Source of the DNA: Tridacna crocea
Taxonomy: Eukaryota > Mollusca > Bivalvia > Cardiida > Cardiidae
Length of the DNA: 64,000 bases
NCBI GenBank assembly: GCA_943736015.1
Contig: OX031058.1
Coordinates: 23,275,001-23,339,000 of the forward strand
Direction: 5' to 3'
Under the pieces are notes generated by a model, which ran no database searches, was not told the DNA's origin, and saw only the letters and a program-made list of their open reading frames with translations. Position numbers and translations under genes: made by a program. This document shows positions 1 through 64,000 of this stretch, in pieces. The stretch's first letter is position 1. Each line of letters starts with the position of its first letter.

Positions 1-125
1 CAGGCTTCCCTAGAGTTTCTTTAACCAGTATTCTGCACATAATACTTTCCAAGCCAGTGGCTTGCTTGCCCTTATAACCATCATAGTACCTATGGTCAGA
101 GGTGAGAGGGAAATGAATCAGTAAC
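1..125 (-). repeat. SINE-2 fragment
   Basis: On the minus strand this stretch matches the body of the tRNA-headed repeats at 19.6 and 21.2 kb, with the shared words GGCTTGGAAAG, GTGCAGA and CTGGTTAAA in the same order. The tRNA-like head is absent, so this is a 5'-truncated copy cut by the window edge. Confidence 0.5.
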
Positions 126-344
126 CATGACAACCATCAATCCGCAGATAAGAAATTTGCCAAGCAAGGAACCAAAGGGCTTAGCTAAAAGGTTAGTAAC
201 AATGTCAATGTAACTACAGGAACAGTTGTTTGTGACATCCCTGCATTGGACAGCTCGTGCAAACTGCCTGTCTAGTATTGACACCAGTGACATCATTATT
301 TCAGTTAGATCTAGGTGGTAAGTGAACCATTGTCTTTGTCTTCC

Positions 345-470
345 TGGGAGCTTTTTTTACCTGTACTTTACACAAGACCCTTCCTGATCAGTAACTGGCT
401 GCTTTCCCAATACAATTATCTCTGTAACAATTACCAGAAGAGTGGAATGAATCCTGCAATTATGGCTGCC
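345..470 (-). repeat. SINE-2 fragment, degenerate
   Basis: Read on minus it contains GATTCATTCC, then GGGAAAGCAGCCAGT, in the order seen in the SINE-2 body. It is heavily diverged and abuts a Mite-B copy. Confidence 0.4.
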
Positions 471-471
471 A

Positions 472-657
472 TAACCCTTTACTCCATAGATACCCATTTC
501 TATGCATTGTTTGTAGGAGCCTTTGGAAAACATTGTGGCAAAAGGTGAAATAGCTTGTGACGAGCAATTTCACCTTTGTCACAATGTTTTCTATGCTATC
601 AAAAGGTATCATATACACATAAAATACAGCTTCATCCTTGCTGTTATTTAGGGTCAA
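472..657 (+). mobile_element. Mite-B copy, right end lost
   Basis: This is the first of four Mite-B loci. The family starts ACCCTTTACTCCATAG, has a central palindrome around TTGCTCGTGACGAGCAA, and ends near CTGTTATTTAGGGTCAATTAGAG. This copy stops at GGGTCAATTA, where the neighbouring foldback begins. Confidence 0.7.
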
Positions 658-659
658 TT

Positions 660-836
660 AAGAAATAATCTTCTTTCTATCGTGGTATATCGTTCAATAA
701 ACCATGGTTGTGAGTTATGAGGCACAATAAATAATCCACGAGGGCGATAGCCCGAGTGGTTTATTCTTTGCACCTCATAACTCACAACGTGGTTTATTGA
801 ACGATATACCACGACAGAAGGAAGATTATTTCGATT
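660..836. mobile_element. Foldback MITE, ~175 bp
   Basis: Two arms of about 70 bp are inverted copies: the left contains CGTGGTATATCGTTCAATAA, the right its complement TTATTGAACGATATACCACG, with CTCATAACTCACAA mirrored further in. The spacer holds a small GC-rich hairpin (GAGGGCGATAGCCCGAG). No ORF is present. It lies directly against the truncated Mite-B. Confidence 0.75.
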
Positions 837-1088
837 CATGGCCATGATTCTTAGTGAAATGAAAACAAGTTCAAACTTAGAGTAAAAACGCGGATGAAGA
901 TTATGATCCATTGAATAACTCACTCATTGAATGACGTCACTCAATATAGGATGATGTCACTCTACAAGGATTGTTACAGATTTTACCACGTTTTCCTTGC
1001 ACTGTACATGTTTATAGAGCCAAAGTCGCGTGCCATGTTAGAATTAGAGATACCATATAGAAATGTCTTAAATCGTCTTGTTTGGTAA

Positions 1089-1205
1089 GGTCAGTTTTGA
1101 ACATTTTACCAGGAGCCTTTTGAGAAACTTGTGGGAAAAAGAGAAAATGCTGGTAACCAGCATTTTCTCCTTTTCCCACAATGTTTTCCACACTTTCACT
1201 GACAG
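1089..1205 (+). mobile_element. Mite-A fragment (palindrome core)
   Basis: Contains GAGCCTTTTGAGAAAC, the palindrome around GCTGGTAACCAGC and the right flank to the CACTTTCACTGACAG region. The CCCTTTACC terminus and the distal right arm are missing. Confidence 0.6.
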
Positions 1206-1225
1206 TAACCATTTTTTAGCTAAAC

Positions 1226-1454
1226 TTAACCCTTTACCATACGACAAATTTTTGGACTGGTCCAAATTGAGAGAATTTGCAGACAACAAAATGAATGTGA
1301 CTGAAAAGTTAAAATAAGCCATGGGAAGAGTAGAAAACATTGTGGGAAAAGGAGAAAACGCTGGTTACCAGCATTTTCTCCTTTTCCCACAGTGTTTTCA
1401 AAAGGCTTCTTTCTCAGGGGCATCAAAAGTAGGGATTGTGTGGTAATGGGTTAA
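1226..1454 (-). mobile_element. Mite-A copy, full length
   Basis: A reference-quality copy of the family. TTAA is at both ends (1226-1229, 1451-1454), with terminal inverted repeats AACCCTTTACCA / GGTAATGGGTT. The conserved arm reads CAAATTGA then TTTGCAGAC. The palindrome is centred on CTGGTTACCAG, followed by CAAAAGGCTTCTTTCTCAGG. The four-base TTAA target and CCC..GGG ends are typical of piggyBac-type elements. There is no transposase. Here 'minus' means the CAAATTGAAAGC arm comes first. Confidence 0.85.
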
Positions 1455-1577
1455 TATCATCTGCAAACTTTTAATGTTCTCAATTTGAATCAGTCCCAAA
1501 TTTTGTTGTTTGGTAAAAAGGAAGTACATTGTATGTTCAATTTTGGACAAGTCTGTATTATATCTGCTGATTAACAG

Positions 1578-1765
1578 TTAACCCTCGTTTCTTTACCGAA
1601 CAACAAAATTTTGGGCTCCATCAAATTGAAAGCATTTGCAGATAAAAATTGAATGTGGCTCATAAGATGATTTCTGACTTTGACTGGAAAGAAAATAATG
1701 TGTGGTTAAAGTTGAAAATACTGTCAATCAGTATTTTTCTCGTTTTCCCACCATGTCTCTCACAG
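1578..1765 (-). mobile_element. Mite-A copy, diverged
   Basis: Begins TTAACCCTCGTTTC and carries CAAATTGAAAGCATTTGC. The palindrome is degraded but still symmetric around ACTGTCAATCAGTA. The right end is not recognisable. Confidence 0.55.
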
Positions 1766-1941
1766 ACTTTTTAAATAATTCTAAGTTTAAACTTGAGATG
1801 TGTGTTAAAGCAACTACATTTGATATATTGGTCAGGTGAGGATCAAGATAAGACTCAACAAAATTATGCAGTCTAATCAGTGATCTAGTCACTGTCTGCT
1901 TGGCTGTTACACTGAGACTTGATGAGAGAAATCTTAAAATT

Positions 1942-2379
1942 TTAACTCTTTACTCCATAGAGACACATTTCTATGCATTGCTTGTAGGAGCCTTTGGAAA
2001 ACATTGTGGCATTGTGACAAGCAATTTCACCTTTTGTCACAATGTTTTCTATGCTATCAAAAGGCGTTATTTACACATAAGAAACGGCTTCATCCTTGCT
2101 GTCATTTAGGGTCAATTAGAGACGCCATAGAAATGCCTTATCCCATTACCACTCAATCCCTACTTTTGACGCCCTGAGAAAGAAGCCTTTTGAAAACACT
2201 GTGGGAAAAGGAGAAAATGCTGGTAACCAGCATTTTCTCCTTTTCCCACAGTGTTTTCTACCCTTTCCAGAACAAGTTTCAATTTTTCAGTCACCTTTAT
2301 TTTGTCGTCTGCAAATGCTTTCAATTTGGACCAGTCCAAAATTTTCGCGTGTGGTAATGAGTTAAGGGGTAAAGGGTTA
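1942..2379 (+). mobile_element. Mite-B copy interrupted by Mite-A
   Basis: The left part runs from TTAACTCTTTACTCCATAG to AATGCCTTA. The expected right end GGGGTAAAGGGTTA resumes only after 2365, beyond an intervening Mite-A. Part of the left palindrome arm is deleted (GTGGCATTGTGACAAGC). Confidence 0.7.
2137..2365 (+). mobile_element. Mite-A nested in Mite-B
   Basis: Runs from CCCATTACCACTCAATCCC to GTGTGGTAATGAGTTAA with an intact palindrome (GCTGGTAACCAGC). The host's TTAT/TTAA sequence flanks it, so it inserted near the Mite-B right end. Confidence 0.8.
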
Positions 2380-2561
2380 TATAAACTGGTCTTGCTCCTG
2401 GAATGAATGAGTTTAATAGAGTTATACACCAGGCTCTAAGACACAAAATTTGAGAGAGAAAATCAATCTGAAGATCTAAATTTAGAAATAATGATATTCT
2501 TCTTTGAAAAAAAAAATGAATTTGCTGTACTTTGATCCTTGAGAGAACAATGAAACAAAAT

Positions 2562-2705
2562 TAACCCATTACTTCGTAAAACTACTTTGCAGCAGACCAC
2601 ATCTGAAAACATTCTCTTTGAAATGGGATATGTTTATCCAATTTAACACAAGTTGAAACATTGTGACAAAAGGAGAAATTGTTAACACCAGTTTCTGTTC
2701 TTGGG
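2562..2705 (+). mobile_element. Possible eroded Mite-A
   Basis: TTAACCCATTACTTCG at the left and GAAACATTGTGACAAAAGG in the middle resemble the family. The palindrome's second arm is lost. Confidence 0.3.
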
Positions 2706-2799
2706 TAAAAATTTCAGAAAATGATATGCAAAAAAATAGCAAGTCATGTGCCAGAGGTGATGTGTCCAACCTTTCCCACACAATCTTAAGCCCTATTTA

Positions 2800-3022
2800 G
2801 ATTTGATAGCCCTATAGAGAAAGTATTTAAGAATACTCTGGTAAAAGGATGAAATACTGGTAACCTGCAATTTCTCCGTTTTCCTTAGTTTTTCTCTCCC
2901 CTTAAAACATGCACAAACCTCCATAAACACAGCCATTTCTTACTAGTAGTTGTCATCTGCAACAGTAACTCAGCTTTCGATTTGCCCACGTCTAAAATTT
3001 AGTCATTTGGTAATGTGTTAGT
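2800..3022 (+). mobile_element. Eroded Mite-A
   Basis: Retains ACTGGTAACCTGCAATTTC at the centre and GTCATCTGCAAC, then CATTTGGTAATGTGTTA, at the right end, in family order. Confidence 0.5.
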
Positions 3023-3155
3023 AAGAGAATATCTTTTCTCTTTGTTTCCAAAAATAGACAAAATTGTCTGGAATAGGTTCTAGGATCGTCAATATTTGGT
3101 GGTGGGGGAACCTTATGATGTGGTAACCACATCCTTTCTCGAGATATTATGTACT

Positions 3156-3384
3156 TTAACCCTTTAATCTTAACCAAACAAAATTTTATACTTGTCCAAA
3201 CTGAAACCATTCGCACATAACAAAATAAGCATGACTCAATAAAAGTCTGTTTTTGGAAGGGTAGAAAACATTGTGGAAAAAGGAGAAAATGCTGGTTATC
3301 AGCATTTATTCCTTTTCCCACAATGTTTTCAAAAGCTTTTTCTTCAAGGTTGTTACAATTCCGAATCATTTGGTAAAGACTTAG
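3156..3384 (-). mobile_element. Mite-A copy
   Basis: TTAACCCTTTAATC lies at the left end. The centre has GCTGGTTATCAGC with slightly mismatched arms, and the copy ends near TTTGGTAAAGACTTAG. Confidence 0.65.
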
Positions 3385-3387
3385 CTC

Positions 3388-3518
3388 GCTACCAAACAAC
3401 AAAATTGTAGACTGTTCCAAACTCAAAACAATTTTACAGACAAAGTTTTACATGTGGCTCAAATAATTACCCGGTATATTTTGTGTCTGAAAAAATAGGT
3501 ACCATTGTGGGAAAAGGA
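3388..3518 (-). mobile_element. Mite-A left half, cut at the palindrome
   Basis: Runs from TACCAAACAACAAAATTG to ATTGTGGGAAAAGGAG and then stops inside the left palindrome arm, where another copy begins with TTAACCC. The matching right half is absent. Confidence 0.6.
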
Positions 3519-3662
3519 GTTAACCCTTTCCCAAACGACAAACTTTTGGACTACACCAAATTGAAAGCATTTGCAGATGACAAATCAACTCTTGCTGAAA
3601 AGACGATTTCTGTCCATGATAGGGTAGAAAACATTGTGGGAAAAGGAGAAAATGCTGGTTTT
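3519..3662 (-). mobile_element. Mite-A left half ending at the palindrome centre
   Basis: TTAACCCTTTCCCAAACGAC opens the copy. It ends at AAAATGCTGGTT, the exact centre of the palindrome, after which SINE-2-like sequence follows. Confidence 0.65.
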
Positions 3663-3669
3663 GAGGATT

Positions 3670-3835
3670 AATGATAGTAATTAAGACAGGATTAATTCCT
3701 CTCACACCACCGATAATCACTTTGATAATTTTTATTAGGGAAAGCAGCCAGTGGCTTTAAAAGAATAAAGTGCAGAGTACTGGTAATAGAAACTCTAAGA
3801 GAGCATAGATAGTTGCCTGGGTTCCGATCCCTTAT
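3670..3835 (+). repeat. SINE-2 fragment
   Basis: Contains CAGGATTAATTCCTCTC, GGGAAAGCAGCCAGTGGC and GTGCAGAGTACTGG in SINE-2 order. It has no tRNA-like head. Confidence 0.55.
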
Positions 3836-3940
3836 ATTTTTTTTTTCTCCTTTTCTGTCACATTGACATAAATTGGTAAAAAAATTACAGCCTAAGGAAC
3901 ATTCCAAAACTGATCAGAGCTACTTGTAGTTTAGTCTATC

Positions 3941-4227
3941 TCAAAGTGGGATAAGCCCGCCCGGTGGCTCAGTGGCAAGCGCATCGGACTCATGACCTGG
4001 TGGTTGTGAGTTCGATACCTGGTTGAGGGGAATTTTCTTTCCGGCGTATTTTTGCCTCTCACCTCTGCTGGAGCATGTGAGAAAAGTAGTTGGTGGCTTT
4101 GGAAAGAAAATAGTGTTAGTACCGGTGTGAGAAAGCCAGGAAACACATGTGCGTCACCGACCACCACGACATGACCTAAGCTGTTAAAGTGGCGTTAAAT
4201 CCCAACTCAACCAATCAAAGTGGGATA
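3941..4227 (+). mobile_element. SINE-1, complete with target duplication
   Basis: The tRNA-like head begins GCCCGCCCGGTGGCTCAG (A-box region). It has a CAT at the anticodon-loop position and a B-box-like GTGAGTTCGATACC. The body has CTTTCCGGCGTATTTTTGCC and CACATGTGCGTCACCGACC. The 13-bp direct repeat TCAAAGTGGGATA flanks it exactly (3941-3953 and 4215-4227), showing retroposition. A second copy lies in minus orientation at 36.1 kb. Confidence 0.85.
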
Positions 4228-4329
4228 TATCTAAGATGTTGCGGCAATTTTTTTCAAATGTAAATGACTGAAAATAGAAACATATTCACTACATACCAAA
4301 TAAAAAAGCTCTATGCCTTCAAGTGTTAG

Positions 4330-4786
4330 AAAAGAAGAATTTTAAAGTTTTGTTTGTTTGTTTATTCCTTTGTTCGAACTTGTGGCCCCCCCTGGGACAG
4401 GGCCAGTTTTTACCCCAGGGGCATCATTAGAGAGGTCCACTTGGAGATGCTATATACCAAATGTGAAAGCTCTATACTTTACAGTTTTAGAGAAGAATAA
4501 TTTTAAAGTTTTCATCTTTGTCCCTAAGTTAGAACTTTTATAAATGTGACTCCCTGGGACAGGGCCAGTTTTTGACCCAAGGGCCATCAAATGAACAAAC
4601 TTGGTAGAGGTCCACTAGGAGAAACATGTACCAGATGCCAAATATCAAAGTTCCAGTCACCTTCCAATTTCAGAGAAGAAGTATTTTACAGTTTTCCTTC
4701 TTTGTCCCTATGTTCAAACTTGTGACCCTGCGTGTAGGGCCAGTTTTAACCCCAGGAGCATCATATAAACAAACTTAACAGAGGTC
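4330..4786 (+). repeat. ~150-bp tandem array, 5' part of a hairpin-capped element
   Basis: About three monomers share GGGCCAGTTTTGACCC, GAGGTCCACTAGGAGATGC and TTTCAGAGAAGAAG with the 32.5-34.0 kb array. No hairpin cap is seen on the left. The array stops within a monomer (GAGGTCCAC) where a GTTCATGAAC-rich element begins. Confidence 0.7.
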
Positions 4787-5065
4787 CACCCCTGCGAGAA
4801 GTTTCATGAACTGTTCATGAACTGTTCATGAAACACAAATTTTGCCTTTCATGAATTTTTTGTTCATGAACCAAAGTTCATGAACTGTAAGGAAGTTCAA
4901 GAACTGTTCATGAACTGCAAAATTGTGCCTTTCATGAATTTTTTGTTCATGAACCAAAGTTCATGAACTGCACTGCAAGGAAGTTCAAGAAACTTAAACG
5001 AACCCTTTTTGTAGTTCATGAATTTGCAGTTCATGAACATTCACAGAAAGTTCATGAATATTCTG
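4787..5065. repeat. GTTCATGAAC-rich element, left part
   Basis: Opens CCCCTGCGAGAAG, like the TIR of the elements at 8.4 kb, followed by more than ten TTCATGAA palindromes at irregular 15-30 bp spacing. No right terminus is found here. Confidence 0.6.
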
Positions 5066-5306
5066 TAACTGCCATGGTGTATAAAAATTCACCTTAATAT
5101 AAACCCTTAACATTGTTTATGCTATGGATGACAACTACAACATTTAGTAGCAACCACGACCAAAACCACATGACATAAGCTCTCAGATACTTTGTACCAG
5201 TAAGCTAAAAGGCAACAAACCTAACAAACAAGAAGCTCACTATATGAAATTTATACATTGAAATTTATAAAGTATACATATAAAACCAAATACTTGAAAC
5301 ACCAAC

Positions 5307-5534
5307 TTAACCCATTACAACACAATCCCTACTTTTGACGACCCTGAGAAAGAAGCCTTTGGAAAACATTATGGGAAAAGGAGAAAATGCTGGTAACCAG
5401 CATTTTCTCCTTTTCCCACAATGTTTTCTACCCTTCTCGAAACAAATTTCAAATTTTCAATTACTTTTATTTTGTCATCTGCAAATGCTTCGATTTGGAC
5501 AAACCTAAAATTTTGTTGTTTGGTAATGAGTTAA
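5307..5534 (+). mobile_element. Mite-A copy, full length
   Basis: TTAA is present at both ends, with CCCATTACAACACAATCCC at the left and GTTTGGTAATGAG at the right. The palindrome is nearly perfect, with one mismatch (ATTATGGG against CCCACAAT). Confidence 0.85.
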
Positions 5535-5554
5535 ACACATGCAGGTGACTTTTG

Positions 5555-5735
5555 AAAACACTTGCAAAAGGAGAAGTGTCCATTTTCTTTTCTTCATCCA
5601 TGTTGATTTTCTTTTCGATGATGTCATCTACTTTCTTTCCGGTGTCTAGGTATTTCTCCAAACGTTCTTCTATTTTCTTCAACTCTCTCCTCCCACATTT
5701 GGCATCATCTTCAAGTTTCCTTATTCTTCTTTAAC
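5555..5735 (-). pseudogene. Possible coding remnant, charged coiled-coil-like
   Basis: The minus strand reads as a strongly charged peptide, for example RELKKIEERLEKYLDTGKK followed by VDDIIEKKINMDEEKK. This is unlike the surrounding repeats and is compatible with a coiled coil. A TAA sits just upstream in frame and the downstream end runs into Mite-A sequence, so at most a broken exon is present. I do not recognise a family. The opposite strand is also open but is Ser/Phe-rich low complexity, as expected for an antisense of Lys/Glu-rich sequence. Confidence 0.3.
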
Positions 5736-5811
5736 TGAAAAAAATTCATTGTTCAGGATGAATTGATTTAACTGTAAAGAAGTATGCAATTAGTGCTTAA
5801 ATATAGGATCT

Positions 5812-5945
5812 GCCATAAGTGGGCTTTTGAGGTAAGATTTTATTAAATGAGTCAGGGAAATGTTATTAAGCCAGCCTGTGGCGAGCTTAATAACATTTTT
5901 CCTTGACGAGTGAAATTAAATTCTATCTCAAATGTCCACGAATGT
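5812..5945. mobile_element. Foldback element
   Basis: GGAAATGTTATTAAGC and its inverted partner GCTTAATAACATTTTTCC flank a short GC-rich spacer. The arms continue outward (TTGAGGTAAGATTTTATT against AATTAAATTCTATCTCAA) with mismatches. Confidence 0.65.
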
Positions 5946-6220
5946 CAGCTTCTGATTTATCACGTAACAGCATTTCACAAAATATAGATTAAATCATGAA
6001 ATGATGCAAAAACATTCATAAATGAACCCCCGGTAATATCCATAACTTAAGACCCATTCACTTCTATGTAATATGTACAGAATGATGTCAAAAATGACGT
6101 CACAAAAATGTGATATCAAATCTGTATAAGAAAATTCGTAATGGGTATATTTCACTGAAAACAGAGGTTATGTGATAAACACATGTATATACCAAGTCAC
6201 AAACACTCCTGTGGCTGCTG

Positions 6221-6450
6221 TTACCCCTTTACCAAAGGACAAAATAGTAGACTAGTCCAAATTGAAAGCACTTGCAGACAACAAAATAAACGTAACTCAA
6301 AAATTGAAATTTGTTTTCAGCAGGGTAAAAAATCATTGTTGGAAAAGGAGTAAATGCTGGTTACCAGCATTTTCCCTTTTTCCCACAATGTTTTCAAAAG
6401 GCTTCTATCTCAGGTTCGTAAAATCCAGGGATTGTTTGGTAAAGGGTTAA
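6221..6450 (-). mobile_element. Mite-A copy
   Basis: Left end TTACCCCTTTACC, right end GTTTGGTAAAGGGTTAA. The palindrome retains GCTGGTTACCAGC but has an extra base in the left arm (CATTGTTGGAAAAGG). Confidence 0.8.
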
Positions 6451-6787
6451 ACTGTGAATTGTTATTCATTTGTTTCTATGACTAATGTTTCAAAACGCAC
6501 TCAAAGAAATGCACATCATGTTTATCATTCACAGTGCATTACATACAATTCAAATTCAGTCGATCTTGTTCTAACGACCACATGTATTAAGCGACTTTTG
6601 TGCTTAACGACCGTTTTAAAGTCAACCCAAACCATTTTCCTTTATTTTTATGTTTAATTCAGCGACTGTTGTCCCACGCGCCCAACAACTGTCAATTTTG
6701 GCACGAAAATCTATCATTGATTTTAATAAGCAACCGACACTTTACCTGCACAGAGGTGTTAGATTTTCCGATCTGATGACTTGTTTG
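6451..6787. other. Stretch with nothing recognised
   Basis: It is AT-rich with no convincing exon, repeat terminus or RNA gene. Short ORFs here have no recognisable motif. Confidence 0.4.
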
Positions 6788-8420
6788 TAGTGTTGGGCAA
6801 TCGGTTTAAAATCTCAATCGATTATCGCTTTGTAATCGGAAGAGCAAACCAACTAGCTATTGATAGTACAATCGGTTTGGACTCAATTTAACTGAGAATG
6901 TCTTTTTGCTTAAAATACTGTGACAATATTGTAAACATGATAGTCTTCATAAATTAAATTTATACAGATGTTGTATTCTGCACTTTAATCAGTTTAAATA
7001 AATTACAATTAAGTTTTTTGCTTTAATCAATATCATTCATTTTGTTCCTTATAATTTCCAGATGAGTTTAAAAAAGAATCAGAAATTATCTACAGTTCAA
7101 ACATTTGCATGCAGACGACCCTCCTTCTCTCTCCTAACCCCCCCCCCCCCACCCACCACATTTTCATTTCATAAAACAACACTTTTTTCCACTCATGAAC
7201 AGAATTTTAACTTCCACTTATTGCTTTATTCAGAAATTTGTGTAAATTCACTTTTAAAATTCATTATTAAAGATAAGAAGATGGTTTGAAGTCTCTCTGA
7301 TCGGACAATGCCACGCTGCTCACTGTAGTGTCATGGGTTTTCGCGCTTTTTTGGCGATCTATTTTTCTCTTGAAAATTAGTTTCTGGAGATGTATTACTA
7401 TGTGATTTGACATCATCTTAGGTCAGTTGAAATAGCAAGTAACTTAAAAAGCTGTCACTTTACACTAGATAAGAGGAATAACACCTTCGTTACTCTGTCA
7501 TAATAGACTAGCCAGCTTCATTATCATGCGGGTGTCCGCAGCACTTTATACTGATCGTGTTTAACCCATATTTCTACAGATGCACGCACGCTAGGTTATA
7601 TGAAGTTCTAGACGATAATTTCATGCCTCAGATTGACATTTCATGAACAAAGATTAGGATGATAATGAAGCTGGTGAGCCATTTATGAGAGAGTAACAAA
7701 GGTGTTATTCCTCTTATCTAGTGTAAAGTGACAGCTTTTTAAGTTACTTGCTATTTAAACTGACTAATTGATGTTAAATCATGTAGTAATACTTCTCCAG
7801 AAACTAATTTTCAAGAAAAAATAGATCGCCAAAAAAGCGCGAAAACCTATGACACAACAGTGAGCAGTATGGCATCGTCCGATCCGAGGGACTTCAAACT
7901 ATCTTCTTATCTTTAATAATTAATTTCAAAAGTGAATTTACACAAATTTCTGAATAAGGCAATAAGTGGAAGCTAATATTCTGTTCATGAGTGGAAAAAA
8001 TCTAATATTCTGTTCACGAGTGAAAAAAAATGTTGTTTTATGAAATGAAAATATAGGTGGGAAGGGGGGGGGTAGGAGTCGTCTGCAAATGTATGTTTGA
8101 ACTACTAGGGTATATGTCTGATTCTTTTTTAACGCATTTGGAAATTATAAGGAACAAAATGAATGATATTGATGAAAGCAGAAAACTTAATTGTAATGAT
8201 ATATTTGAACTGATTAAAGTGCAGAATAAAACATCTTTAAGTTTATAAATTTAAAACATGAAGACCATCATGCTCACAATATTGTCACAGTATTTTAAGC
8301 GAAAAGACATTCTCAGTTAAATGGAGTCAAAACCGATTGTACTATCGATAGCTAGTTGGTTTGCTCGTCTGATTACAAAGCGATAATTGATTGAGATTTT
8401 AAACCAATTGCCCAACACTA
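6788..8420. mobile_element. hAT-like foldback element, 1.63 kb
   Basis: Two arms of roughly 740 bp are inverted copies across a ~140-bp spacer near 7.53-7.67 kb. The outer ends are TAGTGTTGGGCAATCGG and its complement CCAATTGCCCAACACTA. A TAGnG start is typical of hAT termini. Mirrored internal landmarks include TGCTCACTGTAGTGTCATGG / CCTATGACACAACAGTGAGCA and the G/C runs at 7139 and 8060. Arms are about 90% identical by eye. No clear 8-bp target duplication is seen and no transposase is encoded. Confidence 0.8.
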
Positions 8421-8429
8421 CAGAGACTT

Positions 8430-9462
8430 CCCCTGCGAAAAGTAGTTCTTGAATTCATGAACAATTCCTGAACTACAGTTCATGAACAATCCCATGAACA
8501 GCAAATGGCCGGTTCATGAACCGTTTGTGTTCATGAACTTTTGGTTTTGTTCCATGAACGGTTCATGAACAGTTCATGAATAACCGCTCTTAATCAGTTC
8601 AATGAACTGTTCCATGAATTAAAGTTCATGAACTGGTTGTAGTGTTTGAGACATACTTCTTTTTTGGTAGAAACTTTGAATCTTAAATCCAACCCCTCCA
8701 TTCCCATTGTTCAAAAAGGTTATGCAGCATCAAGTAGCTATTTAAGGAGTTAGAGCAAAAATGCACTTGAAGCCACACAGTAAGTTATTATTTTTTGATT
8801 TGTATAAATTTACCCCTCTTACAGTAAATATCTGCAAATTGCATGACTGAAAATGGGTTTAAGTTATTACCATCCTAATTCTTGTAGAAATTTCTTATCA
8901 GGTGATAAATAAGGATTTATACTGATATAATATTTTTGGGCTTTTCTAACTGACCAGAAATTGTTTTGATGTCCATCTTGAAATTATTTGTCGATATTTT
9001 GCAATTTTTCAAAAAAGGGAGGTAATTAATGTCTCCTTTTGTGATGAGAATAGAGTGGCCTAGATTTATAAGTGATAATTGTTAGATGGAATGAGTGGCT
9101 CAGTCAAAGTAGGACAATAATACTCATTTTTAATTATAGCACCTTTTTTAGGATACTATTACAGTGGAAATAGCTGTTTTCCATTAGAATGGTCCCACCT
9201 AAATACATCCTTGAACTTCTTAAAAAAAGCAAGTTCATGAATTGTTCAAGAACAATCAGTTCATGAACTGATGTAAGAGTCTATTTCATGAACTGTTAGT
9301 TATAGTTCATGAACATGGAGTTCATGAACCGCCAGTTCACGAACAACTACATGACAGTTCACGAATTTTTCTACCAGTTCTTGAATAATTCATGAACAGT
9401 TCATGAACCGAAAACATGTACCATGAACTGTTCATGAATTCAAGAACTACTTTTCGCAGGGG
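8430..9462. mobile_element. GTTCATGAAC-rich TIR element, copy 1
   Basis: Ends are an inverted repeat of at least 30 bp, opening CCCCTGCGAAAAGTAG and closing CTACTTTTCGCAGGGG. About 210 bp inside each end is packed with the palindrome GTTCATGAAC; the middle ~580 bp lacks it and has no ORF of note. Dense palindromic subterminal motifs usually serve as transposase-binding sites, so this is probably a non-autonomous DNA transposon. The superfamily is not recognised and no clear target duplication was found. Confidence 0.75.
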
Positions 9463-9472
9463 TTAAAGACCC

Positions 9473-10505
9473 CCCCTGCGAAAAGTAGTTCTTGAATTCA
9501 TGAACAATTCCTGAACTACAGTTCATGAACAATCCCATGAACAGCAAATGGCCGGTTCATGAACCGTTTGTGTTCATGAACTTTTGGTTTTGTTCCATGA
9601 ACGGTTCATGAACAGTTCATGAATAACCGCTCTTAATCAGTTCAATGAACTGTTCCATGAATTAAAGTTCATGAACTGGTTGTAGTGTTTGAGACATACT
9701 TCTTTTTTGGTAGAAACTTTGAATCTTAAATCCAACCCCTCCATTCCCATTGTTCAAAAAGGTTATGCAGCATCAAGTAGCTATTTAAGGAGTTAGAGCA
9801 AAAATGCACTTGAAGCCACACAGTAAGTTATTATTTTTTGATTTGTATAAATTTACCCCTCTTACAGTAAATATCTGCAAATTGCATGACTGAAAATGGG
9901 TTTAAGTTATTACCATCCTAATTCTTGTAGAAATTTCTTATCAGGTGATAAATAAGGATTTATACTGATATAATATTTTTGGGCTTTTCTAACTGACCAG
10001 AAATTGTTTTGATGTCCATCTTGAAATTATTTGTCGATATTTTGCAATTTTTCAAAAAAGGGAGGTAATTAATGTCTCCTTTTGTGATGAGAATAGAGTG
10101 GCCTAGATTTATAAGTGATAATTGTTAGATGGAATGAGTGGCTCAGTCAAAGTAGGACAATAATACTCATTTTTAATTATAGCACCTTTTTTAGGATACT
10201 ATTACAGTGGAAATAGCTGTTTTCCATTAGAATGGTCCCACCTAAATACATCCTTGAACTTCTTAAAAAAAGCAAGTTCATGAATTGTTCAAGAACAATC
10301 AGTTCATGAACTGATGTAAGAGTCTATTTCATGAACTGTTAGTTATAGTTCATGAACATGGAGTTCATGAACCGCCAGTTCACGAACAACTACATGACAG
10401 TTCACGAATTTTTCTACCAGTTCTTGAATAATTCATGAACAGTTCATGAACCGAAAACATGTACCATGAACTGTTCATGAATTCAAGAACTACTTTTCGC
10501 AGGGG
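9473..10505. mobile_element. GTTCATGAAC-rich TIR element, copy 2
   Basis: Reads as an exact repeat of copy 1 at a constant offset of 1043 bp, in the same orientation, separated by the 10 bases TTAAAGACCC. I saw no difference between the two 1033-bp copies. Confidence 0.8.
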
Positions 10506-10642
10506 CCCTTTTTGCCAGTTGTGGCTCACAATAATACTACCTTTAGGTCTTCCTTGAGCTGCCAACAGGAGTGTCAGGATTCTCCATGGAGGTATTTCCT
10601 ACTGTCATGACTGAAAAATATAGTAATTTCATGAAAGATAAA

Positions 10643-12052
10643 ACAAGAGGGCCAAAATGGCCCTGGATCACTCACCTGAATTTTTGAGAGGACCATAGCC
10701 TTTTTATTTTTTTTGAAGGTATTGAAACACTGGAAACAAAATCATCATTTTGACAAGCAATTTTTAAAAGGTCACCTGTAAAAGTCCTTTCAAAATCTGA
10801 CCAGCAGTTTCAGAGAAGAAGAATTTTCAAGAATTTCTTCATTTCCATGTACATGTAGTGCAAGTAGCCCCCATTCACCAGAGCAATGTTTCTCGACGAA
10901 TCAAACTTTCACGAACAATTTTTGAAAAGGGTCACCCAAGGAATATCTCTGTGAAAATTTTCCAAAATCTGACATGCCGTTTCAGAGAAGAAGAATTTTT
11001 AAGAATTTCTTCATTGCCCTGTAGTGCAAGTAGCCCCCATTCACCAGAGCCATGTTTCTTGATGAATCACTTTTTGAAAAGGGTCACCCAAGGAACATCT
11101 CTGTGAAATTATTTCAAAATCTGACCAGCCGTTCGAGAGAAAAAGAATATTTAAGAATTTCTTCATTTCCCTATAGCGCAAGTAGCCCCCATTCCCCAGA
11201 GCCAGTTTTCTTGACCTATCAAAATTTCACGAACATTTTTTGAAAAGGGGCACCCAAGGAACATCTCTGTGAAATTATTTTAAAATCTGGCCAGCGGTTT
11301 CTGGGAAGAAGAATTTTTAATAATTTCTTCCTTTCTGTATATTGCAAGAAACCCCCATTCACCAGAGCCATGTTTCTTGACGGATCAAAATTTCGCGAAC
11401 AATTTTTGAAAAGGGTCATCCAAGGAACATCTCTGTGAAATTATCTTAAAATCTGACCAGCGGTTTCAGAGAAGAAGAATTTTTAAGAAATTTTTCATTT
11501 CTGTATAGTGCAAGAAGCCCCCATTCACCAGAGCCATGTTTCTTGACGGATCAAAATTTCGCGAACACTTTTTTGGAAAGGGTCACCCAAGGAACATCTC
11601 TGTGAAATTATTTTAAAATCTGGCCAGCGGTTTCAGAGAAGAAGAATTTTTAAGAATTTCTTCATTTCTGTATAGTGCAAGAAGCCCCCATTCACCAGAG
11701 CCATGTTTCTTGACGGATCAAAATTTCGCGAACAACATTTGAAAAGGGTCACCCAAGGAACATCTCTGTGAAATTATTTTAAAATCTGGCCAGCGGTTTT
11801 AGAGAAGAAGATTTTTAAAGAATTTCCTAAAAAAATCCATTTCATTGCCAAGGCAACCAGAGTTTTTGACGGAATCAAATTCTGTGAACACTTTTTAAAG
11901 AGGACCTCCCAAGGAACATTCCAGCCAAGTTTGGTCCAAATTGGCCCCGCGGTTTAGGAGGAGTTGATGCTTGAAGAATTGTTGACGACCCACGACGGAC
12001 ACCTGGTGAGCCTAAAAGCTCCCCTTGAGCACGTTGTGCTCAGGTGAGCTAA
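10643..12052 (+). mobile_element. Hairpin-capped tandem-repeat element (Helitron-like), type 1
   Basis: The 5' cap is a hairpin, AGGGCCAAAATGGCCCT, followed by CTCACCTGA. Seven or so ~160-bp monomers follow (CCCCCATTCACCAGAGCC, AAAAGGGTCACCCAAGGAAC, CATCTCTGTGAAATT). Then come CCAAGTTTGG, an ACGACGGAC tract and the 3' cap GAGCACGTTGTGCTC with AGGTGAGCTAA. A short 3' hairpin a few bases before a terminal CTAA fits the Helitron CTRR rule. The subterminal TCACCTGA / TCAGGTGA are inverted. No Rep/helicase is present, so it would be non-autonomous. Confidence 0.7.
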
Positions 12053-12079
12053 AAAAAAAAAAAAAAAAATGCAAAAAGA

Positions 12080-12124
12080 CTGAGCACGTTGTGCTCAGGT
12101 GAACATGCTCAGGTGAGCTAAAAA
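12080..12124 (+). repeat. Duplicated 3' cap of the preceding element
   Basis: GAGCACGTTGTGCTC and CTCAGGTGAGCTAA recur after an A-tract, so the terminal hairpin is present a second time just beyond the element end. Confidence 0.6.
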
Positions 12125-13515
12125 AAAAAAAAAACCAAACGCAAAAAGAAAATGAACATGATTAATTATTTTATGTTTCTCCAGAATTTGAGATTTTGTA
12201 CTGCAAAACAAACATTTAATCTGTTTTATATGGAATGCCACAACTTTAGACACATAAATTTAAGTTTTATTCAGTTATAATATATAAGACAGTTCACATA
12301 TTCAGAATTCCTGGCTGTATAAATCAGTACAGTACTGAACTCAGACAGGTAATCTTCTATATAACTCGACTAAGAGAAAGGCTGAAATATCTAGGCTTGA
12401 AGTTTTATCAAAGTATTCTAATGAGTAAAATAACATGTAATTTTAAAACGCAGGTAGCAGTGTACTTTCAATAAGATCGAAAAGAAAGTGTGGGACGAGC
12501 AAGCCAGGGCAAATATGCCTAGGGACGAACTGGTTTTGGGACGAACAAGCCCGGAGCCAAATTTCATTACAACACCGAAATTTATGAATCTTCTACATTT
12601 TGCAGCAAGACTTTTTAAATCGTCCGTACGTACAGTAGACCGATAAGTGCCGATTTCCTTTTTAACAAAAACAAACAAAATGGCGTACTGCTACGTGTAG
12701 AGTATCAAATCATTGTATGCATAAGCCATCAACTAACTCACTGAGTGAGAGTAGATCTAGGTATCAATACTTACTTGCTATAACCCAAGAAGGGTACCAT
12801 TTCCCTTGGTATTTTGTGTAGGTCCGTCGTCCTGGTGAAGCATCATCTCTTAATGCTGATTCCGATCAAACAGACCAGTTGTTTTCCTCGACCCAATAAA
12901 CCTAGATTTTTGTGAGCGGTGAGCGGCATCCATTAGTTTGGTGTAGGTTCGTTTGGAAAATTCCGCCGAATAATTTACAAAGTCGAGTTTTCGAGAGTTT
13001 TCATTGGTAACTATAAATAGCGCACCAGGCTAGACGGCGTATTCGATCATGTGATCCATCTCGCTCTTCAAGTAACCTCTAAGATTTATCTCGTGACGAA
13101 AAATGAAAAAAAAAAAATTATAATCTAGTTTAGACGCTGTAAAACCATTTTTTTGGTCAGTAAATTACACAAATAATCTGGACTCAAACACAGCTGAATT
13201 ATTACGTACAACATTTCCACGGCGGGGAACCGGTCTTTACAATTTCACAGATGGAAACCAGATTGCCAACCGGATGTCGTACACAAGCAAAGGAAACTTG
13301 AAAGTTTCGTGCGCGGACAGACGATATCTAAAGGTATTTTCAATTCGACGCTTCACTTTATATGATCCCATCCTATTGTAGATTGGTTTAATTTTTTCTT
13401 GCTCTTTTATGCCGTTTTCGAAATTTACTTAGATCCAATTCAGGTTTTATGATGTGTGTAATTTAGACATTTATCCAATTCGTACCAAGAACGTTTCGTC
13501 TTTATTTCTATTTCC
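12125..13515. other. Unassigned, repeat-poor, relatively CpG-rich stretch
   Basis: This is the longest part of the left third without recognised repeats. From about 12,480 to 13,330 CpG is commoner than nearby (for example CGTCCGTACGTACAG and ACGGCGGGGAACCGG), as at a promoter or first exon. A candidate donor AAAGGTATTTTC lies at 13,331. It precedes the zinc-finger exons, so it could be their promoter or 5' exon, but I see no convincing coding start. Confidence 0.3.
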
Positions 13516-13765
13516 TTAACCCATTACCACACAATCCATACTCTTGACGACCCTGAGAAAGAAACTTTCAGAAAACTTTGTGGAAAAGGGAGAAAATGAT
13601 GGTAATCAGCATTTTCTCCTTTTCCCACACTGTTTTCTACTCTTCACAAAACACATTTTAATTTAATTTTTCAGACACTTAAATTTTCGGACACTTTTAT
13701 TTGGTTGTCTGCAAATGCTTTCGATTTAGACAAGCATAAAATATTCTTGTGTGGTAATGGGTTAA
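13516..13765 (+). mobile_element. Mite-A copy, full length
   Basis: TTAACCCATTACCACAC to GTGTGGTAATGGGTTAA, with TTAA at both ends. The palindrome centre reads GATGGTAATCAGC. A short internal duplication, TTTTTCAGACACTT / TTTTCGGACACTT, lengthens the right arm. Confidence 0.85.
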
Positions 13766-14408
13766 GTAATATTTCTTTAAGAATATTGCACCTAAAAAAG
13801 ACATTGTAACTAGTTTCTGCATTTTTTTTTTCAAAATACTATGTCCCAGGTCATCCACCATTACTGGAAATGTAACCATTACAGGGAACCCCATTACAGT
13901 CATACACTGTAAACTTTTGTAAATCTAAGCACCCCATCTGAGGAGAGATTTGGTTATGTAGTATGGTGGCTCAGTTGGTCTGACTGCACAGTTTTCTCAA
14001 CCGCTTACATTTAGCGTTTTAGTGCTTCATTCATTTGAATATGTGTTCACAAAGTCATCTGGTACACATTCATTGTTAATTCTGGAAAAGTCAATTGGCA
14101 TTGCAGTTCGATACTATTGTCCCAATATTACATGTTTTGATCATAGTCATGTTTTTGTAGCTCTCAAGAAATGTGCAATTGTTGGATTGTGTCGTGATAA
14201 AATTTATCAGTTTTATCAAAGGTTTATACATTGAAGTTATCTTCCCTAAAGATTATATTTAGAATAGCTTAGGTATTTGAATATGCAAACTGTAATTGGT
14301 ATGTCAAGATTTTGTTCTTACATCGAAGAAAACTGGTAACATAGGGATATATATGTTTCATGATTAAGATGATATTGTCATAAAAGTTTTTTTTTTGTTA
14401 TTTTACAG

Positions 14409-14539
14409 ATCTGGAATCTATGCAGAAGTTAGCAGATTTACAATGAATAAACAAAAAAAGTTTGAATGTACACTATGCTTCAGAAGGTTCATTCAGAAAT
14501 GCCATATGAAAAATCATATAGTTCAGTACCATGATAAAG
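14409..14539 (+). CDS. C2H2 zinc-finger exon 1 (partial gene)
   Basis: A candidate exon bounded by an acceptor with a long T tract (TTATTTTACAG) and a donor AAAG/GTAAGC. It encodes one classic C2H2 finger: FECTLCFRRF, a 12-residue spacer, then HMKNHIVQYH (Cys-x2-Cys ... His-x4-His). Such fingers usually bind DNA. The exon starts on the last base of a codon and ends with one unpaired base. That does not join in frame directly to the next recognised exon, so an intermediate exon or a different splice site is needed. Upstream exons were not found. A Mite-A copy lies just downstream in the intron. Confidence 0.6.
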
Positions 14540-14641
14540 GTAAGCTAAATGAAGTTCAATTGACAACACAATTTGTCAAACCTCATTTATACAGAAACTT
14601 TAGATTCAGACTGGCAAATTTTCTGGATCAACGAATCAAAC

Positions 14642-14869
14642 TTAACTCATTACCACACGACAAAATTTTAGACTGGTTCAAATTGAAAGCATTTGCAGAC
14701 GACAAATAAAGGTGATTGAAAAATTGAAATTTGTTCTGGGAAGGGTAGAAAACACTGTGGGAAAAGGAGAAAATGCTGGTTACCAGCATTTTCTCCTTTT
14801 CCTACAGTGTTTTCAAAAGGCTTCTTTCTCAGGGGCGTCAAAAGTAGGGATTGTGTGGTAATGGGTTAA
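14642..14869 (-). mobile_element. Mite-A copy, full length (intronic)
   Basis: TTAA ends, CTCATTACCACACGACAAAA at the left and GTGTGGTAATGGG at the right. The palindrome is almost perfect around GCTGGTTACCAGC. It sits between two zinc-finger exons. Confidence 0.9.
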
Positions 14870-15250
14870 CCCATGAAGTGCTTGAACCGACTTCAGTTGT
14901 GTTTGCGGAGAGCGTTGAATGTGCAGTCTGATCCGAGATCTACACTGTCCATAACTTTGTCATATTTTCCAGCCAAATATATCTCAAGTAATATTTTCTG
15001 GCCATATAAAAAAAAATGAGAAACTGATGGATCGTGAATAAATGAACTGTTGCCATGAAATTACTGAAAAATTGTAGAAAGTGGTGTAAAACACCAGAAA
15101 CATGGATGGAATAGTTGAGCGCACTGTTATCACTGGCAGGGCTTGTTGTATACAAATTCTACTAGACAATGGGTTTCACATGGTTTGCCGAATGACCCTG
15201 AATATGAAATTCAAATCTTTGCTTTGATAGATAATTATAACTTGATCCCT

Positions 15251-15489
15251 TTAACCTTTTACCACACATTCCCGACTTTTAACGACACTGTGAAAGAAAC
15301 CCTTGAAAAGAGTATGGGAAAAGGAGAAAATGCTGGTTACCAGCATTTTCTTCTTTTCCCAGAGTGGTTTCTACTCTTTCTAAAACAATTTTTAATTGTT
15401 CAGTTACATTCATTGTGTTGTATCAACTTGTATGCACATGCTTTCCATTTAGACAAATCTTAACTTTTGTTTTTTTTCGGTAGAGTTAA
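15251..15489 (+). mobile_element. Mite-A copy, full length, next to a splice acceptor
   Basis: TTAACCTTTTACCACAC to GGTAGAGTTAA. Its right TTAA ends about 30 bp before the zinc-finger exon acceptor at 15,519, so it lies where a branch point would be expected. Confidence 0.8.
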
Positions 15490-15519
15490 CCTACATACTT
15501 CATTTTTTTGTATCTGCAG

Positions 15520-15646
15520 CACAACAAAATACCACCCAGTTATGAAGAAGTCACTGTCAATGGGAGAAAAGTGTTCAGTTGCTCCATTTGCAGCAGATGG
15601 TTTAGGCAGAAGCAAAGTATTGTACAGCATCAGATTCGTGACCACG
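15520..15646 (+). CDS. C2H2 zinc-finger exon 2 (partial gene)
   Basis: Acceptor TTTTTTGTATCTGCAG and donor CACG/GTAAGT bound an open frame. It begins HNKIPPSYEEVTVNGRK and continues with a C2H2 finger, FSCSICSRWF ... HQIRDH. The reading frame is phase 0 at its start and leaves one base at its end. The two fingers have similar spacing (both about 23-25 residues from first Cys to last His). Each sits on its own exon, so the gene may have one finger per exon. The family beyond C2H2 is not recognised. Confidence 0.6.
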
Positions 15647-15792
15647 GTAAGTATATGTATTTGCTTTTAACTCGCCAGAGCACAAAGTGCTTGTGATCAC
15701 TGTCATTTGATGTTAATCAATTAATGACTCAGTTTTTAGCTCTACTGGCCATTTTAAGTCTAACAAAGCGTATGGGATACTACATTGTCCAT

Positions 15793-16105
15793 GGGCGGAT
15801 CCAGAGTGGGGACCGGGGGTCTGGACCCACCCCCCCTCCCTCCCTGGAATTTTGGCAAAAATGTGGTTATTGGAGTCGTGAAATGGTACTGGCTTGATAT
15901 TGCTCAGCATTTATGTAAAATACAGTCATAAATTTAAAAAAAAAAAGTTCCAAATGTGGATACCTCCTCATGGTTAGAAATGGAAACATTGACTTTTCTT
16001 GTTAATGATTTACATCCACTGAAATCCGGAAATCAAAGTATAATAAAATAAGACGAGTGCGTTTTTGGAGGGACCCCACCCCTGAGAAAGATACCTGGAT
16101 CAGTG
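15793..16105 (+). mobile_element. GGCGGATCC-type MITE
   Basis: Begins GGGCGGATCCAGAGTGGGG and ends CCACCCCTGAG ... ACCTGGATCAGTGC, so its G/C-rich termini are inverted repeats. The interior GAAATCCGGAAATCAAAGTA and AAGACGAGTGCGTTTT is shared with the copy at 37.3 kb. Confidence 0.75.
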
Positions 16106-16136
16106 CATGTTGTCTGTCATTAATTTTTGTCTTTTC

Positions 16137-16260
16137 AGCTCACCTGAGCACAATGTGCTCCAGGTTAGCCTTTATGATTGCCCAATGTCAGTCATCAGCC
16201 ATATGGCATCAACATCTCATAAACATCTGGCCAATTTCACCTTAACCTCACATAACAATC
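16137..16260 (-). repeat. 3' end of a hairpin-capped element, reversed
   Basis: AGCTCACCTGAGCAC followed by AATGTGCTC is the complement of the GAGCAC..GTGCTC + AGGTGAGCT cap seen at 12.0 and 35.4 kb. The rest of the element is not recognisable. Confidence 0.5.
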
Positions 16261-16429
16261 TATAGTTGGTCTTGAAAAGTTTTTTTAAAGAATTTAATTC
16301 CAACTTGAACCATGGCAGTGGAAAGAAAAAAATTAAATTTCCAATCTTTATTTATTTTGTAGTTCACACCGTTTTTCAGTAGTATTTCAGACATATCAAG
16401 GCAGCCAGTTCACCTATCCATGTGTTTCT

Positions 16430-16640
16430 TTCATCTCTTATACTTGTATTTAAAGCAATAATCTTCCCTAGCAACTGGCTACTTTCCTGCATTGACTATT
16501 ATGTAGCCCAGAGATGGAAGACAAATGACTTAGGTTGCACTGACCTCCATGGTAAATGTCAAAGAGATTGTTGGCTACAATGGGATTTGAATTCTCGACC
16601 CCTGGATTACAATGTAGCCCTCATTACTTGAGCTCAGATG
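16430..16640 (-). repeat. SINE-3, tRNA-derived
   Basis: On minus the start AGCTCAAGTAATGAGGGC and the B-box-like GGTCGAGAATTCAAATCCC fit a tRNA-derived head. The body (CCAACAATCTCTTTGAC...) differs from SINE-1 and SINE-2. It lies in the presumed zinc-finger gene intron. Confidence 0.45.
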
Positions 16641-16797
16641 TCAAATTTTGGAAAACCTTGTTTGCCACATTTTCAGTTCTGTATTCATGGGAGTTGATCA
16701 GAATGCAGGTCAGATGATAGCTAAGACAAATTTGAATAGTAGTCACCTTAGGTCAAAAAGTAGATCACAGAGCCAAAATTTAGAAATACTTTGTATT

Positions 16798-16880
16798 ATT
16801 CGATAGGTGAGTGCAACACTATTCTAAATGTCTGTACAATGTACAGGCACTTATAATAGTGTTGCACTCACCTATCGAAT
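16798..16880. repeat. Perfect 26-bp inverted repeat with inner hairpin
   Basis: ATTCGATAGGTGAGTGC (first part of the left arm) is mirrored by GCACTCACCTATCGAAT. The arms are 26 bp without mismatch. The loop itself contains CTGTACAATGTACAG, a second hairpin. Confidence 0.75.
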
Positions 16881-17219
16881 ATTCTCTTAAGGCCCTATTC
16901 TCTTGATTATTATGGGAAGAAAACTTTCCCCTATGAACCTCATGTTCAGAAACAAATGTAATGCAGCCAGACTTCAAGATAAAAAAGTTGAATCTGTTTC
17001 ATGGTGCACTTAATTAGGACTGGGCCTCTCTAGCTCTTGTACTTGTATGTATCCAGGAAACATTGGTAAGAGGACTGTTACCATATGACTAAATTATGAT
17101 TAAAATGGCATTAAAATCCTTGTTTCCAATCAATCCATTTAGTTGAGACTATTGAATTTCGCTTTTATCCTTGAAAATTATACATTCTGTCTGTTAACAA
17201 GATGTATTATCCATTTCAG

Positions 17220-17487
17220 ACATGGCTACAACTAGAGATATTCATATGCACACAGAATTTCCTGGAACAATGCAAGTCTACGTAGAAGCAGAAGATTTGC
17301 CAAGTTCCCATTCAAATTTGTCAACGTTAGAGACAATATGAATATAAACAAGGAGAATAGGTCCAGAATGTCAAATGAAACTGCAGACAGGCCAGGCATC
17401 TTGTCAAAGCTGGATGATATAGACCATGATTCAGACAGTTCTCCATCAATTTGTTCTTTGGATTGTGATGTCTCAGAATGTGACTGA
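17220..17487 (+). CDS. Probable terminal exon of the zinc-finger gene
   Basis: The acceptor CCATTTCAG at 17,219 joins exon 2 in phase (G + AC) and gives DMATTRDIHMHTEFPG, then VYVEAEDLPSSHS, with a TGA at 17,339-17,341. A second frame, open from about 17,240, carries SNETADRPGILSK and DDIDHDSDSSPSICSLD to a TGA at 17,485-17,487, and also looks coding. The last exon may therefore have lost its frame through an indel, or be read through an alternative acceptor. Acidic/Ser-rich tails are common after zinc fingers. A presumed 3' UTR follows to about 17,990. Confidence 0.4.
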
Positions 17488-17994
17488 CTAGAATTCTTTT
17501 TTTTCAGATATTTTCAATTTGGATGAGTTCAAACTTTGGACTTACACTCAAGCATCTTCGTTTCTTGAGCAATTTTCTTCAAACATTCTCACACTGTTTA
17601 TGGGGCATTCTCACTGTATGACATATAGTGTAACTTCAAAAAAATCCAGTTGGATTTCACTGTTATTTGGCATGGATTTTCCTGTGCTAAGTTGCTGTTA
17701 GATATCATACTTTGAAGATATTTTGATTCATAAAGAAGTATTTCGGCTTTGGGTGATTGGTGGTAATGAGCAATTGCCATCTTGACTCTATTCACAGAAT
17801 AGCCAATGGAACAATATAGGGTCATTATTGCCCTCTTGTTGTGAATTTGATATATATTAAATGTTAAGTATAGATTTATTACCATAAAGACTGTAGAAGG
17901 TGAACCTGTGACTTTAACTTAAATTTTTATGAGGAAAATGTTAAATGATAGTTTATTAGTTTATTGACTGAAAATTTTCGGAGTTGGTAGTGTC
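17488..17994 (+). other. Presumed 3' UTR or intergenic
   Basis: AT-rich, with no repeat terminus and no exon signal. It follows the stop codons of the zinc-finger gene. Confidence 0.3.
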
Positions 17995-18287
17995 ATTAAA
18001 TTTAGTTTATTAAGTCTGAATAATACCTCATCAAAGCAGAAGTTCAAGAACTTGAAATTTGGTTCATGAACTGTTCAAGAACTTCTGCAGAATGCTTCAT
18101 GAACTTGATTAGTTCAAGAACTTGTACCGGGGTTCATGAATGGTTCTAGAACCCCGAGCAAAGTTCATGAACTTTATACACCTCAAAACAAAGTTTCATG
18201 AATTTTTTACAAGATTCATCAAATGTTCATGAACTTGGCATAAGTTCATGAAAAGTTAATGAACTTCATGAACTGTTTCGCAGGGGC
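17995..18287. repeat. GTTCATGAAC-rich element, right part
   Basis: Many TTCATGAA and GTTCAAGAAC motifs lead to a right terminus TTTCGCAGGGG. No left terminus is present. The flanking sequence resumes as CACTAGAAGATGCTA, inside a ~150-bp monomer. Confidence 0.6.
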
Positions 18288-18611
18288 ACTAGAAGATGCT
18301 AGATGCCAATATTATCAAAACTCTACACCTTCTAGTTTCAGAGATGAAGAATTTCAAAGATTTTGCTATTTTTTTTCTTTCTGTTGCCAATAATATTGGC
18401 AACCAGAGTTATGGGTTTCAATCTCTTGAACAACTTTGGTAGAGCTTCACTCAAGGAACATCCCTGCCAAGTTTCATCGAGACTGGCCCAGAGGCTTAGG
18501 AGATCTTTATAGAAATTATGGACAGACAGACATACAGACAGATAGATTGTTGCCGGACAACGACCAGTTACAATACCTTACCTTTAGCACTTTGAGCTCA
18601 GGTGAGCTAAA
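18288..18611 (+). repeat. 3' part of a hairpin-capped element
   Basis: CACTAGAAGATGCTAGATGCC continues a monomer. Then come CATCCCTGCCAAGTTTCATC, a GACAGACAGAC tract and a degraded cap AGCACTTTGAGCTC with AGGTGAGCTAA. Confidence 0.65.
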
Positions 18612-18619
18612 AACACAGA

Positions 18620-18822
18620 AAACCCATTCTGAGGAAGGAGGCTTACAAAAACATGCGGAAAATGGAGAAAATGCTCGTCACCAGCATTATTGCTCTTTTT
18701 CCCACAATGTTTACCAGCCCTTCACAACATCAATCTTATCATTTGAGCCAAGTTAAGATCTCGTCTGCAAATGCTTTTGACACGGGCAAATCTAAAATTT
18801 TGACATCTTGTAACGAGCTGAA
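18620..18822 (+). mobile_element. Mite-A copy, diverged
   Basis: CATTCTGAGGAAGGAGGC, a weak palindrome around ATGCTCGTCACCAGCAT and TCGTCTGCAAATGCTTTTG are in family order. The centre GCTCGTCACC mixes Mite-A and Mite-B features. Confidence 0.55.
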
Positions 18823-19000
18823 AATGACGGAGAGTGTGAAGCCATATAATTATAATAGGCTGTCCAATTAGTTATGTCTTCCAGACATTCCTGCGGTCTC
18901 TCATCAGGTCTCTCATCATTTACGAGCCAAACCATCAAGAAGCCCTTATGTCTCTAAAAACCCTGAAAAACCCATTTTCTCTCCAACAGTTTCTTTCTGC

Positions 19001-19209
19001 ATTGACTCTTTGCCAAACAATCCCCACTTTTAACGACTCCTTTTCCCAAAATGTTTTCTAAAGGTAAACAACATTTTTTCTTTTTCTCGCAAATTGTTTT
19101 CTAAACTGTCTGATTCAAATTCCATCATTTGCATCATATAAATTTTGTCGCCTGCAACAACTTTCAAAATTTGACCTGTCTAAAATTATGTTGTGTGGTC
19201 AAGCGTTAA
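19001..19209 (+). mobile_element. Mite-A copy, left palindrome arm lost
   Basis: GACTCTTTGCCAAACAATCC to GTGTGGTCAAGCGTTAA. The left arm and centre are deleted down to TCCCAAAATGTTTTC. Its right TTAA is shared with the next copy. Confidence 0.65.
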
Positions 19210-19446
19210 CTCTTTACCAAACAGCAATATTTAAGTAGACAGGGCTAAGATGAAAGCATTTGCAGAAAACCTATTAAATGTGAGTGCCATGGCAAATGAT
19301 TGGATATTTTTTTCCGAAAGGTAAGAAAACATTGTGGGAAAAGGAGAAAATGCTGCTTAGCAGCATTTTCTTCTTTTCCCGCATAGTTTGCAAAAGCCCA
19401 GTTTCCACAGCTCTTTAAAACTCGGGATTGTGTGGTAAAGAGTTAA
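19206..19446 (-). mobile_element. Mite-A copy, full length
   Basis: TTAACTCTTTACCAAACAGC to GTGTGGTAAAGAGTTAA. The palindrome centre reads GCTGCTTAGCAGC, changed symmetrically from GCTGGTTACCAGC. Confidence 0.85.
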
Positions 19447-19597
19447 ACAGTGGCGTTCTCTGTCAACAGACTGAAAAACAAACTGAAAATCATAGGTAAA
19501 CCCTACATCATCTTTGAAACCCTCCCTGAAAACCTCTTTTCTTAATCAACCGAGTCAAAACTATACTTTCTTGCTGCAGTCCTTTGAAACCAAAGGC

Positions 19598-19905
19598 CTA
19601 GACCCGGTAGCTCAGTCGGTAGCATGCAGGACTTAAGAACACAGGTTTCGATCCCTGTCTATGACCCCTGGCTCAGCCAATTTCTTTCCAAGGACTGATG
19701 ACAGTCTACGCGAAGGGACTCCTTCCTCTCCCATGACTGACCAATGTCCCAACGATGATCATGTGGGAAAGCAGTCAGAGGCTTGTAAAGAAAATTGTGC
19801 GAAGTACTGGTTAAAAAAAGTCCAGGAACACATGGATAGAAGCACTGGCTGTTGAATATAACTGAAATAATGTTGAAAACAACTTTCAACATCATACAAT
19901 CAATT
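19598..19905 (+). mobile_element. SINE-2, most complete copy
   Basis: The tRNA-like head has an A-box GGTAGCTCAGTCGGTAG and a B-box GGTTTCGATCC. The body has GGGAAAGCAGTCAGAGGC, GTGCGAAGTACTGG and a tail with GTTGAAAACAACTTTCAAC. This is a repeat, not a functional tRNA gene; the acceptor stem does not close. Confidence 0.7.
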
Positions 19906-20128
19906 AATCATTGAAAAGAAAGTGTAAAAAGGAAAACTTGCTCCAAGTACTAGCAAATGTTTCCTGTTTCAATTATGCATTCACATGATTTGTATACATG
20001 TTATGAAGCATGATTTGTTTTTGATTTGACGCTTTCCTACATGACAAAACCTTTGACTTGTCAGGACTGAAAGCATTTCCAGACGACAGTCTAAATGTGG
20101 TTCAAGGGATAGATAGCCCTCTAAACCC

Positions 20129-20358
20129 TTAACTCTTTATCACACCATAAAAATGTAAACTTGTCAAAATTGAAAGCATTTGCAGATGACAATTCAAATG
20201 TGTCTCAAATAATGTTACTTGTCTTTGATAGGTAAGAAAACATTAAGGGAAAAGGAGAAAATGCTGGTTACCAGCATTTTCTCCTTTTCCTTCAATGTTT
20301 TCAAAAGGCTTCTTCCTCAGGGGTCGTTAAAAATCAGGAATGTGTGGTAAAGAGTTAA
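20129..20358 (-). mobile_element. Mite-A copy, full length
   Basis: TTAACTCTTTATCACACC to GTGTGGTAAAGAGTTAA. The palindrome's outer part changed symmetrically: ATTAAGGG opposite CCTTCAAT. Confidence 0.85.
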
Positions 20359-20509
20359 CACAAAAGCAAAATAAAGACAAGTCCAAATTGCAGGGAATAA
20401 CTGATATGTAGTTCAAATGATGGAATTGATCTTAAGTAGGGTGGAAAAAAGTGGGGGAGAAGAAGAAAGTGCGGCAACCTAGGTATTTATTTTTCAAATA
20501 ATGTTTACC

Positions 20510-20970
20510 TCTTTTGTAACCAAACGACAGAATTTGCCAAACTAGACCAAACTGAAAGCATTTGCAGACGACAAGTCAAAGGTGGCTCAAATGATGAGAT
20601 TTGTCTATGATAGGATGGAAAAATTGTGGGAAAAGGAGAATTTAACCCTTTACCAGATGACAAAATTTTAGCCCTGTCCAAATTGAAAGCGTTTGCAGAC
20701 GACATTTTCAGTGTGGCTCAAATGGTGCAATTGTTTATTGATAGGGTAGAAAACATTGTGGGAAAAGGAGAAAATGCTGGTTTCCACCATTTTCTCTTTC
20801 TCCCACAATGTTTTCAAAAAGCTTCCTTCCAAGGGTCGTCAAAAGTTGTCACTGTGTGGGAAAGGGTCAAATGCTGGTTATACCAGCATTTGACCCTTTC
20901 CCTTCAATGTTTTCAAATGTGTCTTCTTCCTCAGGGTCGTTCAAAGGTTTAATTGTGCGGTAAAGAGTTA
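20510..20970 (-). mobile_element. Mite-A host copy split at its palindrome
   Basis: The left half runs from TTGTAACCAAACGACAG to TTGTGGGAAAAGGAGAA. The right half resumes near ATGCTGGTTATACCAGC and continues with TTTCAAATGTGTCTTC and GTGCGGTAAAGAGTTA. The right palindrome arm is rewritten (see findings). Confidence 0.7.
20642..20868 (-). mobile_element. Mite-A nested in a Mite-A palindrome
   Basis: TTAACCCTTTACCAGATGAC to GTGTGGGAAAGGGTCAA. The insert sits within the left palindrome arm of the host. Its own palindrome is imperfect (GCTGGTTTCCACCAT). Confidence 0.75.
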
Positions 20971-21157
20971 TTAAAGGCTTCTTTCTCGGAATGATTAAAA
21001 GTCCACATGTGTGGTAAATGTTTATCAAGCAGTTTGTCTACTTCCTACAATGTTTCCAACACTTGCAAAGACGAATCCATTGGCATGAGCCATATTTCAT
21101 TTGTTGTCTGCAGTTTCAATCCAGACGAGCTTATTTTGTTGTCTGGTACAAGGAAAG

Positions 21158-21460
21158 TTTGTAGAGCCTCTGTATTTCAGTCGGTAGTGTACAGGAGTTG
21201 AAAACGGGGTTACGGGTGATCCCGGGCCCCGTCAATTTCTTTTCGAGGAATTTGATTACTATAAGTCATTGTGACAGGATTCATTCCTCTCTCGCTGCTG
21301 ATCATTGTTTAGACGATTGTTATATCGGAAAGCAGCCCATGGCTTGGAAAGAATATTGTGCAGAGTGCTGGTTAAAAAACTCTAGGATAGCATGGATAGG
21401 TGCACTGGCCACCGCAATAAAAATGAAGTAATGTTGAAAACAGCTTTAAACACTATACAT
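21158..21460 (+). repeat. SINE-2 copy
   Basis: A degraded tRNA-like head (ATTTCAGTCGGTAGTG), then TCAATTTCTTTTCGAGG, CGGAAAGCAGCCCATGGC and GTGCAGAGTGCTGGTT, ending GTTGAAAACAGCTTTAAAC. Confidence 0.6.
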
Positions 21461-21478
21461 AGAAACACACAAACAAAG

Positions 21479-21715
21479 TTTAGTCTTTATCAGACAACAA
21501 AATTTTAGACAAGGCCAAATTGCAAGCAGTTGCAAAATAACAATTTTAGTGTAACGTAATTCAAATTTAGATTTTGTCTCTGATAGAGTAGAAACAGTGT
21601 GGGAAAAGGAGGAATTACAAATTATAAGAGTTTTTTTTTTCTTTTTCAACAGTTGTTTTCCATAAGGAGATTTCCTCAGGGTCGTTGAAAGTCAAGATTG
21701 TATAGTAAAGGGTTA
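21479..21715 (-). mobile_element. Mite-A copy, palindrome eroded
   Basis: TAGTCTTTATCAGACAAC to GTATAGTAAAGGGTTAA. The central palindrome is largely lost, with a T-rich right arm. Confidence 0.65.
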
Positions 21716-21799
21716 AGGCTCAGTTTGGTCAGTAAAAATTATCCTATTCTGACAGAGAATGTTTTCAAGAGTTACTGTCTACTGCAGACAATACAAGAG

Positions 21800-22020
21800 T
21801 TTCCCAAAAAAATCATCATTTCTAACAAAAATGAGACAGAAAACTTTTGTAAACATTGTGGGAAAAGGTGAAGATGCTGGTAAACAGCATTTTCTCCCTT
21901 TGCCACAATGTTTTCTACCATTCAACCAATCAAAATTTACTCTCTGAGTCATATCCATTTTGCTGTCTGCAATGCTTTCAATTTGGACCAGTCTATCATT
22001 TTGTCATTTGATACAGAGTG
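21800..22020 (+). mobile_element. Mite-A copy with mixed A/B palindrome
   Basis: The left arm GGGAAAAGGTGAAG carries the Mite-B base at one position. The right arm CTCCCTTTGCCACAATG carries it at another. The right end is CATTTGATACAGAG. Confidence 0.6.
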
Positions 22021-22065
22021 AAAGAAATGAGAATTATATTGAGAAAGAGAAAGGGAAGAAGGAAA

Positions 22066-23350
22066 CTAGAAGGCCCTGAAGGGCCTGAATATGCTCTACT
22101 GGCAGAGAGTTTGCTTTTAAATAAAGCATACATAGGAATTCATTACGCAAAAAGACAAAAAACATTGACATTTTCAACTCAAAATGGCTACTTTTCCATT
22201 ACTGTTGGTTGAATTTTTTCAAACTCAACAGGGTTAAAAAGGTATTGATGGGATAAACAAGCTGAAAAATTCATAAAATCTGATCACAAATAAATAATTT
22301 ATCATGTAAACAGACAATGAAATTGTTCAATTTGAAAAGACTACTTTTCCCATACCGTTAGTCAGATTTTTTTCAAAATTGATAGGGTTAAAGCTATTGA
22401 TGAGATAAACAAACTGTGCAAGTTTCACGGAAATCTGACCAAAAATGAAGACTTTATCGCGTAAACAAGAAATGTAATTTTTCAACTTGAAATGGCTACT
22501 TTTCCCATACTCTTTGTTGGATTTTTTTCAAAATCAATAGGGTTGAAGCTATTGATTAGATAAACAAACTATGCAAGTTTCATGGAAATCTGACCTAAAA
22601 TGAAGATATTATTGTGTAAACAAGAACAGTAAATTCTAAACTTGAAATGGCTACTTTTCCCATACTCTTTGTTGGAATTTTTTCAAAATCAATAGGGTTG
22701 AAGCTATTGATAAGATAAACAAACTCTGCAAGTTTAATGGAAATCTGACCTAAAATGAAGACTTTATTGTGTAAACAAGAAATGTAAATTTTAAACTTGA
22801 AATGGCTACTTTTCCCATACTGTTTGTCAGATTTTTTTCAAAATCAATAGGGTTAAAGCTATTGATGAGATAAACAAACTGTGCAAGTTTCACGAAAATC
22901 TGATGACAAATGAAGACTTTATCGCGTAAACAAGAAATGTAAATTTTAAACTTGAAATGGCTACTTTTCCCATACTGTTTGTCGGATTTTTTTCAAAATC
23001 GATAGGGTTAAAGCTATTGATGAGATAAACAAACTGTGCAAGTTTCACGAAAATCTGATGACAAATGAAGACTTTATCGTGTAAACAAGAATTGGAAATT
23101 TTAAACTTGAAATGGCTACTTTTCCCATATTGTTTGTTGGATTTTTCTCAAAATCAATAGGGTTGAAGCTATTGATGAGATTAACAAACTGTGCAAGTTT
23201 CACAAAAATCTGACAACAAATGCAGACTTTATCGCGTAAACAAGAAAAAGACTAACGGACGGACAGACGGACGGACAGACAGACGGACGGACGGACGACG
23301 GAAACCACGCCATGACATAAGCTCTGCTGGCTGAAAGCCAGTAGAGCTAA
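22066..23350 (+). mobile_element. Hairpin-capped tandem-repeat element, type 3
   Basis: The 5' cap is AGGCCCTGAAGGGCCT followed by GCTCTACTGGC. About seven ~150-bp monomers follow (GAAATGGCTACTTTTCCC, AATCGATAGGGTTAAAGC, GTGCAAGTTTCACG). A GGACGGACAGACGG tract and the 3' cap CTGGCTGAAAGCCAG with TAGAGCTAA close the element. GCTCTACTGGC and GCCAGTAGAGC are inverted subterminal repeats. The layout matches the type 1 element although the sequence differs. Confidence 0.7.
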
Positions 23351-23646
23351 AAACCATCTCTACACAGAATATAAAACCTCTGTTTCTCAAGTGCTATTTC
23401 GTGATGCTGTCTTTCAATTTTTTTAACCAAACATTATCCCACATTCTACAACCTGAAAGAGAAGGCTTTACCTGCTACCTTTGAGAGTGATATTGATAAG
23501 AATTTTAATGGACCTATTCAACTCGGAAAAAACTTCCTATATACCCAGATTTTTTTTCCAAATTTCCTAAGTACCGGTATTAGACACTACAATGTACATA
23601 ACAAAGTAGTAGACTATATAGATTCAAGACCTGACTGCAAGTTCAT
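23351..23646. other. Stretch with nothing recognised
   Basis: No gene, repeat terminus or structure was identified between the two mobile elements. Confidence 0.35.
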
Positions 23647-24492
23647 TAGTGCTGAAACGGTTTACCTATATACGATTAACCGTGGTCTGTTCAAAGAAAA
23701 AACCGAAACCGGTACGAATTTTACAGTATCGATATTTCTGCAATATGTCAAATTCTCTTAATTGCATTAGAAAGTCCGGTTTTTCCAAAAATTTTGTCAG
23801 AAATCGATCGTTTTTCAACTTACCAAAAGATTTACAAAAGCGAAAGTTGTTTACTTTTTCTACAGGCGGTGTCACCAGTGTTAAGGTAAAATTATGACCA
23901 CGTCAAATTCACGACACGAACTCCAAATAACCGTCGGCCGTAATGCTGATTTTTGACCAACAGAGTTTGTTATTTCTTTCCTATAACTTTTCTCACGCTT
24001 ATTTTGCAGTTTTTTTTCGTGGTAGATAAGCGGGAAAGTATTAGTGTTAGTAACAGAGTAAGTTAGTGCATCGCACTGTCTTCTCTGTTGAGCTCCCAAA
24101 GTTCATAATAATAGGACAGCTGGTTTCTACATAAACAAGTGCGCCCTCTAAGCGAGTGTTCAGTACTGCTGGTGACTTTTTGTCAGCACAGAGGGCTTCG
24201 CTGGGTGCTGACAAGGTTGACATGCTAATATTTTTTAAAAAGAACATGACTTCACATGTCGCTGAGTCATTTACTTGTTTCTATGGACAATTCTTAATTT
24301 CTTTGTCATTTTAATCTAGTCTGTGTTAAAGACTAGTCAAATTTTTTAGCATATGCTACTCTAACAGTGACTACAAGTGGTCAGATATGCTAAATGTCAG
24401 TATAAACAGCATATTGCAATATGTATTGCAATACGAGTCAGCCGTATCGCAATAAATTGCAATACGCTTTTTACCATATTGTTTCACCCCTA
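23647..24492. mobile_element. hAT-like non-autonomous element
   Basis: Left end TAGTGCTGAAACGG, right end GTTTCACCCCTA: inverted ends with the hAT-type TAGnG start. Flanking octamers AAGTTCAT and ATGTTCAC agree at six of eight positions, compatible with an aged 8-bp target duplication. The last ~80 bp before the right end is rich in TATTGCAATA-type palindromes. No transposase is encoded. Confidence 0.6.
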
Positions 24493-24582
24493 ATGTTCAC
24501 ACTGCATATTCTAAGCAGTCTGATCCTGAACTACACTTTCTGAACCAGCCAGTTAGCAGGTCCAAGCCCTTCAAAAGTTAGG

Positions 24583-25930
24583 CAAGAGGGCCACTAGCCC
24601 TTAGAAGTGCTCAACTGGGTAAAGTCATCAAGGGTTGATTAAGCTGAAGAGATCCAGCTTGATAAAACATGAGAGTAAGTGACCTACTTTTGACCTGATG
24701 AGACCTTATTGCCATCTTGATTGAGAAATCAAGACAAATATCCTGACAAAATATTATAATATCAGGCTGAAAATGTGACCTTAACTATGCACATGATGCT
24801 TTTCTAAGGTTTGCCCCAGTGACCTACTTTCCAACCTGGCATGACCAAAAGTAAACTTGTCTGAGAAATTATCTAAATAACTTTTCTTAACGAGTTGCAT
24901 GAGAACCAGGCTTAAAATATGGCTCTAAAATGCACACAAGCTTTTCTAAGGTTTTTTGCAATGACATGATCTAATTCAATCTGAGATCTAAGAATTGATC
25001 AAGACAAACATTCTGACCAAGTTTCATAAGAATCTAGCTAAACATGTGGCCTATACTGTGCATCAAGGTTTTTCTATAATTCGGCCCTGTGACCTACTTT
25101 TTAACCCAAAGCAACCAAATTTTAAACTTGAATGAGATATTATGAAGACAAACATTCTGACCAAGTGTCATGGGTATCAGACTGAAAATGTGGTCTCTAC
25201 TGTATATACAAGGCTTTTCCTTGATTCGGCCTACTCTACTGATCTACATTACCAAATTTCCTACAAGTCCAAATACCACCAAGACAAACATTCTAACTAA
25301 GTTTCATGTATCAGGCTAAAATGTGGCCTAGATTATGCACACAAGGTTTTTCTAAGTTTTAGCCCCATATTTTTATTCCCTGCCGAAGGCAGAGGGATAC
25401 AGTTGTAGCATTTTCCGTCCATCCTTCTGTTTGTGTGTCTGTCTGGGTAAACATCTCCAATACCTAATTGGACGGAATTTTGAAAAACTTAATACATGTG
25501 CACAATAGCTGATTCTGCAGAGAACCTTTCTTTATTGTTAGATTCAATACAAAATGGCTGATTAGGAGGTCTTTTTCGGTGGGGGATACCATTTCAACGA
25601 AATTGCTTGTTTGACTCTATGTGACTCTATTTCAAACGTAATTGAGATATCATCAAGACAAAATATTCTGGCCAAGTTTCATGAGTATCAGACTGAAAAA
25701 GTGGCCTCTAGAGTGCACACAAGATATTTTTACCGTACGGTTCAGTGACCTACTTTTTGACCTGACATGATTAAATTTTGGACCTGTCCAAGATTTTATC
25801 AAGATAAATATTTTGACCAAGTTTCATGAGTATCTGACTGAATATGTGTGCCCGAAAAAGCACAAATGATAAATGTTGACATCTGCATGACAGCTAGATG
25901 GCACAGGGGGAAGCTAGACATAGCACAATC
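24583..25930 (+). repeat. Hairpin-capped tandem array, type 5 (degenerate)
   Basis: Starts CAAGAGGGCCACTAGCCCT, a hairpin like the type 1 cap. Diverged ~150-200 bp monomers follow with GTGACCTACTTTTTGACC, CATTCTGACCAAGTTTCATG and AGGCTGAAAATGTGGCC. It is interrupted at 25.4 kb by another hairpin-starting repeat. No 3' cap is recognised. Confidence 0.5.
25373..25590. repeat. Short hairpin-headed insert in the array
   Basis: Begins TCCCTGCCGAAGGCAGAGGGA (a near-perfect hairpin), then a CCGTCC/CTGTCTG tract, and ends GGTGGGGGATACC. The array monomers resume afterwards. Confidence 0.5.
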
Positions 25931-25932
25931 AC

Positions 25933-26161
25933 TTAACCCTTTACCTCATAGGGCATTTCTATGGTATCTCCAATTGACCCTAAATAACAGCAAGGATGAA
26001 GCTGTTTCTTATGTGTACAAGACACCTTTTGATAGCATAGAAAACATTGTGGCAAAAGGTGAAATTGCTCGTCACGAGCAATTTCACCTTTTGCCACAAT
26101 GTTTTCTAAAGGCTCCTACAAGCAATGTGTAGAAATGAGTATCTGTGGAGTTAAGGGTTAA
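25933..26161 (-). mobile_element. Mite-B copy, full length
   Basis: The best Mite-B copy. TTAA lies at both ends. Left end CCCTTTACCTCATAGGGC, right end GTGGAGTTAAGGGTTAA. The palindrome is perfect around TTGCTCGTCACGAGCAA with arms reaching GAAAACATTGTGG. Confidence 0.9.
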
Positions 26162-26187
26162 GCTCATCTTAATTACTTTGGTGAGCT

Positions 26188-26344
26188 AAAAACATTAAAG
26201 GAAAAGGAGAAAGTACTGGTAACCAGAATTCTCTCTTTTTCTACCCTTACATAGACAAAAGTACATCGTTTGAGCCACATCAAAATGTCATCTCAAAATC
26301 TCTTCAAATTCGTGGAGAATTTTGTTGTCTGGTAAAGAAATTAA
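26188..26344 (+). mobile_element. Mite-A copy, diverged
   Basis: AAAACATTAAAGGAAAAGG, then ACTGGTAACCAG, ending GTTGTCTGGTAAAG. It shares its right TTAA with the next copy. Confidence 0.5.
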
Positions 26345-26552
26345 CTCTTTACCACTCAGTCCCTCAGGCTTTAACAATCTTGAAAAAGACAGCTGTTGAA
26401 AACATTGCATAAAAAGGAAAACATGCTGGTTACCAACAATTTTTCCATTTCCTACAATGTTTTCTGTTATTCTATTCATCATCTTAATAAGCATCAATTT
26501 GTAGTCTGCAAACACTTTGAATTTGGACAACTCTAAAATTTTGTAGTCTGCC
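26341..26552 (+). mobile_element. Mite-A copy, right end truncated
   Basis: TTAACTCTTTACCACTCAG opens it. The palindrome is around GCTGGTTACCAAC with eroded arms. It stops after TTTTGTAGTCTG. Confidence 0.6.
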
Positions 26553-26670
26553 GGAAAACAAAATCGAGGAAAAGCTTATCAGTAGGGTTCCAGTGTGAAG
26601 CGCCTCATTACAGATTTAACCCATTATCAGACGACAAAATATTTAGACACCCTCATTAATACAAATTCTC

Positions 26671-26895
26671 TTTACCAAACGTCAAAATTTTAGACATGTC
26701 CAAATTGAAAGCATTTACAGACAACAACAAAATGAATGTGACTCAAAAATTGACAACTGTTTTGGGAAGGTTAGAAAACATTGTTGGAAAAGGAGAAAAT
26801 GCTGGTAAGCAGCATTCCTCCTTCATCCACAATGTTTTCAAAAGGCTTCTTCCCTGTCGTCATTTTAACTTGGGATTGTGCGGTTACAGATAAAC
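26671..26895 (-). mobile_element. Mite-A copy
   Basis: CTCTTTACCAAACGTC, CAAATTGAAAGC, a palindrome GCTGGTAAGCAGC with a shortened right arm, and a right end GATTGTGCGGTTAC. Confidence 0.65.
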
Positions 26896-26899
26896 CATT

Positions 26900-27040
26900 T
26901 CCCTAAAACTCTGTAAGACTTACAAATTCAAAACATCTGCAAAGAGCCAATTCATAACTATTACAATTGAGAGCATTTTCTCCTTTTCTCATAATGTTTT
27001 CAAAACCATCCTGCTCAACTTTGGATTGAGTGGCTAAAAT
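26900..27040 (-). mobile_element. Mite-A remnant
   Basis: Only GAGCATTTTCTCC and ATAATGTTTTCAAAACC plus the end GATTGAGTGGCTAAA remain. The left palindrome arm is gone. Confidence 0.35.
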
Positions 27041-27052
27041 TGTGTTCAGACA

Positions 27053-27289
27053 ATTAACCCTTTACAGCACAATGCTGACTTTAGACGACCCTAGGAAAGA
27101 AGCCTTTTAAATACACTGTGGGAAAAGGAGAAAATGCTGGAAACCAATATTTTCTCCTTTTTCTAGAATGTTTTCTATCCTATCAAGTATCACAGAGAAA
27201 TTTACCATTAGTGCCACATTAACGTTGTCATCTGAATTCTGTTTTCAATTTTTACAAGGCTAAAATTCTCTCATTTGATGAAGGGTTAA
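27053..27289 (+). mobile_element. Mite-A copy, full length
   Basis: TTAACCCTTTACAGCAC to TTTGATGAAGGGTTAA. The palindrome has several mismatches (GCTGGAAACCAATAT). Confidence 0.75.
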
Positions 27290-27450
27290 ATGCTGCTAAA
27301 ATGGTAGGATTTCTTTCGTAAGGATAGAAAAGGAGGCAAAAAGACACATTTAATGCCTGCTACTAGCGAATTCTCCTTTACCCATAAAACTTTAAAAAGT
27401 ATTATTCCTGATATTTGTAAAATCACAGAATCATTTTGGTAAAGGGTTAA
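27286..27450 (-). mobile_element. Mite-A right half
   Basis: Starts near the palindrome and ends CATTTTGGTAAAGGGTTAA. It shares TTAA with the preceding copy. Confidence 0.5.
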
Positions 27451-27617
27451 AGTGCGAGGAGAAAAAAGCACAGAACACCAATCTCGTCTCCATTAGAATC
27501 TGTTATTAATAATAATGACTCCTTTCATAAGCACCAGATCGGGAGACATCAAGCGTAATTGAGAAGCCATAGTTATAATCCATTACTTCCCGCAGATTAT
27601 CTTCTTCAAATTAGGGA

Positions 27618-27636
27618 AAGGGGGGGGGGGGGGGGT
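27618..27636. repeat. Poly-G tract
   Basis: About 18 consecutive G. Its length may be unreliable in any assembly. Confidence 0.7.
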
Positions 27637-27665
27637 TGGATTCAAAGAGACTGGTACAATGACAC

Positions 27666-27799
27666 TTAACTCTTTACCACACAATGACAAGTTTTGATAA
27701 CCCTGAGGGAGAAGCCCATCAAATAATGATTTTCACTTTTATTTTGTCACGCTTTCAATTTGAAGATGTCTAAAATTTTGTCGTGTGGTAAAGAGTTAA
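27666..27799 (+). mobile_element. Mite-A deletion derivative lacking the palindrome
   Basis: Complete TTAA termini (TTAACTCTTTACCACAC ... GTGTGGTAAAGAGTTAA) enclose only 134 bp. The whole palindrome is missing between CATCAAATAATG and TTTTCACTTTTATTTTG. Confidence 0.8.
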
Positions 27800-28039
27800 A
27801 TTAATTCTGAAATTTCCCTTTGAATGTAGGCCTTTTTCAAAACAAAAACAAAAGCTTAGTTTTTGTTTCCTTCTATTTTTTTCATGGGCCTTTGTTTTTT
27901 GTACTTCATCCTTCAGGCCCTGTTTCCTATACTCCACCATTCAGGCCTTGCTTTAATGATGTCAAACTTAAAAAATAAGATTATAACACATATAACTATC
28001 AAATATGCAATTTTCAGGTAACTTTGGAAAAAACATGAT

Positions 28040-28135
28040 ACAAAGTAAGATCTCGTAAAGTGTTGACCCAAGATCAGACTGCATATAATTTGCAACCTGA
28101 TCTTTATCTACAGTTTGCGAAAAACAACATAAGTC
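28040..28135. repeat. Repeat fragment shared with 63.05 kb
   Basis: AAGATCAGACTGCA, then CCTGATCTTTATCTACAG and TTTGCGAAA, also occur with small changes at 63,065-63,120. It borders the left end of the large duplication. Confidence 0.5.
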
Positions 28136-28388
28136 CTGCTTTACATTCTATTGTAATAAAATCAGTTCTCATATTTTGACACAGTGACCTAGTTTACAAG
28201 ACATTTAACCCAGTTGCCTTGTTTTTCGGAGAATATTACCCATATTCAAAAGTAACGGAGTATCATTCTGATTGAAACTGATTGAATTCGGATAATTCTG
28301 TGGCCTCTCTCAAAGCATGTAGGGCTTCTGATATTCGACCTCATGACCTAACTTTTTATCTAAAATGACATCCTGAAGAGCTACTATT

Positions 28389-28553
28389 TCTCCTAACCCT
28401 ACATAATGTCAAAATTTTAAACCTATCCAAATGAAACCATTTTTCAGATGACAAAATATATGTTACTCAAAGTCAAAATTGAAATTTGCTGTTGGACAGG
28501 TAGAAAATATCGTGGAAAAGCAGAAAATAGTAGTTTAGCAGAGTTCTCCAAAT
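28389..28553 (-). mobile_element. Eroded Mite-A
   Basis: AACCCTACATAATGTC, CAGATGACAAAATATATG and GTAGAAAATATCGTGG keep family order. The right half is lost. Confidence 0.5.
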
Positions 28554-29031
28554 GCAGAGATTTTGGAACATATTTGTCCCTTTACATTTATCTGTGAAAT
28601 TTCTCCTGTTTCTACTAGCAGTTTATGGGACAACAATGTCACCTCTCTGAATAATCCTTTTCAGAATAAAATTTATATTCACAGATATATGTCCACGATC
28701 TTGGTTCACCTCATTATCCCTGTAGATGGTGCAGATTCACAGCAGCATAAGTTCTTGGGCAAAGCACTCAAACAATCTAGCAGATCTAGACTAGTATAGA
28801 AGAAACATTTGCAAGTGTGATGTCATTATAACATGACTGAATATTATCCAAAAGTGCATGTGACACCATCCATACAAGCAATACAAAATTAAAGTTTGTC
28901 ATCAATTATAGCACTGGCTAATGTTTACAAAAAATTTGAAAGAAATGAAATTATCTGTCCTAAGGCACGTCTTTACAAAATAATGAATTGATCCAGTGTA
29001 ATTGCCAGGATTATGGAGATATTGCACTCAC
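28554..29031. other. Stretch with nothing recognised
   Basis: No convincing exon or repeat terminus. It includes GCAGATTCACAGCAGC and several short open frames without recognisable motifs. Confidence 0.3.
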
Positions 29032-29169
29032 AGGCATACCCTGTTTGTTTGGCTTAAATAGTTCGAAATTAATTTCAAGAATGTTTGCAACAACCCATTT
29101 TGCAGAAGGTTGCTCAATGAATGCAATTCGAGCAGTTAGTTTGTCTACATGAAGACAATAATTCATTAC
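29032..29169 (-). CDS. Candidate exon of an unrecognised minus-strand gene
   Basis: The minus strand reads VMNYCLHVDKLTARIAFIEQ and continues PSAKWVVANILEINFELFKP up to a consensus donor CCT/GTGAGT. The amino-acid composition is protein-like, unlike the surrounding repeats. An acceptor is proposed at ...GTAGAG but its pyrimidine tract is poor; upstream CAG sites are alternatives. A Mite-A copy begins 27 bp further upstream. I do not recognise the family. The identical exon occurs at 47,287-47,424. Confidence 0.4.
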
Positions 29170-29195
29170 CTCTACAGCAGCTGCTGCATTCATAA

Positions 29196-29435
29196 TTAAC
29201 TCTTTACCACACAACCCCTACTTTTAACGACCCAGAGAAGAAGACTTCTGAAAACATTGAAGCCACCGAGATAGAAGACTTTTAAAAACGCTGTGGAAAA
29301 AGGAGAAAAGGCTGGTTACCAGCACACAGTGTTTTCTACCCTTCCCAGACCAAATTTCAATTTTTCAGTCACTGTCATCTGCAAATGCTTTCAATTTGGA
29401 CCAGTCTTAAATTTTCTCCTGTGGTAAAGGGTTAA
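29196..29435 (+). mobile_element. Mite-A copy with shortened right arm
   Basis: TTAACTCTTTACCACAC to CTGTGGTAAAGGGTTAA. The left region is partly duplicated (GAAGACTTCTGAAAAC / GAAGACTTTTAAAAAC). The right palindrome arm is reduced to CCAGCACACAGTG. Confidence 0.75.
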
Positions 29436-29623
29436 ATTTGCTAACAGAGTGGATCAAAGCCAGACCTCACAGAACTGTGCCATCAGAATTTGCATCTACA
29501 CTGCCCACTATAATTATTCTGTATTATGCAAATGTGACATAATAATGTTTTTGACAGATCATCAGTTCCATTTTTGGTGATTCCATGCTCTTATGGTTTA
29601 TTCCATGCTAGTAGCTATACTAC

Positions 29624-29710
29624 CATTGTCTGCTCAATGTCATATTCTTCAAAGATTTGACCTGTCTTATATGACACATCACTCTCCCCGATATTCTGGA
29701 GTCTTACGCG
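29624..29710 (-). CDS. Candidate exon of an unrecognised minus-strand gene
   Basis: The minus strand encodes RVRLQNIGESDVSYK followed by TGQIFEEYDIEQTM, 29 codons in phase 0. It lies between an acceptor ...CTACTTTATAG and a donor ATG/GTAGTA. The pattern VxLxNxGExDVxYx recalls a strand pair in immunoglobulin-like ASH/HYDIN-type domains of ciliary proteins, but this is a weak resemblance from one exon. Its phase is compatible with the candidate exon at 31.0 kb. A duplicate lies at 47,879-47,965. Confidence 0.4.
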
Positions 29711-30250
29711 CTATAAAGTAGCTATGAAGAAATACTGTGTTTATCAATACATTCGAGGAGAAATGAGGCCTGTTAAAGCTCCAGATTTCTCTAAGATGCT
29801 GGTCATATATAGCTGAGTGAATTACATCTGGTAGCGTTTTATTTTTAAACCTTTACTTTATTTTGAAATTCAAAGTAATGGTTGTCGCGTAGAAAAGTAG
29901 TCTGGTTCTGTATCCAGGATGTCTAAATTAAGATGAGTATTTGTAGAATGCCATCTAGTGGGAGATAATGGCTATACTAACAAGAACATGAAGGTTAGTG
30001 CCCTTCTTAAAATATTACTACCTGCAGACAACATTCTTTCTGAAATATGGTTACAGTAAACAATATGCAGACAACACCCTCTGAAAGCATTTCGGCACAA
30101 GAAGATTTGCCCCTACAAATGATCTTACCATTAGCAATGGCTATTTCACTTCTATTCTTGTTTCAAACATGATTTCAATGTCATTAACCCACTTTTTTAT
30201 TGAAGGGATTGTTCCAAAATTGCATGATGCAAGTTTAATCCAGGAGGTAA

Positions 30251-30487
30251 TGAGTTGACCTTTCAAAAAACAATCCCAGTCTGTAACAATCCTCAGAAAG
30301 ATGGCCTTTGAAAACATTGTGAAAAAAAAAAACAAAATACTGGTGACCATCCATAATTCTTCTTTTCCAAAAAAGTTTTCAAAGATTCCAAATACATATC
30401 CATCATTTAGGCCCTGTTAATTTTGTCCTCTGCAAACGCTTTGAACTTGGACAAGTCTAAAATTTTGTCACCTGGTAAAGAGTTGAT
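30251..30487 (+). mobile_element. Mite-A copy, diverged
   Basis: GAGTTGACCTTTC to CACCTGGTAAAGAGTTGA. The palindrome is mostly destroyed by an A-run and substitutions. Confidence 0.6.
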
Positions 30488-30869
30488 AGACAAATCCCTG
30501 CCACAGGGACCAGCTGATGTCTAAACCTTATACAGAAATCTGCACTTTTAATTAATTCACTTTATTCAACTGTTCACATTTTAAAAGAGTATTTTCAAAA
30601 TGTTTGCTGCAAATTTAATCTTTACAAAATAGTCTGAGAAATCGACTATTAACCCTTAGGCTGCAACACCATATATGTCAGTAATTTATCCTCACTTACT
30701 CAAAGTACTGATTTCTGTACCTTTCTAATTTTTTTTCAAATTTAACATCGTTTTTGCTCACCGGCTGTGTACTTTTCTTTGCAAAGGAAAGAAACTGGAT
30801 CATGCTTACTCGGTATGAAGGTGCATTAATCTGGCATTCTTTTATTTCTCTGATAAGGAAGTTAAAGTA

Positions 30870-31015
30870 TGGCATGATTTGTTAAATAAGAGATAACTAT
30901 AGTCTGGTAAATAATGCCATGCCTTAACTGGAGAAATAAGAAGCTTACGAAAACAATGAAGGAAAAGGAGGAAATACTGTACCGGCAAATAGTAATTTCT
31001 GTTTTTTTCACAAAC
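30870..31015. mobile_element. Possible eroded Mite-A core
   Basis: AAAACAATGAAGGAAAAGG, then ACTGTACCGGCA and a T-rich partner resemble the palindrome. The termini are not recognisable. Confidence 0.3.
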
Positions 31016-31088
31016 CTTTTCCAGCTTGTCAGCATTATTTCCCAATACGTGGCATTCTACAAATACACATCTATCTAAATTGAGCATT
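31016..31088 (-). CDS. Candidate exon of an unrecognised minus-strand gene
   Basis: Acceptor TTCTATACCCAG and donor AAAAG/GTTTGT enclose a frame reading MLNLDRCVFVECHVLG then NNADKLEK (24 codons, one leading base). It ends in phase 0, as required to join the exon at 29,710. It is short, so the call rests on splice signals and protein-like composition. A duplicate is at 49,271-49,343. Confidence 0.35.
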
Positions 31089-31441
31089 CTGGGTATAGAA
31101 CCGAACTACTTTTCAAAACAACAACCGTTACTTTGCATTTAAAAATTAAATGAACATTTACTCAATAAAAGGCTAACGGGTGTGATTCATTCAGATATGA
31201 TCGACCAGCATGTAACCTACACAACGGTCATTTTAAGAAAGTATAACCCCTGCTTTTCCCTGGTATAAGGGGTTGATTGATGCATCATAGCAGACAGTCG
31301 TTTCTTCGAAGAATATGACATGCACATATGAGCTTGTCTGAGAACTAAAGCTGAGCTTGTCTGAGAACTAAAGCTCAATTTTGAATAAGTGATTCTAAAA
31401 TTGCTGTCGTATTTTGAAGATTCATTTATTAATTTTTTTTA

Positions 31442-31670
31442 TTAACTCTTTACCATACAATCCCGACTTTTAACGACCCTAAGAAAAAAAGCCTTTGAAA
31501 GCATTGTAGGAAAAGGAGAAAATGCTGGTAACCAGCATTTTCTCCTTTTCCCACTATGTTTTCTACCCTTTCCAAATCAAATTTTAATTTTTTAGGCACA
31601 TTAATTTTGTCGTCTGCAAATGCTTTCAATTTGGACCAGTCTATAAATTTGTCGTTTGGTAAAGAATTAA
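31442..31670 (+). mobile_element. Mite-A copy, full length
   Basis: TTAACTCTTTACCATAC to GTTTGGTAAAGAATTAA. The palindrome is intact except at its base (GCATTGTAGG against CCCACTATG). Confidence 0.85.
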
Positions 31671-32473
31671 GACATATAATAACAACTGAAGTACTTTTGC
31701 AGATGATAAAGATCAGCCTGTGCAGAATTCAATCTTGGATTCCATAGCTCATCTGATACTTTTTCAGATACATTGAAAAGGACATAAAATGACCTTGATT
31801 ATCCTGTTTCTGTTTTTTTTAACCGACTTAAAATGTAACCCTTGAAGCCATTTTCACATTTAAATTTGATTCTGCAGACAGATTATATCTCAAAACTTGC
31901 TGTCTGGTCTTGATCTAAACTGACTGCCATAATGAAACATTCCGACAAAAAAGGAGACTTGATTGCAATAACTAGTGTCTTTTTATCAGACCAGAAATGT
32001 GACCAAAATAGGTACTCTGTTTATCTAGGGCTCTATGCACAAAGCATTATGATGGCAAGAAAATTTTTCTAGAACAAGACTTGTCTACAAGTCAACAGGA
32101 AGGCAACTGGGGGGTAAGAAGACAATAACCTTAGATAAATGTGGTTTTTCTCCTAGAATTTTTTTTTTAAGACTTTTCTTGTTAACAGATTTCAATTTCA
32201 TAGGAACCCATAGTACATTTTTTAGCATTTTTTTCCTGTAAATTACAATATCAGTCTGTATTTATTTCCTTATGTTTCTTCTTACCATAGTTATGCATCA
32301 GTTATGGAAATATGAAAGAAAAGAAATCGTTCACTAAAACATACATAAAAATAACTCTGTGTCCTTGTATCAGAAGACATTATGAGAAAAGGAGCAAACT
32401 GCTTGATAAAAAGCAACAAATCCTGAGCAGATCTACCTTTATCCCATTCTGTCTTATATAAACAATTCACAAA
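31671..32473. other. Stretch with nothing firmly recognised
   Basis: AT-rich. On minus near 32,370-32,450 a protein-like frame GRSAQDLLLFIKQF is visible, but no pair of good splice sites supports it. Confidence 0.3.
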
Positions 32474-35411
32474 CAAGAGGACCATGATGGTCCTATATCG
32501 CTCACCTGAGTACTAAGCTGTCAAATCAAACTTGTGACTCCTGGGCAGGGCCAGTTTTGACTCCATGGGCATCCTCATAAGAAACTTGGTAGAGGTCCAC
32601 AAGGCAATGCTACTTACAAAATATCAAAGCTCTACACCTTCTAGTTTCAGAGAAGTAGAATTTTAAAGTTTCCCTCTTTATTTCTATTTTTTAACCTTCT
32701 GACCCCCGGGGCGGACCAGTTTTGACCCTAGGGATATCATATGAACAATCTTGGTAGAGGTCCACTAGGAGATGCTACATACCAAATATCAAAGCTCTAC
32801 ATCTTCTAGTTTCAGAGAAGAAGAAATTTAAAGTTTTCCTTCTTGGTTCCTATGTTTCAAACTTGTGACCCCCGGGGCAGGGCCAGTTTTGACCCAAGGG
32901 GCATCATATGAACAATCTTGGTAGAGGTTCACTAGGAGATGCTACATACCACATATAAATTAGCTCTGCACCTTCTAGTTTCAGAGGAAAAGAATTTTAA
33001 AGTATTCTTTTTTTGTTCCTATGTTTCAAACTTGTGACCCCCCGGGGCAGGGCCAGTTTTGACCTGAGGGACATCATATGAAGAATCTTGGTAGAGGTCC
33101 ACTAGTACATGCTACATACCAAATATCAAAGGTCTGCACCTTCTAGTTTCAGAGATGAAGAATTTTAAAGTTTTCCTTCTTTCTTCCTATGTTTCAAACT
33201 TTTGACCCCCGGGGCGGGGCCAGTTTAAACCCTAGGGACATCATATGAACAATCTTGGTAGAGGTCCACAAGGAGATGCTATATACCAAATATCAAAGCT
33301 CTGCACCTTCTACTTCCAGAGAAGAAGAATTTTAAAGTTTTCCTTATTTGTTCCTATGTTTCAAACTTGTGACCCCAGGGCGGGGCCTGTTTTGACCCCA
33401 GGGACATCATTTGAACAATCTTGGTAGAGGTCTACTAGGAGATGCTACAACCAAATATCAAAGCTCTGTACCTTCTAGTTTCTGAGAAGAAGAATTTTAA
33501 AGTTTTCCTTCTTTGTTCCTATGTTTCAAACTTTTGACCCCCTGGGTGGGGCCAGTTTACACCCTAGGGACATCATACTAACAATCTTGGTAGAGGTCCA
33601 CAAGGAGATGCTACATACCAAATATCAAAGCTCTGCACCTTCTACTTTCAGAGAAGAAGAATTTTAAAGTTTTCCTTATTTGTTCCTATGTTTCAAACTT
33701 GTGAACCCCCGGGCGGGGCCCGTTTTGACCCCAGGGACATCATTTGAACAATCTTGGTAGAGGGTCACTAGAAGATGCTACATACCAAATATCAAAGCTC
33801 TGCACCTTCTAGTTTCAGAGAAGAAGAATTTTAAATTTTTTCTCGTTTTTCCTATGTTTCAAACTTGTGACCCCTGGGGCAGGGCCAATTTTGACCTATG
33901 ACATATGAACAATCTTGGTAGAGGTACACTAGGAAATGTTACATACCAAATTTCAAAACTCTACGCCTTCTAGTTTCAGAGAAGAAGATTTTCAAAGATT
34001 TTGCTATTTATTCCTTTTGGTTGCCATGGCAACCAGAGTTATGTGTGGAATTCAATCTCTTGAACAACTTTGATAGAGCTTCACCCAAGGAACATTCCTG
34101 CCAAGTTTCATCAAGATTGGCCAGGCAGTTTAGGAGGAGAAGAAATTGTGGACGACGCACGACGGACGCCGGACAAAGCAAAGGATTTTCTTCCTTTCCT
34201 GTGGGGCCGAATTTCGGCCCCATTCCCAATTGCAAAAAGTGTATTTTTTTCCCAATTTCATAAAATAAAATTCCAAATTAGACGCTAGAAAAAGAAAAAG
34301 AAAATAGTCTGATGTATCAGCCAGGGTTTTACCCGACACACAAATTTGCGGGCACTGACCAAAGCTCAAGCAGGAAATCGACAGATATCGTATTTTAGGT
34401 ATGAAAGTATTTGGGGGCAATTAAGTATAGACTGCGTCATAATTTCAACCGAATTATGCGTTGACTGGATTATCTGGCTGTAAACCGTTCTACCTACAAA
34501 ATACAGACGACCGTTAATTTCTCGGCAACTGCCACACATATATTGCAGCAAAGCAGAGTTTCGTTAGACAAAAAAGAAGAACCCAGCTCCTAAATTGACA
34601 GTCCTGAATCAGGAATAAGTTGGGAAAAATACCCGGCCGAATCTAGAGTAAGACCACAAGATTTTTTTACTCCCCCAGATCTCGATCGGTTATCTTGAGC
34701 GGTTCATAGAAGCAAATTTCAAGTGTGAAGTTTCCTCTCTCCAATTGATTTTTAACAATTTCTTTTCAATTCTGTAATAGGTCTACCACAGAAAATGACA
34801 ATTTTTTAATCTTTCTTTATATGTCAAAGCACTCAAAAAATCAATTTCAAAGATAAATCGTCATGTGAAAAAACCACGAAAACCCATGACAATACAGTTG
34901 TCAAACAAGACTTCAGCCGATCAGAGGCTCCTCAATCTGTCGTATCAAGCCTTGATAAGGACCTTTATCAGCTGACTTGCATACACACAGTATAATAAAA
35001 TAAAACAAGAAATGATTTCTCTATTAATTCACCAGAAAAACAAATATCTTTATTTAAATATCCTACCTAGCAGGATCCGTGTTGGGGGGGGGGGGGGGGG
35101 GGGGGGGAAGAAAGGGGGGAGTTGAGGTCCTTACAGCTTAGACACTTGAACTAGTATGACAGACAAAAGAGAGTGATTCAGTAGTTCATTTAATGCCTGA
35201 ATATGTTAATTATAAGGTTAAATGTGTTCCAAACTTTACATTTTTTGTCAATATTATTTTCCCAATTTTGACATTTTGTCGATGATTTTTTTCCGAATTT
35301 GGCCAGGGGGCCTTTTCCCAAAATGTCTGGATAAAGCCCTGCAAAGGGTGATCACAAAAGCTCACCATGAGCACTTCGTGCTCAGGTGCACTTCGTGCTC
35401 AGGTGAGCTAA
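32474..35411 (+). mobile_element. Hairpin-capped tandem-repeat element, type 2
   Basis: 5' cap AGGACCATGATGGTCCT with GCTCACCTGAG. Ten or so ~150-bp monomers follow (GGGGCAGGGCCAGTTTTG, GAGGTCCACTAGGAG, CTTCTAGTTTCAGAG). Then come GGTTGCCATGGCAACC, CCAAGTTTCATCAAG, an ACGACGGACGCCGG tract and the 3' cap GAGCACTTCGTGCTC (partly duplicated) with AGGTGAGCTAA. The 3' part is split by a ~1.16-kb insertion. The terminal hairpin plus CTAA is Helitron-like; no Rep/helicase is present. Confidence 0.7.
34180..35343. mobile_element. Insertion within the type 2 element tail
   Basis: Interrupts the tail between GGACAAAG and CAAAGGGTGATCAC, so CAAAG may be the target duplication. The interior shares GAAAACCCATGAC, CAGAGGCTCC-like and poly-G landmarks, in order, with the arms of the 6.8-8.4 kb foldback. 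It contains G×24 at 35,084-35,107. No ORF of note. Confidence 0.45.
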
Positions 35412-35484
35412 AAACAATCAGCTTTCCTATGAAAAGATTCTTGTCTAAACAGACGGCTCAAAAGGGTACAAGGCTTGATACCTA

Positions 35485-35720
35485 AACATTGCTGGTTCTG
35501 TTCCCTGCTCAGCCAAATTCTTTCAAAGAATTGCATATAGTTATTGCAATCAGATTCATTCAGTGGCTTAACAGCGTACGATAATGTTTACTTTATTTCA
35601 GGGTGAGCAGCAAGTGGCTTTGACAAAACACTGTAAACATACTGCTGACAGAAATTCCATGATAGCATAGATGCATTGCAGTTGCTTTGTGCAGGCAGTC
35701 TTCCGATGAAAGAAAATTAT
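35485..35720 (+). repeat. SINE-2 fragment
   Basis: CTGCTCAGCCAAATTCTTTC, CAGATTCATTC, GGGTGAGCAGCAAGTGGC and GATAGCATAGATGCA keep SINE-2 order. The head is missing. Confidence 0.5.
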
Positions 35721-35931
35721 CGAACAATTTGAAGCCCCTGTAAAGTCAAATATAGGTAATTTTTGTCATTAATGACTCAGATATGTAACTGATAACCCAT
35801 CACAACACACATAAATAAGATCTAAGAAAACCAAAACTTGTCAATTTCTGCATTGATTGCCATGATTTACACATGCGAAAATGCATGGAGAAGCCCATTG
35901 ATTTCATGGAGCAGGTGTTCTTTAACCCTTT

Positions 35932-36420
35932 ATCACACAATCCTGGCTTTTCACGACCCTGAGAGAGAAAACCTTTGAAAACATTGTGGGTAAAGTAGAA
36001 AATGCTGTTTTTCCCACAGCTTTCAACCCTTTCCAAATTAAATTTCAATTTTGTAGATTCACATTTATTTTTTCATCTGCAAAAGCTTTCAATTTGGACA
36101 AGTCAAAAAAGTTTGTCGTTTGAGAAAGTTGTTGGTTGGTTGGTTGTATTGGGGTTTAACGCCACTTTAACAGCTAAGGTCATATCATGGCAGTCGGTGA
36201 CGCACATGTGTTTCCTGGCTTTTTCATACCGGTACTAACACTACTTTCTTTCCAAAGCCACCGATTACTTTTTTCTTACATGCTTCAGCAGAGGTGAGAG
36301 GCGAAAATACGCCGGAAAGAAAGTTAGCCTCAACCGGGTACCGAACTCACAACCACCCGGTCATGAGTCCGACACGCTCACCACTGAGCCACCCGGGCGG
36401 GCCGTTTGAGAAAGAGTTAA
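35932..36420 (+). mobile_element. Mite-A copy split by a SINE-1
   Basis: TTAACCCTTTATCACACAATCC at left and CGTTTGAGAAAGAGTTAA at right. The palindrome is collapsed to AAAATGCTGTTTTTCCC. The right terminus is interrupted at 36,129. Confidence 0.8.
36129..36402 (-). mobile_element. SINE-1 inserted in Mite-A, with target duplication
   Basis: On minus: GCCCGCCCGGGTGGCTCAG head, B-box GTGAGTTCGGTACC, body as at 3.95 kb, and an (AACC)n tail. The 12-bp direct repeat CGTTTGAGAAAG flanks it exactly (36,117-36,128 and 36,403-36,414). Confidence 0.9.
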
Positions 36421-36442
36421 AATAGTTTATTAAACTGTACCA

Positions 36443-36660
36443 CTTAATTGCTTTTACCAATTATGTATACCACAAAATTTTAGAATGGTTCCAATTGAAA
36501 GCATTTTGCAGATGACAAATTGAACATGGCTTAAATGACAAGAGTGGACTGTGAAAGGATAGAAAACACTTCGGGAAAGGAGAAGCATTTTCTCCTTTTT
36601 CCAAAATAGTTTAAAAAGTCTGTTTGCCAAAGTCATTAAAAGTTGTGATAAAGGGGTTAA
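36443..36660 (-). mobile_element. Mite-A copy, palindrome centre lost
   Basis: TACCACAAAATTTTAG and CCAATTGAAAGCATTT at the left, GTGATAAAGGGGTTAA at the right. The palindrome is reduced to GGAGAAGCATTTTCTCC. Confidence 0.65.
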
Positions 36661-36754
36661 AGACATAATATTCATGATATTATAACTTACTTACATATTC
36701 TGATCTTAGTCCTCACTTTAACAATCTTTGATACTAGCTATCCTGAGGAAGTAT

Positions 36755-36980
36755 TTAACCCTTTACTCCATAGATCCTCATTTCCGCATTGCTTGTAAAA
36801 GCCTTTGGAAAACATTGTGGCAAAAGGTGAAATTGCTCGTGACGAGAAATTTCATCTTTAGCCACAATGTTTTCTATGCTATCAAAAGGGGTCATATACA
36901 CATAAGAAACGGCTTCATCCTTGCTGTTATTAAGCATCAATTAGAGATACCTTAGAATTGCCTTATGGGTAAAAGGTTAA
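36755..36980 (+). mobile_element. Mite-B copy, full length
   Basis: TTAACCCTTTACTCCATAG to ATGGGTAAAAGGTTAA. The palindrome is slightly mismatched in the right arm (GAGAAATTTCATCTTTAGCC). Confidence 0.85.
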
Positions 36981-37271
36981 AAAGATTTTTTAAAAGATTC
37001 TTGAAACAGGAGAAACTATTATGCATTGTTTTCTTTTACTGCAAAGTGTTCTACCTTTATAGTGGTCAAAATGCATCCATATGAGCTACAGTTAATTAAT
37101 TTTTGTACTGGTAAAAATTATAAGAATTTTCAAACTTTAAGTGTCATATTTTTTTCTGGTAAATAATTGTACAAAGTCTATTTACCATTAAGAATCCAAA
37201 GTGTGACAGTTTTCTATATAAGTCCTACCTGTGAATGGGGCAATAGCACTTTGCATGCACAGCAAATGCAA

Positions 37272-37548
37272 GGGCGGATCCAGAGGGGGGAACCGGGGGT
37301 CCGGACCCCCCCCTGAAATTTTCACAAAATGTTGTTATGAAAATTAATTTAAAAAAAATAAATTCGAAATGTGGAGAGCTCCTCATGGTTAAAACTGGAA
37401 ACGTTGTCTTTTTCTTGTAAACGACTAACATCCGCTGAAATCCGGAAATCAAAGTATCATACAATAAGACGAGTGCGTTTTCGGTGGGAACCCCCCCCCC
37501 CCTTGAGAACGGTGGGACCCCCCCTAAGAAAAATATCTGGATCCGCGC
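37272..37548 (+). mobile_element. GGCGGATCC-type MITE
   Basis: GGGCGGATCCAGAGGGGGG and CCCCCCTAAG ... ATCTGGATCCGCGC are inverted ends. The interior matches the copy at 15.8 kb. It contains a C-run that differs in length in copy B. Confidence 0.8.
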
Positions 37549-37948
37549 ATGAAATGAAATGAACACTTTACAATCAAAAAGATAAAAAAACCAAGTAATA
37601 CAATTTTACCATATTTCAACAAAAATATCTCAAAGACTGAAATGCTACAGACTAAGATCAGTATGCAGCATTTTATATTGCTTGATCTTGGTCTACAGTC
37701 TGTCTGTTTAAGCATCCTACAATGCAAACAACATGCAGAGAAATTCTATTGATTTTCAAGAGAAGTCTGTGAAAGTATTATTACATTGGGAAGACACTGC
37801 ATAAAGGTCAAAAGTCAGTTTCCAACACCAATTTTCTTCTACAGCTGAGGCATGTTCAGTATATTGTCACTAAATTACAGTTCTCTAAAATTTTTATTTT
37901 CTCCTGTATCTAACAGCAAAATGTTGCACATGCCAAATAAAGTGTGAC

Positions 37949-38174
37949 CTAACCCTTTACCACACAATCCCGTGTTAACAAACCCTCGGAGGAAGCCATT
38001 TAAAAACATTGTAGGAAAAGGAGAAATTGCTGGTTACCAGCATTTTCTCCTTTTCCCACAATGTTTTCTAATCTAGCAAAGACAAATTTCACCAATTGAC
38101 CTACATGTAAATTGTCGTCTTGAAACTCTTTCAGTTTAGACCAGTTCAAATTTTCGTTGAGTGGTAAAGAGTAA
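37949..38174 (+). mobile_element. Mite-A copy
   Basis: CTAACCCTTTACCACAC to GAGTGGTAAAGAGTAAA. The palindrome GCTGGTTACCAGC has near-perfect arms; the TTAA ends have mutated. Confidence 0.8.
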
Positions 38175-38913
38175 ATACATCACCAACTTTGACTTCGAAA
38201 GGGGTGAACACATTTTGCTAATGGGAGCCAATGATGATGAACAGCATTTTCTGAATTTAAATTTACCACAACGTTTTATAAACACTCTTTCTTATTGAAC
38301 TAGTATAATATGATTTTAAGATATAGTGAATAAAAAGAGTTTTGCAATGTCCAATTCAATAATAACCAAATTAAATATTTTATTCCAAAGAGACCCAAAA
38401 AGGCCTTGTTTTTATCCACATAAATATTCATGTTGGGATCAACGTATCACCAAAATACCATAATATCACCGAAACACCAAAATACCCCGTTTTTTTCCAT
38501 TATGTCAAATAACTGACATAAGTGCAAGAATCTTTTTTTTTAACACAAACTTTAAGCTGTAGCGAATTTTTTTTCTATGTACAGTTTTCCTATGTACAGT
38601 TCACTGGAGTGCAGCGGCCACAGATCGGCGGAGTAGCGTTTATTCGCCACTTACTGCTCGCCGCTAGAATGGTCAAAGGGGCATTTAAATCCGTTCACTG
38701 CTAGCTGCTGCACTCATCACAGAGGGGATTTCCAAGAATTACCTTCCTTTTGTATCAAGAAAACACATGCAAAAAAAGAACAAATTGCACTGAAACACAT
38801 GCTAAGTTGACTGTTTTTTACATTAGATTGACATTAGAAAACCGTTGTTATCTCCCTTGGAAGGGTTTCTTCCCTTGAAGAGTAACTACTTCCGGTGAGG
38901 TAATATTTCAAAA

Positions 38914-39499
38914 ATGGCGAACAAAGAAACACACACAAAGGAAATCAATCAACCGTTTCACGCGCAGAATTCGACAACAAAACAGTTAAAAGAGTTTTTA
39001 AAAGAAAGAGGAGTTCAAGTTTCGGGTACGCGATCTTGTCTGTTAAAAAGAGTCGAAGGATTGTTACTGTTTGAAACCAGAAAGCCGCGGACAGAGGAAA
39101 GGCGTATTGACCCTGAAAGAAATACAGCGAGATTTTTAACGCCTCTTGGAGAAAATCTACCCCAACCTGAATCACTTTGTAATTGGGATAAGGACTTAAA
39201 TAAAGTACCAATGTTTACGGATAAAGAACTTTATAATTACTTAGTCCTGAACAAAGAAAGAACTTGTGATGGGGCCTCGAACAACGCTAGTAGACAACTG
39301 AAAGCCAAAGTTTTCTACGAAGACACCACGTCCACAGCATTTCTTACCATGGAATTAATGAATCGATGAGTCACTGCTACGTGTCATGCAAAGTCATCCC
39401 ATCTTGCCCAACAGGAAAGAAGGAAGACTATAGAGTTTGGGTCTGCATGTCAAAAGTCACAGGTCATGTCCATTCAGCTTGCTGTACATGTACTGCAGG
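38914..39499 (+). pseudogene. Nuclease gene exon 1: SAP domain and first half of SWIM, frameshifted
   Basis: The ATG at 38,914 opens MANKETHTKEINQPF. A SAP-like helix-loop-helix follows at residues ~20-55 (STTKQLKEFLKERGVQVSG ... LLKRVEG), a motif that binds DNA in many nuclear proteins. The frame ends at a TGA (39,367-39,369) after FLTMELMNR. The protein evidently continues one frame over from 39,366 as MSHCYVSCKVIPSCPTGKK, DYRVWVCMSKVTGHVHSACC and CTCTAG, up to a donor at 39,500. A one-base loss (or two-base gain) separates the two. The CxC of CTCTAG is the first half of a SWIM zinc motif. Unless the break is an assembly error, full-length protein cannot be made. Confidence 0.75.
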
Positions 39500-40071
39500 G
39501 TAAGAGATTTATTGACTTTATTTATTTAAAGTTCACATTGATGAATGGGGGATCAAAACAGCCCATTTCTGAAATGGTCTACTTTGTGATGATTAAAGTT
39601 GAATATGATATGCTGCTTTGAACAATGCTGTCATATATATCACTGCAGAGCTCACATGTATTTCCTCAGTTCAACCAGTACTAGGTTAGGGCTCTGAAGG
39701 GTCTTTGCAGAAGGATATTTGTACCTGGATCCTCCAGGTCATGAGCCATGCAGGACCCTCCATAATTACTTAAAATTCATTGAAGTTCCTTCCGTCATTT
39801 TGTTTGTGAACTTATTTCTTACTTATAATGTGAATCGAAACTTTAAAGCAGAGTTTTTGTATGAGAATATCATTTTGTTGGTGCAAAGTTCATAATGGCC
39901 ACAAAAAAAAGTTAAAGAAAATCAGCAGTATACTTTTATCATAGTTTTATTTCACAAAATATGGGTGATTAACTTTGTTTTGCTTGAAGCAGGCACTTCT
40001 GAGACTTAGTAGAAAATGAGTAATTTGTAAATAAATCTACTTTTGCCACATTTTTGACACCTTAACTCTAC

Positions 40072-40289
40072 CAAACGACAAAATTGTTGATTGGTCCAAA
40101 TTGAAAGCATTTGCAGATGACAAAATAAATGTGAATCAAATAATGAAATTCGAGTTGGGAGGAGTAGAAAACATTGTCGGGAAAGGAGAAAATGCTGGTA
40201 ACCAGCATTTTCTCCTTTTACTACATTGTTTTCAAAAGCTTTCTTTCTCAGGGTCATTAAAAGTCGGAATTGTGTGATAAAGAGGTAAT
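40072..40289 (-). mobile_element. Mite-A in the nuclease intron
   Basis: TTAACTCTACCAAACGAC, CAAATTGAAAGCATTTGC, a palindrome around GCTGGTAACCAGC, and right end GTGTGATAAAGAGG. Confidence 0.8.
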
Positions 40290-40369
40290 ATACATAACAA
40301 ACCTAATGTATGATGCATATTTCTAGTCTTGATGGAGGTGGTTGAATCCACCAGCTATACTTTTTTTTA

Positions 40370-40601
40370 AAAATGTTTTACCACACAATAAAATTTAAGG
40401 CGTGTCCTAATTAAAGGCTTTTGCAGACATCAACATAAAATGCGACTCAAAAAAATGAAATTCGTATTTGAAGGGTTAGAAAACATTATGGGAAAAGGAG
40501 AAAATGCTGGTTACCAGCATTTCCTCCATTTCCCACAATGGTTTCTGTAGGCTCCTTCCTCATGGTTGTTAAAAGTTGTGATTGTGTGGTAAAGAGTTTA
40601 T
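40370..40601 (-). mobile_element. Mite-A in the nuclease intron
   Basis: TTTTACCACACAATAAAA to GTGTGGTAAAGAGTTTA. Near-intact palindrome with one changed base (CTCCATTTCCC). Confidence 0.8.
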
Positions 40602-40710
40602 ACAGTGCAGAATAAACATGGATATTCTAGGCAAAAGAGATAAGAACATAAGTTTACAAACAAGTTCCTAGAAAAACAATTAATTATTTTTTTTATTCTC
40701 TACTTTTCAG

Positions 40711-41860
40711 GGAAGGCGAGTCATGTAACCATATTGCTGGACTGCTTTATGCTCTGGTAGATGTAAATCAGAAAAAAGACACAGGCCTTAATTCAGTGAC
40801 ATCTGAAAAATGTAAGTGGAATCAACCAAGGAAAAGAAAGTTGACACCTAAAAAGTCTCAAGACCTAAAATTCAAAAAACATAAGTTTGAGAATGTACAC
40901 ACAACAAGAGGAAGAAGGCTGGTCTTTGATGAAAGAAAGAACATAAGACCAGTAGATAAGGACTGCTTTGCTCAGAAGTTAATAAAATTGAACAGCAATG
41001 CATGTTGGTTATATACAGTCAGTACAAATACCAATAACAATGAAGATGAGTATCGGTTATTTAATGTACCTTTTATGTACAGAGACTCCATTTCTTTGAG
41101 AAACAGTGAAATACAGAGAACTATGTGTGAAGAGTTCACGAATTTGTGCGAATCTGTGACCAGAGAAAAAATAAAACAGATAGAGGCAGACACAAAAGGT
41201 CAAGCTTTGAATGGGAAATGGAGTACAGCACGTACAGGGATCCTCACATCATCAAGCTTTGGACTTGTCTGTAAACGACGGGAAACAACTGAAGATTCTA
41301 TCATCAGAAGTGTTTTACACTACAGAGACTTTAAGTCAAAGAGCACTGACTGGGGGATAAAACATGAGGCAGCTGCAAAGAGAGTCTATCTTAGAAAGGC
41401 TAGAGAACTGTACAATAAAGTGGTATTGCAGGAGTGTGGTCTAGCTTTAGATGAGGACAATCCTTTCCTAGGCAGCAGTCCTGATGGGTTAATAGAGTGT
41501 GATGGACTCTCAGGGGTTTTGGAAGTTAAATGTCCTTTCAAATATCGATTTCTAGATCCTCTTGAAGCAGCAAAACAATCTGACTTTTTTTGTAATATTG
41601 AAAATGGACAAGTAGTGCTCAAAAGAAACAGCAACTATTATTATCAGATTCAGGGCCAAATGGCAATAACGAAACGGAAATTTTGTGACTTTTTTGTGTG
41701 GACATTAACAGGCTCAACAATAGAGAGGATACATTTTGACTCAGAATTTTGGGACATTACCTTGAAGACATTAACCTCATTTTACCTGAAATACATTGTT
41801 CCAGAATTGTTTTCAGAAAGAGTGAAGAGGGGAAAGTCATTATTTCTTAAGGCTATGTAA
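40711..41860 (+). CDS. Nuclease gene exon 2: SWIM completion and YqaJ-type nuclease
   Basis: The acceptor TACTTTTCAG at 40,710 joins exon 1 to give CTCTAGEGESCNHIAGLLYA, completing a SWIM zinc motif (CxC..CxH). After a Lys/Arg-rich linker comes a YqaJ/lambda-exonuclease-like domain of about 220 residues. Numbering from the GTG codon at 40,796: TARTGILTSSSFG (145-155), GIKHE with E191, SSPDGL with D230, LEVKCP with E243 and K245, and YYYQIQGQM (281-289). These are the metal-binding and catalytic positions of the PD-(D/E)xK fold, all present. The open frame ends at 41,860. In the family, YqaJ enzymes are 5'-3' exonucleases; here it is presumably an accessory transposition protein. The C-terminus appears complete. 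Confidence 0.85.
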
Positions 41861-41970
41861 TACAATGTTTCATCGTAAAAACCTGTTACAATCACTGAAT
41901 CAGCCACTTCTACATGTAGATAAAACAATTTGGAAAAAGAAAAGGTTTTGTAGCAACTTACACTTTGTAC

Positions 41971-42157
41971 ATTCACTCTTTACTGAACTACAAAATTTTA
42001 AACAGGTCCAAGTTGAAAGCACTTGCAGACAACAAATTAAATGTATCTCAAAAATTGAAACTTGTTTCCAGCAGGGTAGATGCTTGAAAGCATTGTGGGA
42101 AATGAAGAAAATGCTGGTTACCGGCATTTTCTCCTTTTCCCACAATGTTTTCAAAAT
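41971..42157 (-). mobile_element. Mite-A, right end truncated
   Basis: CACTCTTTACTGAACTAC, CAAGTTGAAAGCACTTGC and a palindrome GCTGGTTACCGGC. It stops after ATGTTTTCAAAATGGG. Confidence 0.7.
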
Positions 42158-42315
42158 GGGAACGCAAATACATGTACTGTATATATACATGTATCTAGTT
42201 ATTAAAAAAAGGAATCTAAGTTTGTAAATAACAAACCGATCAAGATTGATGGTTGTGACACAAGGAAGAAACAGTTCAGTCTATACCAAAGAAAAATGTT
42301 TCACTAGTCAACATC

Positions 42316-42500
42316 CTTAAGCATTTTTAACCAACCAGTTGAATGTGACTCAAAAACTTAAAATTTTCTTTGAAAAAGTAGAAAACACTGTGAGAAAAGG
42401 AGAAAATGCTGGTTACTAGCATTGTTCCGATTTCCACAATGATTTTTAACATTTTTTCCATAGAATTATTAAAACTTTGGATGGTGCAGTAAAGGGTTAA
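42316..42500 (-). mobile_element. Mite-A, diverged
   Basis: Starts near TTTTAACCAACCAG, with GGAGAAAATGCTGG at the centre, an eroded right arm, and end GGTGCAGTAAAGGGTTAA. Confidence 0.6.
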
Positions 42501-42640
42501 CTATTACGAAGAGAATTTGCAGATGAAAAACTGAACATAGCTTCTATGAAGGATTCATTAGTATGTTGGAAAACATTATGGGAACAGGACAAAATACTGC
42601 TTACCAGCAATTTCTCCTTTTCTCAAAATGTTTTACGGGC
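42497..42640 (-). mobile_element. Mite-A, diverged
   Basis: GAATTTGCAGATGAAAAAC, GAAAACATTATGGG and ACTGCTTACCAGCAAT. It shares TTAA with the preceding copy; the right end is lost in a local duplication. Confidence 0.5.
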
Positions 42641-42642
42641 AC

Positions 42643-42830
42643 TTCCATCAAAGTTTTTTTTAGCTTTACATTGATTGGTTCAGGATTAGATCTTTAACAA
42701 ATAACAAAACTGTAGACTAGTCAAAAATGGAAGCATATGCAGACGACAACTTAAGTATGGCACAGAAATGATTTCCATCAAAGTTTTTTTTAACTTTACA
42801 TTGATTGGTTAAGGGTTAACTCTTTAACAA
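42643..42830. repeat. Local tandem duplication, 130-bp period
   Basis: TTCCATCAAAGTTTTTTTTA followed by CTTTACATTGATTGGTT occurs at 42,643 and again at 42,773. Confidence 0.7.
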
Positions 42831-43046
42831 ATTAATGACAAAATTGTAGACCAGTCCAAATTGAAAGTATTTGCAGACGACAACCTAAGTACGGCTCAAA
42901 AGTGAGGTTTGTCTTGGGAAGGGTAGAAAAAATTACGGGAAAAGGAGAGAATGCTGGTTACCAGCATTTTCTCCCTTCGCTACAATGCTTTCAAAAGTCT
43001 TCTTACTCGGGACCGTTAATTCGGAGATTGTGTGGTAAAGAGTTTA
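42816..43046 (-). mobile_element. Mite-A copy
   Basis: TTAACTCTTTAACAAATTAA to GTGTGGTAAAGAGTTTA, with a largely intact palindrome (GCTGGTTACCAGC). Confidence 0.8.
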
Positions 43047-43167
43047 AAAAAAAGTGAATTATTTTCTTGTATTGTGTGAAAATCATTATGGCATTAGCTT
43101 TTGTACTCTAGTCTTATGTTTTAAGATCTGTGCATAGGTTGTAAAAAGTCTTTATGTAGAAGATGCC

Positions 43168-43319
43168 TTAACTCTGCCTCTAGAAGCCCTTTGAAAACAT
43201 AGTGGGAAAAGGAGAAAATGCTGGTAACCAGCCTTTGCTCCTTTTCTTCAATGTTTTATACCCTTTCCAAAACAAATTTCACTTTTTCAGCCACATTTTT
43301 TTGTTTTGTAAAGAGTTAA
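43168..43319 (+). mobile_element. Mite-A, internally shortened
   Basis: TTAACTCTGCCTC to TTTGTAAAGAGTTAA in 152 bp. The palindrome is retained, but most of both unique arms is deleted. Confidence 0.75.
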
Positions 43320-43654
43320 TAAATACTGAAGAACATGTGAATCATTACAATTCAGATTGATTTAAATATACTTATTATTCCTATGGATAAGCAAGAAAAA
43401 ATAAAGTTTGTTTTATGGAAATTGAGTCTCTTATTTTATTTATTGTAAAGATGAGAATGATGATACATATATGAGCTTTGCTGTATGAAAAGGAGGCTTA
43501 ATTTATCTACAGAAAGTATGCAGGCTGACCTGATTTTTGTTATGCCCATGACATGAATGCTCACTTTGATAGCTACTATATAACACAAAAATGAAACTGA
43601 CCCAACTTCCTTGTCTACTTTCATACAATTTAAAAAACAGAAAGGGAAAAGTAG

Positions 43655-43886
43655 CACTTGCTTATGTCTTCACCAAAAAACAAAGTTTTGGACTGAACTA
43701 AATTCAAAGCCTCTACAGACACAAATTAAATTTTGGTAGATTTCAAACTTTGATAAGGTTGAAAATGTTATGGGGAAAGGAGAAAATGCTGGTTACTAGC
43801 ATTTTCTCCTTTTCCCCACAATGTTTTCTACACTAGGCTTCTTTCTTAGGGTCGTTAAAAGTTTCGATTCCATGATGAAGAGTTAT
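43655..43886 (-). mobile_element. Mite-A copy
   Basis: CTTCACCAAAAAACAAAG, a palindrome GCTGGTTACTAGC, CTTCTTTCTTAGGGTCG and right end CATGATGAAGAGTTA. Confidence 0.7.
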
Positions 43887-43920
43887 ATTACAAGCAAATT
43901 GCACATTTCCCATAATCTTT

Positions 43921-44149
43921 TTAACCCATTACCACACAATCCCTACTTTTGACGACCCCGAGAAAGAAGCCTTTGGAAAACATTGTGGGAAAAGGAGAAA
44001 ATGCTGGTAACCAGCATTTTCTCCTTTTCCCACAATGTTTTCAATCCTTCACAAAACCAATTTCAAATTTTCAGCCACTTTAATTTTGTCGTCTGCAAAT
44101 GCTTTCAATTTGGACCAGTCTAAATTACTGTCGTTTGGTAATGAGTTAA
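43921..44149 (+). mobile_element. Mite-A copy, full length
   Basis: TTAACCCATTACCACAC to CGTTTGGTAATGAGTTAA with TTAA at both ends and a perfect long palindrome. It lies 50 bp beyond the transposase stop codon. Confidence 0.9.
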
Positions 44150-44200
44150 GGGCTTTTGAATGCAAGGTAATATAGTCAGATTTGCACAGAAACAGGTTTT

Positions 44201-46317
44201 CTACTCCTTCTTAACTAAAGGTGGTTGAAGATTTGTTAGAGCGGCACATATTTTCCAAATCTGACTGACTTGCTGTGACAGAGTAATTGGCATAATTCCT
44301 TGCATTATTCGAAAGTTTTTGATTCGCTCAATGGCCATTTCTACATATATCCTCAGGTTTGCAATCCTCCTGGTTTCTTCAATATCCTGTCTCATGAATT
44401 TTTTGTTCTTCAAAGGAGGTATAATTAATTGTATGCCACGTTCAGCCAAGAGATCAGATATCAGGAATCCTTTGTCTGCCATAACTTGGTCTCCTGGCTC
44501 AAGCAAATCTAGTAATCCACATGACTTTGTAAGCTGTTTATCACTGATACTACCTCCCCATAAGTCAGACACAAAAGTAATAACTCCGTTTGGAGTTATG
44601 CCAATTAATGATTTGTATGTCATATGCGATTTGTAATTTGAGTACATCAAAGATCTATTTTTTAATGACTGGGGAGTTTCAGTGTAAATCTCTGTACAAT
44701 CAATTATCACCCTACAGTTAGGATATTTCCTGAACCTACTGGGAAGCATGTTTTTAATCATTTGCTTTGGTGGCCATGCTGTAAGGAAATTAAGTTTCAC
44801 TGAAAGATAGTCGATCCATCTGTTTATGGTGTCTCCACATGTTGATTTGGAAATGTGAAATCTCTGTGCAAGATCATGTATCAGGAGTCCAAGACGAAGC
44901 CTCATTAAGGTCATGAAAAATTCATCAATTAGTCTTAATGATCTGGGGCGTCCACTGTTGTTGTCATTTGTATGAATGTCGTTCATCTCTTCAAAAAGAG
45001 CAACAAATGTTTCAGCATCGGGTATCCCGGTATAAAACATAACATTTTGTCTATCATGTTGTATGTCCTCAAACACCAATTCCGGCTTTTCTACTTGTAC
45101 ACTTTTAGATTCATATGCTACTGTGTTTGTTTGTACTGAAATTTCTGCAGTCTCTATAATTGTTTGTGAAGAAGCATCACAAAAGGTTTTCACTGGCACA
45201 CTGTTTTCAGTTTGTACTTCTTTATTCAAATGTTTTGATATCACCGAGTCACGGCAAAGCACATAATCATGTAAAAGGCAGGAGATATGTTCATTCACAC
45301 ATGTTTCGGTCATATGGAGTGGAGTATTTTCATATGTTTCAATATCACCTTTGATTAAAACTTTCTCTGAAATTGTATCCACATCACTGTTTAGAGTTTC
45401 ATGGAATTCCACCTGAAAAGACATAGTAAGAAATAAATAAATCTGTGAGCCTGGGGGGATGCCTTTCTAATTAATGACAATCTGAATATACATTACATAC
45501 ACTGCAATATATATAACATAAGGGTTTGTGATTTAAGGACTGACAGGCGAGTATTTTGCATTTTCTCCTTTTTCCACAATGTTTTTTTTTTTTTTTTTTT
45601 CTTTTCAAATACAAACCTGATCATTTCAAACACTTTACTTGTTGTCAGGAAATGATTAAAATAGCAAATTGAATGATACTCATGTCAGTTAGATAGTTAA
45701 ATTGTAAATGCAGACAGCAGGAACAGTAAACTGTTGCTTATAAATGGACAAATTCTGATTTACACATACAAATCAATGTTACCACACAAGATATAAGTGA
45801 ATAGTTCATTACAACAATAATCCAAAGCAAATTTCCCTAAATTTCAGAGATGGACCCAGCCTGTCTAAATACAGACATTTTGGAAAGCTGTAAGTTAGCT
45901 ACATCCGGCCTTACCGATTTTAACAAATGATCACACGAGCAAGCAATTGGGGTCAGAATGAAAGACAAGTATTACCTTTGAAGTTTTAAAAACTTTACGA
46001 GCTCCATTCACAAGAAATATATTTGGCACTGGGTTCTTTCTGTCGTAGGTGCCGTTCACAAAATGTTCTGAGCATAATCTATCGTTAGTCTTCAGGATGA
46101 AATTGGGACTGACAGTTTTCAATCGTTTTATCCACGCCTTCCGTAATTTGTCCTCGACAGGAAACCGATGTAACGTAATTTTCCTTCCATTTACTATTTT
46201 CCCACGAAAGTTGCTACAAATACAGCAGTAATGGCGTTTTTTCTCCGTCGATTTCGGTGTTGCGTAATCCATATTGTGACTTGAACTTAGAGTGACGCTA
46301 GGTAGTTTGCTCTCCAC
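44201..46317 (-). CDS. THAP-domain DDE transposase (two exons)
   Basis: Exon 1 runs 46,317-45,976 (114 codons), donor AAG/GTAATA. Exon 2 starts at 45,412 after CTTTTCAG, in phase 0, and stops at 44,201, giving about 517 residues. Residues 30-105 form a THAP zinc finger: C31, C34, W62, C82, H85 and the late NPVPNIF motif; THAP domains recognise specific DNA, here presumably the transposon ends. The second half is a DDE_Tnp_4-type domain: a helix-turn-helix with LLIHDLAQRFHISKSTCGD (~290-310), first Asp in VIIDCTEI (D352), second in QVMADKGF (D427) and the Glu in RIYVEMAIERIKNF (~472-476). All catalytic residues are present and no stop or frameshift is seen, so the gene may still be functional. 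Confidence 0.9.
45553..45600 (+). repeat. Mite-A core scrap in the transposase intron
   Basis: GCATTTTCTCC followed by CCACAATGTTTT matches the right palindrome arm and then runs into a T-tract. Confidence 0.45.
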
Positions 46318-46643
46318 CGGAAGTCGGCGTGCTTACTTCACGCGAAAGAGTAAACAAGGGAGGTAATAATTCAAGGGAGATAACAACAGTTTTCGGAAAG
46401 GCCTATTGTAATAAAATCAGTTCTCATATTTTGACACAGTGACCTAGTTTACAAGACATTTAACCCAGTTGCCTTGTTTTTCGGAGAATATTACCCATAT
46501 TCAAAAGTAACGGAGTATCATTCTGATTGAAACTGATTGAATTCGGATAATTCTGTGGCCTCTCTCAAAGCATGTAGGGCTTCTGATATTCGACCTCATG
46601 ACCTAACTTTTTATCTAAAATGACATCCTGAAGAGCTACTATT

Positions 46644-46808
46644 TCTCCTAACCCTACATAATGTCAAAATTTTAAACCTATCCAAATGAAACCATTTTTC
46701 AGATGACAAAATATATGTTACTCAAAGTCAAAATTGAAATTTGCTGTTGGACAGGTAGAAAATATCGTGGAAAAGCAGAAAATAGTAGTTTAGCAGAGTT
46801 CTCCAAAT
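46644..46808 (-). mobile_element. Eroded Mite-A (copy B)
   Basis: Duplicate of the remnant at 28,389. Confidence 0.5.
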
Positions 46809-47286
46809 GCAGAGATTTTGGAACATATTTGTCCCTTTACATTTATCTGTGAAATTTCTCCTGTTTCTACTAGCAGTTTATGGGACAACAATGTCACCTC
46901 TCTGAATAATCCTTTTCAGAATAAAATTTATATTCACAGATATATGTCCACGATCTTGGTTCACCTCATTATCCCTGTAGATGGTGCAGATTCACAGCAG
47001 CATAAGTTCTTGGGCAAAGCACTCAAACAATCTAGCAGATCTAGACTAGTATAGAAGAAACATTTGCAAGTGTGATGTCATTATAACATGACTGAATATT
47101 ATCCAAAAGTGCATGTGACACCATCCATACAAGCAATACAAAATTAAAGTTTGTCATCAATTATAGCACTGGCTAATGTTTACAAAAAATTTGAAAGAAA
47201 TGAAATTATCTGTCCTAAGGCACGTCTTTACAAAATAATGAATTGATCCAGTGTAATTGCCAGGATTATGGAGATATTGCACTCAC

Positions 47287-47424
47287 AGGCATACCCTGTT
47301 TGTTTGGCTTAAATAGTTCGAAATTAATTTCAAGAATGTTTGCAACAACCCATTTTGCAGAAGGTTGCTCAATGAATGCAATTCGAGCAGTTAGTTTGTC
47401 TACATGAAGACAATAATTCATTAC
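47287..47424 (-). CDS. Candidate exon, duplicate (VMNYCLHVDK...)
   Basis: Same sequence as the exon at 29,032, including the CCT/GTGAGT donor. If the gene is real, this exon is present twice in the same orientation. Confidence 0.4.
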
Positions 47425-47450
47425 CTCTACAGCAGCTGCTGCATTCATAA

Positions 47451-47690
47451 TTAACTCTTTACCACACAACCCCTACTTTTAACGACCCAGAGAAGAAGAC
47501 TTCTGAAAACATTGAAGCCACCGAGATAGAAGACTTTTAAAAACGCTGTGGAAAAAGGAGAAAAGGCTGGTTACCAGCACACAGTGTTTTCTACCCTTCC
47601 CAGACCAAATTTCAATTTTTCAGTCACTGTCATCTGCAAATGCTTTCAATTTGGACCAGTCTTAAATTTTCTCCTGTGGTAAAGGGTTAA
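47451..47690 (+). mobile_element. Mite-A (copy B)
   Basis: Duplicate of the copy at 29,196, with the same shortened right arm. Confidence 0.75.
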
Positions 47691-47878
47691 ATTTGCTAAC
47701 AGAGTGGATCAAAGCCAGACCTCACAGAACTGTGCCATCAGAATTTGCATCTACACTGCCCACTATAATTATTCTGTATTATGCAAATGTGACATAATAA
47801 TGTTTTTGACAGATCATCAGTTCCATTTTTGGTGATTCCATGCTCTTATGGTTTATTCCATGCTAGTAGCTATACTAC

Positions 47879-47965
47879 CATTGTCTGCTCAATGTCATAT
47901 TCTTCAAAGATTTGACCTGTCTTATATGACACATCACTCTCCCCGATATTCTGGAGTCTTACGCG
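47879..47965 (-). CDS. Candidate exon, duplicate (RVRLQNIGESDV...)
   Basis: Same sequence and splice signals as the exon at 29,624. Confidence 0.4.
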
Positions 47966-48505
47966 CTATAAAGTAGCTATGAAGAAATACTGTGTTTATC
48001 AATACATTCGAGGAGAAATGAGGCCTGTTAAAGCTCCAGATTTCTCTAAGATGCTGGTCATATATAGCTGAGTGAATTACATCTGGTAGCGTTTTATTTT
48101 TAAACCTTTACTTTATTTTGAAATTCAAAGTAATGGTTGTCGCGTAGAAAAGTAGTCTGGTTCTGTATCCAGGATGTCTAAATTAAGATGAGTATTTGTA
48201 GAATGCCATCTAGTGGGAGATAATGGCTATACTAACAAGAACATGAAGGTTAGTGCCCTTCTTAAAATATTACTACCTGCAGACAACATTCTTTCTGAAA
48301 TATGGTTACAGTAAACAATATGCAGACAACACCCTCTGAAAGCATTTCGGCACAAGAAGATTTGCCCCTACAAATGATCTTACCATTAGCAATGGCTATT
48401 TCACTTCTATTCTTGTTTCAAACATGATTTCAATGTCATTAACCCACTTTTTTATTGAAGGGATTGTTCCAAAATTGCATGATGCAAGTTTAATCCAGGA
48501 GGTAA

Positions 48506-48742
48506 TGAGTTGACCTTTCAAAAAACAATCCCAGTCTGTAACAATCCTCAGAAAGATGGCCTTTGAAAACATTGTGAAAAAAAAAAACAAAATACTGGTG
48601 ACCATCCATAATTCTTCTTTTCCAAAAAAGTTTTCAAAGATTCCAAATACATATCCATCATTTAGGCCCTGTTAATTTTGTCCTCTGCAAACGCTTTGAA
48701 CTTGGACAAGTCTAAAATTTTGTCACCTGGTAAAGAGTTGAT
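48506..48742 (+). mobile_element. Mite-A (copy B)
   Basis: Duplicate of the diverged copy at 30,251. Confidence 0.6.
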
Positions 48743-49270
48743 AGACAAATCCCTGCCACAGGGACCAGCTGATGTCTAAACCTTATACAGAAATCTGCAC
48801 TTTTAATTAATTCACTTTATTCAACTGTTCACATTTTAAAAGAGTATTTTCAAAATGTTTGCTGCAAATTTAATCTTTACAAAATAGTCTGAGAAATCGA
48901 CTATTAACCCTTAGGCTGCAACACCATATATGTCAGTAATTTATCCTCACTTACTCAAAGTACTGATTTCTGTACCTTTCTAATTTTTTTTCAAATTTAA
49001 CATCGTTTTTGCTCACCGGCTGTGTACTTTTCTTTGCAAAGGAAAGAAACTGGATCATGCTTACTCGGTATGAAGGTGCATTAATCTGGCATTCTTTTAT
49101 TTCTCTGATAAGGAAGTTAAAGTATGGCATGATTTGTTAAATAAGAGATAACTATAGTCTGGTAAATAATGCCATGCCTTAACTGGAGAAATAAGAAGCT
49201 TACGAAAACAATGAAGGAAAAGGAGGAAATACTGTACCGGCAAATAGTAATTTCTGTTTTTTTCACAAAC

Positions 49271-49343
49271 CTTTTCCAGCTTGTCAGCATTATTTCCCAA
49301 TACGTGGCATTCTACAAATACACATCTATCTAAATTGAGCATT
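49271..49343 (-). CDS. Candidate exon, duplicate (MLNLDRCVFVEC...)
   Basis: Same sequence and splice signals as the exon at 31,016. Confidence 0.35.
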
Positions 49344-49696
49344 CTGGGTATAGAACCGAACTACTTTTCAAAACAACAACCGTTACTTTGCATTTAAAAA
49401 TTAAATGAACATTTACTCAATAAAAGGCTAACGGGTGTGATTCATTCAGATATGATCGACCAGCATGTAACCTACACAACGGTCATTTTAAGAAAGTATA
49501 ACCCCTGCTTTTCCCTGGTATAAGGGGTTGATTGATGCATCATAGCAGACAGTCGTTTCTTCGAAGAATATGACATGCACATATGAGCTTGTCTGAGAAC
49601 TAAAGCTGAGCTTGTCTGAGAACTAAAGCTCAATTTTGAATAAGTGATTCTAAAATTGCTGTCGTATTTTGAAGATTCATTTATTAATTTTTTTTA

Positions 49697-49925
49697 TTAA
49701 CTCTTTACCATACAATCCCGACTTTTAACGACCCTAAGAAAAAAAGCCTTTGAAAGCATTGTAGGAAAAGGAGAAAATGCTGGTAACCAGCATTTTCTCC
49801 TTTTCCCACTATGTTTTCTACCCTTTCCAAATCAAATTTTAATTTTTTAGGCACATTAATTTTGTCGTCTGCAAATGCTTTCAATTTGGACCAGTCTATA
49901 AATTTGTCGTTTGGTAAAGAATTAA
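49697..49925 (+). mobile_element. Mite-A (copy B)
   Basis: Duplicate of the full-length copy at 31,442. Confidence 0.85.
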
Positions 49926-50728
49926 GACATATAATAACAACTGAAGTACTTTTGCAGATGATAAAGATCAGCCTGTGCAGAATTCAATCTTGGATTCCAT
50001 AGCTCATCTGATACTTTTTCAGATACATTGAAAAGGACATAAAATGACCTTGATTATCCTGTTTCTGTTTTTTTTAACCGACTTAAAATGTAACCCTTGA
50101 AGCCATTTTCACATTTAAATTTGATTCTGCAGACAGATTATATCTCAAAACTTGCTGTCTGGTCTTGATCTAAACTGACTGCCATAATGAAACATTCCGA
50201 CAAAAAAGGAGACTTGATTGCAATAACTAGTGTCTTTTTATCAGACCAGAAATGTGACCAAAATAGGTACTCTGTTTATCTAGGGCTCTATGCACAAAGC
50301 ATTATGATGGCAAGAAAATTTTTCTAGAACAAGACTTGTCTACAAGTCAACAGGAAGGCAACTGGGGGGTAAGAAGACAATAACCTTAGATAAATGTGGT
50401 TTTTCTCCTAGAATTTTTTTTTTAAGACTTTTCTTGTTAACAGATTTCAATTTCATAGGAACCCATAGTACATTTTTTAGCATTTTTTTCCTGTAAATTA
50501 CAATATCAGTCTGTATTTATTTCCTTATGTTTCTTCTTACCATAGTTATGCATCAGTTATGGAAATATGAAAGAAAAGAAATCGTTCACTAAAACATACA
50601 TAAAAATAACTCTGTGTCCTTGTATCAGAAGACATTATGAGAAAAGGAGCAAACTGCTTGATAAAAAGCAACAAATCCTGAGCAGATCTACCTTTATCCC
50701 ATTCTGTCTTATATAAACAATTCACAAA

Positions 50729-53665
50729 CAAGAGGACCATGATGGTCCTATATCGCTCACCTGAGTACTAAGCTGTCAAATCAAACTTGTGACTCCTGGG
50801 CAGGGCCAGTTTTGACTCCATGGGCATCCTCATAAGAAACTTGGTAGAGGTCCACAAGGCAATGCTACTTACAAAATATCAAAGCTCTACACCTTCTAGT
50901 TTCAGAGAAGTAGAATTTTAAAGTTTCCCTCTTTATTTCTATTTTTTAACCTTCTGACCCCCGGGGCGGACCAGTTTTGACCCTAGGGATATCATATGAA
51001 CAATCTTGGTAGAGGTCCACTAGGAGATGCTACATACCAAATATCAAAGCTCTACATCTTCTAGTTTCAGAGAAGAAGAAATTTAAAGTTTTCCTTCTTG
51101 GTTCCTATGTTTCAAACTTGTGACCCCCGGGGCAGGGCCAGTTTTGACCCAAGGGGCATCATATGAACAATCTTGGTAGAGGTTCACTAGGAGATGCTAC
51201 ATACCACATATAAATTAGCTCTGCACCTTCTAGTTTCAGAGGAAAAGAATTTTAAAGTATTCTTTTTTTGTTCCTATGTTTCAAACTTGTGACCCCCCGG
51301 GGCAGGGCCAGTTTTGACCTGAGGGACATCATATGAAGAATCTTGGTAGAGGTCCACTAGTACATGCTACATACCAAATATCAAAGGTCTGCACCTTCTA
51401 GTTTCAGAGATGAAGAATTTTAAAGTTTTCCTTCTTTCTTCCTATGTTTCAAACTTTTGACCCCCGGGGCGGGGCCAGTTTAAACCCTAGGGACATCATA
51501 TGAACAATCTTGGTAGAGGTCCACAAGGAGATGCTATATACCAAATATCAAAGCTCTGCACCTTCTACTTCCAGAGAAGAAGAATTTTAAAGTTTTCCTT
51601 ATTTGTTCCTATGTTTCAAACTTGTGACCCCAGGGCGGGGCCTGTTTTGACCCCAGGGACATCATTTGAACAATCTTGGTAGAGGTCTACTAGGAGATGC
51701 TACAACCAAATATCAAAGCTCTGTACCTTCTAGTTTCTGAGAAGAAGAATTTTAAAGTTTTCCTTCTTTGTTCCTATGTTTCAAACTTTTGACCCCCTGG
51801 GTGGGGCCAGTTTACACCCTAGGGACATCATACTAACAATCTTGGTAGAGGTCCACAAGGAGATGCTACATACCAAATATCAAAGCTCTGCACCTTCTAC
51901 TTTCAGAGAAGAAGAATTTTAAAGTTTTCCTTATTTGTTCCTATGTTTCAAACTTGTGAACCCCCGGGCGGGGCCCGTTTTGACCCCAGGGACATCATTT
52001 GAACAATCTTGGTAGAGGGTCACTAGAAGATGCTACATACCAAATATCAAAGCTCTGCACCTTCTAGTTTCAGAGAAGAAGAATTTTAAATTTTTTCTCG
52101 TTTTTCCTATGTTTCAAACTTGTGACCCCTGGGGCAGGGCCAATTTTGACCTATGACATATGAACAATCTTGGTAGAGGTACACTAGGAAATGTTACATA
52201 CCAAATTTCAAAACTCTACGCCTTCTAGTTTCAGAGAAGAAGATTTTCAAAGATTTTGCTATTTATTCCTTTTGGTTGCCATGGCAACCAGAGTTATGTG
52301 TGGAATTCAATCTCTTGAACAACTTTGATAGAGCTTCACCCAAGGAACATTCCTGCCAAGTTTCATCAAGATTGGCCAGGCAGTTTAGGAGGAGAAGAAA
52401 TTGTGGACGACGCACGACGGACGCCGGACAAAGCAAAGGATTTTCTTCCTTTCCTGTGGGGCCGAATTTCGGCCCCATTCCCAATTGCAAAAAGTGTATT
52501 TTTTTCCCAATTTCATAAAATAAAATTCCAAATTAGACGCTAGAAAAAGAAAAAGAAAATAGTCTGATGTATCAGCCAGGGTTTTACCCGACACACAAAT
52601 TTGCGGGCACTGACCAAAGCTCAAGCAGGAAATCGACAGATATCGTATTTTAGGTATGAAAGTATTTGGGGGCAATTAAGTATAGACTGCGTCATAATTT
52701 CAACCGAATTATGCGTTGACTGGATTATCTGGCTGTAAACCGTTCTACCTACAAAATACAGACGACCGTTAATTTCTCGGCAACTGCCACACATATATTG
52801 CAGCAAAGCAGAGTTTCGTTAGACAAAAAAGAAGAACCCAGCTCCTAAATTGACAGTCCTGAATCAGGAATAAGTTGGGAAAAATACCCGGCCGAATCTA
52901 GAGTAAGACCACAAGATTTTTTTACTCCCCCAGATCTCGATCGGTTATCTTGAGCGGTTCATAGAAGCAAATTTCAAGTGTGAAGTTTCCTCTCTCCAAT
53001 TGATTTTTAACAATTTCTTTTCAATTCTGTAATAGGTCTACCACAGAAAATGACAATTTTTTAATCTTTCTTTATATGTCAAAGCACTCAAAAAATCAAT
53101 TTCAAAGATAAATCGTCATGTGAAAAAACCACGAAAACCCATGACAATACAGTTGTCAAACAAGACTTCAGCCGATCAGAGGCTCCTCAATCTGTCGTAT
53201 CAAGCCTTGATAAGGACCTTTATCAGCTGACTTGCATACACACAGTATAATAAAATAAAACAAGAAATGATTTCTCTATTAATTCACCAGAAAAACAAAT
53301 ATCTTTATTTAAATATCCTACCTAGCAGGATCCGTGTTGGGGGGGGGGGGGGGGGGGGGGGAAGAAAGGGGGGAGTTGAGGTCCTTACAGCTTAGACACT
53401 TGAACTAGTATGACAGACAAAAGAGAGTGATTCAGTAGTTCATTTAATGCCTGAATATGTTAATTATAAGGTTAAATGTGTTCCAAACTTTACATTTTTT
53501 GTCAATATTATTTTCCCAATTTTGACATTTTGTCGATGATTTTTTTCCGAATTTGGCCAGGGGGCCTTTTCCCAAAATGTCTGGATAAAGCCCTGCAAAG
53601 GGTGATCACAAAAGCTCACCATGAGCACTTCGTGCTCAGGTGCACTTCGTGCTCAGGTGAGCTAA
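50729..53665 (+). mobile_element. Hairpin-capped element, type 2 (copy B)
   Basis: Duplicate of the element at 32,474, including both caps and the insertion in its tail (52,435-53,597). Confidence 0.7.
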
Positions 53666-53738
53666 AAACAATCAGCTTTCCTATGAAAAGATTCTTGTCT
53701 AAACAGACGGCTCAAAAGGGTACAAGGCTTGATACCTA

Positions 53739-53974
53739 AACATTGCTGGTTCTGTTCCCTGCTCAGCCAAATTCTTTCAAAGAATTGCATATAGTTATTG
53801 CAATCAGATTCATTCAGTGGCTTAACAGCGTACGATAATGTTTACTTTATTTCAGGGTGAGCAGCAAGTGGCTTTGACAAAACACTGTAAACATACTGCT
53901 GACAGAAATTCCATGATAGCATAGATGCATTGCAGTTGCTTTGTGCAGGCAGTCTTCCGATGAAAGAAAATTAT
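53739..53974 (+). repeat. SINE-2 fragment (copy B)
   Basis: Duplicate of the fragment at 35,485. Confidence 0.5.
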
Positions 53975-54185
53975 CGAACAATTTGAAGCCCCTGTAAAGT
54001 CAAATATAGGTAATTTTTGTCATTAATGACTCAGATATGTAACTGATAACCCATCACAACACACATAAATAAGATCTAAGAAAACCAAAACTTGTCAATT
54101 TCTGCATTGATTGCCATGATTTACACATGCGAAAATGCATGGAGAAGCCCATTGATTTCATGGAGCAGGTGTTCTTTAACCCTTT

Positions 54186-54674
54186 ATCACACAATCCTGG
54201 CTTTTCACGACCCTGAGAGAGAAAACCTTTGAAAACATTGTGGGTAAAGTAGAAAATGCTGTTTTTCCCACAGCTTTCAACCCTTTCCAAATTAAATTTC
54301 AATTTTGTAGATTCACATTTATTTTTTCATCTGCAAAAGCTTTCAATTTGGACAAGTCAAAAAAGTTTGTCGTTTGAGAAAGTTGTTGGTTGGTTGGTTG
54401 TATTGGGGTTTAACGCCACTTTAACAGCTAAGGTCATATCATGGCAGTCGGTGACGCACATGTGTTTCCTGGCTTTTTCATACCGGTACTAACACTACTT
54501 TCTTTCCAAAGCCACCGATTACTTTTTTCTTACATGCTTCAGCAGAGGTGAGAGGCGAAAATACGCCGGAAAGAAAGTTAGCCTCAACCGGGTACCGAAC
54601 TCACAACCACCCGGTCATGAGTCCGACACGCTCACCACTGAGCCACCCGGGCGGGCCGTTTGAGAAAGAGTTAA
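54186..54674 (+). mobile_element. Mite-A split by SINE-1 (copy B)
   Basis: Duplicate of 35,932-36,420. The SINE occupies 54,383-54,656 and keeps its CGTTTGAGAAAG target repeats. Confidence 0.85.
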
Positions 54675-54696
54675 AATAGTTTATTAAACTGTACCA

Positions 54697-54914
54697 CTTA
54701 ATTGCTTTTACCAATTATGTATACCACAAAATTTTAGAATGGTTCCAATTGAAAGCATTTTGCAGATGACAAATTGAACATGGCTTAAATGACAAGAGTG
54801 GACTGTGAAAGGATAGAAAACACTTCGGGAAAGGAGAAGCATTTTCTCCTTTTTCCAAAATAGTTTAAAAAGTCTGTTTGCCAAAGTCATTAAAAGTTGT
54901 GATAAAGGGGTTAA
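54697..54914 (-). mobile_element. Mite-A (copy B)
   Basis: Duplicate of the copy at 36,443. Confidence 0.65.
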
Positions 54915-55008
54915 AGACATAATATTCATGATATTATAACTTACTTACATATTCTGATCTTAGTCCTCACTTTAACAATCTTTGATACTAGCTATCCTGA
55001 GGAAGTAT

Positions 55009-55234
55009 TTAACCCTTTACTCCATAGATCCTCATTTCCGCATTGCTTGTAAAAGCCTTTGGAAAACATTGTGGCAAAAGGTGAAATTGCTCGTGACGAG
55101 AAATTTCATCTTTAGCCACAATGTTTTCTATGCTATCAAAAGGGGTCATATACACATAAGAAACGGCTTCATCCTTGCTGTTATTAAGCATCAATTAGAG
55201 ATACCTTAGAATTGCCTTATGGGTAAAAGGTTAA
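55009..55234 (+). mobile_element. Mite-B (copy B)
   Basis: Duplicate of the copy at 36,755. Confidence 0.85.
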
Positions 55235-55525
55235 AAAGATTTTTTAAAAGATTCTTGAAACAGGAGAAACTATTATGCATTGTTTTCTTTTACTGCAAAG
55301 TGTTCTACCTTTATAGTGGTCAAAATGCATCCATATGAGCTACAGTTAATTAATTTTTGTACTGGTAAAAATTATAAGAATTTTCAAACTTTAAGTGTCA
55401 TATTTTTTTCTGGTAAATAATTGTACAAAGTCTATTTACCATTAAGAATCCAAAGTGTGACAGTTTTCTATATAAGTCCTACCTGTGAATGGGGCAATAG
55501 CACTTTGCATGCACAGCAAATGCAA

Positions 55526-55812
55526 GGGTGGATCCAGAGGGGGGAACCGGGGGTCCGGACCCCCCCCTGAAATTTTCACAAAATGTTGTTATGAAAATTA
55601 ATTTAAAAAAAATAAATTCGAAATGTGGAGAGCTCCTCATGGTTAAAACTGGAAACGTTGTCTTTTTCTTGTAAACGACTAACATCCGCTGAAATCCGGA
55701 AATCAAAGTATCATACAATAAGACGAGTGCGTTTTCGGTGGGAACCCCCCCCCCCCCCCCCCCCCCTTGAGAACGGTGGGACCCCCCCTAAGAAAAATAT
55801 CTGGATCCGCGC
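55526..55812 (+). mobile_element. GGCGGATCC-type MITE (copy B)
   Basis: Duplicate of 37,272-37,548. Its first line reads GGGTGGATCC, and its C-run is longer. Confidence 0.8.
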
Positions 55813-56212
55813 ATGAAATGAAATGAACACTTTACAATCAAAAAGATAAAAAAACCAAGTAATACAATTTTACCATATTTCAACAAAAATATCTCAAAGA
55901 CTGAAATGCTACAGACTAAGATCAGTATGCAGCATTTTATATTGCTTGATCTTGGTCTACAGTCTGTCTGTTTAAGCATCCTATAATGCAAACAACATGC
56001 AGAGAAATTCTATTGATTTTCAAGAGAAGTCTGTGAAAGTATTATTACATTGGGAAGACACTGCATAAAGGTCAAAAGTCAGTTTCCAACACCAATTTTC
56101 TTCTACAGCTGAGGCATGTTCAGTATATTGTCACTAAATTACAGTTCTCTAAAATTTTTATTTTCTCCTGTATCTAACAGCAAAATGTTGCACATGCCAA
56201 ATAAAGTGTGAC

Positions 56213-56438
56213 CTAACCCTTTACCACACAATCCCGTGTTAACAAACCCTCGGAGGAAGCCATTTAAAAACATTGTAGGAAAAGGAGAAATTGCTGGTTA
56301 CCAGCATTTTCTCCTTTTCCCACAATGTTTTCTAATCTAGCAAAGACAAATTTCACCAATTGACCTACATGTAAATTGTCGTCTTGAAACTCTTTCAGTT
56401 TAGACCAGTTCAAATTTTCGTTGAGTGGTAAAGAGTAA
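56213..56438 (+). mobile_element. Mite-A (copy B)
   Basis: Duplicate of the copy at 37,949. Confidence 0.8.
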
Positions 56439-57104
56439 ATACATCACCAACTTTGACTTCGAAAGGGGTGAACACATTTTGCTAATGGGAGCCAATGATG
56501 ATGAACAGCATTTTCTGAATTTAAATTTACCACAACGTTTTATAAACACTCTTTCTTATTGAACTAGTATAATATGATTTTAAGATATAGTGAATAAAAA
56601 GAGTTTTGCAATGTCCAATTCAATAATAACCAAATTAAATATTTTATTCCAAAGAGACCCAAAAAGGCCTTGTTTTTATCCACATAAATATTCATGTTGG
56701 GATCAACGTATCACCAAAATACCATAATATCACCGAAACACCAAAATACCCCGTTTTTTTCCATTATGTCAAATAACTGACATAAGTGCAAGAATCTTTT
56801 TTTTTAACACAAACTTTAAGCTGTAGCGAATTTTTTTTCTATGTACAGTTTTCCTATGTACAGTTCACTGGAGTGCAGCGGCCACAGATCGGCGGAGTAG
56901 CGTTTATTCGCCACTTACTGCTCGCCGCTAGAATGGTCAAAGGGGCATTTAAATCCGTTCACTGCTAGCTGCTGCACTCATCACAGAGGGGATTTCCAAG
57001 AATTACCTTCCTTTTGTATCAAGAAAACACATGCAAAAAAAGAACGAATTGCACTGAAACACATGCTAAGTTGACTGTTTTTTACATTAGATTGACATTA
57101 GAAA

Positions 57105-58357
57105 TGCATCTGAAGTCGAATGAAACCAATATGAAAAGGGTATGAAAAATGCCGTGTTTATGGCGACTCCTTTTAATGTTGGATGGATGTTCCATCAGCA
57201 ATGTCTTCTCCGTTTTTGCTTCAACAGAAGCATACATAATCCAGTAATAATGATATCTTGATCATGATGTTTTACAGTTGGCCTTACAGGGACCATGATG
57301 GAAAAGAAAACCGTTACTGCTACATCATGTCAATAAAAACACACTCCAGCTGAAAAAAAAAGTGCTTCCGCTACCGATGCTGCTGCTGCCGCCTACACCG
57401 CCACTATGGCTACCGCTCGCCAGTAAACAAAGCTTTATGGATGTTCACCAAAATACGAGCCCATTGTCCACCGAGATACCCACACGACGTAGAAAAGTAC
57501 ATGGATTCAGGAAGTTTACGTTTCTACTTTAGCAGCTGTTTTACATGGTTGATGTGTCTGATCTATATCCATAAATATGCTCAGTAAAAATGGTTTTCTT
57601 TCATGGACCTTGAAAACCAGCCGCCATTTTTAACCGGGTAAAAATGTTACATGGCCTTAATTTTTAGACTTGTCCGTCTAACTTCCACATCTACTGACGA
57701 CAAATATCAATTTAGATCCACATGATATAGATATAATTGCAGTTCACCCTATAGGTTCATAAACATGGTGGAAAAAGCAGAATATGTTGTCAAACAGGAC
57801 ACGGGCGTGACGATGGATACATCACAGAATGCTTAATTTAGGTACTTTGTTCGCAAATGGAACGCACTTGCATACTCTGTCGAGTATATATTTGTGTTAA
57901 TGATTTAAATAAATAAAATATAGGTGATAATTCCATCTGATATCTCCCAAGTCTGTATTTTGTGTAACAAAGGTCAGGTATTTCGGTCAGGATCTGACAC
58001 GCAAGTATTTCTGTGATTGTAGTCCCACGTGAATCAATGATCAATGTATACTAACAACATTTCAATTAATCTTCTTTATAGTGATCATTAATAAAATTAA
58101 TCTTGTTTTAGGCTTAAAAGAGCCAAATATTGCAGAGGTTGAATCCCTTAATCAACAAATATTTAAAACCTCAAGGCCGGGCTATCTCGGTACATTGTTT
58201 ACGTCAGACCTCAATGATACATTATTATTTTGTCAGTATGATTTAAACTAACAGCCCTTCATCTCTATTGACATTATTTGGGTCAAATTCCACACACAAC
58301 AAAAGACAAATCTGTTGAAGTAGACTATAATAGTAATAATAACAAAGTAATAAAAAA
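57105..58357. other. Right flank of the duplication, mostly unassigned
   Basis: Repeat-poor. A GCT/GCC-rich run at 57,365-57,420 could encode an Ala-rich stretch on plus. On minus, 57,900-58,020 holds a protein-like frame with EILACQILTEIPDLCY and TKYRLGRYQMELS, preceded by a possible acceptor CAATCACAG. I do not recognise it, and no donor confirms it. Confidence 0.3.
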
Positions 58358-60067
58358 CAAGAGATGTTTGTAAAACATGTATGCCCCCCTATAATCTCTT
58401 ACGTTCAAAATGTAAAAACGAACAAAGGGTAATTAGTCAAAAATTATTAATGATAAATTAACAATTCTTGGGCACTGTACTTCCCATTTAAGTGAACTAT
58501 CAACTTTTAAAGTTTCATGATTTTACCTCACATACTTTTTGAGTTATGCTCCGGAAAAAAAAATAAGTACGAAAATCAACAAAGGGCAGTAATTGCAAAA
58601 ATGTAATGGGCAGAGTTATGGTTCTTGTGCAATGCACTTCTCCTGAATAAGATCTATCCACATATATGGTTTCAAGATGATACCTGAAAAACCTTTTGAG
58701 TTATGCTCTGGACAAAAATTAAGTATGAAAATCAACAAAGGGCAAAAGCTCCAAAAATATCATGGGCAGAGTTATGGTTCTTGTGCACTGCACTTCTCCT
58801 TAATAAGGTTAATCCACCTATAAGGTTTCAAGGTGATACCTGAAATACTTTTTGAGTTATGCTCCAGACAAAAATTAACTATGAAAATCAACAAAGGGCA
58901 ATAACTCCAAAAATATGATGGGCAGAGTTAAGGTACTTGTGCACTGCACTTCTCCTTAGTATAATCTATCCACCTATGAGGTTTTAGGATAATACCTGAA
59001 ATACTTTTAGAGTTATGCTCCGGACAAAAATTAAGTATGAAAATCAACAAAGGGCAATAACTCCATAAATATGATAGGCAGAGTTGTTGTTCTTCTGCAC
59101 TGCACTTCTCCTTAATGAGATCTATCCACCTATGTAGTTTCAAGATGATACCTAAAATACTTTTTGAGTTATGCTCTGGACAAAAATTAACTATGAAAAT
59201 CAACAAAGAGCAATAACTACAAAAATATGATAGGCAGAGTTATGGTTCTTGTGCACTGCACTTCTCCTTAATAAGATCTTTTCACATATAAGGTTTCAAG
59301 GTGATACCTGAAATACTTCTAGAGTTATGCTACGGACAAAAATTAAATATGAAAATCAACAAAGGGCAATAACTCCAAAAATATGATGGGCAGAGTTATG
59401 GTACTTGTGCACTGCACTTCTCCTTAATGAGATCTATCCACCTATGAAGTTTCAAGGTGATACCTAAAATACTTTTTGAGTTATGCTCTGGACAAAAATT
59501 AAGTATGAAAATCAACAAAGGGCAATAACTCCAAAAATATGATGGGCAGAGTTATGGTTCTTGTGCACTGCACTTCTCCTTAATGAGATCTATCCACCTA
59601 TGTAATTTCAAGATGATACCTGAAATAGTTTTTGAGTTATGCTCCGGACAAAAATTAAGTATGAAAATCAACAAAGGGCAATAACTCCAAAAATATGATG
59701 GGCAGAGTTGTTGTTATTGTGCACTGCACTTCTCCTTAATGAGATCTATCCACCTATGTAGTTTCAAGATGATACCTTAAATAGTTTTTGAGTTATGCTC
59801 CGGACAAAAATTAAGTATGAAAATCAACAAAGGTCAATAACTCCAAAAATATGATGGGCAGAGTTATGGTTCTTGTGCACTGCACTTCTCCTTAATGAGA
59901 TCTATCCACCTATGAAGTTTCAAGATGATACCTTAAATAGTTTTTGAGTTATGCTCCGGACAAACTTTGGTCTACGGACCGACGGACCGACCGACCGACG
60001 GACCGACGGACCGACCGACAATTGCAAAGCAATATACCCCCATTTCTTCGAAAGGGGGGCATAATTA
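58358..60067 (+). mobile_element. Hairpin-capped tandem-repeat element, type 4
   Basis: 5' cap ATGTTTGTAAAACAT followed by ATGCCCCCCTATAAT. About ten ~152-bp monomers follow (GCACTGCACTTCTCCTTAAT, GAGTTATGCTCCGGAC, AAAATCAACAAAGGGC). Then a GACCGACGGACCGACC tract and the 3' cap CCCCATTTCTTCGAAAGGGG with GGCATAATTA. ATGCCCCCC and GGGGGGCAT are inverted subterminal repeats. The plan matches types 1-3 with unrelated sequence. Confidence 0.7.
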
Positions 60068-60329
60068 GGGGTATTTCGGTGGTATTTTGGTATTTCGGTG
60101 ATTCGTCGGACTGCTCCATGAAATGAAAGTAGAGATCCAACATTGCAATATAAAATCCCTAGAGTCTGCTCTTCATCTACACTACTTAGAAAATGCAATT
60201 TAAAGATTCCAGTTTGCAGCCAGTAAGTAAAAATGCCATTAGATTTCAAACAATTTAGAATGGTACAGAAATCAGTCCTCTGGGTAAACATGGATAAATT
60301 ACCAACATATACAGTGTATTGAAAAAAAA

Positions 60330-60457
60330 AATAGTAATCAGCATTTTCTACTTTTCCCACAATGCTTTCTACCCAATCAATGACAAAGTCCATCATCTGA
60401 GCCATATATAAATTATCATCTGCAGCTGCTTTCAATTTCAAAAAGTCTGCTGTCTAC
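60330..60457 (+). mobile_element. Mite-A right half
   Basis: Begins close to the centre (AGTAATCAGCATTTTC), continues CCCACAATGCTTTCTACCC, and ends after GCTGCTTTCAATTTC where the next element starts. Confidence 0.55.
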
Positions 60458-60859
60458 CATCTTCGCGAGCCAAGGTTATGATCACTACATGGATCTTACC
60501 TTGGCTGATTGAGCACGATTTTGAGATTCCTGCGATGTGCCCTCTATTGCATGCCGGTTATTATCCCCCTTTACATCATATTTCTGAAAGCCAATGAAAT
60601 ATCGTTTTACAAACCATCTACAAATACAATTATTCAACATGAAGCGATAAGCAGACATCCAAGTGGCTTTCCATGTTTACCTTCTATTCGAAAGGTTGTG
60701 ACCTTATTCTATTTCTATCAAAGACGAAATGCTAAAAGCAATTTTATTTGTTGCAGTTAGAGCTGGCTGCATCCAATGAAAAAGGGAATGTAAAAATCAA
60801 GCTCGATCCGCCAAGGGTAGGGTAGCTTAGTGAATCATCAACCTTGGCTTGTGAAGATG
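60458..60859. mobile_element. TIR element, 402 bp
   Basis: Imperfect inverted ends of about 75 bp. The left reads CATCTTCGCGAGCCAAGGTT then CCTTGGCTGATTGAGC; the right, complemented, reads CATCTTCACAAGCCAAGGTT then CCTTGGCGGATCGAGC. An 83-codon open frame inside has no recognisable motif and is probably chance. Confidence 0.65.
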
Positions 60860-60872
60860 ATTGTCTGCAAGT

Positions 60873-61330
60873 TCATTCTTTACCAAATGACAAAGTTTAC
60901 GAGGTTTAGATTGGTCCAAATTGGAAGAATTTGCAGACCAAAGTGTAAATTATTATTCAAAAATTGAAATTTGTTTGGGAAAGGGCAGTAAACCTTGTGG
61001 CAAAAGCAGAAAATGCAGGTCATCAATATTTTCTGCTTTTCCCCCAAGGTTTTAGCTCTTTACCACACAATCCCGACTTTTAACGACCTTGAGAAAGAAG
61101 CCTTTTGAAAACATTGTGGGAAAAGAAGAAAATGCTGGTAACCAGTATTTTCTCCTTTTTCCACAATGTTTTCTACCAGACCAAAGAAAAATGGCACCTT
61201 TTCAGCCACATTGAAAATGTCGTCTGCAAATGCTTTCAATTTGGACAAGGGTAAAATTTTGTTGTTTGGTAAAGAGTTAATCAGGCTTCTTCTTTAGGGT
61301 TGTTGCAATTCAGAACTGTGTGGTATTTAC
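60873..61330 (-). mobile_element. Mite-A host copy with nested Mite-A
   Basis: CATTCTTTACCAAATGAC to CTTTTCCCCCAAGGTTTT, then an insert. The host resumes with CAGGCTTCTTCTTTAGGG and GAACTGTGTGGTA. Confidence 0.7.
61051..61280 (+). mobile_element. Mite-A nested at the edge of a Mite-A palindrome
   Basis: AGCTCTTTACCACACAATCC to GTTTGGTAAAGAGTTAA. The palindrome is almost perfect. It is inserted directly after the host's right palindrome arm. Confidence 0.85.
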
Positions 61331-61626
61331 TAAGTATGTGACAAAAGGGCTTGGTGACATTCTGCTTCACAGACTTTTTCTGATACTCAGTATTTCATTC
61401 AAAGCAATTTTCTGGAATCAGAGGAAAGATGCTATCATCTATCAAGATACAGAAAAAGTTCAGAATCCTGCTATTGATTTTTGCGACTTCTCCAGTTTTT
61501 CTCTCTACGGAGAATTCAATCCCTTTTTCGTATTTCCATATCATTTCTATTTAACCCATTCTCTGACTTTTGAAAATTTGTTTCGACATGCATTTATTCA
61601 CATTTCTTGACTTGTCACCGTATCTT
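61331..61626. other. Unassigned, both strands open
   Basis: A plus-strand frame of 96 codons and a minus-strand frame with SVERKTGEVAKINSRIL overlap. Neither has a recognisable motif or clear splice pair. Confidence 0.25.
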
Positions 61627-61795
61627 AGCCCTTTGCAAAACAATAAGCAGTTTTAACTATCCTTGAGAAAAAGCCCTTGCAAAACATTGTGCGAAAAAGA
61701 GATGCTGGTTACCAGAATTTTCTCCTCTTACAACACTGTTTACAAAAAGCTTCCAAATAAAGGTCCTTAAAACCCAGTGTAAAAGGTTCACTCTT
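61627..61795 (+). mobile_element. Mite-A, eroded
   Basis: TAGCCCTTTGCAAAACAAT, GCAAAACATTGTGCG and GATGCTGGTTACCAG. The right unique arm is replaced by TTCCAAATAAAGGTCC. Confidence 0.55.
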
Positions 61796-62024
61796 CACCA
61801 AATAACGCTTGATTTAATGACCCAGAAAAAGAAAGTGATTGAAAATCTTTAAGAAAAAGGAACAAAAGCTGGTAACCAGCATTTTCTCTTTTTTCAACAA
61901 TATTTTCTACTCTGTTCAGTCTGTTGAAAGACAAATTTCAATTCTTTAGTCACATTTATTTTATAGTCTGCATGAAACTTTTTTTTGAATGAGTCTGTAA
62001 TTTTGTTGTAAGGTAATGGGTTAA
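61790..62024 (+). mobile_element. Mite-A, diverged
   Basis: CACTCTTCACCAAATAACGC to GTAAGGTAATGGGTTAA. The centre GCTGGTAACCAGC is intact and the arms are eroded. Confidence 0.65.
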
Positions 62025-62034
62025 GCAGGATTTC

Positions 62035-62470
62035 TTAACCCTTAACCAAACAATCCCTGGTTTTTACGACCCTGAGATAGAAGGCTTTTGAAAACATTGT
62101 GGGAAAAGGAGAAAATGCTGGTAACCAGCATTTTCTCCTTTTCCCATAATGTTTTCTACCCTGTTAGAAACAAATTTCAATTTTTAAGTTACGTTTTTTT
62201 TTAACGTCTGCAAGTGCTCTTAATTTGGACCAGTCTAAATTTCTTAACCCTTTACCAAACAATCCCTGGTTTTTACGACCCTGAGATAGAAGGCTTTTGA
62301 AAACATTGTGGGAAAAGGAGAAAATGCTGGTAACCAGCATTTTCTCCTTTTCCCATAATGTTTTCTACCCTGTTAGAAACAAATTTCAATTTTTTAAGTT
62401 ATGTTTTTTTTAACGTCTGCAAGTGCTCTCAATTTGGACCAGTCTAAAATCTTGTCATTTGGTAATGGGT
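62035..62470 (+). mobile_element. Mite-A head-to-tail dimer, 209-bp period
   Basis: Two nearly identical copies. The first (62,035-62,243) lacks its right terminus and passes directly into TTAACCCTTTACC of the second, which ends CATTTGGTAATGGG. Both share the lineage-specific TTTTTACGACCCTGAGATAG. Confidence 0.85.
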
Positions 62471-62627
62471 AAAGCCATCGTGACCCCTACACTGCTGCCT
62501 CTTAGAAAGTCTGACAGAGTACTGTGAGTATCAAAAAGTTTTTTCTATAACAACATCAGTCAAAATGCCTAACTGCATTGCATTCTCTGTGCAGTCTCAT
62601 TTTGACCTTAACCATCTTAAATCTTAC

Positions 62628-62720
62628 CACCAGCTGGCCACAGCACAACTGCCGAGGGAGATTTCTTTATGCCAAAATCTACATTTTCTGGCAGTCTATC
62701 ACTAAGCATGCCATTCCTCC
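62628..62720 (-). CDS. Candidate exon of an unrecognised minus-strand gene
   Basis: A strong acceptor (CGTTATTTCAACAG) and donor (GGTG/GTAAGA) bound 93 bases. The frame reads RNGMLSDRLPENVDFG then IKKSPSAVVLWPAG. The composition and both splice sites are convincing, but I do not recognise the protein. VDFG followed by a hydrophobic strand is reminiscent of ASH/HYDIN-like repeats, with low certainty. It has the same orientation as the candidate exons in the duplicated segment, so all may belong to one gene. Confidence 0.5.
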
Positions 62721-63044
62721 CTGTTGAAATAACGAAACACGATCAGATATTTCCACAAGTAATCAAACAGTTCACGCCCACACCCTCGCTTTATTTCTTT
62801 CTCTCTACCTCTTCAGACTGACATATATACAATTCCATATCTTGTATATTACTAGGAAATTGATTATATGTCACATGAAATAGTTCATGCCTACATCATT
62901 CAGTCTCCGCTTTGATCCTTTATCATCCTTTTCAGAACAGAACACAACATGAGCTGACATATAAATGAACTGAAAATTTCCATTCAAGAATATTAAAATA
63001 CAAGTATTGGGATTACTAAGTTAATTTCAGAGGCGAAAATAATG

Positions 63045-63125
63045 TAATGAACGGTGTTGATCAAAGATCAGGCTGCACATTCTGTTCAGTCTGATCTTTA
63101 TTTACACAGTCTGCGAAAGGTCCAG
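63045..63125. repeat. Repeat fragment shared with 28.05 kb
   Basis: AAAGATCAGGCTGCAC, then CAGTCTGATCTTTATTT and CAGTCTGCGAAAGG. AGATCAG..CTGATCT gives partial internal symmetry. Confidence 0.5.
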
Positions 63126-63163
63126 ACTCCTTGAGGTAGGCTTGGCAGCCTATGGGTTAATGT

Positions 63164-63573
63164 TAACTTTTGACCAAACATTTGTCTAAATCCAAATTAT
63201 GAATAGCAGACAATGTGATGAAATAATCATGGCTTAACTCTTTACCACACAAAAACCCAACTTTTAACACCCCTGTGAAAGAAGCCTTTCGAACTTTTCC
63301 TACGATATTTTCTATCCTTCTCAAAACAAAATTCAAATTTTCTGACAGTTTTATTTTGTCATCTGCAAATACTTTTGATTTGGACAAGCCTAAAATATTG
63401 TTGTTTGGTAAAGAGTTAAATGATTGGATCTGTATTGCATTACGGTAAACACATCTTATGAAATGAGGAAATAATCCTACTAACCAGCATGTTGTTTCTT
63501 TTTTCCCACAGTCTTTTTGAAAGCCTGCTTTCTCAAAATTATTAAAAACTGCAATTGTGTGGTAAAGGGTTAA
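63164..63573 (-). mobile_element. Mite-A host copy with nested Mite-A
   Basis: GTTAACTTTTGACCAAAC at left. The host resumes after 63,419 with CTAACCAGCATGTTG and TTTTCCCACAGTC, and ends GTGTGGTAAAGGGTTAA. Confidence 0.6.
63234..63419 (+). mobile_element. Nested Mite-A lacking the palindrome centre
   Basis: TTAACTCTTTACCACAC to GTTTGGTAAAGAGTTAA. The sequence jumps from GAAGCCTTTCGAA to CTTTTCCTACGATATTTTC, so the left arm and centre are deleted. Confidence 0.75.
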
Positions 63574-63614
63574 TAAAATTGAACTAACATACATGAAATT
63601 CATCGCTACATAAA

Positions 63615-64000
63615 GAAGAGGGCCAAGATGGCCCTGGATCGCTCACCTGAATTTTTGAGAGGACCATAGCCTTTTTTTTTGAAGGTATTGAAAAACTGGA
63701 AACAAAATCATCATTTTGCCAAGCAGTATTTAAAAGGTCACCTGTAAAAGTCCTTTCAAAATCTGACCAGCAATTTCAGAAAAGAATTTTCAAGAATTTC
63801 TTCATTTCCATATAGTGCAAGTAGCCCCCGTTCACAAGAGCCATGTTTCTCGAGGAATCAAACTTTCATGAACAATTTTTGAAAAGGGTCACCCAAGGAA
63901 TATCTCTGTGAAAATTTTCCAAAATCTGACAAGCCATTTCAGAGAAGAAGAATTTTTAAGAATTTCTTCATTGCCCTATAGTGCAAGTAGCCGCCATTCA
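63615..64000 (+). mobile_element. Hairpin-capped element, type 1, cut by the window end
   Basis: 5' cap AGGGCCAAGATGGCCCT with GCTCACCTGA, then monomers matching the 10.6-kb element (GTAGCCCCCGTTCACAAGAG, AAAAGGGTCACCCAAGGAA). Confidence 0.75.

Follow-up and report, generated by a model that had tools for sequence, protein, structure and literature searches.

Tandem duplications of ~100 bp to 10 kb with microhomology arise in Caenorhabditis elegans through end joining of failed strand-annealing intermediates (PMC8654963). In the helq-1 duplications of that study, the missing helicase blocks annealing, and the portion of the source drawn on here makes no mention of a transposon at the junctions. 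In maize, reversed-ends transposition of Ac gives direct duplications in which the junction carries a transposon and an outer breakpoint lacks one; two nearby elements are needed, and the duplication breakpoints consist of a transposon end and an 8-bp target duplication (PMC3744419, PMC4270019). Ac re-replication has left joins with 3-, 4-, and 9-bp microhomology in three composite insertions and none in another (PMC3744419, PMC4270019). Hybrid element insertion by P elements is named in one of these reports (PMC3744419). Two further tandem duplications are of recent date. In Drosophila simulans, the 37.5-kb Paris sex-ratio duplication has a hAT element in its junction region, and duplication-dependent strand annealing is its proposed origin (PMC3276153). 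In Anopheles, one breakpoint of the 203-kb ace-1 duplication has a Harbinger transposase locus, and recombination between repeats is the proposed origin (PMC5137868).

Here we describe a locus of the bivalve Tridacna crocea. The window, meaning the whole stretch of DNA that was analyzed, is 64,000 nucleotides of contig OX031058.1, and the assembly has a size of 1.05 Gb. As the earlier note on this DNA had claimed, the window holds two direct ~10.7-kb copies of a segment, X, with a single transposon between them (Table 1). The copied tract in tandem, the junction microhomology, and the size resemble the helq-1 duplications; here, however, the block to annealing would be a template without the transposon, and a transposon stands at the junction. 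The maize products likewise combine a direct duplication, a junction transposon, and an outer breakpoint free of one, whereas this locus has a single element whose end is trimmed. For P elements, hybrid element insertion that involves homologues or sisters is predicted to leave one element within a duplicated flank, which is the arrangement found here, but in that process the transposon end is linked to its target by transposase, and the join in Tridacna looks like end joining. The Paris and ace-1 duplications share with this one a recent origin and a transposon or transposase locus in the junction region or at a breakpoint, and differ from it in size and in the mechanism proposed.

Table 1. 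Positions within the window of the duplicated segment, its flanks, and the transposon with its frames and ends
Feature	Position	Strand	Remarks
Left flank (LF)	28100..28149		Gives, together with X1, the target in its empty, unscarred form, ACATTCTAT|TG
X1, first copy	28150..38840	+	Homology visible from 28148; last four bases, GAAA, common to the transposon
GAAA, 4-bp microhomology between X1 end and interior of left terminal repeat	38837..38840		Junction comparison
ISL2EU-type DNA transposon (TE)	38837..46404		Left terminal repeat without its outer 10 bp, AGGCCTTTCC; right one complete
SAP-domain frame	38899..39369	+	PF02037 4.9e-07
YqaJ / viral alkaline exonuclease frame	40652..41860	+	PF09588 7e-18, PF01771 2.2e-11
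Transposase frame, HTH_Tnp_4 + DDE_Tnp_4	44201..45466	-	PF13359 1e-44, PF13613 1.2e-14
THAP-domain frame	45931..46332	-	PF05485 1.1e-09
Outer end of right terminal repeat, GGAAAGGCCT	46395..46404		Supposed 8-bp spacer plus CT
X2, second copy	46405..57104	+	Read as X's original place beside the right TE end
Right flank (RF)	57105..57154		Runs on from X2 (GAAA|TGCATC)

Results

The transposon between the X copies is a young DNA transposon of the ISL2EU type. The THAP-domain and DDE transposase frames are separate; the former is probably an exon of the transposase gene, so that the element would carry the THAP, HTH, and DDE transposase domains, together with a second gene with a YqaJ exonuclease domain. 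We defined the ends and the target duplication from four other full copies (C5, C6, C7, and C9), and listed ends genome-wide. The termini of the other copies are AGGCCTTTCCGAAAAC..., and the ends read AGGCC, although whether the first A belongs to them depends on where the target duplication is delimited. The target duplication is AT in three of the four (C6, C7, and C9; C5 reads ATA), and an AT target also fits the empty site in the window. The same transposase domains, exonuclease gene, and AT duplication characterize the ISL2EU group of the PHIS superfamily, in which, by contrast, the average length is ~4.8 kb rather than ~7.6 kb and the target is A|AT|T rather than T|AT|(T/A) (PMC4482050). 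Terminal repeats of that group usually start with GG (PMC4482050), against AGG as the ends are read here, subject to the placing of the first A.

Homology between the two copies of X is visible over 28148-38840 and 46403-57104, in X1 from 28148 because CT is common to the X1 border and the TE end. The copies differ by 3 substitutions (37275/55529, 37720/55984, and 38782/57046) and in two homopolymer lengths, a G run (35084) by one base and a C run (55745-55754) by ten. All three substitutions fall in the final 14.6% of X; P is ~0.006 for clustering at either end, a comparison chosen after seeing them, and 0.054 for the range alone. A search of the assembly with the first 903 bases of X, in which scoring covered 40 of the 1666 first-look candidates and copy number was tested at the left end of X only, gave 100% identity at two places among the 43 listed matches, both inside the window; the remaining 41 were short and 72-80% identical. 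For 98 query bases of the left flank, no near-identical second place was found among the scored matches, which included one 60-base match of 80% on C2. Of the 10 frames of at least 80 aa listed in X1, the 7 that were searched had no Pfam match at E 0.01, and neither did one right-flank frame.

The letters themselves display an empty-site border, a complete right end, a trimmed left end, microhomology, and near-identical copies. The right terminal repeat ends at 46404, in a normal target, CTAT|TG. The earlier note had placed an 8-bp spacer, GGAAAGGC (46395-46402), to the right of the element; because other copies end in AGGCCTTTCCGAAAAC..., these bases lie within the right terminal repeat, towards its outer end. 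It had also seen no ordinary target duplication and described the element as flanked, in effect, by a 10.7-kb one. Both descriptions are wrong: the border between left flank and X1 (28143-28156, ACATTCTATTGTAA) is the exact, scar-free empty version of the right end's normal target. X thus starts precisely at the transposon's target and not at a random place.

The left terminus, in contrast, is without its outer 10 bp, which is kept in 8 of the 8 other left ends read. The transposon does lie at the duplication junction, as had been said. The GAAA on which X ends is common to X and the element, but it matches the interior of the transposon and not its true terminus. In 200,000 simulated random joins, microhomology of at least 4 bp occurred in 1.9%. 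End joining after failed strand annealing is expected to depend on polymerase theta and to leave either microhomology or a templated insert, and GAAA provides the former. A templated insert from the TE interior was considered, as GGAAAGGC recurs at 39096 before GTATTG, and dropped because GGAAAGGCCT is the true right end in other copies. Judged by its borders, the locus consists of two alleles in a row, first the empty one (LF-X1) and then the occupied one (TE-X2-RF).

Large direct repeats around other copies, for which the earlier note had proposed a search, were not seen at C5, C6, C7, or C9 with ~9-12 kb on each side, in a comparison of at most 15 best-scoring direct pairs per copy, which could reveal duplications up to the length of the stretch read. 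The longest direct pair among these was 750 bp, at 78%.

Discussion

We favor, at about even odds (roughly 0.5), the view that the left TE end broke, that X was copied during repair from a homologue or sister without the transposon, and that microhomology end joining closed the break. An ISL2EU-type transposon would have inserted normally at CTAT|TG directly left of X, giving LF-TE-X-RF. Later, a double-strand break would have occurred at the left TE end, with transposase as the presumed cutter of one end and a loss of 10 bp. The left-flank end may then have invaded a TE-less homologue or sister, the presumed template, and copied ~10.7 kb of X by synthesis-dependent strand annealing. Because an empty template has no TE sequence, the copied strand could not anneal to the other broken end; it would therefore come free and be fused via GAAA to the TE end, by then trimmed, presumably by the enzymes of microhomology end joining, with LF-X1-TE'-X2-RF as the product. 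In favor of this course are the scar-free empty border, the start of X at the transposon's target, the outer 10 bp that the other left ends keep, the microhomology, and the description of this repair outcome, in that case without a transposon, in C. elegans (PMC8654963).

A point against this repair is that it concerns one locus, the four other full copies showing no large flanking direct repeat in the ~9-12 kb on each side. The clustering of substitutions at the end of X is another, not being predicted by its simple form, and the 10.7-kb tract is at or slightly over the published C. elegans range (PMC8654963). Also counting against it, a survey of animal transposons that capture genes found breakpoints leaning to the element interior over the ends, unlike the end position here (PMC8277862).

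The main rival, to which we give a low probability, is an assembly artefact that strung together the two haplotypes of one diploid individual, the empty one (LF-X) and the occupied one (TE-X-RF); the earlier note had soundly listed such a joining as an option. The order of parts is exactly that of an empty allele and an occupied allele set end to end, the near-identity of X1 and X2 would suit a pair of alleles, and an occupied-haplotype contig might easily begin near the TE end, the point at which the haplotypes diverge. However, there are no gap letters at the join (0 N in the window), and contig joining does not predict a join via 4-bp microhomology 10 bp inside the transposon. Two alleles of an outbred animal would be expected to differ by more than 3 substitutions per 10.7 kb, which would make the observed count low for alleles. 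Moreover, near-identical direct repeats of at least 1 kb were not seen in ~118.6 kb around and including the four other copies.

Template switching was soundly offered as an option by the earlier note, and either it or repair fits the left end. Under MMBIR/FoSTeS, replication of the empty chromatid would have broken at the X/RF border and restarted via GAAA at the left TE end of the occupied chromatid, with the same product. The 4-bp microhomology agrees with this, and the same reading has been given to a tandem duplication in stickleback whose microhomology is 4-8 bp (preprint PMC12776057). We nevertheless regard it as rather doubtful, as MMBIR/FoSTeS alone leaves unexplained why the switch lies within 10 bp of the TE terminus, which a break made there explains.

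Alternative transposition with reversed ends had been put forward as well; this reaction or hybrid-element insertion, acting through the left TE end, would yield duplications in which one breakpoint lacks a TE (PMC3744419). The X end does overlap an AT dinucleotide, but AT begins at 8.5% of window positions and so says little. Maize breakpoints have target duplications at TE termini (PMC3744419); such a product should show a complete terminus at its target, and have a reciprocal deletion with the target duplication in common, whereas the left terminus here is without 10 bp and joined by microhomology, so a second, later deletion would be needed. Reversed-ends transposition is therefore not supported, and we consider the whole class quite improbable. 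Two independent breaks, at the occupied left TE end and at the empty chromosome's X/RF border, would give the same product and join if joined between homologues, but this very improbable course needs a second break that nothing explains. Hardly credible, finally, are two further routes. In one, unequal recombination would have taken place between TEs on either side of X, with the outer copies lost afterwards; duplications whose breakpoints bear TEs are usually read as recombination between repeats (e.g., PMC5137868), but here this TE or a remnant of it is at neither outer border, and the left border is a perfect empty site. In the other, the duplication would have come first; insertion exactly at the existing junction would be highly coincidental, and both TE ends should then be complete.

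Repair from an empty chromosome may have a wider bearing, although we hold this to be speculative and unlikely: TE insertion on one chromosome could trap homologous repair, in that a TE-end break would be copied from the empty partner, annealing would fail, and the flank would be tandemly duplicated with the TE at the junction. An ISL2EU element, with its lambda-type exonuclease, might favor this route and recurrently duplicate its flanks. Among the open-access papers listed, we noticed no report of the exact combination of features, though one may exist all the same.

If reads confirm the arrangement, it would be a natural, base-resolved case with an empty target at one border and an occupied target at the other, so that the order of events could be read from one chromosome. 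An empty site, an intact far end, and a trimmed near end with microhomology would form a searchable signature, which could reveal how often cut-and-paste transposons duplicate their neighborhood in wild animals without alternative transposition.

A single transposon between two copies of segment X

Comparison of the window with itself yields one dominant repeat pair, X1 and X2, 99.87% identical over 10.7 kb and separated by a single transposon. In outline, this bears out the earlier note, which had described a duplication flanking one transposon. The copies differ by three substitutions and by the lengths of two homopolymer tracts, a G run (one base) and a C run (ten bases). All three substitutions fall in the final 14.6% of X; a post hoc test for clustering at either end gives P ~0.006, and one on the range alone 0.054. 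This cluster may mark a change of template or be meaningless. Genome copy number was gauged from the left end of X. In a search of the 1,048,827,098-base assembly with 40 of 1666 first-look candidates scored, its first 903 bases matched at 100% at two places, both in the window, and the remaining 41 of the 43 listed matches were short repeats of 72-80% identity.

Features of the window, the transposon and its family
Feature	Position	Details
X1 / X2	28148-38840 / 46403-57104	
X1/X2 substitutions	37275/55529, 37720/55984, 38782/57046	
Transposon	38837-46404	
SAP domain	transposon frame	PF02037, 4.9e-07
YqaJ exonuclease domain	transposon frame	PF09588, 7e-18
Viral alkaline exonuclease domain	transposon frame (with YqaJ)	PF01771, 2.2e-11
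THAP domain	transposon frame	PF05485, 1.1e-09
HTH_Tnp_4 / DDE_Tnp_4 domains	transposon frame	1.2e-14 / 1e-44
Full copy	C7	flanks CCCTAT and ATTCTA; AT duplicated
Full copy	C6	flanks TTCTAT and ATAGGG; AT duplicated
Full copy	C9	flanks ATCTAT and ATTCGG; AT duplicated
Full copy	C5:22021570-22032395 (L018-L020)	flanks CTATA and ATAAG; ATA duplicated, 3-bp rather than 2-bp
Short element, 138 bp	C16:1922218-1922355	
Short element, 375 bp	C16:23894099-23894473	
Lone left end	C6:39363821 (L008)	
Tandem 1,039-bp pair	8424-10505	99.8% identity, 4 bp between (BLAST)
Satellite-like arrays, 155-167 bp units	32526-34015 (and 50781-52270), 58465-59964, 22166-23247, 10788-11826	one inside X
Dispersed ~230-bp repeat, many copies	1225-1454, 2138-2366, 5307-5534, 14641-14869, 31442-31671, 43921-44150, elsewhere	one copy within X, one within transposon

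Each 1,039-bp copy starts CCCCTGCGAAAAGTAG and ends in its inverse, and looks like a short inverted-repeat element, two side by side. The ~230-bp repeat at 43921 has a central inverted repeat, GGAGAAAATGCTGGT/ACCAGCATTTTCTCC.

The transposon family

In the available part of its description, the ISL2EU group carries THAP, DDE and YqaJ (PMC4482050), and the window transposon has all three; its SAP domain goes unmentioned in that part. The C6, C7 and C9 copies are of ordinary length (7584-7604 bp) and, with gaps excluded, match the window copy at 99.3-99.4% identity; the family is young. The C5 copy, at 10,826 bp, has ~4.9 kb extra near its position 1568 and lacks ~1.6 kb after 3169. A genome-wide pattern search (at most 2 mismatches) found 14 family ends: four full-copy pairs, two short-element pairs, the lone left end and the window's right end. 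The short elements have the family's terminal repeats and are probably its non-autonomous derivatives; the lone left end has ~135 bp of transposon, then unrelated sequence.

Junctions of the window locus

At its junctions the earlier description fails. All four other full copies begin AGGCCTTTCCGAAAAC... and end ...GTTTTCGGAAAGGCCT, with AT duplicated in three and ATA in one. The window's right end reads ...GTTTTCGGAAAGGCCT followed by ATTGTAATAA; since it matches those ends, the supposed 8-bp spacer belongs to the transposon, whose right end is inserted normally. The empty target predicted from it, ...CTATTGTAATAA, matches the border of left flank and X1, ACATTCTATTGTAATAA, exactly. The left end, in turn, is trimmed: it begins at GAAAACCG, without the outer ten bases AGGCCTTTCC kept in all eight other left ends read (C5, C6:25.4 Mb, C6:37.17 Mb, C6:39.36 Mb, C7, C9, C1 and C16:23.89 Mb). 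X1 ends ...ATTAGAAA and the right flank goes on TGCATC, so GAAA is common to the end of X and the transposon interior. Microhomology of at least 4 bp arose by chance in 1.9% of 200,000 simulated random joins.

Origin of the duplication

From left to right, the chromosome thus appears as an empty allele, left flank plus X1, and next to it an occupied one that starts ten bases into the transposon and takes in X2 and the right flank. On the simplest reading, the transposon inserted into single-copy X, which was duplicated later, its right end being joined to the transposon's left end. A break at that left end would account for the position of the join, copying from a transposon-less template for the scarless left border, and end joining for the trimmed end and microhomology. 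A strand copied from the empty partner would have no homology to the transposon end for annealing, and for want of common sequence duplication would follow instead of repair. Here we infer the cutting agent, the template (the homologue, or a sister having lost the element) and the enzymes. In C. elegans, the accessible part of one report describes failed annealing and end joining that give tandem duplications of ~100 bp-10 kb (median ~1 kb) with microhomology (PMC8654963); X, at 10.7 kb, sits at the edge of that range.

A mixed transposase-plus-repair route is possible because three re-replication products related to reversed-ends transposition, in the portion of the source at hand, have microhomology joins of 3, 4 and 9 bp, while a fourth has no microhomology (PMC4270019). 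Microhomology template switching yields the same product but leaves the position at the transposon end unexplained. In animal gene-capturing transposons, breakpoints lean to the element interior and are interpreted as arising independently of transposition, as far as the excerpt goes (PMC8277862); the window's join, at a transposon end, is unlike these. An assembly artefact, in which empty and occupied haplotypes were concatenated, is unlikely. It would give nearly identical sequence, X1 and X2 could be alleles, and a contig of the occupied haplotype could begin near the transposon end; however, the window has no gap letters, the join lies ten bases within the element and uses a microhomology, and the ~118.6 kb made up of the other four copies and their surroundings hold no near-identical direct repeats of at least 1 kb. 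Reversed-ends transposition, for which the part of the maize study available describes duplication breakpoints with target duplications (PMC3744419), requires an intact transposon end; the left end is not intact, and this suggested origin is improbable. Had flanking elements recombined, elements should remain at the outer borders, where there are none.

What the earlier note called a 10.7-kb target duplication therefore reads, with its junctions corrected, as a repair scar in which the sequence of events can be made out. Each part is already known; finding them combined at one natural locus makes this a variant that deserves a check with reads.
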